64,000 nt of DNA from Vibrio artabrorum. Its GTDB lineage: Bacteria > Pseudomonadota > Gammaproteobacteria > Enterobacterales > Vibrionaceae. Below, piece after piece: positions 1 to 64,000 of this stretch (position 1 is its first letter; each line of letters starts with the position of its first letter). The notes under the pieces were generated by a model. The model was not told where the DNA came from, did not search any database, and saw only the letters and a list, made by a program, of their open reading frames with translations. The stretch spans positions 682,001-746,000 of the forward strand of contig NZ_AP025459.1 in the NCBI RefSeq assembly GCF_024347295.1, written 5' to 3'. The position numbers and the translations under genes were made by a program.

Positions 1-1
1 T

Positions 2-184
2 AATACTGAAGATATCCAGAAGCAGCAACATATTCTTTTCCAAGCCGCTAATTTGATCGATTCGGGTCGTATTCAATCGACACTGACTTCAACGTTGCAT
101 GGTTTTAGTGCTGAAACATTGAAAGAAGCGCATCAACGTATAGAAAGTAGTGCATCAATTGGTAAGACAGCCATCAAATATTGA
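2..184 (+). CDS. Zinc-type alcohol dehydrogenase-like protein, C-terminal end (partial)
   Basis: An open frame enters from the left edge and stops at 182-184, giving 60 residues. The ending, with ANLIDSGRIQST, then AETLKEAHQRIES and a final IGKTAIKY, is the usual C-terminus of the MDR/quinone-oxidoreductase-like zinc-binding dehydrogenases, where the last helix is followed by a G-K-hydrophobic strand. The catalytic and NADP-binding parts lie outside the window, so the substrate cannot be judged. A good intrinsic terminator follows about 55 bases downstream. Confidence 0.7.
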   Translation, partial: NTEDIQKQQHILFQAANLIDSGRIQSTLTSTLHGFSAETLKEAHQRIESSASIGKTAIKY

Positions 185-238
185 TGGTTATAAATATTAA
201 TAGCTATTAGATTGAATCGTTGACGATTTGAAGCAAAT

Positions 239-283
239 AAGCCCCTGAAATCAATCGTAAGTCGAAAGATATCAGGGGCTTTT
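239..283 (+). terminator. Intrinsic terminator after the dehydrogenase gene
   Basis: The arms aagcccctga (239-248) and tcaggggctt (272-281) form a perfect 10-bp stem followed by a short T run. It ends the transcript of the dehydrogenase. In the rest of the gap up to 535 I see only AT-rich upstream sequence for the permease and no other gene. Confidence 0.85.
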
Positions 284-534
284 GTTTGTATTCCGATTCA
301 ATAAGACGTGTCCCTGTATTGCGATCACTGATTTGAACTAGAGGCTTCCATGCTTAAAGGGTTGGGGGTGACAAGGCGTTAATCATAATTAATTCCCGAG
401 ATAGCTGAACCGTTGTTTGAAGTGAAATTGTTCGAAAACAATCGGTATCTGGCCACTTTGTTGTTACTTATTTTTTATTCTCATGTATGATGTGCGGCCA
501 TAATTGTATGACAAATGTATAGTTCTGTTCCCGC

Positions 535-1428
535 ATGAATAAAGCCACTAACCACGCCATTTTTCTTTTGGTCTTCGCAAATCTACTTGCGTCTTTTTCC
601 GATGTCTCATTAAAAGTATTGAATGGTGAAGTTCCGACATTCCAGTATGTGTTTATCCGTCAACTAATGAGCGTGATATTACTGCTCCCTTTTTGGTTGA
701 AACTCCCCAAGGAAACACGCATGCAAGGTGGTTGTCGCATTAACTTTTTACGAGCCCAATTTATCTTAGTGGGAAGCGGTTGCGCGATGATTGCTATCAC
801 ACATCTGACGTTAGCGACGGCCAATGCGATGTTCTATGTTGGGCCAATACTCATGCTTCCATTATCGATCGTGTTGTTGAAGGAAAGACCGACATCCTCA
901 AAAGTGATAGCGACACTGATTGGTTTCGTGGGGGTATTAATTGTGTTACGTCCGGAGCAATTTCATTGGGCGGCCATCGCTGGCTTGGGCAGTGCACTCG
1001 CGATGGGCGTCGGAAATATTTTGATTAAACGACTAAACGCAGAGCAACATATTATCTCGACTCTGTTTTGGACAAGCATTATGACTTTACCACTTGCGTT
1101 GATATTTGCCCTTCCAACATGGTCAGTGATTGAATGGCGTCATGTTGGGTGGATCATGGCAATCAACCTGTTTGTTCTTGGGTACCATGCGCTTGTGGTC
1201 GTGGCATATAAAAAAGCACCGGCCAACCAAATTGCGCTCGCAGAGTATTCAGGATTGGTGTTTGTGACGTTATTTGGCGTGATGTGGTTTGACGAAATTC
1301 CAGATATTCTGACGTTGATTGGGATCAGTCTCATCGTTATTCCGATGATGCCAATCAAATGGCACAAGTGTTTTAGTTTGAGAGGGCGAGCGGCTCTTGA
1401 TGCTGAGTTGAATCAGCCGAAGCCATAA
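535..1428 (+). CDS. DMT-superfamily (EamA) permease
   Basis: This is a 297-residue inner-membrane protein with about ten hydrophobic segments and two EamA repeats (roughly residues 8-135 and 148-272). The second repeat carries the typical ending where ALAEYSGLVFVTLFGVMWFDE is followed by an ISLIVI segment. The family exports or imports small metabolites such as amino acids or nucleosides, and the substrate cannot be read from sequence. The ATG at 535 starts directly at the first membrane helix and has no clear Shine-Dalgarno sequence. The gene stands alone, with a terminator behind it. Confidence 0.85.
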   Translation: MNKATNHAIFLLVFANLLASFSDVSLKVLNGEVPTFQYVFIRQLMSVILLLPFWLKLPKETRMQGGCRINFLRAQFILVGSGCAMIAITHLTLATANAMFYVGPILMLPLSIVLLKERPTSSKVIATLIGFVGVLIVLRPEQFHWAAIAGLGSALAMGVGNILIKRLNAEQHIISTLFWTSIMTLPLALIFALPTWSVIEWRHVGWIMAINLFVLGYHALVVVAYKKAPANQIALAEYSGLVFVTLFGVMWFDEIPDILTLIGISLIVIPMMPIKWHKCFSLRGRAALDAELNQPKP

Positions 1429-1486
1429 TGCTGGGCTTTTTAATCACAGCATAGTGTGACTAAACGATAAATACATAACCGAAAAG

Positions 1487-1510
1487 CGAGTCCAAGTGGC
1501 TCGTTTTTTT
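1487..1510 (+). terminator. Intrinsic terminator after the EamA gene
   Basis: The arms cgagtc and ggctcg (one G-T pair) enclose a five-base loop and are followed by seven Ts. From here to the VOC gene at 1852 I see only AT-rich sequence with no convincing gene. Confidence 0.75.
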
Positions 1511-1851
1511 GTCTTTGAGTTTGACTAAAAATCCGTTTACCCACCTTAAATGACCTCGATATTCATTAGACTTTTTTCAACAAGGCTTATCGTTAAAGCA
1601 TGATCAAGTTGGTTCTATTGATATTTAGTGTTGTTGGATCTTTGCTTAAAGGTTGCCTCTTAATAAGTGAGTTATCCAGGAAGTCACATTGGGGCTCGTC
1701 GTCTAAACTTAAGCTTGTATGCCGTTAAAGTAGACCCATTTGGGCGAGAAAAATGTTCTCCAAATCAATATAAATTATTGCTTTATTTCAACTTAATTTG
1801 AGAAAGTCGGATACGCAACATTGTTTACGAGAATACTTTAGGGAGAGAAGA

Positions 1852-2274
1852 ATGATCCAACTTGAACATGTAAATTTAGTGGTAAAAGACATTCCTGAAA
1901 TGTTGGTTTTCTATAAAGCGGCATTTCCTCATTGGTATGTCCGTGATGAGGGAAAAGGAGAGTGGTCAGGTAAGCCACGTCACTGGTTGCATTTTGGTGA
2001 CGATTACCAGTATATCGCACTGAGTGATCATGGTGAGGGTGATAATAGAGATTTGGCCGGGCACTCTGTTGGCCTCGCGCATTTCGCTTATGTGACCAAT
2101 AATATTGAAAACGTGACTAAGCGGCTTGTTGATGCAGGCTTCCCCATTGCCAAACCTGGCGTCGAAGAACCTTATCGAAAAAACGTCTACTTTGTGGATC
2201 CCGCTGGCTTTGAAATCGAGTTTGTTGAGTATCTGAGTGATGATCCCAAATTACGTAACACCACGAGTGAGTGA
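1852..2274 (+). CDS. VOC-superfamily (glyoxalase/bleomycin-resistance-like) protein
   Basis: This 140-residue protein has two beta-alpha-beta-beta-beta modules typical of the vicinal oxygen chelate fold. The starting strand IQLEHVNLVVKDI and the final strand GFEIEFVEYL, where the Glu normally binds the metal, are clear. His7 in LEHVNLVV and His in GLAHFAYV are further candidate ligands. The start at 1852 is preferred over an upstream in-frame codon because the purine-rich agggagag lies just before it and the domain begins at once. Members are glyoxalases, dioxygenases or resistance proteins, and the substrate is unknown here. Confidence 0.8.
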   Translation: MIQLEHVNLVVKDIPEMLVFYKAAFPHWYVRDEGKGEWSGKPRHWLHFGDDYQYIALSDHGEGDNRDLAGHSVGLAHFAYVTNNIENVTKRLVDAGFPIAKPGVEEPYRKNVYFVDPAGFEIEFVEYLSDDPKLRNTTSE

Positions 2275-2416
2275 CGTAATATGGCAAGTTAGCGGCAATA
2301 ATTTCAAAGACGGGTATGCCATTGCTGCGGATGTATTGCGTACAAGCTCAGCTCGCATCAGTGTGAATCAAAAAGTGAAGAGAATCATGATTTATGTCTG
2401 GGCTTAAGGTTTACCG

Positions 2417-3373
2417 TTACTGTTGAGCGGTAATAACACCAAACCAATGGTTCTGTTGTGAGAGTGATTTCAGCAACTCAATCTCTTTTGCTGTCTCTTT
2501 CCTAAGCCATTCGATTAGGTCATTGATAATTGGTGTGTGGGTACGTTGGTGCATGAAATAGGTCCAAGCACTGTGTTGGATCTTTACGTACTTAGGGCAG
2601 TATAAGAAGCCACGTTGAAGGTCTTGTTGAACTAATAATAGATCCGTGACCGTCACTCCTTCACCCGACAAGCAAGCACTCAGTGCCATATCTAGAGACA
2701 AGAAGCTGGTATTTCGGACGGGGTTCTTTGGTGGAAATTCAACATCGGCCAACCACATTTTCCAGTCGTGGTGATCTAAGGTTGGATGGAGTCTTGGTAA
2801 GGTTAAGATCGAATCTAAATCTGTGTCCTTGGTGGTTAAGCTTGTCGAGCAAACTGGTGCCATAAACTCTTCGCGCAAGAAGGTGATATCAGGTGCTTTG
2901 TCATATCGTTTCTTGAAGCGCGTGTGGAAGATCAATAGATCATATTCACTACTATTGATGGATTCCTCTTCCTCAATCACAGGAACAATGACGATCTCAT
3001 GATCTTGATAACGCTCGTTTAATTCCCTTACTTTAGAGATCAATACTCGCGTCGCGAAACTCAGAGTCGCTTTGATCACGATACGTTTCTGCTTGGGCTC
3101 ACTCCAAGAGCCGATAATGGCTTCGATATTACCGTAGCTTTCTCGCAAAGCCACATACAAATCATGACCTTGTACCGTTAATTCAATCGCTCGATGCTTA
3201 CGAACAACCAGCGATGCGTTTAACTCATCTTCAAGCTGCTTGATCTGTCGGCTGATCGCACTTTGTGTCACATGCAGCTCTTCGGCAGCCAGAGTAAAGC
3301 TCATCAGCCTTGCTGCAGCTTCAAAGGCTTTTAAGCCATTATGGGACGATGGCAAGCTAGGATATGGGGTCAT
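2417..3373 (-). CDS. LysR-family transcriptional regulator (GcvA-like)
   Basis: This 318-residue protein has an N-terminal winged helix-turn-helix at about residues 12-71 with the classic LysR pattern (LKAFEAAARLMSFTLAAEEL, then VTQSAISRQIKQLED). A periplasmic-binding-protein-like effector domain covers about residues 95-300. The N-terminal SLPSSHNGLKAFEAAAR resembles GcvA/AmpR-type members. The gene is divergent from the MATE transporter at 3474 with only 100 bases between them, so it probably controls that gene and itself. The effector is unknown. Confidence 0.88.
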   Translation of the reverse strand: MTPYPSLPSSHNGLKAFEAAARLMSFTLAAEELHVTQSAISRQIKQLEDELNASLVVRKHRAIELTVQGHDLYVALRESYGNIEAIIGSWSEPKQKRIVIKATLSFATRVLISKVRELNERYQDHEIVIVPVIEEEESINSSEYDLLIFHTRFKKRYDKAPDITFLREEFMAPVCSTSLTTKDTDLDSILTLPRLHPTLDHHDWKMWLADVEFPPKNPVRNTSFLSLDMALSACLSGEGVTVTDLLLVQQDLQRGFLYCPKYVKIQHSAWTYFMHQRTHTPIINDLIEWLRKETAKEIELLKSLSQQNHWFGVITAQQ

Positions 3374-3473
3374 AATTCGTTCGCATGAGTTTAAGGAATG
3401 TTAGGATCGCAAATTTATCAATTGAACGCTAGCCTCATCGATTGTATTTTGGGCGAAATTAACAGAGGCGCCC

Positions 3474-4826
3474 ATGAAAAAAATACTCACTCTCGCATTC
3501 CCTTTGATCATTTCACAGCTGATTTCGATGGCGTTAGTCCTGACGGATGTTTGGATGATGTCGCGCATCAGTGTGTCAGCCCTTGCGGCCGGTGGGCTAG
3601 GTGCTTCTATCTACTTTTTTATTTTCATTATTGCGAGTAGCACGGTTGGCTGCGTCGCGAACTTGATCGCGATCGCTTATGGTCAACGCGTGGCTCGTCC
3701 AGAATTTGGTAATACTCAAATTCGATTGGCTGTGAAAGGTGCAACTATGTTGGCATTTGTGCTCAGTGTGATCTTAATGGCCAGCTTCTGGTTTGCTCCG
3801 TTGGTATTAGAAGCGGCAAAACAGCCGCCACAAGTGATCACTTTAGCCATGGAATATGTGCATGCCTTGAAATGGGTGATGCTGCCTTCACTTATTTTGT
3901 TGGTACTGCGTGGCTTAACCAGTGCGTTTGGTAATGTGCGTTCTATTCTAGTGATGTCTATTATCACCGTGATTTTGAATGTGCCAGTGAGCTATTTCTT
4001 AACGTTCCAATTAGACATGGGGTTAACCGGTTTAGGGTTAGGTACGGCTATCGCGGCATTTATCGTGATGGTTGGATACACAGTTTGGGTATTCAAGCGT
4101 GACGAATTCAAGCAGTTCGCCCCTTGGTTAAATAGAGAAGAGTATTCGATTAAACTCGTGAACCCTTTGTTATTGATGGGATTGCCTATTGGGTTGGCGG
4201 CTATACTTGAACATGGCTTGATATATGGTGGCACCTTGATGGCAGGAACGATCAGTATTGCCTCATTAGCCTTGCACCAAATCCTACTGCAATGCTTAAG
4301 CTTTACTTGGAACTTTAATTTTGGTTTCTCACAAGCCGCGGCGATTTTGGTCGGACGAGATTTTGGCGCAGGCAACTATCAAGGCATTAAAAAAACATCG
4401 ATTCAAAGCTTCATATTAGTCACGGGGTTAAGCGTTGTATTGTCGGCTGTTTTCATTTTATGGCCAGAAATGATCGCCTCTCTCTTCAAACTGGATGATG
4501 GTACGGGCGCGATGACTTCACTGTTGGCGTCGGTTATTTGGGTTGTCGCGCTTTGCTTTGTCGTTGATGCTTGGCAGTTACTGGCTATTAACCTTCTGAG
4601 GGGAATGAAGATTGTGTCAATGCCAACAGTAATGACCGCAATCGGCTACTGGGTGTTTGGCCTACCTGCCGCGTGGTACTTGATGCCACCATTTCAATTG
4701 GCAGGGATTTGGGGCGGTATTGGCGTTGGTTTAGGGGTGACGGGTATGTTGTTACTCATCCAATTGATGTGCGTTATTCAAAAAAATAATCCGTCTTCAG
4801 CACTGAAGAGCCATGCATATCCATGA
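3474..4826 (+). CDS. MATE-family multidrug/sodium antiporter
   Basis: This 450-residue protein has twelve predicted membrane helices and two MatE domains (about residues 8-170 and 230-395). The opening LAFPLIISQLISMALVLTDVWMMSRIS matches the NorM-type start of helix 1. Family members extrude cationic compounds in exchange for sodium or protons across the inner membrane. The gene is transcribed away from the LysR gene at 2417, which is the likely regulator (inference from layout). No terminator is obvious in the short gap to the next small gene. Confidence 0.88.
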   Translation: MKKILTLAFPLIISQLISMALVLTDVWMMSRISVSALAAGGLGASIYFFIFIIASSTVGCVANLIAIAYGQRVARPEFGNTQIRLAVKGATMLAFVLSVILMASFWFAPLVLEAAKQPPQVITLAMEYVHALKWVMLPSLILLVLRGLTSAFGNVRSILVMSIITVILNVPVSYFLTFQLDMGLTGLGLGTAIAAFIVMVGYTVWVFKRDEFKQFAPWLNREEYSIKLVNPLLLMGLPIGLAAILEHGLIYGGTLMAGTISIASLALHQILLQCLSFTWNFNFGFSQAAAILVGRDFGAGNYQGIKKTSIQSFILVTGLSVVLSAVFILWPEMIASLFKLDDGTGAMTSLLASVIWVVALCFVVDAWQLLAINLLRGMKIVSMPTVMTAIGYWVFGLPAAWYLMPPFQLAGIWGGIGVGLGVTGMLLLIQLMCVIQKNNPSSALKSHAYP

Positions 4827-4946
4827 TTGAACAAAGATGTGAAGCAAATGGGGGCAGAATGAATTAGACCTTGGTCTTACAGAAACCGAGTGCAAAGGTG
4901 ACCAGAATGATGGGCGTTGCTCACCATTTTATCGAGGAAATAACGA

Positions 4947-5192
4947 ATGGAAGTGGGATTGTTTTGGGTTGAAAAAGGAATGCTCGTACTGGGGGCATTG
5001 TTTGTTTTAACAAGCATGATGCAGTACGGAAGACGCAGCAGTGATTGGAAGGGGGTGATTACGATGTTTTACAAGCGCATCCCTATGAATATCGCAGAAT
5101 ACAAATGGTATCGTCTGGGTATCGCTTTATTGGTATTTGCCGTCATTGTGCGTTTTGCACTGCTGATCCTATGGCCAGCATATCAGCTATAA
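4947..5192 (+). CDS. Small membrane protein of unknown function
   Basis: This is an 81-residue protein with two hydrophobic segments (about residues 5-25 and 56-77) separated by a basic stretch (YGRRSSDWKG, YKRIPMN). A purine-rich gaggaaataacga precedes the ATG. I do not recognise the family. The reading frame looks genuine because of the balanced topology and start context. It may be co-transcribed with the MATE gene 120 bases upstream. Confidence 0.6.
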   Translation: MEVGLFWVEKGMLVLGALFVLTSMMQYGRRSSDWKGVITMFYKRIPMNIAEYKWYRLGIALLVFAVIVRFALLILWPAYQL

Positions 5193-5459
5193 CCTTTCAT
5201 GTATTCAATACGTAAATGAAGGTACACATAACTCAATTGAGTCTTTACAAACTCGCTGACTAAGGCTTGTATAGGATTTGAGTGACAACTATTTTAGGGG
5301 AAGACCCTTTTAAATAAAGAATAATGTAAGGTATTGGCCGCTCACTTATATTATTCATGTCACCAACAATCTAAATATAAATCCATCCATTCCGTACCTG
5401 ATGCCGTAATGATCTGTTACACTTCTGCGAATTAGCTTTAATTTGTCAGTGGTGCATTT

Positions 5460-6464
5460 ATGTCGTTCCCAGTTCTTATATGTGATGATTCTGCGTTAGC
5501 AAGAAAGCAGATGGCTAGATCACTGCCTAGTTCTCTAAATGCAGATATAACTTTTGCTGTTCATGGGCTTAATGCACTTGAAGAGCTCGCTAATAATCAG
5601 TTTAAACTGATGTTCCTCGACCTTACGATGCCAGAATTAGATGGTTATGGCACATTGGAAGAGATGCAACGCTTGGGAGACACGACACCTGTTGTGGTTG
5701 TTTCTGGTGATATTCAGCCCAAAGCGCAACAGAAAGTTATGAGCCTTGGCGCCAAAGCGTTTTTGCAAAAGCCGATCGATAAAGAAGCGCTAAAAGCGAT
5801 TTTACGTGAGCATGCCGAGCCGCCAAAACAACCTCAATTAGTTATCCCTTCCCCTTTAGAGCTTCCAATACTACGCAGACGCGATATCTATATGGAAGTG
5901 GCTAATGTCGCAATAGGCCGTGCCGCCGACGCTTTAGCACGCCACTTTGACGTGTTTGTACATTTGCCGTTACCGAATGTGAACATCTTTGAGGTGAGTG
6001 AGCTGCACATGGCACTTCGCGACCTGGCGAACAACGATCAAGTCTCCGGTGTTTGCCAAGGTTTTAGTGGCGAAGGGATAGCCGGTGAAGCGTTAGTCTT
6101 GTTGAGTGACTCCAGTGTGAGTGACCTGAAAAAGCTCATGAAGGTATCAACAGAAAGTGAGCAGCTTGAAGAACTCGAGCTGTTGATGGATGTATCGAAT
6201 ATCCTGGTTGGTTCATTCTTGAATGGGTTAGGGGAGCAATCAGAAGTCCGTTTTTTCCAGAGCTCTCCTGTGCTGTTAGGGCAACATCTCTCGATTGATT
6301 CAGTGATTGAAAATACCAGTGGTTCGTTTAAAAAGACGATGACTTTCGAAGTCAGCTATAACATTGATGGCACTTCAATCCGTTGTGATCTTCTGTTTAT
6401 GTTTGTTGATGAATCTCTACCTCTTTTAGACAACAAATTGGCCTATTTAATGGAGGAGTTTTAA
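5460..6464 (+). CDS. Response regulator with C-terminal CheC/CheX-like phosphatase domain
   Basis: Residues 1-120 form a receiver domain with Asp9/Asp10, the phosphorylation site Asp54 in FLDLTMP, Ser82 and Lys104. Residues 135-330 match the CheC/FliY/CheX fold. The phosphatase signature D-x3-E-x2-N-x22-P is present at Asp142, Glu146, Asn149 and Pro172. A second copy near residue 240 is E-x3-D-x2-N-x22-P, with Asp in place of Glu. Such proteins dephosphorylate CheY-type regulators in the cytoplasm. The stop is one base from the ATG of the PAS gene, which suggests translational coupling and a joint signalling role (inference). Confidence 0.8.
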   Translation: MSFPVLICDDSALARKQMARSLPSSLNADITFAVHGLNALEELANNQFKLMFLDLTMPELDGYGTLEEMQRLGDTTPVVVVSGDIQPKAQQKVMSLGAKAFLQKPIDKEALKAILREHAEPPKQPQLVIPSPLELPILRRRDIYMEVANVAIGRAADALARHFDVFVHLPLPNVNIFEVSELHMALRDLANNDQVSGVCQGFSGEGIAGEALVLLSDSSVSDLKKLMKVSTESEQLEELELLMDVSNILVGSFLNGLGEQSEVRFFQSSPVLLGQHLSIDSVIENTSGSFKKTMTFEVSYNIDGTSIRCDLLFMFVDESLPLLDNKLAYLMEEF

Positions 6465-6465
6465 T

Positions 6466-6915
6466 ATGCTGCATCTTCCTGCCGAGTTTGAGCAATTTCA
6501 CTGGATGGTGGATATGGTTCAAAACGTCGATATGGGGTTGGTCGTCATCAATCGTGACTTTCAAGTTCAAGTGTGGAATGGTTTCATGACTCACCATAGC
6601 GGTAAGCAGTCACATGATGCGATTGGTCAATCCATTTTTGAGTTATTTCCTGAGATTCCCAAAGAGTGGTTTAGATTGAAAACTAAGCCCGTTTACGATT
6701 TAGGTTGTCGAAGCTTTATTACATGGCAACAGAGGCCTTATCTCTTTAAGTGTCGTAATGTTAGACCAGTAACCCAGCAAGCGGATTTTATGTATCAAAA
6801 CGTGACGCTCAATCCAATGCGTTCACCAACGGGTCAAGTGACGTCATTGTTCTTATCTATTCAAGATGCGACAGCGGAAGCCTTGATGTCTCAAAAGAGC
6901 GGGAATCGAATTTAA
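6466..6915 (+). CDS. PAS-domain signalling protein
   Basis: This 149-residue cytoplasmic protein has a single PAS fold. It carries GLVVINRDFQVQVWNGFMTHHSG, the IGQSIFELFPEI helix and a PAC-like end (TGQVTSLFLSIQDATAEAL). No kinase, GGDEF or other output domain follows, so it must act through a partner. It begins one base after the stop of the receiver-CheC gene with a gaggag ribosome site inside that gene, so the two are translationally coupled. A sensor/phosphatase pair is the natural inference. Confidence 0.75.
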   Translation: MLHLPAEFEQFHWMVDMVQNVDMGLVVINRDFQVQVWNGFMTHHSGKQSHDAIGQSIFELFPEIPKEWFRLKTKPVYDLGCRSFITWQQRPYLFKCRNVRPVTQQADFMYQNVTLNPMRSPTGQVTSLFLSIQDATAEALMSQKSGNRI

Positions 6916-6956
6916 AGGGTGATTTCAATCATTGTTAGATGATCGTAACGTAATGG

Positions 6957-6984
6957 CTAAGGCTAACTACCTTAGTCACTTTTT
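6957..6984 (+). terminator. Possible terminator after the PAS gene
   Basis: The arms ctaagg (6957-6962) and ccttag (6970-6975) form a perfect 6-bp stem. A T run follows after four bases. It is short, so confidence is moderate. I see no convincing gene between here and the guaC promoter. Confidence 0.4.
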
Positions 6985-7426
6985 GTGTTTTGGCCTTCGG
7001 ATGGCTGGTTCAAAGTTTCGTTGTTTCCCCTCGGTTATCTTTAAAATCTTTTATTTCCCAACTTCTGACGCAAGTCAGTCACTTACCTCAAATCATCATT
7101 GACTCGATAAGAATGCCATGAATTTGCCCATTTTGGGTCGGTGACCGAGAAAAATGGAATTTATTTAAGGAAAAAGCGATCTTTTTGCAAAAATAGAAGG
7201 GTGATTTTTATGTAAATTTGGCGGGCTTTCTTCACATATTTGCTAGATAAGAAGTAAGTTTTGTCAAAAATAAAAGAAAACGTTTGCGTGATAAGCGGGT
7301 CGTGTTTGTGTGATTTTCTGTCTAAGTATTTGATTAGTGGGGTTTTAGTGGATAGAAAGGCGGTGCGTTTTTTAGCGGGTATGGAATCTTTGAGAGGATA
7401 GCACAAAAAAAAGTGAAATATCAGAC

Positions 7427-7454
7427 TTGCTGTTACTAAATCACGACCTATAAT
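7427..7454 (+). promoter_or_regulatory. Probable sigma-70 promoter of guaC
   Basis: The sequence has ttgctg (7427-7432), a 16-base spacer and a perfect tataat (7449-7454). The start would fall near 7461, which places the leader hairpins at the very 5' end of the transcript. This is a pattern match only. Confidence 0.55.
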
Positions 7455-7462
7455 GCTGAAAA

Positions 7463-7493
7463 CCGGAGCGTCTGCCAACGCTCCGGTTTTTTT
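7463..7493 (+). terminator. Leader hairpin 1 with T run upstream of guaC
   Basis: The arms ccggagcg (7463-7470) and cgctccgg (7479-7486) form a perfect GC-rich 8-bp stem with loop tctgccaa, followed by seven Ts. Alone it would be a strong terminator. It lies directly behind the tataat promoter box, so it either ends a transcript arriving from upstream or acts as an attenuator at the start of the guaC message. It shares its loop with a second hairpin. Confidence 0.7.
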
Positions 7494-7509
7494 GTGTCCG
7501 AAGAAAAGT

Positions 7510-7531
7510 AAAATCGTCTGCCAACGGTTTT
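7510..7531 (+). promoter_or_regulatory. Leader hairpin 2 with the same loop upstream of guaC
   Basis: The arms aaaatcg (7510-7516) and cggtttt (7525-7531) pair with one T-G. They enclose tctgccaa, which is identical to the loop of the terminator-like hairpin 32 bases upstream. The stem is AT-rich and weaker. Two different stems presenting the same eight-base loop suggest a duplicated recognition element in the leader of the GMP reductase mRNA (inference). Confidence 0.45.
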
Positions 7532-7581
7532 GCTACGCATTTCGCGAGAGACACATAATTTTATGAATCAAGGAAAACACC

Positions 7582-8625
7582 ATGCGTATCGAACAAGAAC
7601 TTAAGTTAGGTTTCAAAGATGTACTCTTCCGTCCGAAGCGTTCTACCCTGAAAAGCCGTTCTCAAGTTGAATTAACCCGCGATTTTACATTCAAGCATAG
7701 CGGTCGTCAATGGTCTGGTACGCCAGTCATTGCAGCGAACATGGATTCGGTAGCAAGCTTTGAAATGGCATCAGCTCTAGCAGAGCACGGTGTTATGACG
7801 GCAGTACACAAGCACTACACAGTAGAGCAGTGGGCTGAGTTCGCGAAAACGGCAGACAAGAAAACACTGAACAATGTATTTGTATCAACAGGTACGTCAG
7901 ACGCTGAGTTCGAGAAAGTTAAGAAGATCATGGCGCTTAGCGAAGAGTTTGTATTCATCTGTATCGACATCGCGAACGGTTACTCAGAGCATTTGGTCGA
8001 ATACGTACAACGTGTACGTGCTGAATTCCCAGACAAGGTTATCTCTGCTGGTAATGTTGTAACGGGTGACATGTGTGAGGAGCTGATTCTTGCTGGTGCA
8101 GACATTGTGAAAGTCGGTATCGGCCCTGGTTCTGTGTGTACGACTCGTGTTAAAACCGGCGTAGGTTACCCTCAACTTTCAGCCATCATCGAATGTGGCG
8201 ATGCGGCACACGGCCTGGGTGGCATGATCATCGGTGACGGTGGTTGTTCATGTGCGGGTGATGTATCTAAAGCCTTCGGTGGCGGTGCTGACTTCGTCAT
8301 GCTGGGCGGTATGTTAGCCGGTCACGAAGAGTCAGGCGGTGAAGTTGTAGAGAAAGAGGGTAAGCAATACATGAAGTTCTATGGCATGTCTTCGCAGTCA
8401 GCTATGGAGAAACACTCAGGTGGTGTTGCTAAGTACCGTGCTGCGGAAGGTAAAACGGTTTTACTTCCGTTCCGTGGTTCAGTTCATAATACAATTTCTG
8501 ACATCCTTGGTGGTGTACGTTCAACGTGTACCTACGTAGGCGCAGCAAAGCTTAAAGAGCTAACGAAGCGTACGACTTTCATCCGTGTACAAGAACAAGA
8601 AAACAACGTATTCGGCAAAGAGTAA
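7582..8625 (+). CDS. guaC: GMP reductase
   Basis: This 347-residue cytoplasmic enzyme converts GMP to IMP with NADPH and ammonia release, in purine salvage. It has the length of E. coli GuaC. The catalytic Cys186 sits in [11 protein letters not shown], and the IMPDH/GMPR phosphate loop [25 protein letters not shown] is present. The ATG at 7582 has an aaggaaaa site in front. The gene is monocistronic with a terminator behind it. The leader of about 120 bases with two matched hairpins suggests regulation at the RNA level. Confidence 0.97.
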
Positions 8626-8658
8626 CGTTTAAAACGACTGTTTGAAATTTTAAGAATT

Positions 8659-8685
8659 GAGCCACTTTAGAGTGGCTCTTTTTTT
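8659..8685 (+). terminator. Intrinsic terminator of guaC
   Basis: gagccact and agtggctc form a perfect 8-bp stem with a ttag tetraloop followed by at least seven Ts. The gap from here to 8957 also holds a run of eight Cs (8824-8831) and a small hairpin, ctgagtt/aactcag (8850-8868), in front of the OmpV-like gene. No gene is seen there. Confidence 0.93.
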
Positions 8686-8956
8686 ACCTGAAATTTGGCA
8701 AGTGGCGAGGAAGTAGCGATAGCCGAGAAAAATACAGTTCTTTTGAGGTAGACACTGCTCGATTTGTTTGTTTTTAGTCGTGGTAAATTGAGTCGATATG
8801 ATTCCTTTTTGTTGTGTCGTGTTCCCCCCCCAACTTCCTTTCTGCCTACCTGAGTTTTTGTAACTCAGTCGGGATACATTTGGTTACAAAGTTTCTGATT
8901 GCTTTGCCATATAGTGTCATCACTGTCTGGTTAATCGAGCGAAAAGGGCTTTGATC

Positions 8957-9736
8957 ATGAAAAAAATCACTTTAATTATCTCTACCATTTTATTTTCACA
9001 TGCAGCTTTGGCTGACGCAGGAAACACTTATATCCGTAGCGGCAACATCTACACCCATGAAGGTAAGGCGTTTGTTGGAGGCGGTATCGTTACGGCAAGC
9101 CAATTCTATAAAGGCCAAAAGCACCAGACTGCTGTTTATCTCAATGGTGGTTATCATGGTGAAGATTTGAATGCCGATTTGGGGAGTGGTATCAATTACC
9201 GTTTTGTAGGCAGCAATGATGATGTGCTCAATATGAGTGTATTCATGGTTGCTAACCCAGGCTTTGAAGCTGACGATGCGAAAATCTTAAAAGGCATGGA
9301 CGATCGTGACATCAGTGGTGATATTGGTTTGAATGCTGATTTCCACCTAGGACAAGGCACCCTTTCTGGTAAGTTCCAACACGACGTTACCGGTGTTTAT
9401 AAAAGCTTCCAAACCGACCTGACTTACTATCATCCAATGGCATTTGACTTCATGGATTTTGTTCCATACGCAGGAGTCCATTACTACAGTGAAGATTACG
9501 TGAATTACTATGCGGGTGTGTCTTCTTCTGAGGCGACAGTGGGGCGTTCAGAATACAAGGCTAACGGTGCCTTTGCATACAGAGTAGGTTACACCATGAT
9601 TTTCCCTATCACGGAGCATCTCGATATCACTCAAGCAACGGGCTACTCGTACCTAGACTCTGCTCTTGCAGAATCACCACTCATTGATAACAAGAACCAA
9701 TGGGCAACCACTTTCGGCGTGAACTACACCTTCTAA
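8957..9736 (+). CDS. MipA/OmpV-family outer-membrane protein
   Basis: This is a 259-residue beta-barrel precursor. The signal peptide spans about residues 1-20 (KKITLIISTILFSHAALA before DAG). Alternating strand pattern and a terminal aromatic residue (GVNYTF) fit outer-membrane assembly. The YYAGVSSSEA segment is the family hallmark. MipA/OmpV proteins are small porin-like barrels, and some serve as scaffolds for murein enzymes. The ATG at 8957 is preferred over the TTG two codons upstream. A lipoprotein gene follows after 16 bases and is probably in the same operon. Confidence 0.82.
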   Translation: MKKITLIISTILFSHAALADAGNTYIRSGNIYTHEGKAFVGGGIVTASQFYKGQKHQTAVYLNGGYHGEDLNADLGSGINYRFVGSNDDVLNMSVFMVANPGFEADDAKILKGMDDRDISGDIGLNADFHLGQGTLSGKFQHDVTGVYKSFQTDLTYYHPMAFDFMDFVPYAGVHYYSEDYVNYYAGVSSSEATVGRSEYKANGAFAYRVGYTMIFPITEHLDITQATGYSYLDSALAESPLIDNKNQWATTFGVNYTF

Positions 9737-9752
9737 ATTAAGGAACAATATA

Positions 9753-10208
9753 ATGAAATTATTTAAAAAGTTATCAATCGTGGCGGCTGTTGCAATACTA
9801 TTGAGCGCTTGTGCTACGCCTTATAACACGCAAAAGAGCTTTTGGACGTTTGGTAAAGGCTTTACGACTACGCAGATTGCTCCTGAAAGTTGGCAGATCA
9901 GCTTTGTCGGCAACAACTACACAGATAGAGCTAAGATTCGTGAATATGTGATGTTTAAAGCAGCGCAGCTGTGCCATGACGCAGGACTTCCTTACTTTAC
10001 TTACACCACTGAGCTCACCAATCGCGATTCTGTCGGTCAAATTGGTGTAGCGGATGTTAATGATGGATTCGTGTTAGGTACGTCTAGTATGACTAAAGAA
10101 GGCTCTAGCGTTGTTGAAGTGACGGGCTTAAAAGTTAAACCTAGCAATCCTCAGGGTCGTATCTACGATACGGAATACATTCTAGCGCACTTAGACGTTG
10201 ATAAATAA
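9753..10208 (+). CDS. Putative lipoprotein, CC0125/CC1285-like
   Basis: This 151-residue protein has an N-terminal signal with a lipobox (AILLSAC, lipidated Cys19), so it is probably anchored in the envelope. The body has the pattern seen in small lipoproteins of proteobacteria with GKGFTTTQIAPESWQISFVGN and RAKIREYVMFKAAQLCHDAG. The function of that group is unknown. The gene follows the OmpV-like porin after 16 bases (taaggaacaatata spacer with a ribosome site) and ends just before a shared bidirectional terminator. Confidence 0.75.
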   Translation: MKLFKKLSIVAAVAILLSACATPYNTQKSFWTFGKGFTTTQIAPESWQISFVGNNYTDRAKIREYVMFKAAQLCHDAGLPYFTYTTELTNRDSVGQIGVADVNDGFVLGTSSMTKEGSSVVEVTGLKVKPSNPQGRIYDTEYILAHLDVDK

Positions 10209-10231
10209 TCTCAAGAGTATTGATTGATTTG

Positions 10232-10264
10232 AAGCACCCTACTTGTTAACGGTCGGGTGCTTTT
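10232..10264. terminator. Bidirectional terminator between convergent genes
   Basis: The arms aagcaccc (10232-10239) and gggtgctt (10255-10262) form an 8-bp stem with T-rich tracts on both sides. It serves the lipoprotein operon on + and the sensor kinase operon on -. The stem overlaps the last codons of the kinase gene. Confidence 0.75.
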
Positions 10265-11558
10265 CTTTATCTAGGGTAGGCAAGCTTAATCTCATGCAGG
10301 CGCCACCAAGATTTTGTGAACGATGGATTGAGAGCTTCGACCCCATCCAAGCACCGATTCGCATCACGATCGCAAGCCCCATACCATGTCCTGCGTTATC
10401 TCGGCTTTGAAGCCCTCTCACAAAGGGCTTGATCACTTGCTTTGCTTCTTCCTCATCAATGCCCTTGCCATCATCAGATACACTAAGCTCAGCAATCCCA
10501 TCCTTTAGCTCTAGCTGTACGGCTATTTGCGAGACCCCAAAACGTTCAGCATTACTGAGTAAATTCCCTAATTGCATTGACAGGTACTTGGGGTCACTCT
10601 GCACGATTATAGGCTGAGAGTTGGGTTTGAATTCGAGCTGATGGGTGGCCGAGGAATAGGTAGACAATTTATCTTCTAACCAGCTATTTAGTTCGATAAC
10701 CTCAAGGTTAGGCTCAATATTAGCTTGATCAAGTCTTGCATAGCTTAATAGAGTAGATACCAACTCTTCCATAGTATCTAAATCACGATTGATGCGGGTA
10801 AAGTACTTGAGCTTTAGCGTTTCGCTATCGGTTTCTTCGAGAGCCTCAATGCCAAACCTGAGTCGAGCTATAGGGGTTTTTAGATCATGAGAAACTGCGC
10901 GACTTAGTAACTTATTGTCATCAACAAGTTGTGATATACGGTCGGCCATTCGATTAAATTCGGTTTCTATCTCAGCAATATATGATGACCGATTCACCTG
11001 TATACGTTGTTGAAGATCACCCATGCCGAAGGATTTGGTCACCTTACTTAGATTCAGTAACTGCCGAATCAATGGAGACACCCAGAGCAACAAAATAATC
11101 ACGATCCCAACATAAAAAAGTGTGGTGTAGATTCGATTAAGTGCCAGTGACTGATCTTCTAAGGGCAATAAGTGAGTCTTAATATTAAGTACCTTGCCGA
11201 TATTAGGTAAGCGATAGTGAAGTGAGACACCTTCATCTGATTCAAGGACTAAGAATCCTTGCGATTCAAACTGCAATTTTAATGAAGGTGGTAAAGGAAA
11301 ACTCGTCTCATTAATCAGTGATAATTGTTCATCATTGCTCCGATTCCAGCCTTTGATAAGCGGTTGGCTATCTAACTTAGGATCATCAAGGGTGCGAGAC
11401 AAGCTTGTCCCAGCTATCTTCAGCGCCACTATTCGCTCTCTCGCGACTGTTGATGCCGACGGAACTTCGTGTTGGGACGCATACTCAGTGATTGACCAAC
11501 CTAAGATGACGATGGAAGCAAGGACGACTACAACTAGCGAAGCAATGAGTTTTCTCAT
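10239..11558 (-). CDS. Sensor histidine kinase (two-component system)
   Basis: This 439-residue inner-membrane kinase has membrane segments at about residues 4-24 and 144-165 around a periplasmic domain of about 120 residues. A HAMP domain follows, then the H-box with His224 in SRAVSHDLKTP, the N-box LGNLLSNAERFG, and G-boxes SDDGKGID and GHGMGLAIV. It phosphorylates the OmpR-type regulator encoded directly upstream (14 bases apart). The operon also encodes an OmpV-like porin and a DUF3019 protein, so an envelope signal is likely (inference). The ligand is unknown. Confidence 0.92.
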   Translation of the reverse strand: MRKLIASLVVVVLASIVILGWSITEYASQHEVPSASTVARERIVALKIAGTSLSRTLDDPKLDSQPLIKGWNRSNDEQLSLINETSFPLPPSLKLQFESQGFLVLESDEGVSLHYRLPNIGKVLNIKTHLLPLEDQSLALNRIYTTLFYVGIVIILLLWVSPLIRQLLNLSKVTKSFGMGDLQQRIQVNRSSYIAEIETEFNRMADRISQLVDDNKLLSRAVSHDLKTPIARLRFGIEALEETDSETLKLKYFTRINRDLDTMEELVSTLLSYARLDQANIEPNLEVIELNSWLEDKLSTYSSATHQLEFKPNSQPIIVQSDPKYLSMQLGNLLSNAERFGVSQIAVQLELKDGIAELSVSDDGKGIDEEEAKQVIKPFVRGLQSRDNAGHGMGLAIVMRIGAWMGSKLSIHRSQNLGGACMRLSLPTLDKEKHPTVNK

Positions 11559-11572
11559 ATTAAGATAATAAT

Positions 11573-12280
11573 CTACGAGTTATCATCACGGCAAAATAGA
11601 TAGCCTTGACCACGAATAGTTTTGATTTTGTAGGCTTGCTGAGGGGCATCGTGGAGCTTTTTCCTTAGGCGTGAGATACGGTTATCAATCGAACGATCAA
11701 AGCCATCATATTCTATACCTCGCAACTCAGTAGTCAGGTCTGTACGGGGAATTACCGTTCCCACTTTAGAGGCTAACAACCAAAAAGCATCAAATTCATT
11801 GGCGTTGAGATCGAGATTGTAGCTGCCAACCGAGACTGATTTTGCTGTGGCATTTAGTGTTAAAGAATCAAACTGCAGTAATTGGCTCTGCTTTTCATCA
11901 GTAGAGCGGCGCAGTAGTGCTTTAATGCGAGCGAGCATGACTTTGGGGCGTACTGGCTTAGTGAGGTAGTCATCCGCACCCACTTCGAGGCCTTTGATTT
12001 CATCCCCATCTTCCACGCAAGCTGTCATAAACAATATGGGACCGGAATAGAACACTCGCGCCTCTTTGCAGACATCAAACCCATCTTTTACGGGGAGCAT
12101 GACGTCCAGCAAGACAAGATCTGGGCTTTCTTCAGCGATCATCTGTAGCGCAAAATCCCCCTGACTTGCCACCGTCACGCTGTAGTCGTGATCGAGTAGA
12201 TAATCTCCGATCCACTCGGCCAGCGATGTGTCATCTTCAACAACCAATATGTGTTTTTTGTCGCTCAAAATAATCTCCAT
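11573..12280 (-). CDS. OmpR/PhoB-family response regulator
   Basis: This 235-residue protein has a receiver domain with Asp16/Asp17, phosphorylation site Asp59 (LVLLDVMLP) and Lys in DYLTKPVRP. A C-terminal winged-helix DNA-binding domain covers about residues 135-230 and ends IKTIRGQGYLF. It is the partner of the kinase encoded 14 bases downstream. Its start overlaps the end of the DUF3019 gene by 16 bases, so the genes are coupled. It probably controls its own operon, which begins with the OmpV-like gene (inference). Confidence 0.92.
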   Translation of the reverse strand: MEIILSDKKHILVVEDDTSLAEWIGDYLLDHDYSVTVASQGDFALQMIAEESPDLVLLDVMLPVKDGFDVCKEARVFYSGPILFMTACVEDGDEIKGLEVGADDYLTKPVRPKVMLARIKALLRRSTDEKQSQLLQFDSLTLNATAKSVSVGSYNLDLNANEFDAFWLLASKVGTVIPRTDLTTELRGIEYDGFDRSIDNRISRLRKKLHDAPQQAYKIKTIRGQGYLFCRDDNS

Positions 12281-12654
12281 CCTGATTGAGATTGCTTAGG
12301 TGCTTTATACACCCAAATCACCACCACTTTAACCTCGGCCAATATCCTATCTGTCGATTGCTCAATTAATCGATAAGCCGTGGTGTTTGTGCGTTCAAAG
12401 CTGTATTCATAGTGTTGCAAAAAATTGCCTTCCCAACAAATAACCCTTTGACTATCGGCTGCCTGTAATAAGCAGTATTTTCCCTTATTGGGGGTTTGCC
12501 ATTTAAACTGAATGTTTTGATAGCAGGTCTGCCCTTTGTGAAGGGCAACGCATTGCTCCGGAGTTGCTGTGAAATTGACGGTTTGTTCAGCCGCTGACGC
12601 TGGCTGGGCATTCATCAACAAGAGAAAGAGACAACACAAAAAGAGTTTATTCAT
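12265..12654 (-). CDS. DUF3019 family secreted protein
   Basis: This 129-residue protein has a cleavable signal peptide of about 21 residues ending ASAAEQ. The mature part has the DUF3019 pattern: ECVALHKGQTCY is represented as QCVALHKGQTCYQ, then a W-x2-P turn, YCLLQ and ICW, with four conserved Cys residues. The function is not known. Members often sit beside OmpR-type two-component genes and an OmpV-like porin, as here, which suggests a periplasmic accessory of that sensor (inference). It overlaps the regulator gene by 16 bases and lies 8 bases after the porin gene. Confidence 0.8.
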   Translation of the reverse strand: MNKLFLCCLFLLLMNAQPASAAEQTVNFTATPEQCVALHKGQTCYQNIQFKWQTPNKGKYCLLQAADSQRVICWEGNFLQHYEYSFERTNTTAYRLIEQSTDRILAEVKVVVIWVYKAPKQSQSGWRLF

Positions 12655-12662
12655 GCCTCCCC

Positions 12663-13574
12663 CTAAAATACATAGCTTACAGAGACGTTAAATAGCGAGC
12701 TATAATTCCCCAAACTAAAGGGGCTCTCCGTAATCTCATCTGATAGCGCAGTAATGCGGTAGATAGAGCGGAATACGAAGTTTTCGCTGATAGGGTAGGC
12801 TGCACCCACCTCTAGACTGTAGTTAAACGCACTTTCAGGTGTGTATTGGTAAAATTGCCCAGTTGCTTCTTCGTTGCTGACACCATAGACATTACGAGTT
12901 AATTGTTTAGACAGGTAGGTCACTCCACCTAGCGTATATAGGTTCAGGTTTCTCAACTGCCAAGACTTACCTAACCTTATTGTGCTTTGAAAGCCTTGGT
13001 TATTGTAATAATCACTCACGGCACGAAACTGAAATACGTAGTTTTCATCCCAATAGCGGGTAGCACGCATACCAGCACCGATATAGAGAGACTCATTAGA
13101 CATCAGATACTCATTTCTTTGCGCTTCGTTCAATGAGCTAACGTCTAGGCCATTAGGTCGTTGCCATGTCATCTCGACATTTGCGGCCAAGAAATCAAGG
13201 GACCAGTGTTCTGAGTTCCAAAAGTTATACCCTAGATTGGTCCCATCTTGAGATAGATGAACCAACTCGACGAACAGCCCTTTATATTGATAAATGCCAT
13301 TGAGCATAAACAGTGGCTGAATATCACTGTGTTCGATATCACGAATATCGACTTGATTGAGGGCAATAACACTCGCTCCAAGCTCAAAGTAACCACCGCT
13401 ATCTAGGCGACTCCCACCTTGAGTTACATTGCTGGATATATCTTCGGCAGACGCCGCAATGGAAAAAACAAAACTACTTAAAAGAAGTAAGGTTAAAAGC
13501 GGTCGCACAAAATAGTTAGATAGGTACGTAATATCAATGTCCTCGCTACAATCTATGAGTCTTGAGTTATTCAT
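12663..13574 (-). CDS. MipA/OmpV-family outer-membrane protein, first gene of the two-component operon
   Basis: This is a 303-residue beta-barrel precursor ending in SVSYVF with the family segment NVYGVSNEEA. The hydrophobic signal (LLTLLLLSSFVFSIAASAEDI) is preceded by about 23 extra residues. A GTG near 13508, just before the hydrophobic core, is a plausible alternative start. The gene heads a four-gene operon with DUF3019, regulator and kinase, so it may be both target and sensor accessory of that system (inference). It is distinct from the OmpV-like protein at 8957. Confidence 0.8.
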   Translation of the reverse strand: MNNSRLIDCSEDIDITYLSNYFVRPLLTLLLLSSFVFSIAASAEDISSNVTQGGSRLDSGGYFELGASVIALNQVDIRDIEHSDIQPLFMLNGIYQYKGLFVELVHLSQDGTNLGYNFWNSEHWSLDFLAANVEMTWQRPNGLDVSSLNEAQRNEYLMSNESLYIGAGMRATRYWDENYVFQFRAVSDYYNNQGFQSTIRLGKSWQLRNLNLYTLGGVTYLSKQLTRNVYGVSNEEATGQFYQYTPESAFNYSLEVGAAYPISENFVFRSIYRITALSDEITESPFSLGNYSSLFNVSVSYVF

Positions 13575-13747
13575 TTTATTCCATCTTATTACTTTGAAGT
13601 AAGTCGATCACTTTGTCTACTTAGGTGGCTAAACGCACTATACCTTACAATGACATGGAGAGACTTTAAAGTGGCTTTTTTGTCTGAAATATGGCTGCGG
13701 CAGGGTGAAAAGAGATGACACTGGCAGATTTCAGAGTCGGATAAGTG

Positions 13748-13782
13748 AAAATCCCGTTTAACTATGTGTTAACCGGGATTTT
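13748..13782. terminator. Large inverted repeat, probable terminator
   Basis: The arms aaaatcccgtttaac (13748-13762) and gttaaccgggatttt (13768-13782) pair over 15 positions with one mismatch. T-rich ends lie on both strands. It is downstream of the symporter gene on the minus strand. Apart from this and the hairpin at 13918, the 13575-13971 gap shows no convincing gene. Confidence 0.6.
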
Positions 13783-13917
13783 GAACGGTGAGTTTGTGTT
13801 TGACAGCATTAAGAAAGACTGTAATTTTTCGGGATTTTGGCAATGTATACCGCCATATTTTAACTTGTTAGCGTCTGACTTACCGTTATGTCTTAATAGT
13901 GTTAGTGCTTTAAGAGT

Positions 13918-13954
13918 AATGGCTACTTCGCAAGTGATATTGTGAGTAGCCATT
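13918..13954 (-). terminator. Hairpin just after the symporter gene
   Basis: aatggctac (13918-13926) and gtagccatt (13946-13954) are perfect 9-bp arms 18 bases beyond the symporter stop codon. No T run follows, so it may be an mRNA 3'-end stabiliser rather than a true terminator. Confidence 0.4.
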
Positions 13955-13971
13955 GAATTACAAGTTATTGT

Positions 13972-15738
13972 TTATCGAACTGATGAAGTGACAGTTTTAA
14001 CGTCATCAACGCCAGCGCTCTTCTTCAAGACGAAGCCGATAAGGAAAATAGCCGCCGCACATCCAAGGAATAACAATCGTCCCCACATTGGGTTAGGAAT
14101 CATTGTCATTATTAATAAGCCGGCCCCCATAACCATCACGAGCGTTCCAAGCTTGTTACGTTGCATGCGGTCGTAGATATCTTGATCTTCTTCAGAGATA
14201 ACTTCCGTTTCGATATCTTTAAAGAAGGCTTCTTGGGTTTCTAGGTTTTCATTGCTTTCTTCTTTGTAGAACAAGGTTGAGGCACAGAAGAAGCCAGCCG
14301 TGAAGACTAAGTGAGCAATGATGGTTGTGGTGGTACGGAATTCTGAAATTTCACGTCCTGTTAGGTTTTCTAGTCCAAACCATGAACCGATCACTTGTGG
14401 GGTAAAGACATTAATCATCATGTAAGAAACGAAGGCGCCAAATACAACGGTTGCCCATGGTGCCCATTTAGGTGTTTTACGAATGAAAATACCAAAACAC
14501 AGAGGTACAAGCATTGGTGCAGAAAGCAACGTTGACGTTTGCATCATCAAGTCAAATAAGCTGAGTTCTTTCAATGAAGTAAAGAATTGAGCAGTCAAGA
14601 TGACTAATAGACCATTTACAATACAGGTGATTTGACCAACTCTTAGCTGCTCACGATCACTTGCTTGACCTTTGCGAATGATATTGGCATAGAAGCTACG
14701 AACGAAAATACCAGAGTTACGGTTAAGTGCTGAATCCATAGAGGACATGGTAGCAGCGAAAAGTCCCGCCATTAATAAACCAACGGTACCAATTGGCATA
14801 GCTTCGCGAGCAAAGACCAAGTAAACCGCATCACGAGCCTTATTTCCTAGGTCTGGGTATTGTGCTGCCGCGTCTGGATACATAATGGCAGATGCCCACG
14901 GTGGGATAAACCAAATAAATGAACCGACTAGCATCATCATCCCAGCTAACAGAGCGGCTTTACTTGCGTTTTTAGAGTCTTTTGCATTTAGGAATCGATA
15001 TGAATCCTGCATGTTATTAATATTCTGTAATTGTTTTACAATGAAGAATAAGAATGAAGTCACGATCAATATTGGATAGTTCATATCAGGGCCAGAGAAG
15101 AACCCAGATGGGAATTCATGAACAATCTCACTGGGTCCGCCAACCATTACCAGAGCGACAATCGCACAAGCAATAGAAACAACCGCAATAACTAAGGTTT
15201 GGATAAAGTCCGACGCAACCACGCCCCACGCTCCACTTAATAAAGATATTATGAGGACAGCAAGGCCTGTTACCCAAATAGTGGTCATGATGTCGGCATT
15301 GAATACCGCAGATGCGAAGACACTTAAGCCATTCAACCAAACCCCACCGGTTATAATACTAAGTGGGATAATGATCCAAGTGAAAAATTGTTCATTAGTT
15401 TTATCGAAACGGCGTCGAATAGCTTCGGTTGGGGTGTCTACACGCATTTGACGAAAACGGCGCGCGAAGTAGAAGTAAGCGACAATATAGGCGAATATGT
15501 TACCGATGAACACACCTAAAACAGCAAAGCCATCACTAAACGCCTTACCAGCGGCACCAGTAAAAGTCCATGCTGAGAATTGTGTCATGAATGCGGTGGC
15601 ACCAACCATCCACCAAAGCATTTTACCGCCCCCACGGAAATAGTCACTGGTACTGTTACTGGCCATCTTTTTAAATAGCAAACTGATTACTACCATTAAG
15701 GCAAAGTAACCCACTATTACGAGGTAATCATAATTCAT
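13972..15738 (-). CDS. Sodium:solute symporter (SSS family), probably for uronate or oligouronide uptake
   Basis: This inner-membrane symporter of 588 residues has about 14 hydrophobic segments. SSS signatures include FRGGGKMLWWMVGATAFMTQ early on and the ATMSSMDSALNRNSG sodium-site region. A close paralogue (start 53701, now split by an IS) begins with the same MNYDYL, and the second ATG here (15738) has aggatgag at proper spacing. I therefore prefer it over the ATG nine bases upstream. The genes behind it (eda, kdgK, kdgF, kduD) point to uptake of unsaturated uronates or short oligomers (inference). CRP-like and KdgR-like sites lie upstream. Confidence 0.88.
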   Translation of the reverse strand: MNYDYLVIVGYFALMVVISLLFKKMASNSTSDYFRGGGKMLWWMVGATAFMTQFSAWTFTGAAGKAFSDGFAVLGVFIGNIFAYIVAYFYFARRFRQMRVDTPTEAIRRRFDKTNEQFFTWIIIPLSIITGGVWLNGLSVFASAVFNADIMTTIWVTGLAVLIISLLSGAWGVVASDFIQTLVIAVVSIACAIVALVMVGGPSEIVHEFPSGFFSGPDMNYPILIVTSFLFFIVKQLQNINNMQDSYRFLNAKDSKNASKAALLAGMMMLVGSFIWFIPPWASAIMYPDAAAQYPDLGNKARDAVYLVFAREAMPIGTVGLLMAGLFAATMSSMDSALNRNSGIFVRSFYANIIRKGQASDREQLRVGQITCIVNGLLVILTAQFFTSLKELSLFDLMMQTSTLLSAPMLVPLCFGIFIRKTPKWAPWATVVFGAFVSYMMINVFTPQVIGSWFGLENLTGREISEFRTTTTIIAHLVFTAGFFCASTLFYKEESNENLETQEAFFKDIETEVISEEDQDIYDRMQRNKLGTLVMVMGAGLLIMTMIPNPMWGRLLFLGCAAAIFLIGFVLKKSAGVDDVKTVTSSVR

Positions 15739-15749
15739 AGAACTCATCC

Positions 15750-15764
15750 TGAAACGTTGTTTTA
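15750..15764. promoter_or_regulatory. KdgR-like palindrome in the symporter leader
   Basis: tgaaac (15750-15755), a three-base spacer and gtttta (15759-15764) form a near-palindrome of the same design as the perfect copy before kduD. It overlaps the region just before the symporter ribosome site. Its regulator is inferred, since no kdgR gene is in the window. Confidence 0.4.
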
Positions 15765-15802
15765 ATTTTGATTATATACTAGATATTATTAGTGCCTTTT
15801 AA

Positions 15803-15818
15803 TGTGATTAAAATCAAA
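15803..15818. promoter_or_regulatory. CRP-like binding site upstream of the symporter
   Basis: tgtga, six bases, tcaaa gives nine of ten matches to the core CRP motif TGTGA-N6-TCACA. It lies 65-80 bases before the symporter start. Carbon-catabolite control of a sugar-acid transporter is expected. The rest of the gap to 16238 holds only a terminator for eda and no gene. Confidence 0.5.
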
Positions 15819-16169
15819 ACGGCAGTTCAATTTTGTGATTTGAGTTAGAAGTGTGATGTAAATCGTCTTTATTGAGCCGCTGAAATAAGGTTTTCATGAA
15901 GTAAATAGAGCAATGTTGTTCGTCAAGCTTTCTGCCCTCTCGATGGGGGGAAGTACTTTGGATTGGTCTGTTGGGGCAATCGTTCGTGAGAGTTTTCGTT
16001 TTGCGATCCATGACGTTGGAGGAGCCTGAATCAGGATTTGATCGGTATGGTGAGTGTTCAGTTGTTAGGCGGTGAATAACTTCAGTTTGAAATCATTTTT
16101 ATCGTTCAGGTGTGAGACTTGTGTCAAGTACGATGAGGCGTTAGATTGTTGAGTTGCGGAATGAAGATA

Positions 16170-16210
16170 TTAAAGAGGTCACCTCATTTTGATTAAGGTG
16201 ACTTCTTTAA
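16170..16210 (-). terminator. Terminator of eda
   Basis: ttaaagaggtcacct (16170-16184) and aggtgacttctttaa (16196-16210) pair along 15 positions with one mismatch, just beyond the eda stop codon. The lower stem is AT-rich and supplies T residues on the minus strand. Confidence 0.7.
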
Positions 16211-16237
16211 CTTGTGTCTGATGTCACTCAGTGAAAG

Positions 16238-16861
16238 CTATTTAATTATACCCGCAACATCCGCGATTAACGTAGCAAGCTCATCCCATTTTTCATCATC
16301 AATGAGATCGGTTGGGATCATCCACGTACCACCACAAGCAAATACCGATGGAATCGCTAGGTAATCGTTGACATTGTTAGGGTTAACACCGCCAGTCGGC
16401 ATAAAGCTTACTGGATAAACCGCAGTTAATGCTTTGAGCATGTTCACCCCACCTGAAGGTTCAGCGGGAAAGAATTTTAAGGTCTCTAGGCCAAGTTCCA
16501 TGGCTTGCTCAACTAGGCTTGGGTTGTTTACCCCAGGGACGATTTGTACACCGCGTTGTTGGCAATATTTCACGGTTGTTGGGTTAAGACCTGGGCTGAC
16601 AACAAAATCAACACCCGCTTCAATCGATTCATCGACTTGTTTCGTGGTTAGAACCGTCCCTGAGCCGATCAGCATGTCTGGGTAAGCTTCACGCATATTT
16701 TTGATCGCTTGCGCTGCGGCTGGAGTTCGGAAAGTCACTTCAGCACACGGAAGGCCGTTTTCAACCAGAACTTGCGCAAGTTTTGTTGCTTTATTCGCAT
16801 CTTTAATGGCAATCACTGGAACGACTTTTATTTCACTTAAACGTTGTTTAACGGTTGTCAT
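16238..16861 (-). CDS. eda: 2-keto-3-deoxy-6-phosphogluconate (KDPG) aldolase
   Basis: This 207-residue cytoplasmic class I aldolase splits KDPG into pyruvate and glyceraldehyde 3-phosphate. The Schiff-base Lys129 lies in TLKFFPAEPSGG and the catalytic Glu41 in CAEVTFRTP, and the phosphate-binding GGVNPNN motif is present. It lies 117 bases downstream of kdgK on the same strand, so the two probably share a transcript and act in sequence. A hairpin terminator follows. Vibrios often have a second eda for the Entner-Doudoroff pathway, and this copy belongs to the uronate cluster (inference). Confidence 0.95.
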   Translation of the reverse strand: MTTVKQRLSEIKVVPVIAIKDANKATKLAQVLVENGLPCAEVTFRTPAAAQAIKNMREAYPDMLIGSGTVLTTKQVDESIEAGVDFVVSPGLNPTTVKYCQQRGVQIVPGVNNPSLVEQAMELGLETLKFFPAEPSGGVNMLKALTAVYPVSFMPTGGVNPNNVNDYLAIPSVFACGGTWMIPTDLIDDEKWDELATLIADVAGIIK

Positions 16862-16978
16862 AGTTTGTCCTTAATATCATCAATTATGTCTTGGTCTTGC
16901 GACCGTAGCTTTGTCTGCTTGCCACTTTTTTGCTTAATTTGGGGCAAAAAAGTGCATTTCTCGCGGATTTATTTTGGG

Positions 16979-17908
16979 TTAGTTTAATTCGGGCATTTCT
17001 TGTGCTGGTATAATTGCTCCACGGAAACAAATGACGGTACCCGCTAGTTTATGCCCCATTTGAGCTGACTCAAGTAAGCTGCCACCAGAAAGTCGTTTGG
17101 CTAAGTAACCGGCACTGAATGAATCACCAGCTGCGGTCGTATCTACAATGTTGTCGACTTTTTGTGGAGCAACTTCTATTCGCTCATCTTGTGTGATCAC
17201 AAAGCACGCTTCCCCACCGCGCTTAATAATAATTTCATTTACGCCGAAAGCTTGGGTGCGAGCAATCGCTTGCTCTTCATTCTTATCACCGTATAACATT
17301 TCTTCGTCATCGTAAGTTAAGAAGGCAATGTCTGTCAGTTTCAAAATCGCTTGGTAGGCCTGTTGAGCTTGTTGTGGAGTCTTCCATAGAGCAGGGCGGT
17401 AGTTATTATCAAAGGCAATTTGACAACCTTGCGCTTTGCAGGTCGTTAGAACGGTCACCAGTTTTGTGAGTGCTTCTTCAGGTAAAATTGCCAAGCTTAC
17501 GCCACTTAAATAAATCAGGTCGTATTGGCTAAGAGTATCGATCACTGCGGCTTCTGACTGCTCAAGTAACCAGTAACGAGCAGCGGCATCACTACGCCAA
17601 TATTGGAAGCTACGCTCACCATCGTCGCTGGTGGAAATGGAGTAAAGTCCAGGCAATTTTTTATCGGAGATATGTACATGAGAAGTGTTGATCGCTTCTT
17701 TGTTCCACGCCTCCAACATAGCCTGGCTAAATGGGTCTTTACCTAAACCTGTCACATAAGAAGTGACAATATTTGTATGGGTAAGACGAGAGAGATAAAG
17801 CGCGGTGTTTAGTGTGTCACCACCAAAGCTTTGTTTATATAATTGTTCACCGGCTTTTTGTAGCTCCACCATACACTCACCGATAACGGCAACACGACTG
17901 ACTAGCAT
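16979..17908 (-). CDS. kdgK: 2-keto-3-deoxygluconate (KDG) kinase
   Basis: This 309-residue PfkB-family sugar kinase makes KDPG from KDG and ATP. The N-terminal VIGECMVEL and FGGDTLNTALYLSRL match the KdgK substrate-site motif. The anion hole and catalytic base are in DTTAAGDSFSAGYLA. It heads the kdgK-eda pair. A KdgR-like site lies 63-79 bases upstream, and the terminator of the kdgF operon lies further upstream, so it has its own promoter. Confidence 0.93.
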   Translation of the reverse strand: MLVSRVAVIGECMVELQKAGEQLYKQSFGGDTLNTALYLSRLTHTNIVTSYVTGLGKDPFSQAMLEAWNKEAINTSHVHISDKKLPGLYSISTSDDGERSFQYWRSDAAARYWLLEQSEAAVIDTLSQYDLIYLSGVSLAILPEEALTKLVTVLTTCKAQGCQIAFDNNYRPALWKTPQQAQQAYQAILKLTDIAFLTYDDEEMLYGDKNEEQAIARTQAFGVNEIIIKRGGEACFVITQDERIEVAPQKVDNIVDTTAAGDSFSAGYLAKRLSGGSLLESAQMGHKLAGTVICFRGAIIPAQEMPELN

Positions 17909-17970
17909 ATATTTCTCCTAAAAACGTAATGAATCCATTATCTTTAATCGTACCATTAAGGTTTGTAAAA

Positions 17971-17987
17971 ATGGAACGCTGTTTCTT
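17971..17987. promoter_or_regulatory. KdgR-like palindrome upstream of kdgK
   Basis: atggaac, gct, gtttctt is an imperfect version of the palindrome found before kduD (GAAAC-N3-GTTTC, one arm with a substitution). It is placed where an operator of the kdgK-eda transcript would be expected. Confidence 0.4.
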
Positions 17988-18014
17988 TTTTATTTCTTTC
18001 GTAAAGGAATAGAC

Positions 18015-18038
18015 AAAAAAGCCGATCAGATGATCGGC
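18015..18038 (-). terminator. Terminator of the kduD-kdgF operon
   Basis: gccgatca and tgatcggc (18021-18028, 18031-18038) form a perfect 8-bp stem. On the minus strand six Ts follow. It separates kdgF from kdgK. The gap between it and kdgF (18039-18251) has no recognisable gene. Confidence 0.85.
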
Positions 18039-18251
18039 ATGGTCTTAGTGACATCATTTGTTTCTTGGCCAGCACCATAACCCACAATAATACAACCAAA
18101 GGTTTTAAGCTTCGTAAAATACTCACTTGAATCTCGCGTTAGGCATACGTTTGGGGCTGATCGTTTTTATCGATAATTTACGATAGAAATTGGGTAAATC
18201 TTTAATGTTGACTGTCTAAATTATATTCAAATTGGACAGCCGAATGATTGA

Positions 18252-18575
18252 TTATTCGATAAAGTCTTTACGCATTGGGGTAAAGTTATCGAGCAATACG
18301 CCTTTTTCTAGACAGCGACACCCGTGAACAATATTTGGCTTTTTATACAATGCGTCACCGGTTTTTACTATTTTGGTTTCATCACCAATAGTGAACTCAA
18401 ACTCACCGGATAAAACATAAGTCACTTGTTCATGCGGATGACTATGAAGCGCACCGATTGCGTCTTTTTCAAAGTAGACTTCTACTGACATGATGTTATC
18501 GCTATAAGCCATAATTTTACGTGAAACACCATCACCTAGGTCTTCTAGTTGAATATCATTGTTGTATAGAAACAT
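18252..18575 (-). CDS. kdgF: KdgF-type cupin, unsaturated uronate linearisation
   Basis: This 107-residue single-domain cupin matches KdgF, which catalyses conversion of 4,5-unsaturated monouronates from pectin, alginate or similar polymers into linear ketouronate. The metal-site region ALHSHPHEQVTYV offers His44, His46, His48 and Gln50, with His84 in NIVHGC as the last ligand. It lies 18 bases after kduD in the same operon. No kduI gene is nearby, so the route to the KduD substrate is not complete in this window. Confidence 0.85.
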   Translation of the reverse strand: MFLYNNDIQLEDLGDGVSRKIMAYSDNIMSVEVYFEKDAIGALHSHPHEQVTYVLSGEFEFTIGDETKIVKTGDALYKKPNIVHGCRCLEKGVLLDNFTPMRKDFIE

Positions 18576-18593
18576 TATTAATCCTTACTTTAA

Positions 18594-19355
18594 TTAGCGT
18601 GCTAACCAACCACCGTCGACAGCAACTGTGTAACCATTAATGTAGCTTGCTGCATCAGAGGCTAAGAATACACAAGGGCCAGCTATATCTTCTGGTTTGC
18701 CCCATCGATCAGCGGGAATACGTTCGAGAATCGCGGCATTTCGGTCTTCATCGGCACGCAGTGCGGCAGTATTATTGGTTGCCATGTAACCTGGGGCAAT
18801 CGCATTCACATTGATGTTGTGTTTCGCCCACTCATTGGCCATTGCGCGGGTGATCCCCATAACTGCACTTTTAGAAGCGGTGTAAGAAGGGACACGGATC
18901 CCGCCTTGGAAAGAAAGCATAGAAGCGATATTGATGATTTTGCCTCCATTGCCTTGAGCTATGAACTGCTTCGCAACGGCTTGAGACATGAAGAACACCG
19001 TTTTAGAGTTGATGTTCATGACATCATCCCAATTCTGCTCTGAAAATTCGATAGCATCTTCACGGCGAATGATACCGGCGTTATTGACTAAAATGTCAAT
19101 TTTGCCAAATTCAGCGACTGCTTTTTCAATGATCGTTGGGATATCGTCTTGTTCGAGCAAGTTAGCACGAATATTAAGGAATGTATGGCCACCCGCGTTC
19201 ATTAATTCAATGGTTTCCTCTGGTGCCGTGTAGTTAACTCCAACTACTTTACAACCCGCTTGTGCTAACCCTAAAGCCATACCTTGACCAAGACCTGTAT
19301 TACAACCGCTAACAATTGCGACTTTACCTTCAAGATTAAATGCATTCAGAATCAT
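18594..19355 (-). CDS. kduD: 2-dehydro-3-deoxy-D-gluconate 5-dehydrogenase (KduD-type SDR)
   Basis: This 253-residue short-chain dehydrogenase reduces the diketo form of unsaturated uronates to KDG with NAD(P)H. The cofactor motif GCNTGLGQG (residues 17-25), NNAG at 91-94 and the catalytic Ser145, Tyr158 and Lys162 are all present. The C-terminal ASYINGYTVAVDGGWLAR is typical of the family. It is the first gene of the kduD-kdgF operon. A perfect KdgR-like palindrome lies about 75 bases upstream. It might alternatively act directly on DEH as an alginate-type reductase. Confidence 0.88.
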   Translation of the reverse strand: MILNAFNLEGKVAIVSGCNTGLGQGMALGLAQAGCKVVGVNYTAPEETIELMNAGGHTFLNIRANLLEQDDIPTIIEKAVAEFGKIDILVNNAGIIRREDAIEFSEQNWDDVMNINSKTVFFMSQAVAKQFIAQGNGGKIINIASMLSFQGGIRVPSYTASKSAVMGITRAMANEWAKHNINVNAIAPGYMATNNTAALRADEDRNAAILERIPADRWGKPEDIAGPCVFLASDAASYINGYTVAVDGGWLAR

Positions 19356-19429
19356 AGTTATTTCCTTTAATGCCTAGTGTGGCAATCAATTTAGATAGGG
19401 TACCCCCTTTAGGCCGGTAACATTATCAA

Positions 19430-19450
19430 TATTGAAACTATGTTTCAATA
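19430..19450. promoter_or_regulatory. KdgR-like operator upstream of kduD
   Basis: tattgaaac, tat, gtttcaata is a perfect 9-bp inverted repeat with a three-base spacer. It resembles the TGAAAC-GTTTCA design of IclR-family KdgR operators. Its place in front of kduD fits. Between it and the SnoaL-like gene at 19931 there is a terminator but no gene. Confidence 0.6.
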
Positions 19451-19859
19451 ATTATTGTAATCATGTTTTTTAAAAGTGATGCGGATCTACATTATTTTTA
19501 ATCTATTGTGTTTTTTACTGAGTCGTTCTTAAAAAGAATGAGGTGAGGGGGAGAGTGAATGATGAATTTGGATCTTATTCTAGGCTGTTGAAGGTATCGG
19601 CAGTGATGGATAAGGAAAACAATCAAATGCTGTTTCATCGGTGAGGAAGCGAGGTTGTCTTACTGCTCATTATTACGAAACAATACAAACTAGTTAATTG
19701 ACGGTGAACTTTGAGTTTTTGGATTAATACGGCGGGGTTATAAGCGGATGAATAAAAAGCAATTTGAGATTTAATTTAGGGTATAAAAGTTGTTTGGTTC
19801 AAAATGCATATTGGAAACAGTGACGAGTGATGCATCGAGCTAAGAAGCACTAAAAGTAT

Positions 19860-19893
19860 AAAAATGCTCGATGAGATACATCGAGCATTTTTT
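19860..19893 (-). terminator. Terminator of the SnoaL-like gene
   Basis: aaaaatgctcgatg and catcgagcattttt form a perfect stem around agata, with T runs on both strands. An extra copy of catcgagc lies just to the left (19833-19840). It probably ends the minus-strand gene at 19931. Confidence 0.8.
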
Positions 19894-19930
19894 GATTAAG
19901 ATGTAAGCCTAAAATAACTTACAGTAGAGA

Positions 19931-20455
19931 TTATTTTACTTGAGAGAAGAAAGTATTATAGTCTTCTAAGTGCCAATTTTTTGTAATTTTACCATCATGC
20001 ACTTCGTAGATATCGACTGCTGGGAAATCGACAACTTGACCTTGACCTACAGTATCGCCCATCTTGCCGTTAAAATTGCCTTTGAAACGGTATCGAATCG
20101 TTGCAAAGTCACCAGTAATAAGTAAATGTTCTACTTCTACATGTAAGTTTGGTACGACCTTACGGAAGTTTTGAGAAGCTTCTAGTACACCTTCAATGCC
20201 TTCTTTTCTGCCTTCTGGCGGCGTCATGTCTTGAAAGTTTTCAAGCAAAGCTTCACGCGCATACATTTCTTCACCAGTATCCCAAAACTTAGCGTAGTTC
20301 ATTGCTGCTTGCTTAATTTCTAATGTTTGAGCTGATTGATCCGCACTAACAAATATTTGAGGTGTAAGTTCACTCGCTTGAACTGCATTACCTGCTAACA
20401 ATGAACCTGCTATTGCCATAGTTTTGATCGAGTTTTGAATTTTTGACGTTGTCAT
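19931..20455 (-). CDS. Secreted SnoaL-like / NTF2-like polyketide-cyclase-fold protein
   Basis: This 174-residue protein has a signal peptide (IKTMAIAGSLLAGNAVQASE) followed by a cone-shaped NTF2/SnoaL fold. YREALL-type helices, the segment HLLITGDFATIRYRFKGNF, and the end DIYEVHDGKITKNWHLEDYNTFF are characteristic. Family members range from cyclases and isomerases to ligand-binding proteins. The ATG at 20455 is preferred over one 105 bases upstream because it directly precedes the signal peptide and has an aagag site. It is next to the uronate genes on the same strand, but its own terminator separates it, so a shared role is uncertain. Confidence 0.75.
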   Translation of the reverse strand: MTTSKIQNSIKTMAIAGSLLAGNAVQASELTPQIFVSADQSAQTLEIKQAAMNYAKFWDTGEEMYAREALLENFQDMTPPEGRKEGIEGVLEASQNFRKVVPNLHVEVEHLLITGDFATIRYRFKGNFNGKMGDTVGQGQVVDFPAVDIYEVHDGKITKNWHLEDYNTFFSQVK

Positions 20456-20797
20456 ATAAGCACTCTTGTTCTTTAAGTTTAATTCGTTGATATCAATCAC
20501 AGAATCCGTTGTATAAGTCTGTTTGCTATCCTTTTGCTTGAATAAAGTATATCTATTCAATGTCTATCTTATAATGGTGCTAATTGTGAATTCATTATTT
20601 GTCTCAGGTGAATAATGAGGCGATAAAAGAAGGTTTGCTAAATAAAATACTGCTAAGGTTTTGTCTGGTTTGTCACTTGTTCACCAGACGATGGATTAAA
20701 AACGGGTAAGATCAAAGCGTACGAGTGAGTACAATCAAACACTGCTAGATGGTATGCTGTTCTTCTACTTAATTTTAGTGTTTCAAAGGTAAAAAAA

Positions 20798-21049
20798 ATG
20801 AACCCGATTTTAGCAATGTTGAAAGAGAACAATATTAGCGATGAGAAAATCAACGAGTTGTTCCAAGCGTTGACAGAGAATCCTCTTGCAGCAATGGCGA
20901 CGATCAGCCAACTTGGTTTACCACAAGATAAACTTCAAATGCTAATGGGTCAGGTAATGCAAAACCCTGCACTGATCAAAGAAGCGGTTGAAGAACTCGG
21001 TCTAGACTTCTCGAAAGTTGAAGCAGCCAAAGAGCAACTTCAAAAATAA
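20798..21049 (+). CDS. DUF2999 family small protein
   Basis: This is an 83-residue, mostly helical cytoplasmic protein (MNPILAMLKENNIS, then DEKINELFQALTENPLAAMATI). It resembles the DUF2999 proteins common in Vibrio and relatives, whose function is unknown. The start has an aaaggt site and a strong terminator follows, so it is a one-gene transcript. Confidence 0.8.
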   Translation: MNPILAMLKENNISDEKINELFQALTENPLAAMATISQLGLPQDKLQMLMGQVMQNPALIKEAVEELGLDFSKVEAAKEQLQK

Positions 21050-21102
21050 GTGAGTGAATGTGGGCTAATATTCATATTGTTTAGCGCAATCACCATGCAA
21101 TG

Positions 21103-21149
21103 AAAAAGTCGTTAAAATACAGTGTTAGCCTGTTTAACGACTTTTTTTT
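21103..21149 (+). terminator. Terminator of the DUF2999 gene
   Basis: aaaaagtcgttaaa (21103-21116) and tttaacgactttttt (from 21133) form a long stem with a 16-base loop and a T run. Confidence 0.88.
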
Positions 21150-21280
21150 GTGCTTGATGATGGCAAGTATGGCGTCAAGTCGTTTAATCTCGGCGAGTGA
21201 TGTTTCACCATCAATCATTCTCATAAAGCAGTAAAACCAGTATCTCGTTCAAGAGAGTACTGTTACTATCGTTATCAATA

Positions 21281-21374
21281 GTCGGGGGGCGTATACCTTA
21301 GTTGGTGTTTGCTGAGATCGTTATTCGAGACCCGTTGAACCTGATTCAGTTAACACTGGCGTAGGGAACTATGA
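21281..21374 (+). ncRNA. TPP riboswitch (THI element)
   Basis: The conserved cores are present in order: ggggggcg near 21284, gctgagat at 21311-21318, acccgttgaacctgat (21330-21345), then ggcgtagggaacta near the end. These are the thiamine pyrophosphate-binding helices. It lies 110 bases before thiD, which it should repress when TPP is abundant. I found no clear intrinsic terminator between it and thiD, so control may be at translation initiation (inference). Confidence 0.93.
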
Positions 21375-21485
21375 TGACTTTGCCCGCAGCGTGACTCAAC
21401 CATGATCTCTTATTGGTTTCACCTATCAACAATTTTTGTGGCCAAAGTTCGGTTCTCATACGTCTTTTAGACCGTAGGAGAGACC

Positions 21486-22370
21486 ATGATACTGCATTCC
21501 AATTCTCAAATATTACCAAGCAATACTCACGCCTCAGCAGACCAACCTTTGTCGGTCAAAACGCCGATTGTTTTAACCATTGCGGGTTCTGACAGTGGTG
21601 GTGGTGCAGGCATTCAGGCTGATATTAAAGCGATATCAGCAACAGGCAGTTTTGCTTGTTCAGTGATTACCGCGATTACTTCGCAGAACACCCAAGGTGT
21701 TTCAGCTATTTTTTCTATCCCGCTCGGTCACGTTGCGAGCCAGTTAGATGCTGTCTTTACTGACCTTAATATCGTGGCAGTAAAAGTCGGCATGTTGGCG
21801 GATGCGCAAATTATTCAAGTTGTCGCTGAAAAAATGAAGCAATATCAACCCAAGCACTTAGTGATTGATCCTGTCATGGTGGCAACGAGTGGTGATCTTC
21901 TATTAGAAAACTCAGCCATCATGACACTCAAGCAAGAGCTGATCCCACTGGCAGACATCATCACGCCTAACTTACCAGAAGGTGCCGCGCTCACGGGCAA
22001 AGCTCGGCCTGAAAGCGAACAAGAAATGCAGACCATGATTGAAGATCTGCGCGCTTTGGGTGCCAAAGCGGTACTGTTAAAAGGTGGTCATTTGGAGAAG
22101 GATGAGAACAGTAATGATTTACTGATTCTACCCGCGACGTCAACGTTGATTCAAGCTAAGCGCTTTTATACAAAAAATACCCATGGGACGGGTTGTACGC
22201 TCTCTTCCGCAATTGCTTCTTTTCTCGCTCAAGGCAACACGCTCACAGAGGCGGTTGATCTAGGAAAACAATATATTTCACAGGCGATTGCGCATGCTGA
22301 TGAACTGGAGATCGGGAAAGGACATGGCCCAGTAAACCACTTTTTCGCTGGTCACATGGATGTTCGTTAA
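21486..22370 (+). CDS. thiD: Hydroxymethylpyrimidine kinase / phosphomethylpyrimidine kinase
   Basis: This 294-residue ribokinase-fold enzyme phosphorylates HMP and HMP-P in thiamine biosynthesis. The substrate motif TIAGSDSGGGAGIQADIKA and the ATP/anion-hole motif HGTGCTLSSAIASFLA are clear. It carries about 25 extra N-terminal residues compared with the E. coli enzyme. The ATG at 21486 is supported by taggagaga just upstream. It is controlled by the TPP riboswitch in its leader and appears to be alone rather than with thiM/thiE. Confidence 0.95.
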   Translation: MILHSNSQILPSNTHASADQPLSVKTPIVLTIAGSDSGGGAGIQADIKAISATGSFACSVITAITSQNTQGVSAIFSIPLGHVASQLDAVFTDLNIVAVKVGMLADAQIIQVVAEKMKQYQPKHLVIDPVMVATSGDLLLENSAIMTLKQELIPLADIITPNLPEGAALTGKARPESEQEMQTMIEDLRALGAKAVLLKGGHLEKDENSNDLLILPATSTLIQAKRFYTKNTHGTGCTLSSAIASFLAQGNTLTEAVDLGKQYISQAIAHADELEIGKGHGPVNHFFAGHMDVR

Positions 22371-22429
22371 CCCGGTTGTTTGGCTATGACGAGATACCGT
22401 GAATTAAACAATTAGAGGTACAAGGAATG

Positions 22430-22610
22430 TAAAATGCTTGAGTCTTATTGGTGGTCTTTATCACTGTGGTTAGCGTGATGAGCTTTGCGAACGAAGAGGT
22501 AAAATACTCTGACAAGGCGTACTTAGACAGGCCACTGAAGAGCGATACATTTTAGATGAGTTGATTTATAGAACGCTTTTTACATCGTGTTTATTCTCTT
22601 GAATTAATTG
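22430..22610 (+). pseudogene. Possible remnant of a small secreted-protein gene
   Basis: A frame in this gap encodes a signal-like stretch (LLVVFITVVSVMSFANEE) followed by VKYSDKAYLDRPLK. A shift of frame near 22541 then lets the reading continue as ERYILDELIYRTL. The smooth continuation suggests a frameshifted gene. There is no good start codon. I do not recognise the protein, and this is a weak call. Confidence 0.25.
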
Positions 22611-22659
22611 TTATGTTATAACACATAATAAGTTCCCTGTTATAACCGTAAAGTATTTT

Positions 22660-23928
22660 ATGAAGTTCTTCCGTATTGGCCTGATCATTATTGCTATCAG
22701 TGCATTTTCACTGTCTGTTTTGCTCTATTTTCAATCCGAACCACCCAAAGATATTTCAATCCAAATTACCCCTTATGAAGGCTCATTCGCTCATAAAAGG
22801 GAGTTATCAAGCTCACATTCTGACTCAAATATTAGCGCCCAAAAGCGAATGAAAGTGCATTACTTCGTGAAGGTTGGCGATACACTCAGTACGATATTCT
22901 CATCTTTGCACCTGCCTTATGGAACGTTTTATAAGGTGATGGAGGCGGATCTTGAGTCTTTGAAACTCGACACGATCAAGCCGGGTGATCGTCTAGAGCT
23001 GATTTTGGATAGTGAGTCGAGAGATTTAGTTGAATTGATTTATCACGAGAGTTTGGTTGAACAAGCGATCTTTAAAAGAAATGATGATGGCCATTTTAGC
23101 TACCAATTTGTGGAGTTGCCGAGTAAATGGAAAGAAAAGCTTTACTCCGGTACAGTGCTCGGCAGTTTTTCTGCATCGGCGTATAAATCGGGCTTAACGA
23201 CGGCGCAGATCGCGAGTATTACTCGAACGTTAAGAGATAAAATTAACTTCTCAAAGCAGTTAAGAGCGGGTGATAAGTTTAACGTATTGGTGAATGAGCA
23301 ATACACTGGTGACCAGCTAACAGGAAAAACAGAAGTGCAGGGGATATCGATTACGTTAAGAGGCAAGGAAGTGGCTGCGTTTCTTGCTCCTGATGGGCGT
23401 TTTTACGATAGAGAAGGGAACAGCCTTGAGCAAGCTTTCAATCGTTACCCGATAGATAAACAATTCCGAAGAATCACTTCGCCATTTAATCCGTTTAGAA
23501 AACACCCAGTGACTGGACGTATATCCCCTCATAATGGTACTGATTTCGCAACCCCCGTCGGCTCTCCGGTTTATTCAACTGGTGATGGTCGGGTTATCGC
23601 TATTCGTAACCACCCCTATGCGGGGAAATACATCGTGATTGAGCATAATAGTGTTTATAAGACTCGTTACTTGCACCTCAGTCGGTTCCTCGTTAAGAAA
23701 GGACAACAGGTCAAGCGTGGTCAGAAAATTGCGCTGTCTGGTTCGACAGGCCGTGTAACGGGGCCTCATTTACACTTTGAAGTCTTGGTGCGTGGAAGAG
23801 CGGTGGATTCAATGAAAGCTAACTTGCCTTTAGCCAGTTCAATCTCGCCTGAAAACAAAGCGGCATTTTTGACGAGAGTTGCCTCATTTGATGACCTGCT
23901 CTCTGAGCAAAAAAGTCGCACCAGTTAA
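22660..23928 (+). CDS. M23-family murein endopeptidase with OapA/LysM-like domain
   Basis: This 422-residue envelope protein has one N-terminal membrane anchor (about residues 5-26) and a LysM/OapA-like region around 66-115 (VHYFVKVGDTLSTIFSSL). A second middle domain precedes a C-terminal peptidase_M23 domain at about 285-385. Zinc ligands are His291 and Asp295 in PHNGTDF and His372 in HLHFE. It cleaves peptide cross-links of peptidoglycan and resembles MepM and the Vibrio Shy endopeptidases. It appears to be a single-gene transcript with a strong terminator. Confidence 0.9.
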   Translation: MKFFRIGLIIIAISAFSLSVLLYFQSEPPKDISIQITPYEGSFAHKRELSSSHSDSNISAQKRMKVHYFVKVGDTLSTIFSSLHLPYGTFYKVMEADLESLKLDTIKPGDRLELILDSESRDLVELIYHESLVEQAIFKRNDDGHFSYQFVELPSKWKEKLYSGTVLGSFSASAYKSGLTTAQIASITRTLRDKINFSKQLRAGDKFNVLVNEQYTGDQLTGKTEVQGISITLRGKEVAAFLAPDGRFYDREGNSLEQAFNRYPIDKQFRRITSPFNPFRKHPVTGRISPHNGTDFATPVGSPVYSTGDGRVIAIRNHPYAGKYIVIEHNSVYKTRYLHLSRFLVKKGQQVKRGQKIALSGSTGRVTGPHLHFEVLVRGRAVDSMKANLPLASSISPENKAAFLTRVASFDDLLSEQKSRTS

Positions 23929-23963
23929 ATAGATTCAAGCCAAATTCAGCCATGGCTTATCAT

Positions 23964-24011
23964 CGTTCCAACCCTTAGACGATTACTCACCAAAGGGTTG
24001 GAACGAGTTTT
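23964..24011. terminator. Terminator of the M23 peptidase gene
   Basis: cgttccaaccctt (23964-23976) and aagggttggaacg (23993-24005) are perfect 13-bp arms followed by agtttt. A short block of atcaagct-type repeats (about 24077-24100) lies behind it. Confidence 0.8.
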
Positions 24012-24134
24012 CATAAAATTATCTGGCTATTCTGGTGCTTAAGTGATTAATTACCCAATCTATCAAGTTCTTAAATTATCAAGCTATCAAGCTATCAAGC
24101 GCTAAAGCCATCAAGTCGTTAAGCTTTTGCTCGA

Positions 24135-24455
24135 TTAGGCGACAACGACGGCGGTTCCGCTTGCGGATACCATCAACATGCCATTCCCGGTCCCTAATAC
24201 TTCATAATCGATATCGACACCCACTACAGCGTTTGCACCCGCTTCAATGGCTTTCTGCTCTAACTCTTTAAAGGCGAAGTTACGGGCTTTTTCCAGTTCT
24301 TTTTCATAGGTGCCAGAACGGCCACCGACAAAGTCACGAATGCCTGAAAACATATCTTTAAAAACGTTAACCCCTAGAATCGCCTCTCCGGCAATAACCC
24401 CTTTATAGTCGACAATGCGTTTGCCTTCGACAGATTGCGTGGTGGTAATAATCAT
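24135..24455 (-). CDS. YbjQ/UPF0145 family protein
   Basis: This 106-residue protein has the YbjQ fold. It carries [14 protein letters not shown], the segment [35 protein letters not shown], and the end [15 protein letters not shown]. The family forms a pentameric ring of the dodecin-like type and has been annotated as heavy-metal-binding, but its role is unproven. The internal ATG at 24455 matches the family start and has an aggac-like site, whereas the upstream ATG adds seven residues. Confidence 0.85.
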
Positions 24456-24498
24456 ATTGTCCTCTTGTCTGTTCATTGTTGATGTTCAATAGGGCATG

Positions 24499-25434
24499 TT
24501 ATTCGCGGTCGTTCGTCGTATTTATGCTTGAACTCTGATCTGAACGTGCGAATTCACTTCTTAACCATACCCTCAGTTTTAGCACACTTTCTTGCGTTAA
24601 TTTATTCTTTGGGCAAACAAAGTAGAAATCTTGGTGCGGGTTAGCAACCGGTTTACCCAGTTCGACGAGCATCCCATGGCTGATGTCATCTTTCACAAAC
24701 AAGCGATGTGTAACCAACACACCTAATGAACGAGTCGCAGCTTGCACAGCTTGAATGGAGACATCAAAAGTTAGATTACTATGAAATTTGGGCATTGGGA
24801 TTTGGTAGTGATCACACCACACTTGCCAGTCGTGTTGTCGCCGGAGGTTAAAAACACCAATGGTTGAGTTTTGTTTAACCAGTTGCTCAACGGTTAATTC
24901 GGTCTGGTTTTTCAATAGAGCAGGGCTGCACACCAAGACCAGATCATCGTCGCCCAGTTTCTCGCAGTAATACTGTTGCCATTCATTTGGCTTGCCATGG
25001 ACGAGTGCAACATCGACCCCTTCTTGCTCAATATCGAAAGGGCCCGTTAACGTAGAAATACGAATATCCAGTGAGGGAGCGGATGCTTGAAATTCGGGAA
25101 CTCGTGGTATCCACCAGTGCATCGCGAGTGAATTCACCATGTTGAGGGTAATGCGATGATCGTTGGGTGTTTTGGCCAGCTCTTCGGTTGCCTCAATCAC
25201 TTGCTCGAGCGCCGGAGCGATCTTTCGGTAATATCGCTTACCTGCGGCATTAAGAACAACGCGGCGACCGACTCGTTGAAATAGAGGTTTATTGACCTGT
25301 TGTTCCAATGACTTGATGGCCTGACTCACGGCGGAGTGACTCACATACAATACGCGAGCCGCTTCGGTCATACTGCCTGTCTCAGCCACAGCAACAAAAG
25401 CATAAATAGATTTAAGCGGAACGAGTTTTTTCAT
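24499..25434 (-). CDS. LysR-family transcriptional regulator
   Basis: This 311-residue regulator has an N-terminal helix-turn-helix (SIYAFVAVAETGSMTEAARVL, VSHSAVSQAIKSLE) and a C-terminal effector domain. Its opening resembles the GcvA-type group. The start at 25434 is chosen because aaggaaaac precedes it and the domain begins right away. A longer frame would overlap the divergent permease gene. It faces the EamA gene at 25523 with about 90 bases between them and probably regulates it (inference). Confidence 0.87.
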   Translation of the reverse strand: MKKLVPLKSIYAFVAVAETGSMTEAARVLYVSHSAVSQAIKSLEQQVNKPLFQRVGRRVVLNAAGKRYYRKIAPALEQVIEATEELAKTPNDHRITLNMVNSLAMHWWIPRVPEFQASAPSLDIRISTLTGPFDIEQEGVDVALVHGKPNEWQQYYCEKLGDDDLVLVCSPALLKNQTELTVEQLVKQNSTIGVFNLRRQHDWQVWCDHYQIPMPKFHSNLTFDVSIQAVQAATRSLGVLVTHRLFVKDDISHGMLVELGKPVANPHQDFYFVCPKNKLTQESVLKLRVWLRSEFARSDQSSSINTTNDRE

Positions 25435-25522
25435 TGGTAAGTTTTCCTTACAGTTGTGGTTAATATTACTCGCTATTTTTAATCTCGTCACGCCTCTAAA
25501 GTATGGGCCAAAGGAGGTGATA

Positions 25523-26506
25523 ATGATGTCGAATATTACCAAGGCGACAGCTTTCATGTTGCTGTCTACGTTCAGTTTGTCTTTAAGTGGTTTAATGGCC
25601 AAATATCTATCTGAAGCGATGTCTATTTCATTGCTGAGTTTGGTGCGCTTTTTTCTGCCCAGTCTGCTGTTATTCTTATTTCTGATGTTTTACAAAATCA
25701 CGAAACCTTCGCTAGATATGTGCAAGCCATTGGTGATGCGAGCGATCTTTATGGTAGCGAGCCAGTGGTGTTTTCTTACGTCTTTGCAAACTTTAACCCT
25801 TGTTGAAGGCATCGTCTTGTTTAGTACGGGGCCATTATTTATTCCATTGTTAGAAAAATTAATATTCGGGGTGAAAATTCATCCCATGACGATCGTGTGT
25901 TTAGCGATGACTTTCTTCGGTGTAGTGATGATGGCTGGGGATTGGTCAACGTTTGAATTTGGCTCAGCGTTCTTTCGACCTGCACTGTTATTAGGATTAT
26001 TGGCGGGGATGTTTAACTCTGGATCTCAAGTCAGCTTATATCGCGCATCTAAGACGAAGCTGACACCCGCAGAGCTTAACGCATGGACCTTTTTATTCGC
26101 TGCAATAATCGCGATACCTATGGTGGTGTTTACGTCGCTATCATCGGTTATTGATCGTGCAGGTGATGGTACTTTAGAGGCTTTATTGTCTTTTGATAAC
26201 TTACGTTGGACTGGACTTGGCGTAACTGGCTTAGCCCTATTGATCATTAATACGCAAATCTTTCGCTCGAAAGCCTATCAGCTAGCAGACAGTGGTTCTC
26301 AACTGGCCCCCTTAATTTTCACTAACATGTTGTTTAGTGCGTTATGGCAGGTTTTATTTTTTGATGACATATTTTCTACTCAGCAGTTAATCGGTATTCA
26401 CTTGATTGTCGTTGCGAGTATGACCAATATGCTAGTTGTGAAAAAACATCGCCGCGCTAATCCGCCGCCGCAAGCAACACTCAATTCAGCGACACTACGG
26501 TGTTGA
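25523..26506 (+). CDS. DMT-superfamily (EamA) permease
   Basis: This 327-residue inner-membrane protein has about ten helices and two EamA repeats. The second ends with the NTQIFRSKAYQLADSGSQLAPLIFTNMLFSALWQ segment. The strong ribosome site aaaggaggtga directly precedes the ATG at 25523, so the longer upstream frame is rejected. It is divergent from a LysR gene that is likely its regulator. The substrate is unknown. Confidence 0.85.
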   Translation: MMSNITKATAFMLLSTFSLSLSGLMAKYLSEAMSISLLSLVRFFLPSLLLFLFLMFYKITKPSLDMCKPLVMRAIFMVASQWCFLTSLQTLTLVEGIVLFSTGPLFIPLLEKLIFGVKIHPMTIVCLAMTFFGVVMMAGDWSTFEFGSAFFRPALLLGLLAGMFNSGSQVSLYRASKTKLTPAELNAWTFLFAAIIAIPMVVFTSLSSVIDRAGDGTLEALLSFDNLRWTGLGVTGLALLIINTQIFRSKAYQLADSGSQLAPLIFTNMLFSALWQVLFFDDIFSTQQLIGIHLIVVASMTNMLVVKKHRRANPPPQATLNSATLRC

Positions 26507-26698
26507 GTTCTGATGTGAGTACGTGATGCTTGGTCGTGACTAAGTGATACGACAATAAAGTCTGATGTTTAAGTGCTAATTGTCACTTTCAACTGATAAA
26601 CTGGTCGCATGATTGCCATAAGGCAACCCGTTTCATGATATGGTATCAGGGATACCGTTCTGAAAACGTTTAGAGACCAAGTTTAAGGGCATTGATTG

Positions 26699-27445
26699 AT
26701 GGAACTTAAAGTAGATACCCACACCCACACGTACGCGAGCGGTCATGCTTACAGCACGTTGATTGAAAACGCTAAGTTGGCAAAACAAAATGGGTTAGCC
26801 ATGTTTTGTACCACAGACCATTCGGAGTCGATGCCAGGCGCGCCACACTATTGGTTTTTCAGTAATCAACGAGTGCTTCCTCGTTTTATCGAAGACGTTG
26901 CAATCATCCGTGGTGTCGAGTCGAATATCATCAACACTCAGGGTGAAATCGACATTCATCCGAGCGTTGATAAGAACTTAGATTGGGTGATCGCGAGTTT
27001 CCACGAGCCTGTCTTTTGCCCATCGGATGTCGCAACTCACACACAAGCGCTGTTGAATGTGATTAAGAGTGGTCGGGTCGATGCACTGGGTCACTTAGGG
27101 AACCCGAATTTTGATTTCGATTTTGAAGCTGTGGTTCAGTGTGCGGTGGAACATAATGTTGCCATCGAAATTAATAACACGACACTTAAAGGCAATAGCC
27201 GTGTAGGCAGTATTGATCGCTGTTATGAAATTGCAAGAATAGCCAAAGAGAAAGGGGCGTTTATTACCACGGGAAGTGATGCGCATTTTTGCCTAGATGT
27301 CGGAGGATTGGATCTTGTCTCTTCCTTACTTGACGAAGTGGGTGTGGATTCGAATAAAGTGATCACTCATTCACCGCAGCAATTCTTGTCATTTTTGGCG
27401 CTACGTGGTCGCAACGAGATTTCAGAATACTCAGCACTTGTTTAA
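26699..27445 (+). CDS. PHP-domain phosphatase, YcdX-like
   Basis: This 248-residue cytoplasmic metalloenzyme has PHP motifs in order: [11 protein letters not shown] near the start, TTDHSE, GVESNI, SFHEP, LGHLGNP and GSDAHF. These supply the trinuclear metal site. E. coli YcdX is a phosphatase of this type. The ATG at 26699 is used because the TTG just upstream adds only one residue and aaggg lies in front. The physiological substrate is unknown. Confidence 0.88.
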
Positions 27446-27590
27446 GAGAATGTCGGCGGGTTTGCATTTCGACACAATCAATTTTTGTGCGTGGCCTATT
27501 TTTGTATACACTAGCCGGAAAATAATAAAGTCGAAGCGCTGTAATAATGATGGCGCTATCTTCAAAGTCACAGTTTCACTTGGAGAAACA

Positions 27591-27986
27591 ATGAAAACTC
27601 GCTCAATTCTTTTATCTGGCCTAATCGCTGCTGCAGTAATGTCTGGCAACGCATTTGCAAACGTTGACCTGAAGAAAAACATGCAAGAAATGAAGCTTGC
27701 ATTCAAACAAGCAGCAGAAGCTCAAAGCATTGAAGAGATGCAGAAACCGATCGTTCGTTTAGACACGCTTGTTGCAGAACTGAAAACGGGTGTGTACCCA
27801 GTAGAAAAAGAAAAGAACTTCATGGAAGGCTTTAAAAAGATCAGCGCATCACTGGATAGCATTGAGCAGAAGCTAGACCAAGGTGACTTAGAATCGGCAC
27901 AGCAAGAACTGCGTACTATTGACGGCCTTCGTAAGGAGTACCATGATAAGCGTAACCCAAGTATCTGGAGTAAGATCTTCGGTTAA
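27591..27986 (+). CDS. Periplasmic cytochrome b562
   Basis: This 131-residue protein has a signal peptide (LLSGLIAAAVMSGNAFA) followed by a four-helix bundle. The axial ligands expected for cytochrome b562 are seen: a Met near the start of the mature protein (LKKNMQEM) and a His near the end (LRKEYHDKR). It carries non-covalent heme and transfers electrons in the periplasm. The start at 27591 is supported by cttggagaaaca directly upstream, and the frame is open far upstream without a domain. It is likely cybC, but the symbol is left out because paralogues occur. Confidence 0.82.
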   Translation: MKTRSILLSGLIAAAVMSGNAFANVDLKKNMQEMKLAFKQAAEAQSIEEMQKPIVRLDTLVAELKTGVYPVEKEKNFMEGFKKISASLDSIEQKLDQGDLESAQQELRTIDGLRKEYHDKRNPSIWSKIFG

Positions 27987-28023
27987 TTTGCTTATCTAGA
28001 GATTTTGCTGGCTAGATACGTAA

Positions 28024-28196
28024 TACCAATCGCAGTCAATAACGGGTCATCATAGTTTGTTAAAAACCTCGATAACGTCGTTAGAATTTTTGATTGTAGA
28101 ATAACGACTTAGCGAAGGTGCTTGTCGAAAAGAGCGGCCTTGTTGTCAAGCTTTTTCCCTACGCTATTCCTGAACACATACTTACTGTGATTGGTA
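28024..28196. mobile_element. MITE-like element with IS630-type ends
   Basis: taccaatcgcagt (28024-28036) and actgtgattggta (28184-28196) are terminal inverted repeats with one mismatch, bounded by TA on each side. The 173-bp interior has no gene. TA target sites and CCAAT-type ends resemble IS630/Tc1 elements, and the IS630 element at 51223 also begins CCAATTCC. This is probably a non-autonomous derivative (inference). Confidence 0.5.
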
Positions 28197-28230
28197 TAGC
28201 AAACAGCAAAACCACAAGATTCGATTTCTA

Positions 28231-28279
28231 AACGCCGCCTTACCTTGCCCTTATCCCGGGTGGTAAGGCGGCGTTTTTT
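28231..28279. terminator. Strong GC-rich terminator
   Basis: aacgccgccttacc (28231-28244) and ggtaaggcggcgtt (28262-28275) are perfect 14-bp arms followed by Ts. It lies between convergent genes (cytochrome b562 and LysR) and can serve both. Confidence 0.85.
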
Positions 28280-28325
28280 GTTGTCTGCCGTCACTCTCAG
28301 GAGTCACGATGGAACGGCAATACTA

Positions 28326-29261
28326 TTAGATCGGTGATTCTCCGGCTAACTTATTGCTTAAGTGCTCCATCGCATAATCGATGAACACTCGCAGTCGAGC
28401 CGGCATATACTTGGTTTGTGCAAACTGCATCGCGATTGCACCGTGATAGTTACTCTTGATGGTCCAGTCATTCAATACTTGAACGACGCTGCCTTCTGCT
28501 AACGCGTCTTGAATCACGAAGTCATGGAAGATGCCAATCCCCAATCCTTCTTTCACGCCTTTAAGTCGCATTTGAGAGTGGTTCACTGCGTATCGACCAC
28601 TAACGGAGACGGTATGAAACTCATCATCTTTGAGAAAGTCCCAAATGTGGTCTTTATCCGTTTCTGCAAGGTACAGACAATCGTGTTGACTAAGATCTGT
28701 CGGGTGAGAAGGTGTCCCTTTATAGCCCAAATAACCAGGACTGGCGCAAAGTACCAAGTTAGTCTTACCTAGCTCTTTGAGTACCAAGCTCTCATCGGGT
28801 TTGTCGGTAAGACGGAATGCAATATCGATACCTTGGCGTAGTATGTCGATATCACCATCAGCAGCGCGTAACTTAAGTTGGATCTCTGGATACTGATTCA
28901 GAAATGGCACGACAAAAGGCTGAAGTACAGAGTTCAAAAACGCTTCTGGCGCGGCCACTGTGAGTGAGCCAGAAGGCTCGGTATGATCCGACGTCGATAG
29001 CTCAACGGCTTGCTGTGCTGCGTTAATCATGATCACACTCTGGTCGTAAACCAATTGGCCAGCCTGAGTGATAATAAGTGTACGTGTGGTTCGTTCGAAT
29101 AGCTTTACTGAAAGGGCCTTTTCTAAGCGAGTGATTAGCTTACTCAATGCTGAAGGCGTGACTCCTAACTGCTTGGCGGCCGCAGTAAAACTGCCTTCAT
29201 TGACCACTAAAATAAATGAGGCGAGATCGGGAAGTAGGGCAATGAGTTTGGGATTGACCAT
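28326..29261 (-). CDS. LysR-family transcriptional regulator
   Basis: This 311-residue regulator has a helix-turn-helix at residues 11-70 (LASFILVVNEGSFTAAAKQL, VTPSALSKLITRLEKAL) and a substrate-binding domain of the CrgA-like type (residues 90-295). It is divergent from the exporter operon that starts at 29604, with 342 bases between them, and may regulate it (inference from layout). I see no other gene in that intergenic stretch. Confidence 0.87.
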   Translation of the reverse strand: MVNPKLIALLPDLASFILVVNEGSFTAAAKQLGVTPSALSKLITRLEKALSVKLFERTTRTLIITQAGQLVYDQSVIMINAAQQAVELSTSDHTEPSGSLTVAAPEAFLNSVLQPFVVPFLNQYPEIQLKLRAADGDIDILRQGIDIAFRLTDKPDESLVLKELGKTNLVLCASPGYLGYKGTPSHPTDLSQHDCLYLAETDKDHIWDFLKDDEFHTVSVSGRYAVNHSQMRLKGVKEGLGIGIFHDFVIQDALAEGSVVQVLNDWTIKSNYHGAIAMQFAQTKYMPARLRVFIDYAMEHLSNKLAGESPI

Positions 29262-29603
29262 AAGTATCCATAAGAGTCAGCAATGAGCGTAATGGTTATT
29301 GTGAGTGATTCGACAAGATTTGTGAATTAGTTTCATTAATTGGCAAAAGTAAAATTAGTCGTGATGATGTTTAACTGTCGATCTGCCTCTTCTTCAGCTC
29401 AATGCATTTGATGAAATCACCTAACGCCCGGCAACATATAGACTCATGCGACTTAGTGGACTATCCATCTAACTTACTGTCAATAGCTATCTGACATAGC
29501 CATACCAAATATTACAAACTCGCGACATTAAAGCCGATATGATTCTAGAACTTTATGTTCATCAGATGGTCACAAGACTATACAAAAATAATCGGTATCA
29601 ATA

Positions 29604-30740
29604 ATGGCGAAAATTTGGCTTGTCTCTGCTGCGAGCGTTGCATTGCTTGGCGGCGGCGCGTATTTTTATCTGCAATCTTCCACTCAACCAGAGGCGTTTC
29701 CAACGCTGGCGGTGGAAAAGGGAACCATTGAAAAACAAGCGGTAGCGGTCGGCAATATTGTCCCAGCGCACTCGGTGTCTATTAAGTCGCAAATCGATGG
29801 CATCGTGGGCGAGATGTACGTGGAGGTCGGTGAGAAAGTCAAGCAAGGCCAAGCATTGATTAAGGTTCGCCCGAACCCGACGCCGCAAGCATTAACCGAC
29901 GCATCAACAGATCTAATGCGCAGCGAGGCCGACTTAGAATCCGCTAAACAAAAGCTGGCAAACCTTGAAAGCTTGGTGAAGCAAGACATCATTCCAAAGA
30001 ATTACGATGAATACGTTAGTGCGCGTTCAACCGTGAAATCGGCTCAAGCGAACGTACTGCAAAAACGCCAGAACCTCGAATTAATTCGCAGCGGTGAAGT
30101 CTCCATTGGTGACGCTCGTTTAACCTCAACCATTTATGCACCAATTGATGGCACAGTATTAAACCGCAAAGTCGAAGTCGGTGAACCAATCATCTCGACC
30201 GAATCTAGCCAAGCCGCGACAGAAATGATGTCTCTGGCGGACATGAACAGTCTGATCTTCAAAGGCAGCGTCAGCGAGCACGATGCCGCGCAGCTTTCAC
30301 TGGGCATGCCTGTATTACTTACCGTTGCGCCTTATCCTGATATGGAAATTTCCGGTGTGTTAACCAAAGTTGCGATCCAATCAGAGAACCTTAACTCGCC
30401 AGAAGGTAACGCGACGGCAAAAAGCTTTGATAACGGATTTGAAGTGGAAGTTGGCGAACTGAAGATCCCGAAAGAGATCTTACTGCGTTCGGGCTTCTCA
30501 TCCACTGCACAAATCATACTGAAGAAATCTGAGGACGTATTAACCTTGCCAGAACGAGCACTGCAATTTGATGGCGATACACCAAACGTATTGATTCCAG
30601 ATAACTCAGAGCAAGGTTTTCACACACAAAAAGTGAAGCTTGGTTTGTCGGATGGCATCAACGTAGAAGTGTTGGACGGCGTTAAGCTAGACGAAGAAAT
30701 CATCGATAACAGCATGATGATGGGAGTCGCGCATGGCTAA
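29604..30740 (+). CDS. Periplasmic adaptor (HlyD/MacA-type membrane-fusion protein)
   Basis: This 378-residue protein is anchored by an N-terminal hydrophobic segment (IWLVSAASVALLGGGAYFYL). It has the biotinyl-lipoyl half motifs (SIKSQIDGIVGEMYVEVGEKVKQGQ, and STIYAPIDGTVLNRKVEVGEPI) around a coiled coil of about residues 90-155, then beta-barrel and membrane-proximal domains. It links the inner-membrane ABC permeases to the TolC-type channel encoded next. Its stop overlaps the start of that gene by eight bases, which shows tight coupling in the operon. Confidence 0.9.
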   Translation: MAKIWLVSAASVALLGGGAYFYLQSSTQPEAFPTLAVEKGTIEKQAVAVGNIVPAHSVSIKSQIDGIVGEMYVEVGEKVKQGQALIKVRPNPTPQALTDASTDLMRSEADLESAKQKLANLESLVKQDIIPKNYDEYVSARSTVKSAQANVLQKRQNLELIRSGEVSIGDARLTSTIYAPIDGTVLNRKVEVGEPIISTESSQAATEMMSLADMNSLIFKGSVSEHDAAQLSLGMPVLLTVAPYPDMEISGVLTKVAIQSENLNSPEGNATAKSFDNGFEVEVGELKIPKEILLRSGFSSTAQIILKKSEDVLTLPERALQFDGDTPNVLIPDNSEQGFHTQKVKLGLSDGINVEVLDGVKLDEEIIDNSMMMGVAHG

Positions 30741-32004
30741 GCGAAACTTATCTAAAATCGGATGTGCGATTCTGGCCGCCACATTCAGCTTACCAAGCTA
30801 TGCCATCTCGATTGAACAAGCGTGGCAGCAGGCGAAGCAAAGTGACCCAAACTACGAGAAAGCCAAAATTGGTGTTCAACTTGGTGAAGTGGGTGTTGAT
30901 GCAAGCCGTAGTTCACTCTTACCCGGTTTGAGTGCGACAGCATCAGCGAATTGGAGCGAATCTACCGACAATACCAATAGTTATGGGGCATCGCTTTCTC
31001 AAACCATTTGGGACAGCAGTTTGTGGTCGGATCTAGACCAAGCGAATGCCAACTACATCAAAGCTCAGCTTAAACTGGCTCAATCCCATAATGAATTAGC
31101 ACGAAGATTGCTTTCATCGTATTTGGATGTGGCAAGTGCACAGGGGGATTTACAGTTGGTGCAATCCAAGTTGGAAGAAGGCAACAAACTGTTGAAGATC
31201 ATTGAGAAGCGTTACCTCGCGGGTAAAGTGAAATCGGTGGATGTAGAAGAGATTCGAGCAACACAAGTTGCGGATAGAGTCGGTATCTTGAATGCGCGTT
31301 CTGATTTAGAAGTGAAGCGAGCGGAACTGGCTGCGTTGATCAATCAAATCCCGCAAAACGTCGATCAAATTCGTACTGACTCACTTGTTCAACCGGCCTT
31401 GTTGGTGGACTCTCAAGAGCAATGGTTAAAGCTCGCGAAGGACAGTAGTCCAGAACTTTTAGTGGCCGTGCAAAACGTGAAAGCCAGTGAATTTGCCAAA
31501 GATTCTGCACAAGGTGGGTATTACCCAACGTTAAAAGGGAACGTTGGCTACAACGATGATGACCGACGTAAAGACGGCGAGTTCAATGCAGGCATTACAC
31601 TCAGTGTGCCCATTGATTTGAACGGCGCAACACGAGCTAGAGTTGATGAGGCATCACTCAATACCCTAAGTGCAAAGCAAGATCTACGTCGAGTGGAAAT
31701 CGATATTCAAAAGCGTGTGATCCAGCAGTTCACTCAAGTCAACATCAACTGGAACCAAGTTTTGATGGCAGACGAATTGGTTACTTCTCGTGAGAAAGTG
31801 CTGCGCAGCAAAGAGAAGCTTTATGATGCGGGTCTGCTCGAAGTATCAGAAGTTATTAGTGCACACAACAGCTTGTTTGAGGCGAAAAACAGCCTACAAA
31901 CCTATTTGTATAACTATTGGCGCCAGCGTATCGGCTTGTTGCAAACCGCAGGTAAGTTAGATGACGACACTATGGCACTGATCTCCCGAGCGTTTAATTC
32001 ATGA
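30733..32004 (+). CDS. TolC-family outer-membrane efflux channel
   Basis: This 423-residue precursor has a signal peptide (LSKIGCAILAATFSLPSYA) and two outer-membrane efflux protein repeats with long alpha-helical hairpins. The GYYPTLKGNVGYN and EVSEVISAHNSLFEAKNSL segments are typical. It forms the trimeric exit duct of the exporter. It overlaps the adaptor gene at its start and the first permease gene at its end (ATGA-type overlap at 32001). Confidence 0.9.
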   Translation: MAKRNLSKIGCAILAATFSLPSYAISIEQAWQQAKQSDPNYEKAKIGVQLGEVGVDASRSSLLPGLSATASANWSESTDNTNSYGASLSQTIWDSSLWSDLDQANANYIKAQLKLAQSHNELARRLLSSYLDVASAQGDLQLVQSKLEEGNKLLKIIEKRYLAGKVKSVDVEEIRATQVADRVGILNARSDLEVKRAELAALINQIPQNVDQIRTDSLVQPALLVDSQEQWLKLAKDSSPELLVAVQNVKASEFAKDSAQGGYYPTLKGNVGYNDDDRRKDGEFNAGITLSVPIDLNGATRARVDEASLNTLSAKQDLRRVEIDIQKRVIQQFTQVNINWNQVLMADELVTSREKVLRSKEKLYDAGLLEVSEVISAHNSLFEAKNSLQTYLYNYWRQRIGLLQTAGKLDDDTMALISRAFNS

Positions 32005-33230
32005 CCAGTTTATTGCAGCAAACCTTATTGCAGCAAACATGGCAAACGCTGATGGCACATCGCATGAAAAGCATGCTCGCGATCATTGCCATTGCGTGGG
32101 GCGTAATATCTGTGGTGGTTCTGATTGCGCTGGGAGAGGGCTTTTATCGCCATCAAACTCAGCAGTTGTCGTTTATGGTCAATAATGTGCAAGTCGCGTT
32201 TCCATCGAACACCAGCAAACCTTGGCACGGCTTACCTTTACGACGTCAGATTCAGATCCCGCAGGATAAAGTCGATATGATCAAACAATCTGATTTTGTG
32301 AAATCTGCATCCAGTGTGTATGCCAAGTGGGATGCAAACATCACCAATGAAAAAGGCCAAAAACTAACGAGTTTCGTTAGTGGCATAGACCCGTACTATT
32401 TCTCATTGATTCAACGCAAGTTGGAATCGGGTTCGCGTAATCTGTCACCCAGTGATATTGCCAATCACACTCGCGTAGCGATTTTGGGCGACCAAATTGC
32501 CAAGATGGGTGAAATCAGTATCGGTCAAATGGCCAAAGTTAATGGCGTGCCATTTTTGGTCATCGGCATTATGAAAGACGAAGATGCGGGCATTTCATTT
32601 GGTGATAGCCGCAAAGTCTTCATCCCTCAAACTACCTACCTTGATTTGTGGGATGCCAAACCTTGGATGCTGCTACTCAAGCCTGCCGACGGTATGGATG
32701 GCGACGCATTCCGACAAGCCATTGTTAACTTCTATGCCAAGCAATTGCACTTCGACCCAACCGACAAAGAAGCGATTAACTTGCCAGACTTCAGTGAGGG
32801 CGCAGCGGTGATCACGGGTATTTTCCGTGGCATTCAAATCTTCCTTGGGGCAAGCGGTGCGATGACCATGGCCGTTGGCGCTCTTGGTGTCGCAAATATT
32901 ATGTTCCTCTCTGTGACAGAACGAACGCGAGAAATCGGCGTGCGCTTGGCGATTGGTGCAACGCAAAAATCCATACTCAACCAGTTCATCCTTGAAGGGC
33001 TCATTTTGGTGGCGGTCGGTACAGCTCTCGGCTTAATGGTTGCTTATTTAGTGGTCGCATTGCTTGGCTCCATTACCTTACCAGAGTGGTTAGGCTTTCC
33101 GGTTATCACGCCAGACTCTATCGCTTGGTCACTGTTAGTTACGCTAGTTCTGGCGTTGCTGGCGTCTTACTTTCCGGCAAGGCGAGCATCGCGTCTCACC
33201 CCCGTAATAGCATTAAGTGCGAGGGCGTAA
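32001..33230 (+). CDS. MacB/FtsX-type ABC exporter permease 1
   Basis: This 409-residue inner-membrane protein has the MacB topology: one helix near residues 22-45, a large periplasmic domain (about 50-270), then three C-terminal FtsX helices. The FtsX pattern is VANIMFLSVTERTREIGVRLAIGATQ. It lacks an ATPase domain, so it depends on the separate ATPase encoded at 34536. The N-terminus holds a 15-base in-frame tandem repeat (LLQQT twice). It presumably pairs with the second permease as a heterodimer (inference). Confidence 0.88.
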   Translation: MTSLLQQTLLQQTWQTLMAHRMKSMLAIIAIAWGVISVVVLIALGEGFYRHQTQQLSFMVNNVQVAFPSNTSKPWHGLPLRRQIQIPQDKVDMIKQSDFVKSASSVYAKWDANITNEKGQKLTSFVSGIDPYYFSLIQRKLESGSRNLSPSDIANHTRVAILGDQIAKMGEISIGQMAKVNGVPFLVIGIMKDEDAGISFGDSRKVFIPQTTYLDLWDAKPWMLLLKPADGMDGDAFRQAIVNFYAKQLHFDPTDKEAINLPDFSEGAAVITGIFRGIQIFLGASGAMTMAVGALGVANIMFLSVTERTREIGVRLAIGATQKSILNQFILEGLILVAVGTALGLMVAYLVVALLGSITLPEWLGFPVITPDSIAWSLLVTLVLALLASYFPARRASRLTPVIALSARA

Positions 33231-33232
33231 AT

Positions 33233-34516
33233 ATGTTGCTACCAATGAGACAAATCTTTCAGGAATTGGCAGCAGAAAAGCTGCGTTTGGGTTTAACCAT
33301 TCTTGCTGTGGCATGGGCGACCTTGTGTATTGCTGCCATGTTGGCGGTGGGCGAGGGCATTCGTCAGGGTGTATTGAGAACTGCGCAAAATGGCAACGGT
33401 AATCTGATTTACTTAACCGGAGGCATGGCGACCGTTGATTATGGCGTCTTCCACCAAGGTAAGTTTCTAACCTTAAAAGCCGACGATACCGACGTAATTA
33501 AAGCCCTGCCAGAGGTGAAAAGCGTTGCGCCAACCGCAGTTTGGGATGAGCGCATTACGGTCGGTGATCGAGGAATATGGCAAAAGCCACTAGCTGTCAC
33601 GACAGACTTCGCATCTATGACCAACTTAATCCCAATGGATGGTGGTCGTTGGCTCAATCCGCTCGACCAAAAGCAGATGCGTAAGGTGGTTGTGTTGGGT
33701 TATTCACTCGCCGCGGATCTGTTTAATCCTAATGAAGACTTCAGTTGGTTTGCTCCTGTGACACTGCAAACCAATCCGGTCGGTGAAAAGGTCAAGATTG
33801 GCAGTGAAGAGTTCACTGTGATTGGCGTGTTGAAGAAAAACAGCGCCGAAGTTGAGCAGGGTGACCAAATCAACTACGCCAGCTTTGTGCCGTTAGCCAC
33901 GTGGCAACGCTTTCATTCTAACAGTGATATTGGAGCCATCAATGTCGAGCCGCAAGCTCATGCTGATCGTGAAAAGTTGGCAAAGACTATTCGTCAGGTG
34001 ATTGCTCGTAAACATGGCGCCAGTGTGAGTGACGAGCAAGTCGTCCAAGTGGAAGACATGTTCCTTAAACAGAAAAGCATGCAACAGTTCTTAGTTGGTC
34101 TACAAAGTTTTCTTGGCATCATTGGCTTTGTCACGCTGGCCGTGGCGGGCGTCGGGATTGCGAATGTGATGTACGCGACCGTAAAACGTTCCACCCGAGA
34201 CATCGGTGTGCGCATGGCAGTCGGTGCCACGCCCACGGCCATTCGTCTTCACTACCTAGTGCAATCACTGATGACTATGATGCTCGGTGGTGTATTGGGG
34301 TTAGGTGTAACGTACGCACTTGTATCGGCCATCAGCGCCATAAACCTAGAAGGCAACACCTTCTATGAACACCTCGGGAAACCGGTCCCTGAGCTGTCTT
34401 GGGTTGTTGTTGCGATTGTGATTTCCACCTTGGTGTTTATTGGTGTCGCTTCTGCATGGCTGCCCGCAAATCGCGCCGCAAAAGTGAGCCCGTTGGAGGC
34501 ACTACAAAGTGAATAA
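33233..34516 (+). CDS. MacB/FtsX-type ABC exporter permease 2
   Basis: This 427-residue protein has the same topology as the preceding permease, with the FtsX motif VANVMYATVKRSTRDIGVRMAVGATP near residue 320. The ATG at 33233 is two bases after the previous stop and begins the first amphipathic segment, whereas a longer frame would run back through the upstream gene. Two non-identical permeases suggest a heterodimeric exporter. The transported substrate is unknown, and peptides or macrolide-like compounds are typical for the family. Confidence 0.88.
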   Translation: MLLPMRQIFQELAAEKLRLGLTILAVAWATLCIAAMLAVGEGIRQGVLRTAQNGNGNLIYLTGGMATVDYGVFHQGKFLTLKADDTDVIKALPEVKSVAPTAVWDERITVGDRGIWQKPLAVTTDFASMTNLIPMDGGRWLNPLDQKQMRKVVVLGYSLAADLFNPNEDFSWFAPVTLQTNPVGEKVKIGSEEFTVIGVLKKNSAEVEQGDQINYASFVPLATWQRFHSNSDIGAINVEPQAHADREKLAKTIRQVIARKHGASVSDEQVVQVEDMFLKQKSMQQFLVGLQSFLGIIGFVTLAVAGVGIANVMYATVKRSTRDIGVRMAVGATPTAIRLHYLVQSLMTMMLGGVLGLGVTYALVSAISAINLEGNTFYEHLGKPVPELSWVVVAIVISTLVFIGVASAWLPANRAAKVSPLEALQSE

Positions 34517-34535
34517 CAATAATTCTGGAGACAAG

Positions 34536-35255
34536 ATGTCGAACACGTCACTGGTTGATTTGACCAACATTTGTAAATATTACTCAAGCGGAGAGGCGGA
34601 AGTGCGTGCGCTAGACGGCGTCGACTTGATCATCAATCAAGGTGAGTTTCTTTCCATTCTTGGTCCGTCGGGCTCGGGTAAATCGACCCTGATGAACATG
34701 CTTGGTTGCTTAGATAAACCGACCGATGGTGAATACCAATTGGGTGGTCAAAACGTCGCGAATTTAAGCCCGAACGAGCTAGCCAGTATTCGTAACCAAA
34801 AGATAGGCTTTGTCTTCCAAAGCTTTAACTTATTGGAATACGCGACAGCGTTGGACAACGTGGCACTGCCGTTGGTTTACTCTGGTATGAAAGCCAAAGA
34901 ACGTCGCCAGCGCGCCGCAAAATTGCTAGAGCAAGTCGGGCTAGGGGATCGTCTCGACCACAAACCAAACCAGCTTTCTGGTGGTCAAAAGCAGAGAGTG
35001 GCGATTGCGAGAGCCTTGGTCAACGATCCGCAAATCATCTTAGCGGATGAACCAACAGGGGCGCTAGATTCAAAATCTGGCGCAGAGATAGAGGCTTTGT
35101 TTAATCGTCTTCACGCGGAGGGACGAACATTGATTATCGTGACACATGATAATTCGCTTGCTGAACGAACTAAGCGAATCGTGACGATCAAAGACGGTAA
35201 GGTATTGTCTGACCGTAAAGGGCAACAGTACTTAGCCGAGTGCGTTGATCTTTGA
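34536..35255 (+). CDS. MacB/LolD-type ABC transporter ATPase
   Basis: This 239-residue cytoplasmic ATPase has Walker A GPSGSGKST, a Q-loop (FVFQSFNLL), the signature LSGGQKQR, Walker B IILADEPTGALD and the switch His in IVTHD. It drives the two MacB-like permeases encoded just upstream. The ATG at 34536 with ctggagac in front is preferred to a GTG 27 bases upstream that overlaps the permease gene. It is the last gene of the five-gene exporter operon. Confidence 0.93.
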   Translation: MSNTSLVDLTNICKYYSSGEAEVRALDGVDLIINQGEFLSILGPSGSGKSTLMNMLGCLDKPTDGEYQLGGQNVANLSPNELASIRNQKIGFVFQSFNLLEYATALDNVALPLVYSGMKAKERRQRAAKLLEQVGLGDRLDHKPNQLSGGQKQRVAIARALVNDPQIILADEPTGALDSKSGAEIEALFNRLHAEGRTLIIVTHDNSLAERTKRIVTIKDGKVLSDRKGQQYLAECVDL

Positions 35256-35279
35256 CTAGAGGCTGTTGTGTTACCTGAA

Positions 35280-35417
35280 TCATTTATATGTTCTAGACTG
35301 CTCTCCATTGATGGTATTTAGGCTGAGAGCATATGCTAATGTAAAACAGGTTTGCCAGTCGTTTTCGAAGGCTTCTTGAATGATGTGGTCGGATAGTGTC
35401 ATGGGCTTGTTTCTCAT
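35280..35417 (-). CDS. Possible small protein, unrecognised
   Basis: This is a 45-residue frame with MTLSDHIIQEAFENDWQT and then CFTLAYALSLNTINGEQ. The composition looks protein-like and an aagataag stretch precedes the ATG. I do not recognise it and there is no supporting context, so it may be chance. The rest of the 35256-35780 gap shows only a possible operator before kbl. Confidence 0.25.
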   Translation of the reverse strand: MRNKPMTLSDHIIQEAFENDWQTCFTLAYALSLNTINGEQSRTYK

Positions 35418-35695
35418 CTTATCTTGGGTATTTGTGTAACGGCCGCACATTCTGAGAGAAATAGTAATTCACCACTATATTGTTTTGAGATTAAAAATTG
35501 AGATTTGATATGAAAGTGAAATCAGGTCGAATTTTCGGTGGATATGGCGTTAAAAAGAACAAGAGAGGGGCGTTAATGTGCCCTGTGTCACTGGGATGAA
35601 CTATTATTCATGCCTCAGGTTCATTAATGTTTTTCCAACTGGAGGGATAATCGAAATACAGATGTTCAACTAGAATGGTGACATAAGTTTTACAG

Positions 35696-35724
35696 TGTAA
35701 ATGATAGAATTGAAATCGTTTACA
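35696..35724. promoter_or_regulatory. Inverted repeat upstream of kbl
   Basis: tgtaaatgat (35696-35705) and atcgtttaca (35715-35724) are inverted arms with one mismatch, 57 bases before the kbl start. It could bind a dimeric regulator. The identity of that regulator is unknown. Confidence 0.3.
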
Positions 35725-35780
35725 TCCCTACATAAAGCGGCGCGCGATGCTGCTGAATAATAACTAGGAAGGAATGGGCA

Positions 35781-36974
35781 ATGTCTTCTGCATTTTACCA
35801 ACAGATTCAAACTCAAATCGAAGAAGTTAAACAAGAAGGTCTTTACAAGTCTGAGCGCATTATCACTTCTGCTCAAAAAGCAGCGGTTTCTATCTCGACG
35901 GGTGAAGAAGTGCTTAACTTTTGTGCAAACAACTACCTAGGCCTTGCTAATCATCCTGCGCTTATCGAAGCAGCTAAAGATGGTATGGACCAGCACGGTT
36001 TTGGTATGGCTTCAGTGCGTTTCATCTGTGGTACTCAAGACTCTCACAAAGAACTCGAGCAAAAGCTATCTAAGTTCCTTGGTAAAGAAGACACGATCCT
36101 TTACACCTCTTGTTTTGATGCAAACGCTGGTTTGTTCGAAACAATTCTAGGCAAAGAAGACGCAATCATTTCTGATGCTCTAAATCACGCATCTATCATT
36201 GATGGTGTTCGTCTGTGTAAAGCAATGCGTTTTCGTTACTCGAACAACAATATGGAAGAGTTAGAGCAGCAACTTATCGCGGCTAAAGAAGCGGGTGCTC
36301 GTCACACACTAATCGTAACTGACGGCGTGTTCTCTATGGACGGCGTAGTGGCGAACCTTCCGGCTATCTGTGACTTGGCTGACAAGTACGGCGCACTAGT
36401 CATGGTTGATGACTCTCACGCTGTGGGCTTCATGGGTGAAAACGGCGCGGGTACTCACGAGTTCCACAACGTTGTAGACCGTATCGATATCATCACAGGT
36501 ACGCTTGGTAAAGCAATGGGTGGCGCTTCAGGCGGTTACACTTCGGGTAAGAAAGAAGTGATCGACTGGTTACGTCAGCGTTCTCGTCCATACCTATTTT
36601 CAAACTCTGTTGCACCTGCAATCGTATCGGCGTCTATCCGCGTTCTAGACCTTCTTGCGGAATCTGGCGACCTACGTACTCAACTATGGGAAAACTCAGC
36701 TCACTTCCGTACTCGCATGGAAGCTGCTGGTTTCACTATGGGCGGTGCTGACCACGCAATCATCCCAATCATGTTGGGTGATGCAAAAGTCGCGGCTGAA
36801 TTCGCAGAGCGCGCACTAGAGAAAGGCATCTACGTTGTCGGTTTCTCTTTCCCTGTTGTACCAAAAGGCCAAGCTCGTATCCGTACGCAAATGTCTGCTG
36901 CACACTCTCGTGAGCAACTAGACCGCGCAATCGATGCGTTCATCCAAGTTGGTCAAGACATGGGTATCATCTAA
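35781..36974 (+). CDS. kbl: 2-amino-3-ketobutyrate coenzyme A ligase
   Basis: This 397-residue PLP enzyme of the alpha-oxoamine synthase family splits 2-amino-3-ketobutyrate with CoA to glycine and acetyl-CoA. Its length equals that of E. coli Kbl. The PLP lysine lies in [14 protein letters not shown], with [16 protein letters not shown] before it. A good aaggaa site precedes the ATG. It forms the threonine degradation operon with tdh, 98 bases downstream. Confidence 0.96.
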
Positions 36975-37072
36975 TTCTTGTTGTTTGATAAAACCAACAG
37001 CTAACAGAATATAGATAACAATAAGATTTAGATTCTCGCCTTACAGTTAGGCGAGATGAACGGGATAACATT

Positions 37073-38104
37073 ATGAAAATTAAAGCACTTTCTAAGCTTA
37101 AGCCTGAAGAAGGCATTTGGATGACCGAGGTTGAAAAACCTGAAATGGGTCATAATGATCTTCTTATCCGTATTAAGAAAACCGCAATTTGTGGTACAGA
37201 CGTACATATCTACAACTGGGATGAGTGGTCACAAAACACAATCCCAGTACCTATGGTCGTCGGTCACGAATACGTGGGTGAAGTGGTTGGCATCGGCCAA
37301 GAAGTTCGTGGTTTTGAAATCGGCGACCGTGTCTCTGGCGAAGGTCACATCACATGTGGTCACTGTCGTAACTGTCGTGGCGGCCGTACACATCTTTGTC
37401 GTAACACAACGGGTGTGGGTGTTAACCGCACTGGTGCGTTCTCTGAGTTCCTTGTGATCCCTGCGTTCAACGCCTTTAAGATCCCGGCGGAAATTTCTGA
37501 CGATCTCGCTTCAATCTTTGACCCGTTTGGTAACGCAGTACACACCGCGCTTTCTTTCGACCTAGTCGGTGAAGACGTGCTAATTACTGGTGCTGGTCCA
37601 ATCGGTATCATGGCTGCAGCTGTTGCTAAGCACGTTGGCGCTCGTCACGTTGTAATCACTGATGTAAACGAATACCGCCTAGATCTTGCGAAGAAAATGG
37701 GTGTGACGCGCGCAGTAAACGTGATGGAAGAGAAGCTTGAAGACGTAATGGCTGATCTTAGTATGACTGAAGGTTTTGATGTAGGCCTAGAAATGTCTGG
37801 TAATCCATCTGCGTTCAACAGCATGCTGACTAACATGAACCACGGCGGTAAGATCTCTCTACTGGGTATTCCACCATCAGACATGGCAGTAGACTGGAAC
37901 CAAGTAATCTTTAAAGGCTTGGTTATTAAAGGTATCTACGGTCGTGAGATGTTCGAAACTTGGTACAAGATGGCTTCACTAATCCAATCTGGCCTAGATT
38001 TGACGCCAATTATCACGCATCACTTCAAGGTTGATGACTTCCAAGCAGGCTTCGACGCTATGCGTAGCGGGCTTTCTGGCAAAGTTATCCTTGATTGGGA
38101 ATAA
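37073..38104 (+). CDS. tdh: L-threonine 3-dehydrogenase
   Basis: This 343-residue zinc enzyme of the medium-chain dehydrogenase family oxidises threonine to 2-amino-3-ketobutyrate with NAD. The catalytic zinc site begins [13 protein letters not shown] and GHEYVGEV, the structural zinc Cys cluster is [15 protein letters not shown], and the nucleotide-binding GAGPIGIMA is present. It follows kbl and supplies its substrate. It is the last chromosomal-type gene before the insertion-sequence-rich island. Confidence 0.96.
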
Positions 38105-38196
38105 GTGAAAATCTAAAAAGGTTTGACGTTTTATTAATGGTGGCTTTACTGGGTACGACCACAGTGAAATGGCAGATATAGCCCCATTTAACCCTC

Positions 38197-38262
38197 AAAA
38201 AAGCCCCAATTTAGCCCCAAAACTCGATGGAATCGCCCCATTAAATTTTTGGGGCTTTTTTA
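38197..38262 (+). terminator. Terminator of kbl-tdh with repeated gcccca motif
   Basis: aaaaaagccccaa (38197-38209) and ttggggctttttt (38249-38261) pair perfectly with a T run. Extra gcccca units lie upstream of and inside the loop. The gap from tdh to 38447 has nothing else of note. Confidence 0.8.
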
Positions 38263-38447
38263 TGTGTTTTATTATTTAATTTCAGATGTTTATAAGATTT
38301 TCTTGAACGTATCCGCTTTCAATGAAGTGGGCTGCCTAAATTTCATCTTCAGAGGTAACGGCCCGCTCTGTTAACTCACTAATTCGATGGTATGCCCCAC
38401 ACCGACGCTAAAATTAGCTATGTCGTAGTAGATTTAGAGGTGCCATC

Positions 38448-38824
38448 ATGTCCGCTATAACAGTTATTGGTATATATCTCGGGAAGTCGGTTTTCCATCT
38501 CATTGGTCATGACCATTCTGGCCGCGAAATTTACCGACACAAATTGAGCCGAGTTTAGCTCGTTCAATTCATCTCCCAACAAGAAACGACAACCATAGCA
38601 ATGGAAGCCTGTTGTGGTGCACATTGGCTAGCTCGAAGATGCCAAGAATATGGTCATAATGTTAAGCTGATACCAGCACAGTATGTAAAGCCATTCGTTA
38701 AGAGCCACAAGAATGACTTCATTGATGCTGACGCTGCTACGAGACCTAATATGAGATTTGTTTCTGCTAAGAGTGAACAAGCTCAAATTAGTACGGTTAT
38801 TTGGAGAATCAGAACGGGATATAT
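38448..38824 (+). pseudogene. IS110-family transposase remnant
   Basis: The frame from ATG 38448 encodes the N-terminal DEDD region of an IS110 transposase (SAITVIGIYLGKSVFHLIG and AMEACCGAHWLARR, then the KNDFIDADA and ATRPNMRFV segments). It is dead three times over. The first catalytic Asp of GIDLGK is Tyr, an in-frame TAG follows LSRV, and the gene is cut off at 38824 by an IS5-type insertion. The rest of the gene is not seen in the window. Confidence 0.8.
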
Positions 38825-39878
38825 GGCGTTGTTGCGTAATTCAATGGAACTAAATCAAGAACCTACGATCTGAGCAGCTACGTCCACTCTATCTCGTAGC
38901 CCTATGCCTAAACCACGTTACAAAACAACTAACTGGAAGCAATACAACCAATCACTCATTAACCGTGGTTCTCTGACCTTTTGGATTGATGAAGAAGCAA
39001 TAAGCGGATGGGCGCAAAGCAAACAGAATAAGCGCGGGAGGCCGCGTCGGTTCAGTGATTTAGCTATCACGACAGCACTCATGGTCAAACGAGTTTTTTC
39101 TATGCCATTGAGAGCGCTGCAAGGATTTATCGACTCGATATTTAGGTTAGCCCATGTACCGTTAAGTTGTCCGCATTACACCTGCATCAGTCGTAGAGCC
39201 AAGCAAGTTGAGGTTTCATTTAAGACTAAAACGAGAGGAGCGATACAGCACCTAGCTATTGATGCTACTGGCCTTAAGGTTTATGGCGAAGGTGAATGGA
39301 AAGTCAAAAAACATGGGACGGATGGCAAGCGTAGAGTCTGGCGAAAGCTGCATATTGCAGTCGATACCAACACTCATGAGATCATTGCCGCCGAGCTAAG
39401 TTTATCGACGGTTACAGATGGAGAAGTACTCCCGAACTTACTGAAACAAACACGCCGAAGTATCCTTAAGGTGTCTGGTGATGGCGCTTACGACACGAGA
39501 GCGTGTCACGCTGCTATTAAGATTAAGGGAGCTATTGCGCTTATTCCCCCAAGAGAAGGGGCTGCCTTTTGGGAGCGTGGTCACCCTCGAAATCTCGCCG
39601 TGGGTTGCCAGAAATTATACGGCTCAAATAAGTATTGGAAAGAGCGGTATGGATACCACAAACGTTCACTCTCAGAAACAGCGATGTATCGAGTTAAACA
39701 GTTGCTAGGAGGGAAACTGAGCTTAAGAAATTACAATGCCCAGGTGGGTGAAACTTACGCGATGATAAAAGCGTTGAACAAGCTTACTGGGTTAGGTATG
39801 CCTGAAACTTGTCGCATTGACTAAGAAACAAGCGAAACGGGTTGGCTCTATCTCTAAATTTAATTACGCAACAAAGCC
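38825..39878 (+). mobile_element. IS5-family (IS903-type) element, copy 1
   Basis: This 1054-bp element has ends GGCGTTGTTGCGTAATT and, on the other strand, GGCTTTGTTGCGTAATT. The left flank gggatatat (inside an IS110 remnant) does not match the right flank cctagacag. The copy therefore lacks the 9-bp target duplication expected for an IS903-type element and marks a recombination or deletion junction (inference). Confidence 0.93.
38904..39824 (+). CDS. IS5-family transposase (copy 1)
   Basis: This 306-residue DDE transposase has catalytic Asp120 (AIDATGLKVYGEGEW), Asp193 (SGDGAYDT) and Glu259 (RSLSETAMYRVK). It starts 79 bases inside the left end of the element and is intact. The protein is identical in all six full copies of this window. 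Confidence 0.95.
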   Translation: MPKPRYKTTNWKQYNQSLINRGSLTFWIDEEAISGWAQSKQNKRGRPRRFSDLAITTALMVKRVFSMPLRALQGFIDSIFRLAHVPLSCPHYTCISRRAKQVEVSFKTKTRGAIQHLAIDATGLKVYGEGEWKVKKHGTDGKRRVWRKLHIAVDTNTHEIIAAELSLSTVTDGEVLPNLLKQTRRSILKVSGDGAYDTRACHAAIKIKGAIALIPPREGAAFWERGHPRNLAVGCQKLYGSNKYWKERYGYHKRSLSETAMYRVKQLLGGKLSLRNYNAQVGETYAMIKALNKLTGLGMPETCRID

Positions 39879-40049
39879 CCTAGACAGGGGGAACGTAATT
39901 ATTAAAATAATAGTGACACTATTAGAACGTAGTGATGAAGTGGCGAGCAATATATGACAAGTCATTGGGCAATAATAATTATTGTAGATAGCATGAATAC
40001 AATCGACACTGATAGCGATGAATACATTTAATATATAAGGTAATACTGT

Positions 40050-40646
40050 ATGAAAAATATTGCACTTTTACTCAGTGACGGATTCGAAGAAGGTGAGGCA
40101 ATCAACGTGGTTGACATATTACGTCGCTTGCAGCTTTCGGTGAAGGTATTGTCTTGCGATCAAACCGTTAACCTTACCTCCTATCATGGGGTAAAAATTG
40201 TTGCAGATGACTTATTATCCGCCAACATACAATGTGATTTTGATGCAATTGTTCTTGTTGGTGGTCCACCGAACACCGACAAACTGGGTACAGACAGTCA
40301 GGTGATCAGCTTTATTGAAAGACACATCAGCATGAGGGCTTATATTGCAGCGCTATGCTCTTCTGGTGCAAAAGTACTAGCCAAGAACTCGCTGCTGGGC
40401 TCTCACCACTACGTTTGCTGTGGAACCTTCCATCAAAACTACTCTGATGGCTCATACATCAATCAGCCCGTTGTAATGGATGGTCAATTTATTACTGGTC
40501 AAGATTACGGATACACCATCGATTTTGCATTTGCAATCGCTGAAGTTCTACTCGGTAATACCAGAACCAGATCTAATGATGTTAGTGATGTAGACTGGGT
40601 AGCAAAGCATATTAATTATCGTCGATTTACTGAATACAGAATTTAA
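40050..40646 (+). CDS. DJ-1/PfpI-family protein
   Basis: This 198-residue cytoplasmic protein has the class I glutamine amidotransferase-like fold. The nucleophile-elbow Cys103 is in AALCSSGAK and the conserved Glu14 in DGFEEGEA. Members act as glyoxalase/deglycase-like or chaperone proteins, and many are of unknown role. The C-terminal 30 residues (SNDVSDVDWVAKHINYRRFTEYRI) extend past the core. It sits between two IS copies with its own terminator and does not obviously belong to the sugar locus. Confidence 0.82.
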   Translation: MKNIALLLSDGFEEGEAINVVDILRRLQLSVKVLSCDQTVNLTSYHGVKIVADDLLSANIQCDFDAIVLVGGPPNTDKLGTDSQVISFIERHISMRAYIAALCSSGAKVLAKNSLLGSHHYVCCGTFHQNYSDGSYINQPVVMDGQFITGQDYGYTIDFAFAIAEVLLGNTRTRSNDVSDVDWVAKHINYRRFTEYRI

Positions 40647-40694
40647 GAAATAACCATAGAAGCTTGTAATCAATAATCTTATATTTCTTATATA

Positions 40695-40732
40695 AAAAGT
40701 GCCAACAAGACAATTATCTTGTTGGCACTTTT
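40695..40732. terminator. Terminator of the DJ-1-like gene
   Basis: aaaagtgccaacaag and cttgttggcactttt form a perfect 15-bp stem with an eight-base loop and T-rich ends on both strands. Confidence 0.88.
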
Positions 40733-40799
40733 ACTGTACTTTCTTATCTTATAGATCTAAGTCAATAACTTGTAGATATAGTGGACGAGAATTACCTTT

Positions 40800-41853
40800 G
40801 GCGTTGTTGCGTAATTCAATGGAACTAAATCAAGAACCTACGATCTGAGCAGCTACGTCCACTCTATCTCGTAGCCCTATGCCTAAACCACGTTACAAAA
40901 CAACTAACTGGAAGCAATACAACCAATCACTCATTAACCGTGGTTCTCTGACCTTTTGGATTGATGAAGAAGCAATAAGCGGATGGGCGCAAAGCAAACA
41001 GAATAAGCGCGGGAGGCCGCGTCGGTTCAGTGATTTAGCTATCACGACAGCACTCATGGTCAAACGAGTTTTTTCTATGCCATTGAGAGCGCTGCAAGGA
41101 TTTATCGACTCGATATTTAGGTTAGCCCATGTACCGTTAAGTTGTCCGCATTACACCTGCATCAGTCGTAGAGCCAAGCAAGTTGAGGTTTCATTTAAGA
41201 CTAAAACGAGAGGAGCGATACAGCACCTAGCTATTGATGCTACTGGCCTTAAGGTTTATGGCGAAGGTGAATGGAAAGTCAAAAAACATGGGACGGATGG
41301 CAAGCGTAGAGTCTGGCGAAAGCTGCATATTGCAGTCGATACCAACACTCATGAGATCATTGCCGCCGAGCTAAGTTTATCGACGGTTACAGATGGAGAA
41401 GTACTCCCGAACTTACTGAAACAAACACGCCGAAGTATCCTTAAGGTGTCTGGTGATGGCGCTTACGACACGAGAGCGTGTCACGCTGCTATTAAGATTA
41501 AGGGAGCTATTGCGCTTATTCCCCCAAGAGAAGGGGCTGCCTTTTGGGAGCGTGGTCACCCTCGAAATCTCGCCGTGGGTTGCCAGAAATTATACGGCTC
41601 AAATAAGTATTGGAAAGAGCGGTATGGATACCACAAACGTTCACTCTCAGAAACAGCGATGTATCGAGTTAAACAGTTGCTAGGAGGGAAACTGAGCTTA
41701 AGAAATTACAATGCCCAGGTGGGTGAAACTTACGCGATGATAAAAGCGTTGAACAAGCTTACTGGGTTAGGTATGCCTGAAACTTGTCGCATTGACTAAG
41801 AAACAAGCGAAACGGGTTGGCTCTATCTCTAAATTTAATTACGCAACAAAGCC
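40800..41853 (+). mobile_element. IS5-family (IS903-type) element, copy 2
   Basis: This 1054-bp copy has left flank attaccttt and right flank cattgaagc, so there is no target duplication. The right flank equals the left flank of copies 3 and 6 and lies inside an IS66 transposase gene. Copy 2 therefore carries the right half of an IS5-into-IS66 insertion whose left half is found at copies 3 and 6. Confidence 0.93.
40879..41799 (+). CDS. IS5-family transposase (copy 2)
   Basis: This intact 306-residue DDE transposase is identical to copy 1, with Asp120, Asp193 and Glu259 present. Confidence 0.95.
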   Translation: MPKPRYKTTNWKQYNQSLINRGSLTFWIDEEAISGWAQSKQNKRGRPRRFSDLAITTALMVKRVFSMPLRALQGFIDSIFRLAHVPLSCPHYTCISRRAKQVEVSFKTKTRGAIQHLAIDATGLKVYGEGEWKVKKHGTDGKRRVWRKLHIAVDTNTHEIIAAELSLSTVTDGEVLPNLLKQTRRSILKVSGDGAYDTRACHAAIKIKGAIALIPPREGAAFWERGHPRNLAVGCQKLYGSNKYWKERYGYHKRSLSETAMYRVKQLLGGKLSLRNYNAQVGETYAMIKALNKLTGLGMPETCRID

Positions 41854-42491
41854 CATTGAAGCGACTTTCGTTTGAGCTTCGCTGATCGCGCCAACTGAAA
41901 AGGTTGTGCCAAGCTGTTCTTTGAGAAGAGATTGGATTTTTCGAACACTGAGGTGATATTGCCCCGCAAGAACCCCAATGTAACTTAATAAGTTCGGCCC
42001 TATAATCCCTTGCGATGCATCGTCAGGCTTTTGAGCCTTGACGGCTTCTTTGCAGTGCCGACATTGACCTGAAAATAAACGGTATTCGGTGATATCGACA
42101 GTGGGCTTGGGAATATCAAAGACTTGGTGTCGGTAGTAAGGGCCGTCATGAACATCAATGTCAGACTGTTCGCAACAAGGACAACTATCAGGGAAGCAAT
42201 CAATAATGATATCCGTGTCTTTTAACGGGGAAAGTTTTCGTTGATGCCCTGTGTGGCCTTTTTTAGCTCCTCTCGAATTGCGACCACCAGAGCTTTCATC
42301 TTTTTTCGCTCATGGCGATCTTTAGGACTGTCTGATGAGGGCGATTTTGAAGAGTTTTTGGAGCTAGTGGTAAGCTTATCTTCATAGTGCCGGAGCTGTT
42401 CCCACAGCTCATCAATAAGCACCTTAGCCTCATTCAGATCAGAGATTTTAGGTGGTGCGTCTTGGTATTTAGGAGCTTTTTTTCTAGTCAT
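41854..42491 (-). pseudogene. IS66 transposase TnpC, N-terminal part
   Basis: Translation from ATG 42491 gives MTRKKAPKYQDAPPKISD and a coiled-coil/linker region with KNSSKSPSSDSPKDR. The frame then closes, but a minus-one shift at the heptamer A AAA AAG (42301-42306 region) continues as DESSGGRNSRGAKKGHTGHQ and on through the zinc-finger region (CPCCEQ, CRHCKEA) to AISEAQTKVAS. There IS5 copy 2 cuts the gene. The canonical slippery site suggests programmed frameshifting rather than damage (inference). The C-terminal catalytic half lies elsewhere. Confidence 0.7.
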
Positions 42492-42592
42492 ATAACTATG
42501 ATGAAGCTCAAAAATGATCACTCAATACCTAAAGTGGGATCAAGTGCTAGAGGTCACAGTTTTTATGTCAATAGGGTTTGGTGAACACTTAC
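41854..42592 (-). mobile_element. IS66-family element, N-terminal (tnpC 5') half
   Basis: The outer end at 42592 reads GTAAGTGTTCACCAA on the minus strand, and it is followed by caaataag, where it entered an IS5 copy. The other side is cut at cattgaagc by IS5 copy 2. It matches in 13 of 15 end positions the opposite end found at 57679 (GTAATCGTTCACCAA). Only a single tnpC-like gene would fit between the ends. Confidence 0.75.
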
Positions 42593-42846
42593 CAAATAAG
42601 TATTGGAAAGAGCGGTATGGATACCACAAACGTTCACTCTCAGAAACAGCGATGTATCGAGTTAAACAGTTGCTAGGAGGGAAACTGAGCTTAAGAAATT
42701 ACAATGCCCAGGTGGGTGAAACTTACGCGATGATAAAAGCGTTGAACAAGCTTACTGGGTTAGGTATGCCTGAAACTTGTCGCATTGACTAAGAAACAAG
42801 CGAAACGGGTTGGCTCTATCTCTAAATTTAATTACGCAACAAAGCC
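42593..42846 (+). mobile_element. IS5-family element, 3'-terminal fragment (254 bp)
   Basis: This is identical to the last 254 bases of the full copies, including the right inverted repeat. Its left side is cut by the IS66 end at 42592. Its right flank ttacaaaac lies inside another IS66 tnpC gene. It encodes only the last 66 residues of the transposase, with the Glu259 region. Confidence 0.92.
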
Positions 42847-43468
42847 TTACAAAACCTCTAATACATCGCTCAGCTTCATTATTGGTTAAGGGGATTGACG
42901 CTTTCTTGAGGAAAACCCACAAGCTCTCTCTATGTTTGAGCAGTAACTTGCATCGCCCCCGATATCGCTTGACCATGACATCAGTCCCTTTGCTCAACCA
43001 ATGATCGAACGATTTCTGCAACCTACGCATTCTTCGTAAGTACAGCGCATAATTTAACTCATCTTGTTCATAACGATGCCGAGTATGGAAAATGGCGTTC
43101 GTCAGCAAACAAAGATGTCTGCCAATATAAGCGGTGTGGCCACCGCCACTATAATCCGCCATTTGCTGAAGGTTACGCTTCACATGTGCCCAACATAACT
43201 GATGACGGTCTGCGGCTATCCAGTTATAGCTAGGGCACTGGTCGCTGACCACAATGCCTGCATAGTCTTCATCAATGACCTTTTTCGCTGATGAGGTCGA
43301 GCGCGAATAAAGTATTTGCTCATAGACAAGGTCATCACTTGCCACTAACCAACACCAGCGAAGGCTTTGTTCATCATTTCGGTGATGAGAGGTCTCGTCA
43401 GCATGAATCAAAGGCGCTTTCTTTAATGCTTGTTTTATCGCTTGATGTAATGGCGTTAGCATTGAAGC
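42847..43468 (-). pseudogene. IS66 transposase TnpC, central/catalytic fragment
   Basis: The minus-strand frame encodes MLTPLHQAIKQALKKAPLIHADET, with the catalytic Asp in HADETSHH and a second Asp in VVSDQCPSYNW. The Glu region is NNEAERCIRGFV. It is cut on the left by the IS5 fragment (after RGFV) and on the right by IS5 copy 3 at cattgaagc. It is identical over its length to the fragment at 57728-58519. Confidence 0.85.
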
Positions 43469-44522
43469 GGCGTTGTTGCGTAATTCAATGGAACTAAATC
43501 AAGAACCTACGATCTGAGCAGCTACGTCCACTCTATCTCGTAGCCCTATGCCTAAACCACGTTACAAAACAACTAACTGGAAGCAATACAACCAATCACT
43601 CATTAACCGTGGTTCTCTGACCTTTTGGATTGATGAAGAAGCAATAAGCGGATGGGCGCAAAGCAAACAGAATAAGCGCGGGAGGCCGCGTCGGTTCAGT
43701 GATTTAGCTATCACGACAGCACTCATGGTCAAACGAGTTTTTTCTATGCCATTGAGAGCGCTGCAAGGATTTATCGACTCGATATTTAGGTTAGCCCATG
43801 TACCGTTAAGTTGTCCGCATTACACCTGCATCAGTCGTAGAGCCAAGCAAGTTGAGGTTTCATTTAAGACTAAAACGAGAGGAGCGATACAGCACCTAGC
43901 TATTGATGCTACTGGCCTTAAGGTTTATGGCGAAGGTGAATGGAAAGTCAAAAAACATGGGACGGATGGCAAGCGTAGAGTCTGGCGAAAGCTGCATATT
44001 GCAGTCGATACCAACACTCATGAGATCATTGCCGCCGAGCTAAGTTTATCGACGGTTACAGATGGAGAAGTACTCCCGAACTTACTGAAACAAACACGCC
44101 GAAGTATCCTTAAGGTGTCTGGTGATGGCGCTTACGACACGAGAGCGTGTCACGCTGCTATTAAGATTAAGGGAGCTATTGCGCTTATTCCCCCAAGAGA
44201 AGGGGCTGCCTTTTGGGAGCGTGGTCACCCTCGAAATCTCGCCGTGGGTTGCCAGAAATTATACGGCTCAAATAAGTATTGGAAAGAGCGGTATGGATAC
44301 CACAAACGTTCACTCTCAGAAACAGCGATGTATCGAGTTAAACAGTTGCTAGGAGGGAAACTGAGCTTAAGAAATTACAATGCCCAGGTGGGTGAAACTT
44401 ACGCGATGATAAAAGCGTTGAACAAGCTTACTGGGTTAGGTATGCCTGAAACTTGTCGCATTGACTAAGAAACAAGCGAAACGGGTTGGCTCTATCTCTA
44501 AATTTAATTACGCAACAAAGCC
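43469..44522 (+). mobile_element. IS5-family (IS903-type) element, copy 3
   Basis: This 1054-bp copy has left flank cattgaagc (inside IS66) and right flank ggtcttctt (upstream region of the rhamnose operon). No target duplication is present. The junction fits a deletion between an IS5 in IS66 and an IS5 upstream of rhaB, which would have removed whatever lay between them (inference). Confidence 0.93.
43548..44468 (+). CDS. IS5-family transposase (copy 3)
   Basis: This intact 306-residue DDE transposase is identical to copy 1. Confidence 0.95.
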   Translation: MPKPRYKTTNWKQYNQSLINRGSLTFWIDEEAISGWAQSKQNKRGRPRRFSDLAITTALMVKRVFSMPLRALQGFIDSIFRLAHVPLSCPHYTCISRRAKQVEVSFKTKTRGAIQHLAIDATGLKVYGEGEWKVKKHGTDGKRRVWRKLHIAVDTNTHEIIAAELSLSTVTDGEVLPNLLKQTRRSILKVSGDGAYDTRACHAAIKIKGAIALIPPREGAAFWERGHPRNLAVGCQKLYGSNKYWKERYGYHKRSLSETAMYRVKQLLGGKLSLRNYNAQVGETYAMIKALNKLTGLGMPETCRID

Positions 44523-44679
44523 GGTCTTCTTTCCTGTTAGCGTAGCTTTTGTTTTTAATTGACTTAATTTAAAGGGTATTTTTATTGGATACGCTTGGTT
44601 GAGTAGCAAAAAATGACACCATTAAGGGCAATTTAACGCATTTTACCAACTGCTGATTCTTGTATGATGAAATCAAACA
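44523..44679 (+). promoter_or_regulatory. Remaining upstream region of the rhamnose operon
   Basis: This 157-bp stretch lies between IS copies 3 and 4. A tatgat box is at 44663-44668. Because copy 4 has a clean target duplication, this stretch was originally continuous with the rhaB ribosome site at 45743 and probably holds the operon promoter. No gene is present. Confidence 0.4.
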
Positions 44680-45733
44680 GGCGTTGTTGCGTAATTCAAT
44701 GGAACTAAATCAAGAACCTACGATCTGAGCAGCTACGTCCACTCTATCTCGTAGCCCTATGCCTAAACCACGTTACAAAACAACTAACTGGAAGCAATAC
44801 AACCAATCACTCATTAACCGTGGTTCTCTGACCTTTTGGATTGATGAAGAAGCAATAAGCGGATGGGCGCAAAGCAAACAGAATAAGCGCGGGAGGCCGC
44901 GTCGGTTCAGTGATTTAGCTATCACGACAGCACTCATGGTCAAACGAGTTTTTTCTATGCCATTGAGAGCGCTGCAAGGATTTATCGACTCGATATTTAG
45001 GTTAGCCCATGTACCGTTAAGTTGTCCGCATTACACCTGCATCAGTCGTAGAGCCAAGCAAGTTGAGGTTTCATTTAAGACTAAAACGAGAGGAGCGATA
45101 CAGCACCTAGCTATTGATGCTACTGGCCTTAAGGTTTATGGCGAAGGTGAATGGAAAGTCAAAAAACATGGGACGGATGGCAAGCGTAGAGTCTGGCGAA
45201 AGCTGCATATTGCAGTCGATACCAACACTCATGAGATCATTGCCGCCGAGCTAAGTTTATCGACGGTTACAGATGGAGAAGTACTCCCGAACTTACTGAA
45301 ACAAACACGCCGAAGTATCCTTAAGGTGTCTGGTGATGGCGCTTACGACACGAGAGCGTGTCACGCTGCTATTAAGATTAAGGGAGCTATTGCGCTTATT
45401 CCCCCAAGAGAAGGGGCTGCCTTTTGGGAGCGTGGTCACCCTCGAAATCTCGCCGTGGGTTGCCAGAAATTATACGGCTCAAATAAGTATTGGAAAGAGC
45501 GGTATGGATACCACAAACGTTCACTCTCAGAAACAGCGATGTATCGAGTTAAACAGTTGCTAGGAGGGAAACTGAGCTTAAGAAATTACAATGCCCAGGT
45601 GGGTGAAACTTACGCGATGATAAAAGCGTTGAACAAGCTTACTGGGTTAGGTATGCCTGAAACTTGTCGCATTGACTAAGAAACAAGCGAAACGGGTTGG
45701 CTCTATCTCTAAATTTAATTACGCAACAAAGCC
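44680..45733 (+). mobile_element. IS5-family (IS903-type) element, copy 4, between promoter and rhaB
   Basis: This 1054-bp copy is flanked by a perfect 9-bp duplication aatcaaaca (44671-44679 and 45734-45742). It is a simple, recent-looking insertion. It sits 22 bases before the rhaB ATG, so it separates the probable promoter from the operon. Confidence 0.96.
44759..45679 (+). CDS. IS5-family transposase (copy 4)
   Basis: This intact 306-residue DDE transposase is identical to copy 1. It is transcribed toward rhaB, so read-through could feed the rhamnose operon. Confidence 0.95.
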   Translation: MPKPRYKTTNWKQYNQSLINRGSLTFWIDEEAISGWAQSKQNKRGRPRRFSDLAITTALMVKRVFSMPLRALQGFIDSIFRLAHVPLSCPHYTCISRRAKQVEVSFKTKTRGAIQHLAIDATGLKVYGEGEWKVKKHGTDGKRRVWRKLHIAVDTNTHEIIAAELSLSTVTDGEVLPNLLKQTRRSILKVSGDGAYDTRACHAAIKIKGAIALIPPREGAAFWERGHPRNLAVGCQKLYGSNKYWKERYGYHKRSLSETAMYRVKQLLGGKLSLRNYNAQVGETYAMIKALNKLTGLGMPETCRID

Positions 45734-45755
45734 AATCAAACACTAGGAGGTGGTT

Positions 45756-47129
45756 ATGAATTACTTTTTGGCAGTCGATATTGGTGCTTCTAGTGGAAGG
45801 CACTTATTAGCGCATATTGAGAATGAACAAATAGTGCTTGAAGAAATATATCGATTTGAAAATAAACTCTCATCAGTCGATGGTCAACTATGTTGGGAGC
45901 TGGATAATCTATTTAGTCATATTCTCGAAGGGCTAAAACAATGTGTCACGATCGGCAAGATACCAAAAAGCGTCGGTATTGACACTTGGGGTGTTGACTT
46001 CGTTCTTCTGGATAATGAAGAGAATATTATCGGTAATACGGTATCGTATCGAGATAGTCGTACAAAAGGTGTTATGGATGATATTTGTGATCAAGTTGGG
46101 CACCAAGAAATCTATAACAAAACTGCCATTCAGTTTATGGGTTTTAATACCTTATATCAGATGAAGTCTGTGGGTTCAAAAGAGAAGCAACAAGCCTGCT
46201 CGTTTTTGATGATTCCAGATTATATCAACTATCTGCTAACGGGTGTTAAAGCGAATGAGTATACCAATTCAACAACAACTCAAATGCTAAATATTGATAC
46301 TGATGATTGGGATAAAGATTTACTTGAAGTATGTGGTATCAGCAAAGATATCTTCACTAAACCCCAATACCCTGGTCATCAGCTTGGAAACCTTAAATCC
46401 TCAATACAAGAGGCGATTGGCTTTGATTGCGAAGTAGTATTACCAGCTTCACACGATACAGCTTCTGCTTTTATTGCCAGTGTTTTAGAACTCGAAGACG
46501 ATGGTGTAATTTTGAGTTCTGGTACTTGGTCATTGTTGGGCACTGAACTTGAGAAACCGATAGTTTCTGATATTTCTCGTCAAAGCAATTTCACTAATGA
46601 AGGTGGTTACGACAAACGATTTAGATTTTTGAAAAATATTATGGGTCTTTGGATCGTTCAAGAAGTTTCACGAATATTGGAATACAGGTATTCATATGCA
46701 GAATTAGCCGATCAGGCAAGAGAAGCCAGTGATTTTACCTCTGTTATCGATGTCAATAATGAACGCTTCTTTGTGAGTGAAAACATGATCGAAGAAATTG
46801 TCGATTATTGTAAAGAAACTGGACAAGACATCCCACAAACAACAGGTGAAGTCTGCATGTGTGTTTATCGAAGCCTAGCCAAGTCTTATAACCAGTACAT
46901 TGAAGAACTTATCAGTATTACCGGAAAAACCGTAGATAAAGTCAATATCATTGGTGGAGGGTGTAAAAATCAGTTTCTCAATGAGTTAATTGAACAGGAA
47001 ACCAAGAAAGAAGTTATTGTCGGCCCAGTAGAAGCAACTGGTATGGGTAATATTATTGTACAAATGTTATCCATGGGCGAAATTGCTCATTTAAAACAAG
47101 CGAAAAATTATATTAGAAACAGCATTTAA
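45756..47129 (+). CDS. rhaB: Rhamnulokinase
   Basis: This 457-residue FGGY-family kinase phosphorylates L-rhamnulose to L-rhamnulose 1-phosphate. The N-terminal AVDIGASSGRHLLAH is the phosphate-binding motif of RhaB, IDTWGVDFVLLD follows, and the FGGY-C glycine motif NIIGGGCKNQFLN is near the end. The ATG at 45756 has a perfect aggagg site five bases upstream, so the GTG six bases earlier is rejected. It is the first gene of the rhaB-A-D-M-sulfatase operon. An IS inserted immediately upstream probably alters expression. Confidence 0.93.
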   Translation: MNYFLAVDIGASSGRHLLAHIENEQIVLEEIYRFENKLSSVDGQLCWELDNLFSHILEGLKQCVTIGKIPKSVGIDTWGVDFVLLDNEENIIGNTVSYRDSRTKGVMDDICDQVGHQEIYNKTAIQFMGFNTLYQMKSVGSKEKQQACSFLMIPDYINYLLTGVKANEYTNSTTTQMLNIDTDDWDKDLLEVCGISKDIFTKPQYPGHQLGNLKSSIQEAIGFDCEVVLPASHDTASAFIASVLELEDDGVILSSGTWSLLGTELEKPIVSDISRQSNFTNEGGYDKRFRFLKNIMGLWIVQEVSRILEYRYSYAELADQAREASDFTSVIDVNNERFFVSENMIEEIVDYCKETGQDIPQTTGEVCMCVYRSLAKSYNQYIEELISITGKTVDKVNIIGGGCKNQFLNELIEQETKKEVIVGPVEATGMGNIIVQMLSMGEIAHLKQAKNYIRNSI

Positions 47130-47141
47130 TTAGGAATTATC

Positions 47142-48407
47142 ATGGAACAGAGTTTAAAAAATAGATACGAACTGAGTAAGTCACTTTACGCTAAATGGGG
47201 CATTGATGTAGATGCTGTTCTTGAGAAATTAAAAGGCGTTAAGGTCTCTATTCATTGTTGGCAGGGTGATGATGTTACGGGCTTCGAGGAAGCGGCTCAT
47301 GAACTGTCTGGTGGTATCTCTGCTACTGGTAGCTACCCGGGTAAAGCAACAAATGCACAAGAGTTACGTGCTGATTTAGACAAAGCACTGAGTCTAATCC
47401 CAGGCAAGCACAAGATTAACCTCCACGCTCTTTATGCAGAAACACATGGTGTAGCGGTTGAGCGTGATGAGTTGAAACCAGAACACTTTGCTGGTTGGGT
47501 CGAATGGGCGAAAGAGCGTGCTCTAGGCCTAGATTTCAACCCTAGTATGTTCTCTCACCCGAAAGCGAGTGATGGTTTGACACTGTCTCACCCTGATAAA
47601 GAGATCCGTGATTTCTGGATTAAGCACTGTATTGCTTCACGTAAAATTGGCGAATATTTCGGTAAGGAATTGGATCAAACGTGTCTGACAAATATCTGGA
47701 TTCCAGACGGCTATAAAGACACCCCAAGTAACCGTTTTGCGCCGCGTCAGCGCCTAAAAGATTCTCTAGATGAGATTTTTGCTGTTGACGTTGACGAGCA
47801 GTTCAACAAGGACTCAGTAGAATCAAAAGTATTCGGTATTGGTGTTGAATCTTACACGGTTGGTTCGCATGAGTTTTATATGGGTTATGCGGTCGCGAAC
47901 AATAAGCTTTGTTTGCTAGACAATGGCCACTATCACCCGACCGAGTCGGTTGCGGACAAGATCTCATCAATGCTGCTTTATCAAGATGAGCTTGCTTTGC
48001 ACGTTACTCGCCCTGTTCGTTGGGACAGTGATCATGTCGTAACGCTAAATGACGAAGTTAAAGAAATCGCGAAAGAGCTAGTTCGTACAGACAGCTTGGA
48101 CAAAATATACCTGGGTTTAGATTTCTTTGATGCAAGCATCAACCGCGTAGCTGCGTGGGTATTGGGTACTCGCAATATGCAAAAAGCGCTACTTGAAGCG
48201 ATGCTTATGCCACATGACAAGCTGACTGAGTTGCAAGATAAAGGCGACTTCACACAGCGCTTGGTTCTGATGGAAGAGCTAAAAACCTATCCAATGGGTG
48301 ATATTTGGAACTATTTCTGTGAATTGAATGATGTACCAGCAAACGAAGATTGGTTTAGAGCGATCGAAGTTTATGAGCAAGACGTTCTGTTTAAGCGAGG
48401 CAAATAA
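47142..48407 (+). CDS. rhaA: L-rhamnose isomerase
   Basis: This 421-residue cytoplasmic TIM-barrel metalloenzyme interconverts L-rhamnose and L-rhamnulose. Its size is near that of E. coli RhaA (419). [14 protein letters not shown] near residue 31 and [10 protein letters not shown] match the family. It starts 12 bases after rhaB, and its stop codon overlaps the rhaD start (taATG), so translation is coupled. Confidence 0.95.
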
Positions 48408-49219
48408 TGGATAAGTTAGCATTTATACAAGAGTTTAAAAAGACGACCAACGACGCATGGTTGAAAGGATGGCATGAGCGTAATGGGGGCAATTTGTCCT
48501 ACCGTTTGACTCAATCCGAAGTAGAGCAAGCTCGTCCATTTTTTGAAGAAACATCGCAATGGCTGGAGATCGGTGTAACGGTTTCCAATCTTGCAAATGA
48601 ATACTTTATCGTTACCGGTAGTGGTAAGTACTTTCGAAACGTAGAAGTTTGTATTGAAGAAAATGCTGGAATTATCCAAGTTTCAGAAGATGGCACTCAA
48701 TACCGAACACTTTGGGGTCTTGTTAACGACGCGAAACCGACGAGTGAGTTGCCTGCGCACCTTATGAATCATTCAGTCAAGTTTGACGCGACGGGTGGAG
48801 CGCATCGAGTTGTTATGCACTCTCACACGACAAATTTAATCGCGCTTACCTTTGTTTTGCCGCTGGAAGCTGAGACGTTTACTCGTGAACTATGGGAAAT
48901 GGCGACGGAGTGCCCAGTTGTATTCCCTGCTGGTGTGGGCATTGTCCCATGGATGGTTCCCGGTGGTCGTGCTATTGCTGAGTACACTAGCGAACTGATG
49001 AAAACGTACGATGTGGCTATTTGGGCTCATCACGGTACATTCTGTTCTGCGGAAGACCTAAGTCTCGCGTTTGGCTTGATGGATACCGCAGAGAAGGCCG
49101 CTGAAATACTAGTAAAAGTTCTCGCGATGGGTGGCAAACGTCAAACTATTCAACCAGCAGAGTTCAAAGAGCTAGAATCTGCATTTAACGTTACGTTGAA
49201 TGAAAAAGCATTGGCTTGA
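48407..49219 (+). CDS. rhaD: Rhamnulose-1-phosphate aldolase
   Basis: This 270-residue class II aldolase splits rhamnulose 1-phosphate into dihydroxyacetone phosphate and L-lactaldehyde. Zinc ligands are expected in VVMHSHTTN (two His) and in WAHHGTF (third His). The N-terminal WHERNGGNLSYRL is typical. It overlaps rhaA at its start. No lactaldehyde reductase or dehydrogenase gene is in the window. Confidence 0.94.
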   Translation: MDKLAFIQEFKKTTNDAWLKGWHERNGGNLSYRLTQSEVEQARPFFEETSQWLEIGVTVSNLANEYFIVTGSGKYFRNVEVCIEENAGIIQVSEDGTQYRTLWGLVNDAKPTSELPAHLMNHSVKFDATGGAHRVVMHSHTTNLIALTFVLPLEAETFTRELWEMATECPVVFPAGVGIVPWMVPGGRAIAEYTSELMKTYDVAIWAHHGTFCSAEDLSLAFGLMDTAEKAAEILVKVLAMGGKRQTIQPAEFKELESAFNVTLNEKALA

Positions 49220-49230
49220 GGAGGCGTTAG

Positions 49231-49545
49231 GTGATTAGAAAAGCGTTTAAACTCAAAGTTAACATGGATCAGTTTGAAGAATACAAAAAGCGTCACGACA
49301 ATATTTTTCCTGAGTTAATTGATGTACTTAAAGCTGCGGGAGCAAACAACTACTCTATCTTCCTAGACGAGGAGACAGGTTGTCTGTTTGGTTATGTTGA
49401 GTTAGAATCTACTAATAAATGGAACGATGTTTCAAAAGCTGAAGCTTGCCAGAAGTGGTGGAGTTATATGGAAGATATCATGGAGACGAATCCAGATAGC
49501 AGCCCTAAATCCACAGAGTTAACAGAGATGTTTTATCTAGCGTAA
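49231..49545 (+). CDS. rhaM: L-rhamnose mutarotase
   Basis: This 104-residue ferredoxin-like-fold protein interconverts the anomers of L-rhamnose. His22 in KKRHDNIFPEL is the proposed catalytic residue, and WW at the KWWSYMEDIM segment is conserved. It starts with GTG behind a strong gaggagg site, 11 bases after rhaD. Its presence in the operon supports supply of rhamnose from an oligosaccharide. Confidence 0.93.
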   Translation: MIRKAFKLKVNMDQFEEYKKRHDNIFPELIDVLKAAGANNYSIFLDEETGCLFGYVELESTNKWNDVSKAEACQKWWSYMEDIMETNPDSSPKSTELTEMFYLA

Positions 49546-49592
49546 CTATGATCCGCTAATGCTATGAAACAAATTAGTATCAAGAGGTAAAT

Positions 49593-50966
49593 ATGAACAA
49601 GCCGAATATTATTGTAATTTTTAGCGATCAGCAGCGTTGGGATACGTTGGGTTGTTACGGTCAGGAACTGCCTGTAACACCAAACCTAGACGAGCTTGCA
49701 CGAGACGGTGTTATGTTCGAGAACGCATTCACAGTCAACCCTGTATGTGGTCCAACACGTTCAACGATGCAAACTGGGCTGTATCCAACCGAAACCGGTT
49801 GCTTCCGAAATGACATTATTCTTCCCCAAGGTCAAAAAACCGTGGCTCACTTTCTTTCTGATGAAGGTTACAGTGTCGGTTACGTCGGTAAATGGCACTT
49901 AGCTTCAAATAACACTGCTCATGAGGGCTTTGTTGTAGCGGCACCGACAGAAAGCTCAGGTGAAACTATCGATAATTGCTTCACAGCAATACCAAACCAG
50001 TATCGAGGTGGTTATAAAGACTTTTGGGTTGCTTCCGATATCCTTGAAGGCACATCGCATGGCTATGGCGGACATATGTTTGACATCGATGGCAACAAGG
50101 TAAGTTGGGATGAAGATGTATATCGCGCAGATTTTTTGACTGACTTGACGACAGACTACATCGATAATTACCAAGAAGAGAAGCCGTTCTTTTTATTCTT
50201 GTCTTATCTAGAGCCACATCATCAGAATGACAAAAATACGTATGAAGGCCCCCATGGCTCTCAAGAGAAATGGAGTAACTTCAAAGTCCCTGGTGATCTA
50301 GAACCGTTTGTTGATGGTAATTGGGCAGAAGAATACCCAGATTATTTAGGTTGTTGTAATAATCTCGACCAAAATGTTGGAAAGATTCGCCAAGCGGTAA
50401 AAGATAAAGGCTTAGATGATAATACTGTAATCGTTTATCTGAGTGACCACGGCTCTCACTTCAAGACTCGCAATGGTGAATACAAGCGTTCATGTCACGA
50501 CTCTTCGATTCGTATTCCGTTCGTGATTTACGATCCACGTGCGAAAGCAGGTCAGGTGATAGATGACCATGCAAGCATCATTGATGTAGTTCCAACTCTG
50601 CTGAAGGCTGCGGGCGTTAAAGTACCTAGCTACATGCAGGGTCAGCCGCTTCAAGATCTGTATATTGACAACGCTAAGAAGAGTAATGCTAGCTTTATTC
50701 AGATCAGTGAGTCACAGATTGGCCGTGCTATTCGTACTGATTCATGGACGTATTCGGTATCAGCTCCGGATCAAAGTGGTTTAATCGAGAAAGACAGCGG
50801 GGTGTACCAAGAAGAGTTCTTGTACAACCTAGTTGATGATCCTAATCAGTTAGAAAACTTGGTGGCTAATGAAGATCTGAAGCCGGTGAAAGCGGAGCTA
50901 AGAAAGCTTTTATTGGAAGAGATCTATCGTATTGAAGGGGTACAACCGGAAATCATCGAAGCGTAA
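49593..50966 (+). CDS. S1-family sulfatase (formylglycine-dependent), apparently cytoplasmic
   Basis: This 457-residue type I sulfatase has the C-x-P-x-R activation motif (Cys52 in VCGPTRSTMQTG, to be oxidised to formylglycine). Metal and active-site segments include FSDQQRWDTLGCYG, GYVGKWHL and YLSDHGSHF. No signal peptide is visible, so it should act in the cytoplasm. It is the last gene of the rhamnose operon, 47 bases after rhaM, which suggests it removes sulfate from rhamnose sulfate or a short rhamnose oligosaccharide (inference). No formylglycine-generating enzyme is encoded in the window. Confidence 0.9.
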   Translation: MNKPNIIVIFSDQQRWDTLGCYGQELPVTPNLDELARDGVMFENAFTVNPVCGPTRSTMQTGLYPTETGCFRNDIILPQGQKTVAHFLSDEGYSVGYVGKWHLASNNTAHEGFVVAAPTESSGETIDNCFTAIPNQYRGGYKDFWVASDILEGTSHGYGGHMFDIDGNKVSWDEDVYRADFLTDLTTDYIDNYQEEKPFFLFLSYLEPHHQNDKNTYEGPHGSQEKWSNFKVPGDLEPFVDGNWAEEYPDYLGCCNNLDQNVGKIRQAVKDKGLDDNTVIVYLSDHGSHFKTRNGEYKRSCHDSSIRIPFVIYDPRAKAGQVIDDHASIIDVVPTLLKAAGVKVPSYMQGQPLQDLYIDNAKKSNASFIQISESQIGRAIRTDSWTYSVSAPDQSGLIEKDSGVYQEEFLYNLVDDPNQLENLVANEDLKPVKAELRKLLLEEIYRIEGVQPEIIEA

Positions 50967-51002
50967 CTGTTGGTGTTGAACACACATTTATATGTTCATT
51001 GC

Positions 51003-51036
51003 AAAAGTCCATAGTGGTAACACTGTGGACTTTTTT
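51003..51036. terminator. Terminator of the rha-sulfatase operon
   Basis: aaaagtccatagtg and cactgtggactttt form a 14-bp stem with one mismatch and a gtaa tetraloop, followed by Ts. The stretch to 51222 has no gene. Confidence 0.85.
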
Positions 51037-51222
51037 ATTGTCATCTTTCCAGCAACAGTTTCGATCTCAATGCTAATGGGCACCTTGGAGGTGCAACCTA
51101 TGATTCGGCTGTGCAATCGGTTTGTGCTCATTCGTAAGCAACTATGAGGAAACCATTATTGGGCGAGGATAGTTCGTTGATACGGTGGGGTAAATGAAGA
51201 TATGGTTCGGCGGGAGGTTATA

Positions 51223-52308
51223 CCAATTCCATTAAATTTGTGATCTAATATGGACTCTGAAAGGAGTCTATATGAACTCAGATTTATCAAAACTTATCAG
51301 CACAACCTCCAACGCTAGGTTAAGACTAAGATTACTCGCCGCATCTCACTTTATTGATGGTAAAAATCGAACTGAAATCGCTTCATTTCTTAAAGTCAGT
51401 CGCCTTAGTGTGAACAAATGGATAAAAGCCTATCTCGATTATGGCGTTGAGGGACTAACAGAAAAACCTCATACGGGAAGGCCTTCCAGACTGACTACTG
51501 AGCAAAAAGCACACCTTAAAGAATACGTCACTTCAAATGCGATAAAACCTGAAGGTGGGCGTTTACAAGGGAGTGATATCGCACAATTCATCTTTGATGA
51601 ATTTGACGTTTCTTACCAACCATCCGGTGTATACCGCTTGTTGCATGAACTTAACTTGAGCTGGATAACAACGCGTTCAAAGCACCCAAAACAATCAGAA
51701 GAAACCCAAGAGTCTTTTAAAAAAATTCCAAATAGAAACGATCCTTAAGATCCCTGGCCATATCCACTTACAAGAAGTACTTGTTTGCTTTCAAGACGAA
51801 GCTAGATTTGGTCAGCGCAATACCACAACCAAGATTTGGGCTGAAAAAGGAACTCGACCTAGAGCCGTTCAACAGCAGCAATTTGAGTACGCTTATTTGT
51901 TTGGAGCTATTTGTGTCAATACGGGCGAAGCTGAAGCGATTGTTTCACCGTTAAGCAACATGGAAGCCATGACGAAGCACCTTGAATTGATCTCAACGGC
52001 GACACCTATTGGTAAACACTCAGTGATTATTATGGATCAAGCAAGCTGGCATCAAACACACTTAGCCAATCACTTTAAGAACATCACGATAATCCATATC
52101 CCGCCCTATTCACCAGAATTAAACCCAATAGAGCAAGTTTGGCAATGGCTTCGTCAGTACAGGTTAGCGAATCGGTGTTTTGAGAACTATAACGATATAG
52201 TGAACTCGGTGTGCGAAGCTTGGAACAGTTTTTGTGAAGATAAACGCAGAGTCCAATCTCTCTGCTTTAGAGACTGGACTAGATTGATAAGTTAATTAAT
52301 GGAATTGG
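51223..52308 (+). mobile_element. IS630-family element
   Basis: The terminal inverted repeats ccaattccattaa (from 51223) and ttaatggaattgg (to 52308) are bounded by a TA duplication on each side (51221-51222, 52309-52310), as expected for IS630/Tc1-type elements. The length is 1086 bp. Confidence 0.88.
51272..52295 (+). pseudogene. IS630-family transposase in two frames
   Basis: The first frame (51272-51748) gives the helix-turn-helix part (TEIASFLKVSRLSVNKWIKAY, then GRPSRLTTEQKAHLKE). At a run of seven As (51719-51725) reading must move one base forward. It then continues as FQIETILKIPGHIHLQ and through the DDE motifs FQDEARFGQ, IIMDQASWH and YSPELNPIEQVW to the stop at 52295. The shift may be programmed or may be a one-base A-tract mutation that inactivates the gene. 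Both halves are otherwise complete. Confidence 0.8.
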
Positions 52309-52347
52309 TATTACAATCCCATCGAGTATGAGACAGACTCTTATAGT

Positions 52348-52447
52348 CTCGCATAGGTTGTTTCCTCTTTACTTTTGGTCGAGCAAAGAAGTTACATATA
52401 CCGTTGTCACGGTCAAACCTATGCGAGTCACCCCAGCAGAGCTGGGG
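52348..52447. repeat. Inverted repeat pair and hairpin, possible mobile-element remnant
   Basis: ctcgcataggtt (52348-52359) and aacctatgcgag (52416-52427) are perfect 12-bp inverted arms 56 bases apart. Directly after comes ccccagc-aga-gctgggg (52431-52447), a 7-bp hairpin. The pattern is reminiscent of an IS200/IS605-type end or a regulatory RNA, but no transposase is present. It lies just downstream of the porin gene and could act as its terminator. Confidence 0.35.
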
Positions 52448-52463
52448 GTTTATCAATGTTTAA

Positions 52464-53156
52464 TTAAAAACTATATAGTAAACCTAAACGATAACGTAAT
52501 TGATAGCCTGAAACAGTAGCGCCAACTGGAACACCAGCAAATGTAATATATGGTGTAATGCCTGGTGCAACTTTATAATATGTTTTAAACTCAATTTCGT
52601 GTTTAAAGTCGTGCTTATCCCAATAGTATTGGTCATCTAACCCTTTATGGTAATCATATTCTAACTGAAACGTTAGAGCTTTCGTTGCTTTGTACCCTAC
52701 TTTAGCCTGATATTGACTTTTTTGTTTAATGTATTTTGTACTATTTGATGGAACGGTAATTTCGTGCTTATATTTTAATTCAGTAAAAATACCATAATCC
52801 CAATTTGATTGTAAACCTAATTGAGGCGTATACATTACACCACTAGATGTTGATGTGAAGTCAATTTTAGGTATTAAAGTGTGAGTTTCATTTACATGAT
52901 AACGGTAACCTAACTGTATTTCACTACTTGATAATGCATATGTATCAAGAGTTTTACCTTTATTAACTATTTGAACACCAAAAAAAGTATTACCTGAACT
53001 ACCACCTATTTTTACCAATGTTGCATTTTCATTAACAGGGTTAAACTCATGCGCTCTTGGTAAGTACTCTTGACGGATGTCTAAAACAGCTGCAGAAACT
53101 GAAGTAGCTAACATTAATGGAGCAAGGGTAAGTGTTATCAGTTTAATTGATTTCAT
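52464..53156 (-). CDS. KdgM-type oligouronide-specific porin
   Basis: This 230-residue outer-membrane beta-barrel precursor has signal peptide IKLITLTLAPLMLATSVSAA. The mature start LDIRQEYLPRAHEF and the ending YQLRYRLGLLYSF match the KdgM family. Such monomeric 12-strand porins admit anionic oligogalacturonides or similar uronic-acid oligomers. It is divergent from the symporter gene at 53701 with a shared 540-bp control region. Its base composition is AT-rich compared with the core genes, which fits acquisition by transfer (inference). Confidence 0.85.
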   Translation of the reverse strand: MKSIKLITLTLAPLMLATSVSAAVLDIRQEYLPRAHEFNPVNENATLVKIGGSSGNTFFGVQIVNKGKTLDTYALSSSEIQLGYRYHVNETHTLIPKIDFTSTSSGVMYTPQLGLQSNWDYGIFTELKYKHEITVPSNSTKYIKQKSQYQAKVGYKATKALTFQLEYDYHKGLDDQYYWDKHDFKHEIEFKTYYKVAPGITPYITFAGVPVGATVSGYQLRYRLGLLYSF

Positions 53157-53700
53157 TTTAACTTCCTAAGTTTTATTTATTATCAACTATAAGCCAGAGA
53201 GGAATAAAACATAAATTCGTGACAGAGCTCTCATTTGCATTTATTATTATGTGCTAATGGAACTTTTGTTCTAAGGTTTATTTTCAATCCACAGTTTATT
53301 TTTAAATCATCAACAAATTAGATATAAGATTGATTATTGTTTTTTATTGAGACATTTTTTGCATGGTCATTCCGCTTAATTAAACGCGGCAAATATTGTC
53401 ACCAAGATAATCAAAAATCTATATTTAAAAATGTGTACTGATGGGGTTATATGTTATGAATAGTTAACAACAATAAATGATACAATATTACTTAATGATT
53501 CATTATTAAACATATGTTCACTAATTTAAAGCAATATTTCTTACAACCACTTTAATGATCTAGCTCACGATTTCCCTTCTTTTCACAAAAATAAACCCGT
53601 ATTTTGATTTTAATCATACGCGATTTCATTTAAATTTGTCATTATCATATTACTTACAAATATGAACTTAGTGATGTACAACTAAAAGTGGGGTTTTATT
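53157..53700. promoter_or_regulatory. Divergent control region between porin and symporter
   Basis: This 544-bp AT-rich region has no gene. It contains the palindromes aatgattcatt (53494-53504) and aacatatgtt (53509-53518) and a good CRP-like site at 53554-53569. No clear KdgR-like GAAAC-GTTTC palindrome was found here, unlike in the first uronate cluster. Confidence 0.45.
53554..53569. promoter_or_regulatory. CRP-like binding site
   Basis: aatgatctagctcacg agrees with the CRP consensus TGTGATCTAGATCACA at 12 of 16 positions, including the central GATCTAG. It is placed about 130-145 bases before the symporter start and about 400 bases before the porin start. Confidence 0.5.
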
Positions 53701-54005
53701 ATGAATTATGATTATCTTGTGATCGGAGGCTACTTTGTCCTTATGGTGGTAATTAGCTTACTATTTAAAAAAATGGCAACTAATAGTACTAGTGATTACT
53801 TCCGTGGGGGAGGTAAAATGTTATGGTGGATGGTTGGCGCTACCGCCTTTATGACACAATTTTCCGCTTGGACTTTTACCGGTGCAGCAGGTAAAGCATT
53901 TAGTGATGGTTTTGCCGTTCTTGGCGTTTTTATCGGTAATATAGTGGCTTACGTTTTTGCTTATTTCTATTTTGCAAAACGCTTCCGTCAAATGCGTGTC
54001 GATAC
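53701..54005 (+). pseudogene. Sodium:solute symporter, 5' part (split by IS copy 5)
   Basis: This encodes the first 101 residues (MNYDYLVIGGYFVLMVVI, FRGGGKMLWWMVGATAFMTQ) and is then interrupted after RVD by the IS. Joined to 55069-56530 it restores a 588-residue symporter, exactly the length of the intact paralogue at 13972 and clearly similar to it throughout. As it stands only a truncated protein with the first helices could be made. Confidence 0.9.
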
Positions 54006-55059
54006 GGCGTTGTTGCGTAATTCAATGGAACTAAATCAAGAACCTACGATCTGAGCAGCTACGTCCACTCTATCTCGTAGCCCTATGCCTAAACCACGTT
54101 ACAAAACAACTAACTGGAAGCAATACAACCAATCACTCATTAACCGTGGTTCTCTGACCTTTTGGATTGATGAAGAAGCAATAAGCGGATGGGCGCAAAG
54201 CAAACAGAATAAGCGCGGGAGGCCGCGTCGGTTCAGTGATTTAGCTATCACGACAGCACTCATGGTCAAACGAGTTTTTTCTATGCCATTGAGAGCGCTG
54301 CAAGGATTTATCGACTCGATATTTAGGTTAGCCCATGTACCGTTAAGTTGTCCGCATTACACCTGCATCAGTCGTAGAGCCAAGCAAGTTGAGGTTTCAT
54401 TTAAGACTAAAACGAGAGGAGCGATACAGCACCTAGCTATTGATGCTACTGGCCTTAAGGTTTATGGCGAAGGTGAATGGAAAGTCAAAAAACATGGGAC
54501 GGATGGCAAGCGTAGAGTCTGGCGAAAGCTGCATATTGCAGTCGATACCAACACTCATGAGATCATTGCCGCCGAGCTAAGTTTATCGACGGTTACAGAT
54601 GGAGAAGTACTCCCGAACTTACTGAAACAAACACGCCGAAGTATCCTTAAGGTGTCTGGTGATGGCGCTTACGACACGAGAGCGTGTCACGCTGCTATTA
54701 AGATTAAGGGAGCTATTGCGCTTATTCCCCCAAGAGAAGGGGCTGCCTTTTGGGAGCGTGGTCACCCTCGAAATCTCGCCGTGGGTTGCCAGAAATTATA
54801 CGGCTCAAATAAGTATTGGAAAGAGCGGTATGGATACCACAAACGTTCACTCTCAGAAACAGCGATGTATCGAGTTAAACAGTTGCTAGGAGGGAAACTG
54901 AGCTTAAGAAATTACAATGCCCAGGTGGGTGAAACTTACGCGATGATAAAAGCGTTGAACAAGCTTACTGGGTTAGGTATGCCTGAAACTTGTCGCATTG
55001 ACTAAGAAACAAGCGAAACGGGTTGGCTCTATCTCTAAATTTAATTACGCAACAAAGCC
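54006..55059 (+). mobile_element. IS5-family (IS903-type) element, copy 5, inside a symporter gene
   Basis: This 1054-bp copy is flanked by the perfect 9-bp duplication tgtcgatac (53997-54005 and 55060-55068). It is a simple insertion that disrupts the symporter reading frame. Confidence 0.97.
54085..55005 (+). CDS. IS5-family transposase (copy 5)
   Basis: This intact 306-residue DDE transposase is identical to copy 1. Confidence 0.95.
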   Translation: MPKPRYKTTNWKQYNQSLINRGSLTFWIDEEAISGWAQSKQNKRGRPRRFSDLAITTALMVKRVFSMPLRALQGFIDSIFRLAHVPLSCPHYTCISRRAKQVEVSFKTKTRGAIQHLAIDATGLKVYGEGEWKVKKHGTDGKRRVWRKLHIAVDTNTHEIIAAELSLSTVTDGEVLPNLLKQTRRSILKVSGDGAYDTRACHAAIKIKGAIALIPPREGAAFWERGHPRNLAVGCQKLYGSNKYWKERYGYHKRSLSETAMYRVKQLLGGKLSLRNYNAQVGETYAMIKALNKLTGLGMPETCRID

Positions 55060-56530
55060 TGTCGATACACCAACCGAAGCAATCCGTCGTCGCTTTGATA
55101 ACACTAGTGAACAATTTTTCACATGGCTTATCATCCCGTTAAGTATAATCAATGGTGGTATCTGGCTAAATGGCTTAGGAGTGTTTGGTTCTGCAGTTTT
55201 TGACGCTGATATAACAACGACCATCTGGATAACAGGCCTTGCAGTATTAGCTATATCACTACTTAGTGGAGCTTGGGGTGTTGTTGCATCAGACTTTATT
55301 CAAACCTTGGTTATTGCTATCGTTTCAATCGCTTGTGCCATAGTTGCACTTGTTGCAGTGGGTGGCCCAGGGGAAATTATCAACAACTTCCCTTCAGGTT
55401 TCATGGTTGGACCTGATATGAACTATCCATTACTTATTGTTTGTTCTTTTTTCTTCTTTCTAGTGAAGCAACTCCAAGGCATCAATAATATGCAAGATGC
55501 TTACCGCTTCCTTAACGCAAAAGATTCAAACAATGCGAGTAAAGCAGCATTAATGGCAGGCTTAATGATGCTTGTTGGCACTATCATTTGGTTTATTCCA
55601 CCTTGGGCATCTGCAATTTTATACCCAGATGCTGCACAACAATATTCTGAACTTGGTGCAAAATCACGTGATGCCGTTTACTTAGTATTTGCACGTGAAA
55701 CCATGCCAATTGGTACTGTCGGCTTATTAATGGCTGGTTTATTTGCGGCTACTATGTCTTCTATGGATTCAGCACTAAACCGTAATTCAGGTATTTTTGT
55801 ACGTAGCTTCTACGCTACTATTGTTCGTAAAGGTAAAGCTTCCGACAAAGAACAACTTCGTATGGGACAAATTGCCTGTATCGTTAACGGATTACTAGTT
55901 ATCCTGATGGCTCAATTCTTCTTATCACTAAAAGAAGTCAGCCTATTTGATCTTACAATGCGCGTAACAACTCTATTACAAGGTCCAATTCTTGTACCAC
56001 TTTGTTTTGGTATGTTCATTCGCAAAACGCCCAAATGGGCACCTTGGGCTACCGTTTTATTTGGTGCGTTTGTATCTTGGTCTGTTATCGAAATCTTTAC
56101 ACCACAAACTGTAGGTGCTTGGTTTGGTCTTGAGAATCTCACTGCTCGTGAAATTTCTGAATTTAAAACAACAATCACCATCGTCGCACACCTAGTTTTC
56201 ACTACGAGTTTCTTCTGGGCTACTACCCTATTCTATAAAGAAGAGACAAATCCAAATAGTGAACGCCAAGCTAAGTTCTTTGTAGACATGGAAACTCCAG
56301 TAATCGCGTCTGAAGGTCAAGATATTGTTGACCGTATGCAACGTGAAAAACTAGGTACTTTGGTAATGATAATGGGCGCAGGCTTGTTATTGATGATCCT
56401 CATTCCAAACCCAATGTGGGGTCGCCTATTATTCTTATGCTGTTCAGCGTCCATATTTGGACTTGGGTATCTATTGAAAAAAAGTGCCGGAATTGATCCT
56501 AAGATAGAACAAAGTTTAAAAGCTTCTTAA
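55060..56530 (+). pseudogene. Sodium:solute symporter, 3' part
   Basis: This encodes residues from VDTPTEAIRRRFDNTSEQF to the C-terminus, with the sodium-site segment ATMSSMDSALNRNSG. The frame is open from inside the IS (a start is possible at 54998), but the first two or three helices are missing. An excision of IS copy 5 would restore the gene exactly. The likely substrate was an unsaturated uronate or oligosaccharide, judged from the porin and GH88 neighbours (inference). Confidence 0.9.
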
Positions 56531-56546
56531 AATCAATAATCAAAGT

Positions 56547-56580
56547 ACTGCTATCATTAAAGTTTAGATAGCAGTGTTTT
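56547..56580 (+). terminator. Terminator of the symporter gene
   Basis: actgctatc (56547-56555) and gatagcagt (56567-56575) form a perfect 9-bp stem followed by gtttt. It is a moderately strong signal before the GH88 fragment. Confidence 0.65.
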
Positions 56581-56631
56581 ATCAAATATCGTTGTTAATA
56601 AAATATTTATTGTAAATTTATAGGTTTAATT

Positions 56632-57036
56632 ATGATTATAAATGACTCTTGGGCAATTCAAGCTTGGTCAGATGTATTTACAAAAGTAAAAAAAACAAGT
56701 AACGACATCTCAATTCCTTTCCCGTCACTGACTTCAGATGGCATTTATGAAAATACACATGCACCATGGGCTTGGGTTGTCGGTTTTTGGCCTGGCTTAC
56801 TGTGGCTTTTATATGAAAAAGAACACTATGATCCATTCAAAAATATCGCTATTTCACGTGAAGATATAATGGATGGTGCTTTAGATGAATATGTTAATAT
56901 TCACCATGATGTTGGCTTTATGTGGCAATTAACTTCAGTCAAACAATGGGAACTCCTTGGTACTGAAAAGGGCGTTGTTGATCAAATCATCTTGAAGAAC
57001 AACGATGCCATATACGACTATCCGTTAGTTTCTGAC
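56632..57036 (+). pseudogene. GH88 unsaturated uronyl hydrolase, N-terminal fragment
   Basis: About 134 residues of a GH88-type enzyme remain, with APWAWVVGFWPGLLWLLYE and the catalytic Asp93 in NIHHDVGFMWQLTS. Full enzymes have about 380 residues, so nearly two thirds are missing. The frame runs into an IS5-type remnant near 57025-57036. The complete enzyme would have removed the 4,5-unsaturated uronic acid from lyase products in the cytoplasm. GH105 was considered, but HHDVGFM fits GH88 better. Confidence 0.78.
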
Positions 57037-57678
57037 GGGCATACCTAGTCCTATGACTTTGTTTATAGCCTTGACGTTCGCCATGATTTCACCCACTTGA
57101 GCGTTGTAACATCTCAAACTCAATTTACCGCTTGTTAGTCCCTTGTATCGGGACATCGCGGTCTCAGATATTGAACGATAGTGATATCCAGACTCAGCTT
57201 TCCACTCCGCTATTGTCCCATTTTTCAGAGCTGTTACTGCTTCGTTTCTGGGGTGACCGTCCTCCCAAGGTACTGCATTCTTTCGAGGGGGGATCAACGG
57301 AGTACAGCCTTTATTTTTCAGAGCCTCGTGGCAACTTTTTGTGTCATAAGCTCCATCTGCAGATACGGCTGTGACCTTTCTGCGTAGTGGGTTGAGCAAC
57401 GTCGGTAGCACTTCACTATCGCCAACATTTACAAGGCTGACTTCCGCGCTAATAGCTTCGTGAGTATCCACATCTACAGCTAAATGCAGCTTACGCCATG
57501 TTCTGCGTTTTTCTGCACCGTGCTTTTTTACTTTCCATTCACCCTCACCAAAGACTTTAAGCCCAGTGGAATCAATGGCTATATGGCGAATAGCGCCTCT
57601 AGATTTATTGCGATATTTGACCTGAACCGTCTTCGAGCGTTTACTAATACAGGTGTAGTCGGGAGAGGTCAGCGGAAC
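57025..57678 (-). pseudogene. Second IS5-family transposase, truncated at both ends
   Basis: The minus-strand frame encodes an IS903-type transposase different from the six-copy type but related to it. It carries TSPDYTCISKRSKTVQVKYR, the Asp in AIDSTGLKVFGEGEW, the Asp in SADGAYDTKSC, and the Glu in RSISETAMSRYK. The N-terminal part is removed by an IS66 insertion at 57679, and the 3' end runs straight into the GH88 fragment with no visible terminal repeat. Confidence 0.8.
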
Positions 57679-58525
57679 GTAATCGTTCACCAAGGTAACT
57701 TGACTCGATATTAACGGGGGGAACAGCCTATAGATCAAAGATGTTGGGGTACGGTCTCTTCGCCACAACAGCCGTGATGATCTCACTCAACACTGACATT
57801 GTCGACAAGCCACGTTTTTTGCAGGTTTCGATGAGGGTATGTATCCTACTGCGGAATTTATCGCCTGCATCCGAGGTCGTTCCGAAGCTGATTTTCCTTT
57901 GGATTACAAAACCTCTAATACATCGCTCAGCTTCATTATTGGTTAAGGGGATTGACGCTTTCTTGAGGAAAACCCACAAGCTCTCTCTATGTTTGAGCAG
58001 TAACTTGCATCGCCCCCGATATCGCTTGACCATGACATCAGTCCCTTTGCTCAACCAATGATCGAACGATTTCTGCAACCTACGCATTCTTCGTAAGTAC
58101 AGCGCATAATTTAACTCATCTTGTTCATAACGATGCCGAGTATGGAAAATGGCGTTCGTCAGCAAACAAAGATGTCTGCCAATATAAGCGGTGTGGCCAC
58201 CGCCACTATAATCCGCCATTTGCTGAAGGTTACGCTTCACATGTGCCCAACATAACTGATGACGGTCTGCGGCTATCCAGTTATAGCTAGGGCACTGGTC
58301 GCTGACCACAATGCCTGCATAGTCTTCATCAATGACCTTTTTCGCTGATGAGGTCGAGCGCGAATAAAGTATTTGCTCATAGACAAGGTCATCACTTGCC
58401 ACTAACCAACACCAGCGAAGGCTTTGTTCATCATTTCGGTGATGAGAGGTCTCGTCAGCATGAATCAAAGGCGCTTTCTTTAATGCTTGTTTTATCGCTT
58501 GATGTAATGGCGTTAGCATTGAAGC
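57679..58525 (-). mobile_element. IS66-family element, C-terminal (tnpC 3') half
   Basis: The left end GTAATCGTTCACCAA at 57679 matches, in 13 of 15 positions, the opposite end near 42592 (GTAAGTGTTCACCAA read on the minus strand). Together with the N-terminal half at 41854-42592 it would rebuild an element of about 1577 bp. The right side is cut at cattgaagc by IS5 copy 6. Confidence 0.75.
57728..58519 (-). pseudogene. IS66 transposase TnpC, C-terminal part
   Basis: This encodes 263 residues with the catalytic segments HADETSHH, VVSDQCPSYNW and NNEAERCIRGFV. The C-terminal end is FGTTSDAGDKFRSRIHTL and PYPNIFDL. The upstream zinc-finger half is missing because IS5 copy 6 cuts the gene. It shows what lies beyond the breakpoint of the fragment at 42847. 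Confidence 0.85.
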
Positions 58526-59579
58526 GGCGTTGTTGCGTAATTCAATGGAACTAAATCAAGAACCTACGATCTGAGCAGCTACGTCCACTCTATCTCGTAG
58601 CCCTATGCCTAAACCACGTTACAAAACAACTAACTGGAAGCAATACAACCAATCACTCATTAACCGTGGTTCTCTGACCTTTTGGATTGATGAAGAAGCA
58701 ATAAGCGGATGGGCGCAAAGCAAACAGAATAAGCGCGGGAGGCCGCGTCGGTTCAGTGATTTAGCTATCACGACAGCACTCATGGTCAAACGAGTTTTTT
58801 CTATGCCATTGAGAGCGCTGCAAGGATTTATCGACTCGATATTTAGGTTAGCCCATGTACCGTTAAGTTGTCCGCATTACACCTGCATCAGTCGTAGAGC
58901 CAAGCAAGTTGAGGTTTCATTTAAGACTAAAACGAGAGGAGCGATACAGCACCTAGCTATTGATGCTACTGGCCTTAAGGTTTATGGCGAAGGTGAATGG
59001 AAAGTCAAAAAACATGGGACGGATGGCAAGCGTAGAGTCTGGCGAAAGCTGCATATTGCAGTCGATACCAACACTCATGAGATCATTGCCGCCGAGCTAA
59101 GTTTATCGACGGTTACAGATGGAGAAGTACTCCCGAACTTACTGAAACAAACACGCCGAAGTATCCTTAAGGTGTCTGGTGATGGCGCTTACGACACGAG
59201 AGCGTGTCACGCTGCTATTAAGATTAAGGGAGCTATTGCGCTTATTCCCCCAAGAGAAGGGGCTGCCTTTTGGGAGCGTGGTCACCCTCGAAATCTCGCC
59301 GTGGGTTGCCAGAAATTATACGGCTCAAATAAGTATTGGAAAGAGCGGTATGGATACCACAAACGTTCACTCTCAGAAACAGCGATGTATCGAGTTAAAC
59401 AGTTGCTAGGAGGGAAACTGAGCTTAAGAAATTACAATGCCCAGGTGGGTGAAACTTACGCGATGATAAAAGCGTTGAACAAGCTTACTGGGTTAGGTAT
59501 GCCTGAAACTTGTCGCATTGACTAAGAAACAAGCGAAACGGGTTGGCTCTATCTCTAAATTTAATTACGCAACAAAGCC
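58526..59579 (+). mobile_element. IS5-family (IS903-type) element, copy 6
   Basis: This 1054-bp copy has left flank cattgaagc (inside IS66) and right flank ggcgttcgt (inside a symporter gene). No target duplication is present. The junction fits a deletion between two IS5 copies that removed the IS66 N-terminal half and the first part of the symporter gene (inference). Confidence 0.93.
58605..59525 (+). CDS. IS5-family transposase (copy 6)
   Basis: This intact 306-residue DDE transposase is identical to copy 1. Confidence 0.95.
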   Translation: MPKPRYKTTNWKQYNQSLINRGSLTFWIDEEAISGWAQSKQNKRGRPRRFSDLAITTALMVKRVFSMPLRALQGFIDSIFRLAHVPLSCPHYTCISRRAKQVEVSFKTKTRGAIQHLAIDATGLKVYGEGEWKVKKHGTDGKRRVWRKLHIAVDTNTHEIIAAELSLSTVTDGEVLPNLLKQTRRSILKVSGDGAYDTRACHAAIKIKGAIALIPPREGAAFWERGHPRNLAVGCQKLYGSNKYWKERYGYHKRSLSETAMYRVKQLLGGKLSLRNYNAQVGETYAMIKALNKLTGLGMPETCRID

Positions 59580-61031
59580 GGCGTTCGTCGTCGTTTTGGT
59601 GCTACAAATGAGCAAGTATTTACTTGGGCGACCATGCCAACCAGCATCGTTTATACCGGTATTTGGCTAAATGGTTTGGCACTGTTTGTCAGTGCGGTAT
59701 TTAAAGTAGATATTGAGACAACAATCGTAGTTACAGGTCTAATCGTCCTGTTTATTTCTGTTATCGGCGGCGCGTGGGGTGTTGTAGCATCCGACTTTGT
59801 TCAGATGGTGGTCATTATGGCCGTGACCGTGGTATGTGCTGTTGCCGCTCTAATTAAGATAGGTGGTCCTACGAACCTAATTGAACAGTTCCCTGCGGAT
59901 TCGATCATGGGTTCAAATATGAACTATCCGCTGTTGTTCGTGGCATGGTTCATCTTCATGTTCGTGAAGCAACTTCAAAACATCAACAACATGCAGGACT
60001 CTTATCGATTCTTAACAGCTAAAGATTCGACCAATGCTCGTAAAGCTGCGCTACTTGCGTTTGTTCTTATGCTGATTGGTCCTGCTATTTGGTTCTTGCC
60101 TCCTTGGGTGTCGGCAGTGATCTACCCAGATGCAGCCACAGTGCACGCAGCACAGCTAGGTAAAAAAGCAGCGGATGCGGTTTACTTGGTATTCGTTGAG
60201 AATGCGATGCCTGTTGGTATGGTTGGCCTACTTATGTCTGCGGTATTTGCCGCGACCATGTCTTCAATGGACTCTGGCCTTAACCGTAACTCCGGTATCT
60301 TTGTTCGTAACTTCTATGCACCAATCATTGATAAAAAGGCTGACGACAAGAAACTAATGCGTGTAAGCCAAGTGGTTACTGTGGTGTTTGGTGCTCTGAT
60401 TATCGCAGTTGCCCTATTCATTAACTCTCTTCGTGGATTGAGCTTGTTCGATGCGATGATGTACGTCAGTACGCTACTGCAGATGCCAATATTGGTCCCA
60501 TTATTCTTCGGTATCTTCATCAAGAAGACGCCAGATTGGGCGGCATGGGCAACATTGGCTGTCGGTATTATTGTCTCTTACCTTGTTAGTTTCGTGATTA
60601 CTGCCGATGTTGTAGCAAACTGGCTGAACTTAGACACGCCATTTACGGGCCGTGAAGCGAAAGACCTAAAAGTCTTACTCGGTATCATGGGTCACTTGTT
60701 CATCACGGGTGGTTTCTTCTGCCTAACCACTAAGTTCTACAAAGAGCCAGTTGGTGAACGTGAATCTGAACTGACTGAGTTCTGGAGCGATGTTGCTACT
60801 CCTGTAGTAGAAGAAGCAGGTCAAGATGAGTTGGATCGTCAACAACGCAACATGCTAGGCAAATTGATTCTTGTATTTGGTGTTCTAGTGACGCTAATGG
60901 TACTCATCCCGAATCCATCCTGGGGACGAATGGCCTTTGTCTTCTGTGGAGCGGTCATTGTGACGGTTGGTAGTTTGCTTCTGAAAAGTGCAAAACAAGC
61001 CGATAAGCTTACGACTAGTAGCGCCACATAA
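59580..61031 (+). pseudogene. Third sodium:solute symporter, N-terminally truncated
   Basis: The frame begins at the IS edge with GVRRRFGATNEQVFTWATM, which aligns with residue 107 onward of the intact paralogue. It continues to the normal C-terminus (sodium-site segment ATMSSMDSGLNRNSG). The first 105 or so residues, with about three helices, are gone. A start at 59634 is possible but would give a defective transporter. It is clearly diverged from the other two symporters, so it probably had its own substrate. Confidence 0.88.
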
Positions 61032-61047
61032 TTCTAATGCCCCCATG

Positions 61048-61081
61048 AGGAGCTACGCAGTTCACAGTAGCTCCTTTTTTT
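61048..61081. terminator. Terminator after the truncated symporter
   Basis: aggagctac (61048-61056) and gtagctcct (61067-61075) form a perfect 9-bp stem followed by Ts. It separates the symporter from the beta-helix protein gene, which must have its own promoter. Confidence 0.85.
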
Positions 61082-61131
61082 AACCAGTAACTAAAAGAAG
61101 TACATAATAAACGCGGAAGGGAGATCTAAAC

Positions 61132-63132
61132 GTGAAAATGAACGTGAACACACTCGCCATACTTATTCCTCTAACCCTATATAGCGCATCTGGCATTTCA
61201 GCTCCAGGTTATAAACAAGGCGCAACGTTACCTACGACATTTCAAAATACTATCTACGCAGTTGATCACGGTGTTATCGTCGACGATGGCATCGATGATT
61301 CTGCTGCATTGCAAGCTATTATTGACAATGAGGTTACCGCTTCTACGAGTAAAAATACGGTGATAATACTGCCACAGGGCACTATTAACCTGAGTGATGA
61401 AATCCATATTGACAAGTCAGGGTTAGTTATCAAAGGGGCGGGAAGCGATCCAGCCACGGGTACTCAAATAGTCGTTAAGTCTTGGTCACCTTATGGTGTG
61501 GATGCCAGTAATGCTCCTGATTTTGATAAGAAATACTGGCCTGGTTTTGGCGTATTTCGTGTCGAAACTCGAGAGAAGCATGTCAAGGAACCCGCTTACG
61601 AGGGGAGCGTCAACTTCCACTGGAAACACAGCATTGAGTTTGCACAACCTGCAAAAATGGGTGACAACACCATTGTAATAGAATCAGGAAAAGCCGGTGA
61701 GTTTAGCCAGGGCGATCTTATTTATGTCGGTGCCGCCAACGACAAAGCGTTTTTGGATAAAGGGCAAGTGCCAGAATCGAGAAGAAGTGGTAGTCACATA
61801 AAAACCGGTCACATGCGCACACAGATTTTTAAAGTGACAGCGGTAAACAGTGGCAACAATTCGGTCACCCTTGATGGCGCTCTAGAGTTTGATATCCCGC
61901 TAAACAATGAGAGTGGTTACAACAGCCGTGTCATGCCAGTCAGTGCGGTAGAAAACTTTGGTCTGCAAGACTTCTTTCTAACCATGGACACGAAAGGCAG
62001 CCATTGTGAGGGCTACAATCGCAACCAGTTTTCGGCGAGCAACCCTAATGGCGTCTTGTATCGATATGAGAACGTATGTGCACAAGATGCGATTCACGGC
62101 ATCATTCTCAAGTGGGCGTATAACGGCTGGGTTGATAATGTCCGTATCGACATGATCGGTTCACATCCTATTGTCAGTGAGTTCGCCAAAGCAGTCACCA
62201 TCTCCAACAGCACGATCGACGGCTCGTGGAATAAGGGGGCTGGCGGAAATGGCTATGTTCGTGGCTCTAAGTTATACAACAGCTGGATCCACAATAACGA
62301 TATTCGTAACATTCGACACCTCGCTCTCCAATGGTCAGCGACTGGAAATATCGTCGAGCACAATACACTGAATGTTGATATGAACTTCCACGGTGGCTGG
62401 GAGCGAAATAATTTGGTTCGCTTAAATCATATCGCCGTGCCGTACGAGCATCGCAGTTGGTCTAATGGGGCGCCAGAATCGGGGTCAACGTGGCAACCGA
62501 TTTGGGTTGGCTCCGGCGACCACGCCAGTAAGTGGTCAGGACCGACAGGGCCTAATAATGTCCTAACCAACAATACACTGGAGAAAGCAAAGAGTTCGGG
62601 TGAGAGTATTACTCGATGGGGGCTATTCGATGAACCTGATGTCGAGTACGCGCTCAATTGGGATGGCAGCCAGTACAAACATCTCAATATTAATGAAGAG
62701 CCAATAGCGACTTGGAATCAAGCGTTGGCAGAGGGCGTTCATCAGCAGATACCAACTTCTGGTGTCACTGTGGCTGGAGGTTCTTGGCCTCCGGAGGGGG
62801 TCGATCCAGAGGAGCCTGTTGATCCAATCGATCCACCTGTATCTGAAGGGTGTGATGTCATCACCCAATATAGTTGGGGGCAGAAAATGGAGTTGGACTT
62901 ATCCCAAGCAAGCTGTGTAGCGATTGATAGAGATCTCGCAGGAAAGACAGTGCAATTGTGGGACAGTGATGCAAATAATAGTTGTGATTTCAGGGGGACG
63001 TTATCCAGCATTGATGGTAGCGGCTCAGTTAACGTGACATCAAACTATGTGAGCAGTAATAGCCTAACAGGTAAGCTGGTTAAAGTGATACCAAATAATA
63101 ATTGTCAGTATGTTAAATTTAGGTCGTACTAA
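61132..63132 (+). CDS. Secreted right-handed beta-helix protein, candidate polysaccharide lyase or hydrolase
   Basis: This 666-residue protein has a signal peptide (VNTLAILIPLTLYSASGISA). The N-terminal Pectate_lyase_3-like start AVDHGVIVDDGIDDSAALQAIIDN leads into a parallel beta-helix to about residue 550. This region has asparagine-rich rungs, for example NGYVRGSKLYNSWIHNNDIRNIR and NIVEHNTLNVDMNFHGGWERNN, and resembles DUF4955-type proteins. A Pro/Glu/Asp linker (about 553-573) leads to a C-terminal module of about 90 residues with four Cys, probably carbohydrate-binding (inference). The start is GTG 61132 or ATG 61138 behind ggaaggga. It is the best candidate for the depolymerase of this locus. 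Confidence 0.75.
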   Translation: MKMNVNTLAILIPLTLYSASGISAPGYKQGATLPTTFQNTIYAVDHGVIVDDGIDDSAALQAIIDNEVTASTSKNTVIILPQGTINLSDEIHIDKSGLVIKGAGSDPATGTQIVVKSWSPYGVDASNAPDFDKKYWPGFGVFRVETREKHVKEPAYEGSVNFHWKHSIEFAQPAKMGDNTIVIESGKAGEFSQGDLIYVGAANDKAFLDKGQVPESRRSGSHIKTGHMRTQIFKVTAVNSGNNSVTLDGALEFDIPLNNESGYNSRVMPVSAVENFGLQDFFLTMDTKGSHCEGYNRNQFSASNPNGVLYRYENVCAQDAIHGIILKWAYNGWVDNVRIDMIGSHPIVSEFAKAVTISNSTIDGSWNKGAGGNGYVRGSKLYNSWIHNNDIRNIRHLALQWSATGNIVEHNTLNVDMNFHGGWERNNLVRLNHIAVPYEHRSWSNGAPESGSTWQPIWVGSGDHASKWSGPTGPNNVLTNNTLEKAKSSGESITRWGLFDEPDVEYALNWDGSQYKHLNINEEPIATWNQALAEGVHQQIPTSGVTVAGGSWPPEGVDPEEPVDPIDPPVSEGCDVITQYSWGQKMELDLSQASCVAIDRDLAGKTVQLWDSDANNSCDFRGTLSSIDGSGSVNVTSNYVSSNSLTGKLVKVIPNNNCQYVKFRSY

Positions 63133-63142
63133 GTTACATACT

Positions 63143-63275
63143 TGCCCCGTCCTGATATGGGTTGACACTTCTAACCATACGCTCGATGTAATTCATCGGG
63201 CGTTTGGTATTCTAAGGACGTATGTGGCCTCATTTGATTATAGATCTTGATATGATTTTTAAACTGATGCTTCAA
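63143..63275 (-). pseudogene. IS3-family transposase remnant, C-terminal end
   Basis: On the minus strand the last codons of an IS3-type OrfB are readable: FKNHIKIYNQMRPHTSLEYQ, then TPDELHRAYG and a stop at 63171. A terminal-repeat-like tgccccgtcctgatatgggt (63143-63162) lies beyond. The rest of the element is gone. Confidence 0.75.
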
Positions 63276-63496
63276 TTGATATTTTATGTAATTTCATTAA
63301 GGAAGTTTTATGATTGTTCGCAAAATTTATGATTGCTATTTCTCTTGCTTGTCCTAGGGGTGTAATGGCGGATGATATAGACTTCATTTTATTGGTTGAA
63401 ACCATAAAGTATGAGGTTACATCATTTCTTCCGTTTGCAAAGAAGCAAGCATCGGATGTAATCTCGTAAAGTCGCACTTCAGGAGAGGCTTAGAAG

Positions 63497-63700
63497 CGAG
63501 TCATCATTGCACTTATCAATTATCGTTTAGGCAATGCCTACATTTGGGCTAATGACCACAATGTCGTCGTTTCATTAACCAAGCGGATTGCCGATGGACA
63601 CTTATCTCAGTCTGTACCGCAAGGAAGCATTTTAGAATCCGTTAGTCAGATGCAAGCGTCAATCAAGCCATTTTCATTGAGTTCAATGAAAACGGCTATT
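63497..63700 (+). pseudogene. Possible HAMP/chemoreceptor gene remnant
   Basis: A frame without a start encodes ALINYRLGNAYIWANDHN, then LTKRIADGHLSQSVPQG and ILESVSQMQ. This resembles the HAMP linker of methyl-accepting chemotaxis proteins (IADGDLSQ-type motif). No receptor or signalling domain surrounds it. In the remainder of 63276-63774 I see no convincing gene. Confidence 0.35.
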
Positions 63701-63774
63701 GGACGATCTGCAATCCAATAGCCATGGTTTTGAAAAACAAGAGCTAGTGGCAGGTTAAGCATGAGTTGTCACGT

Positions 63775-64000
63775 TTAATAGGGTGGTTTGCACATCACTT
63801 CACTGAGCGGGCGATGACAGAGTCTTAGTCTCTTTACTTGAGCTAATAATAGCTCCGCACAACCTAATGCATCACTGGCTGCGGAGTGGGCCTGATAATC
63901 GGGCAAATTATAGTGTTGGCGCAGATCATCGAGTTGGAAGCTAGCATGGCCACTATTTTTTCCTAAATAGCTAAATCGCTTCTCAAGCATCAAGGTGTCT
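63775..64000 (-). CDS. DnaQ-like 3'-5' exonuclease, C-terminal part (runs off the window)
   Basis: The frame is open to the right edge (DTLMLEKRFSYLGKNSGHAS at the edge) and ends at 63775. The segment LDDLRQHYNLPDYQAHSAASDALGCAELLLAQ contains the final exonuclease motif, with His and Asp of the DEDDh family. The catalytic N-terminal motifs lie outside the window. It is probably a DNA polymerase III epsilon-like or stand-alone exonuclease of the chromosomal backbone. Confidence 0.8.
   Translation of the reverse strand, partial: DTLMLEKRFSYLGKNSGHASFQLDDLRQHYNLPDYQAHSAASDALGCAELLLAQVKRLRLCHRPLSEVMCKPPY

Follow-up and report, generated by a model that had tools for sequence, protein, structure and literature searches.

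Why would an operon for L-rhamnose breakdown end in a sulfatase gene, and which polymer did the broken genes around it serve? A first-pass annotation of Vibrio artabrorum DNA had read positions 44523-63132 as a decaying utilisation locus for a sulfated polymer of rhamnose and uronic acid, probably ulvan. Ulvan is a sulfated sugar polymer of sea lettuce and a main polymer of green-tide algae. We analysed the whole 64,000-nucleotide stretch (contig NZ_AP025459.1, positions 682,001 to 746,000; hereafter the window) alongside related genomes. Very probably, the window contains one end of a locus for ulvan catabolism, which transposons are dismantling.

A sulfatase gene in the rhamnose operon

Four rha genes and a sulfatase gene lie head to tail on the plus strand, with intergenic gaps of at most 47 bp: rhaB (rhamnulokinase; 45750..47129; TIGR02627, 565.5 bits, cut-off 528), rhaA (L-rhamnose isomerase; 47142..48407; TIGR01748, 705 bits, cut-off 585), rhaD (rhamnulose-1-phosphate aldolase; 48407..49219; NF002963, 345.8 bits, cut-off 170), rhaM (L-rhamnose mutarotase; 49231..49545; TIGR02625, 147.4 bits, cut-off 99.6) and the sulfatase (49593..50966). 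All four rha products reach an NCBIfam equivalog cut-off, rhaD via NF002963, its product remaining below that of TIGR02624 (340 versus 401 bits). Spacing and profile matches thus bear out the single operon proposed earlier. The rha-sulfatase block is 99.5% identical to that of another genome across 5.5 kb, and the arrangement is therefore not due to chance. From rhaB through the sulfatase, 26 codons differ from Vibrio celticus and 25 of these differences are silent; the genes have therefore been under selection for most of the divergence time of the two genomes, although this count of silent versus changed codons gives no date for the decay.

The sulfatase passes PF00884 and reaches no NCBIfam equivalog. 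Its residues C52, P54, R56, T61 and G62 show no variation across an alignment of 34 sequences and form the motif C-x-P-x-R-x4-T-G, which we take to be the signature of S1 (formylglycine) sulfatases. Besides this signature, the window genome encodes a maturase (TIGR03942, 520.9 bits, cut-off 349). The predicted fold has 6hr5, the ulvan S1_25 sulfatase module of Formosa, as its top match, at 27% sequence identity. In view of its residues, its fold ranking and the apparent operon that it shares with rhamnose catabolism, we regard this leaderless protein as a candidate for the L-rhamnose-3-sulfate (Rha3S) step. In the accessible part of the open-access literature we found no account of an ulvan-related sulfatase encoded within a rha operon.

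Intact loci in relatives point to ulvan

Among 196 Vibrio genomes searched, rhaBADM stands immediately upstream of the sulfatase in all 10 carriers, as it does in Photobacterium pectinilyticum. A search of related Vibrio had been proposed as the way to an intact version, and it found one: PL24- and PL25-type genes lie within 15 kb of the operon in 7 of the 10 carriers, while the other three gave no PL24/PL25-type hit. The lyases of one relative, G148, the pair compared with solved structures, match the ulvan lyases 6byp (E 1.4e-201) and 5uam (1e-180). Genes for GH88, a maturase and a symporter repeatedly accompany the operon in both Vibrio and Photobacterium. The identity of the sulfatase's neighbours elsewhere, on which the ulvan reading had been made to depend, speaks for ulvan within the Vibrionaceae clade, but not for homologues at 46-52% identity, which have a different gene context. 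Loci L127-L129 were mapped by greedy ORF calls only, too poor for judging neighbours.

Similar gene sets have been described. Each of the Vibrio strains KUL70, KUL78 and KUL80 has a PUL that includes ullB and ullC, both short genes for ulvan lyases (PMC13064171), and Vibrio sp. FNV38 is reported to hold PL24, PL25, GH88, GH78 and sulfatases (PMC11101340, accessible text). Compared with these loci, the window genome has lost both lyases. FNV38 carries the same sulfatase (89%), although the accessible text names no rhamnose-3-sulfatase for this strain; nor do the available portions of the two accounts describe a rha-operon sulfatase, a tdh island or transposon decay. In Alteromonas sp. 76-1, ulvan PL24/PL25 lyases and monomer genes reside on a plasmid (PMC6431674, in the part available), a mobile replicon, as against a chromosomal stretch at tdh here, and TonB-dependent receptors are mentioned there, as against the KdgM porins and sodium symporters found here. 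Formosa agariphila likewise joins an S1-type sulfatase with GH88 in an ulvan setting: according to the accessible sections of PMC8511951, its S1_25 enzyme works on Rha3S, GH88/GH105 enzymes release unsaturated uronates, and one branch of the pathway terminates at the monosaccharide rhamnose-3-sulfate. The Formosa enzyme, however, is a GH78 fusion acting on Rha3S trisaccharides, whereas the one described here is a leaderless stand-alone protein in a rha operon.

Lost lyases, broken genes and an inversion

No PL25 protein was found in the window genome, and PL24 survives there as a stub only. PF15892 has no match in this genome, while the same search was positive in 14 others. The stub consists of the final 16 codons and the stop of the PL24 gene (40749..40799, minus strand) and ends at a transposon starting at 40800. 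PL24 residues 484-504 match 40752-40814 with 86% identity, the last 15 bp being transposon end. It belongs to a 926-bp block that is 87% identical to the PL24/DJ-1 region of V. celticus, and it is accompanied by a DJ-1/PfpI family gene (40050..40646, plus strand) that is 96% identical to the PF01965 gene between PL24 and porin in G148. With this stub, and with PL24- and PL25-type lyases in the loci of seven relatives, ulvan as the polymer is supported. The bounds first drawn were too narrow: the locus also takes in the DJ-1 gene and PL24 stub near 40 kb, and it continues for tens of kb outside the window.

The features reported earlier were confirmed. The KdgM-type oligouronide porin (52464..53156, minus strand; PF06178, 51.5 bits, cut-off 22) is indeed present and represents a divergent ulvan-type lineage, its next relatives (50-56%) being confined to exactly the seven genomes with PL24 and PL25. 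An outer-membrane protein at 12663-13574, at first labelled KdgM, proved to be MipA (PF06629). Sodium:solute symporter 1 is split on the plus strand into a 5' part (53701..54054; residues 4-120, 84% to the symporter at 13972-15747) and a 3' part (54998..56530; PF00474, 77-80% to relatives) whose ORF starts inside the intervening transposon. The N-terminal GH88 (unsaturated glucuronyl hydrolase) fragment (56632..57048, plus strand; 1vd5, E 1.7e-8; 77% to the GH88 of a relative) enters another transposon near 56968. A full-length GH88 lies in the same island (C2:755328-756773; 1vd5, 2e-57). The window genome thus holds GH88/GH105 as a fragment and a full-length copy, together with sulfatase and L-rhamnose catabolism in the window itself. 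PF07470 (GH88/GH105) was discarded as a genus-wide probe; it gave no hit in this genome despite the full-length GH88, and its tally of 53/196 is uninformative on these proteins.

Four elements on the plus strand have a PF13737/PF01609 transposase and are presumably IS5-type. Those directly upstream of rhaB (44680..45733) and within symporter 1 (54006..55059) are flanked by a 9-bp target repeat; target-repeat comparison found none at 58526..59579 or at 43469..44522, the latter with a rearranged junction. The rhaB element severs the operon from native DNA (44523..44679, plus strand) that aligns over its full length to V. celticus 60314-60471. A fifth element (51218..52313, plus strand), with a PF13358 DDE domain and taken by us as IS630-type, has an inverted twin at C2:773347-774442, and the pair borders a 39-kb inversion. 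When the outer flanks of both copies are joined, the unbroken sulfatase-maturase gap of V. celticus is restored (379/383 bases identical, one 3-base gap). The apparent single gene run in the window is therefore in part an inverted segment. The maturase, absent beside the sulfatase and at one point considered lost, sits 39 kb off behind the inversion. Breakage by insertions and deletions, as first proposed, is evident from these insertions, from a deletion scar described below and from the comparison with relatives.

A neighbouring poly-uronate module

Not everything in the annotated interval belongs to the ulvan set. Symporter 2 (59634..61031, plus strand) corresponds to residues 124-588 of a G148 symporter (~100% identity, rounded); it lacks residues 1-123, in line with the damage first noted, and starts just past another transposon copy. 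The protein that follows (61132..63132, plus strand) has a hydrophobic leader and a confident beta-helix model (mean pLDDT 90.5), as expected for the secreted beta-helix protein announced earlier. By sequence it matches none of the solved structures, and it scores slightly below the PF12708 cut-off (26.9 versus 27 bits). A K1 capsule lyase heads its fold list together with a phage protein and with alginate epimerase/lyases; solved ulvan lyases are absent among the best 50 rows of its fold lists, a weak absence. Agarivorans-type genomes carry this protein in a poly-uronate module with no ulvan gene nearby (15-20-kb stretches compared), and we therefore rejected it as an ulvan lyase. Both proteins, assigned to the ulvan set at first, are part of this separate module.

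Could the protein be a lyase for glucuronan, and the whole island a set for Ulva cell walls? Glucuronan is the beta-1,4-polyglucuronate of Ulva walls. PL38-like, PL17-like and UxaC proteins share the module with uronate-pathway genes, the heads of the fold list are compatible with a candidate lyase of this kind, and a glucuronan lyase is among the PL17 members that fall outside the alginate clade (PMC5966431, accessible part). We consider this reading conceivable, though rather unlikely. The beta-helix gene is followed by a deletion scar (63133..63774) with remnants of the start of the PL38-like gene and of a chemotaxis-receptor gene (four patches, 77-90% identical to G148), and past the module lies the 3' end of an exonuclease gene (63775..63999, minus strand; 100% to G148 over 74 aa; the G043 ortholog matches PF00929).

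A possible ulvan pathway and its alternatives

How might the intact set work? Secreted PL24 and PL25 lyases of intact relatives would cleave ulvan at Rha3S-uronate bonds, and the unsaturated oligomers would enter via KdgM-type porins and sodium symporters. The missing leaders of GH88 and the sulfatase suggest a cytoplasmic location, where GH88 would take off the unsaturated uronate and the sulfatase would desulfate L-rhamnose, probably as free Rha3S or short Rha3S oligomers. A radical-SAM maturase, encoded next to the sulfatase in intact relatives, would mature the latter. From rhamnose, RhaM, RhaA, RhaB and RhaD would yield dihydroxyacetone phosphate together with lactaldehyde, which an iron alcohol dehydrogenase similar to FucO would then reduce. 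In the window genome PL24, PL25 and the ulvan porin have been lost, with transposons bordering the sites of lyase loss. Most genes for handling the fragments inside the cell are still there, TauE among the survivors, and the inversion between transposon copies has scattered them. We tentatively extend this scheme, at somewhat less than an even chance: the sulfatase may be a dedicated cytosolic L-rhamnose-3-sulfate sulfatase in Vibrionaceae that take up unsaturated ulvan disaccharides uncut, remove their uronate by means of cytosolic GH88 and desulfate free Rha3S inside the cell for the rha pathway. Such an inner half would be self-sufficient, so that carriers could repeatedly drop the costly secreted lyases and live on fragments from neighbours, the set moving between species on the tdh island.

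Does the operon instead serve another sulfated-rhamnose glycan, such as a bacterial or algal exopolysaccharide, with the lyases nearby through a shared island and not a shared pathway? The three carriers devoid of PL24/PL25-type hits and the other contexts of sulfatase relatives at ~50% would fit. Yet both lyase types lie within 15 kb in 7/10 carriers, GH88, maturase and symporter genes accompany the operon in two genera, an ulvan sulfatase ranks first by fold, and the window itself contains a PL24 stub, all of which makes such a glycan improbable. That the KdgM porin, GH88 and a beta-helix lyase together make up a single locus for rhamnogalacturonan, a pectin-type polymer, is scarcely credible. 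The names KdgM and PF12708 do suggest pectin, and intact ulvan loci also carry a 404-aa beta-helix protein (PF13229); however, these loci hold two ulvan lyases and the sulfatase, none of their proteins scanned with Pfam matches a pectate-lyase family, and the beta-helix protein of the window belongs to another module.

A closer competitor to decay is specialisation: the genome may be a lyase-less user of ulvan fragments made by other bacteria. Full-length frames exist for GH88, a symporter, the sulfatase and its maturase, as well as for the FucO-like and rha genes; G016 and G100 likewise have no PF15892 hit, and the predominance of silent changes from rhaB through the sulfatase counts in favour of this reading. 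Against this, a transposon parts rhaB from its native upstream DNA, and the sole promoter-like site seen in 44523-45800 points away from rhaB, shuffled sequences giving more such sites. The insertion cannot be dated from silent changes, and rhaB2 and further symporters are broken. We hold specialisation to be possible but doubtful, and dismantling remains our preferred reading. Lyase loss is demonstrated for the window genome, whereas G016 and G100 are merely without lyases; carriers without detected lyases offer material for studying the step from degrader to scavenger.

An island-like stretch at tdh

All ulvan-set genes of the window genome fall within a stretch of ~82 kb bounded on either side by a copy of the tdh 3' end: a proximal attachment-like repeat at 37935..38104 (plus strand) and an imperfect copy (81%) at C2:801839-802000. 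V. celticus carries two more, arranged in series. A recombinase module (193-809-970-421 aa, in order from the tdh copy) lies beside one repeat; PF00589 matches its 970-aa protein only, and the NCBIfam recombinase hits of this protein are all below cut-off. With target-gene flanking repeats and an adjacent recombinase, the stretch is built like an integrated island and may be mobile. GInt islands, as presented in the accessible part of PMC5385486, resemble it in that a recombinase module of four genes occupies one end, insertion is site-specific, the flanking repeats are imperfect and the cargo serves catabolism or fitness. They differ in that the small gene comes first here, a single integrase domain is recognisable, and the repeats measure ~160 bp against 10-11 nt. 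Neither the ginABCD order, nor three integrases, nor a small last gene was found, and GInt was dropped as a name; so was gamma-mobile-trio, of which no model matched. Near-identical blocks are shared by two genomes that differ by 7% in their kbl-tdh genes, which suggests, from sequence comparison, that the gene set was recently exchanged between genomes.

Ulvan lyases accompany the sulfatase in related vibrios

Which polymer did this locus serve? In the 4.44-Mb, two-contig genome of V. artabrorum, the window holds rhaB, rhaA, rhaD, rhaM and a sulfatase gene arranged head to tail, a KdgM-type porin on the opposite strand, two sodium:solute symporters, both damaged, and an N-terminal piece of the unsaturated glucuronyl hydrolase GH88. 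Every gene named in the first-pass annotation was found where it had been placed. Its choice of ulvan as the polymer was right, on evidence that lay out of its reach. The supporting argument from the beta-helix protein, which carries a hydrophobic leader by a crude look at hydropathy, is superfluous; that protein belongs elsewhere.

A search of 196 genomes of the genus with a cut-off of E <= 1e-60 found the sulfatase in ten (G000, which holds the window, and G007, G008, G016, G021, G038, G043, G086, G100 and G148). rhaB, rhaA, rhaD and rhaM stand immediately upstream, in conserved order, in all ten, with rhaA split in V. variabilis (G038) and rhaB in V. hannami (G100). By PF15892 match and position, seven (G007, G008, G021, G038, G043, G086 and G148) have ulvan lyases of both the PL24 and the PL25 type no more than 15 kb from the sulfatase. 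Comparison with solved structures covered the V. methylphosphonaticus (G148) pair: the 504-aa neighbour matches the short ulvan lyase 6byp (1.4e-201), given as PL24 in PMC6431674, and the 499-aa one matches 5uam, a PL25 ulvan lyase (1e-180). Further PF15892 matches occur in seven other genomes (G004, G055, G058, G164, G169, G171 and G175; frames of 340–836 aa) and elsewhere in the genomes of V. variabilis and V. celticus (G086). With all of these assumed not to be PL24 or PL25, sulfatase and lyases are associated at 7/7 versus 3/189 (Fisher p = 6e-11), a value that overstates the association because the genomes are related.

The V. hippocampi (G021) ortholog bears the UniRef database label 'Ulvan-active sulfatase'. 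Photobacterium pectinilyticum has the rha-sulfatase block at 89%, surrounded by PL25, GH88, AraC-type, symporter, maturase (radical-SAM sulfatase maturase), TauE and FucO-like genes. G007 and G008 carry additional sulfatases, and G008 also GH78, GH43 and GH39-type enzymes; these would suit ulvan containing xylose. Ulvan PULs of Vibrio have been published (PMC13064171), so this kind of locus is already known.

The porin of the porin-symporter-GH88 group (52464-57048) has no close relative in the 196 genomes. Its next relatives (50–56%) are found in exactly the seven PL24+PL25 genomes (8/196 counting G000), and the search of V. celticus 7-90 kb gave no match to the group above 76%. Next to the ulvan symporter, at L060:2443-3657 (plus strand) and G000 C2:785876-787090, stands a 404-aa beta-helix protein (PF13229) with 98% between G148 and G000, possibly a further lyase. 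A 209-aa cyclic-nucleotide-binding-domain protein (L059:17085-17714) accompanies sulfatase and maturase in ulvan loci and is possibly a sulfatase-linked regulator; 33–36% relatives lie near TctA-linked sulfatases in three of six loci (L143, L144 and L146). In these six loci (L142-L147), from ~2-Mb genomes of one family and 4–5-Mb genomes of another, the sulfatase adjoins a TctA-type transporter in 5/5 checked and a maturase-like gene occurs in 5/6; the substrate is perhaps a sulfated carboxylate.

Loss of the outward-facing enzymes

No PF15892 match and no PL25 match was found in G000. A 21-residue match to the PL24 C-terminus (86%, E = 0.006) lies at 40752-40814 on the minus strand and adjoins a DJ-1-like gene, which is PL24's neighbour in relatives. 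A transposon starts at 40800, inside the match; native PL24 therefore amounts to 16 codons and a stop, the remainder being transposon end. The trace sits inside a 926-bp block, 87% to the same V. celticus stretch. G000 lacks the ulvan porin, PL25 and the greater part of PL24, and the flanking block ends all abut transposon copies. Past the window it retains a full GH88 along with kduD, kdgK, eda, AraC-type, FucO-like, TauE, maturase, symporter and IclR genes; rhaB2 and one further symporter are broken. Overall, the enzymes that face outward are gone from the locus, and most of the inner ones remain.

Six G000 blocks align to V. celticus at 98.8–99.7%. The rha operon block (5.5 kb) does so at 99.5% and a 17-kb block at 99.6%, the block of DJ-1-like gene and PL24 stub at only 87%. 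The 642 bp that separate the beta-helix gene from the exonuclease gene contain remnants of the PL38-like start and of the chemotaxis receptor, a scar inside the 17-kb block common to both genomes. The island also contains, between transposon copies, a second gene of the PF05426 alginate-lyase type (L109:14671-15909, plus strand), whose product is 38% to the PL38-like protein.

The locus may be a young relic or may serve a scavenger. From rhaB to the sulfatase, 25 of 26 codon differences between G000 and V. celticus are silent, which speaks for gene use over most of the divergence and leaves the decay undated. With a transposon sitting ahead of rhaB, expression of the operon may be shut off.

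Transposons and an inversion

The window contains a ~1054-bp transposon (transposase PF13737/PF01609; presumably IS5-type) in six full copies, 99.9–100% identical. Two are simple insertions with 9-bp target repeats: the copy at 44680-45733 cuts rhaB off from the native DNA that once preceded it (44523-44679), and the copy at 54006-55059 interrupts symporter 1. The four at 38825, 40800, 43469 and 58526 have no target repeat, as expected after recombination between copies. Downstream of the sulfatase lies a transposon of a second kind (PF13358; 51218-52313), which we take to be IS630-type; an identical copy stands in inverted orientation at C2:773347-774442. Joined, the outer flanks of this pair match the uninterrupted 386-bp sulfatase-maturase gap of V. 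celticus (379/383 bases identical, one 3-base gap); 39 kb, from porin to maturase, are therefore inverted relative to V. celticus.

A putative island at tdh

For the one core locus compared, kbl-tdh, identity to V. celticus is only 93%, against 99.5–99.6% for the rha and 17-kb blocks. The final 160–170 bp of tdh recur at 81%, 82 kb further on (G000 C2:801839-802000), beside a module of four ORFs, one of them a tyrosine recombinase. V. celticus has this arrangement twice in series after tdh: module genes are broken at copy 14349-14518, and module remnants at copy 141450-141612 are 96–98% to those of G000. From its sequence, the tdh-flanked stretch has the make-up of a site-specific island of putative mobility. 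The tdh site is documented for G000 and V. celticus only, since in G021, G043 and G148 the ulvan block is distant from kbl-tdh or sits on another contig. The tandem elements in the V. celticus tdh 3' end (G086:C2:2002062-141612, across the origin), each tdh copy with its (broken) recombinase module, possibly form an unnamed island family. GInt was considered as a name for the module and rejected, as the module falls outside the GInt definition.

Before tdh lies a second uronate set (13972-19355, minus strand): an intact sodium symporter, a KDPG-aldolase (PF01081), a PfkB kinase, a cupin (18252-18575) and a short-chain dehydrogenase, with a MipA-type outer-membrane protein alongside (12663-13574). 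The window's sole Rfam match, at 21273-21384 on the plus strand, is a TPP riboswitch ahead of the phosphomethylpyrimidine kinase gene at 21486. The aldolase, kinase, cupin and dehydrogenase of the second set are 54–78% to their island copies; for split symporter 1, the set's own symporter is the closest relative seen (80–84%).
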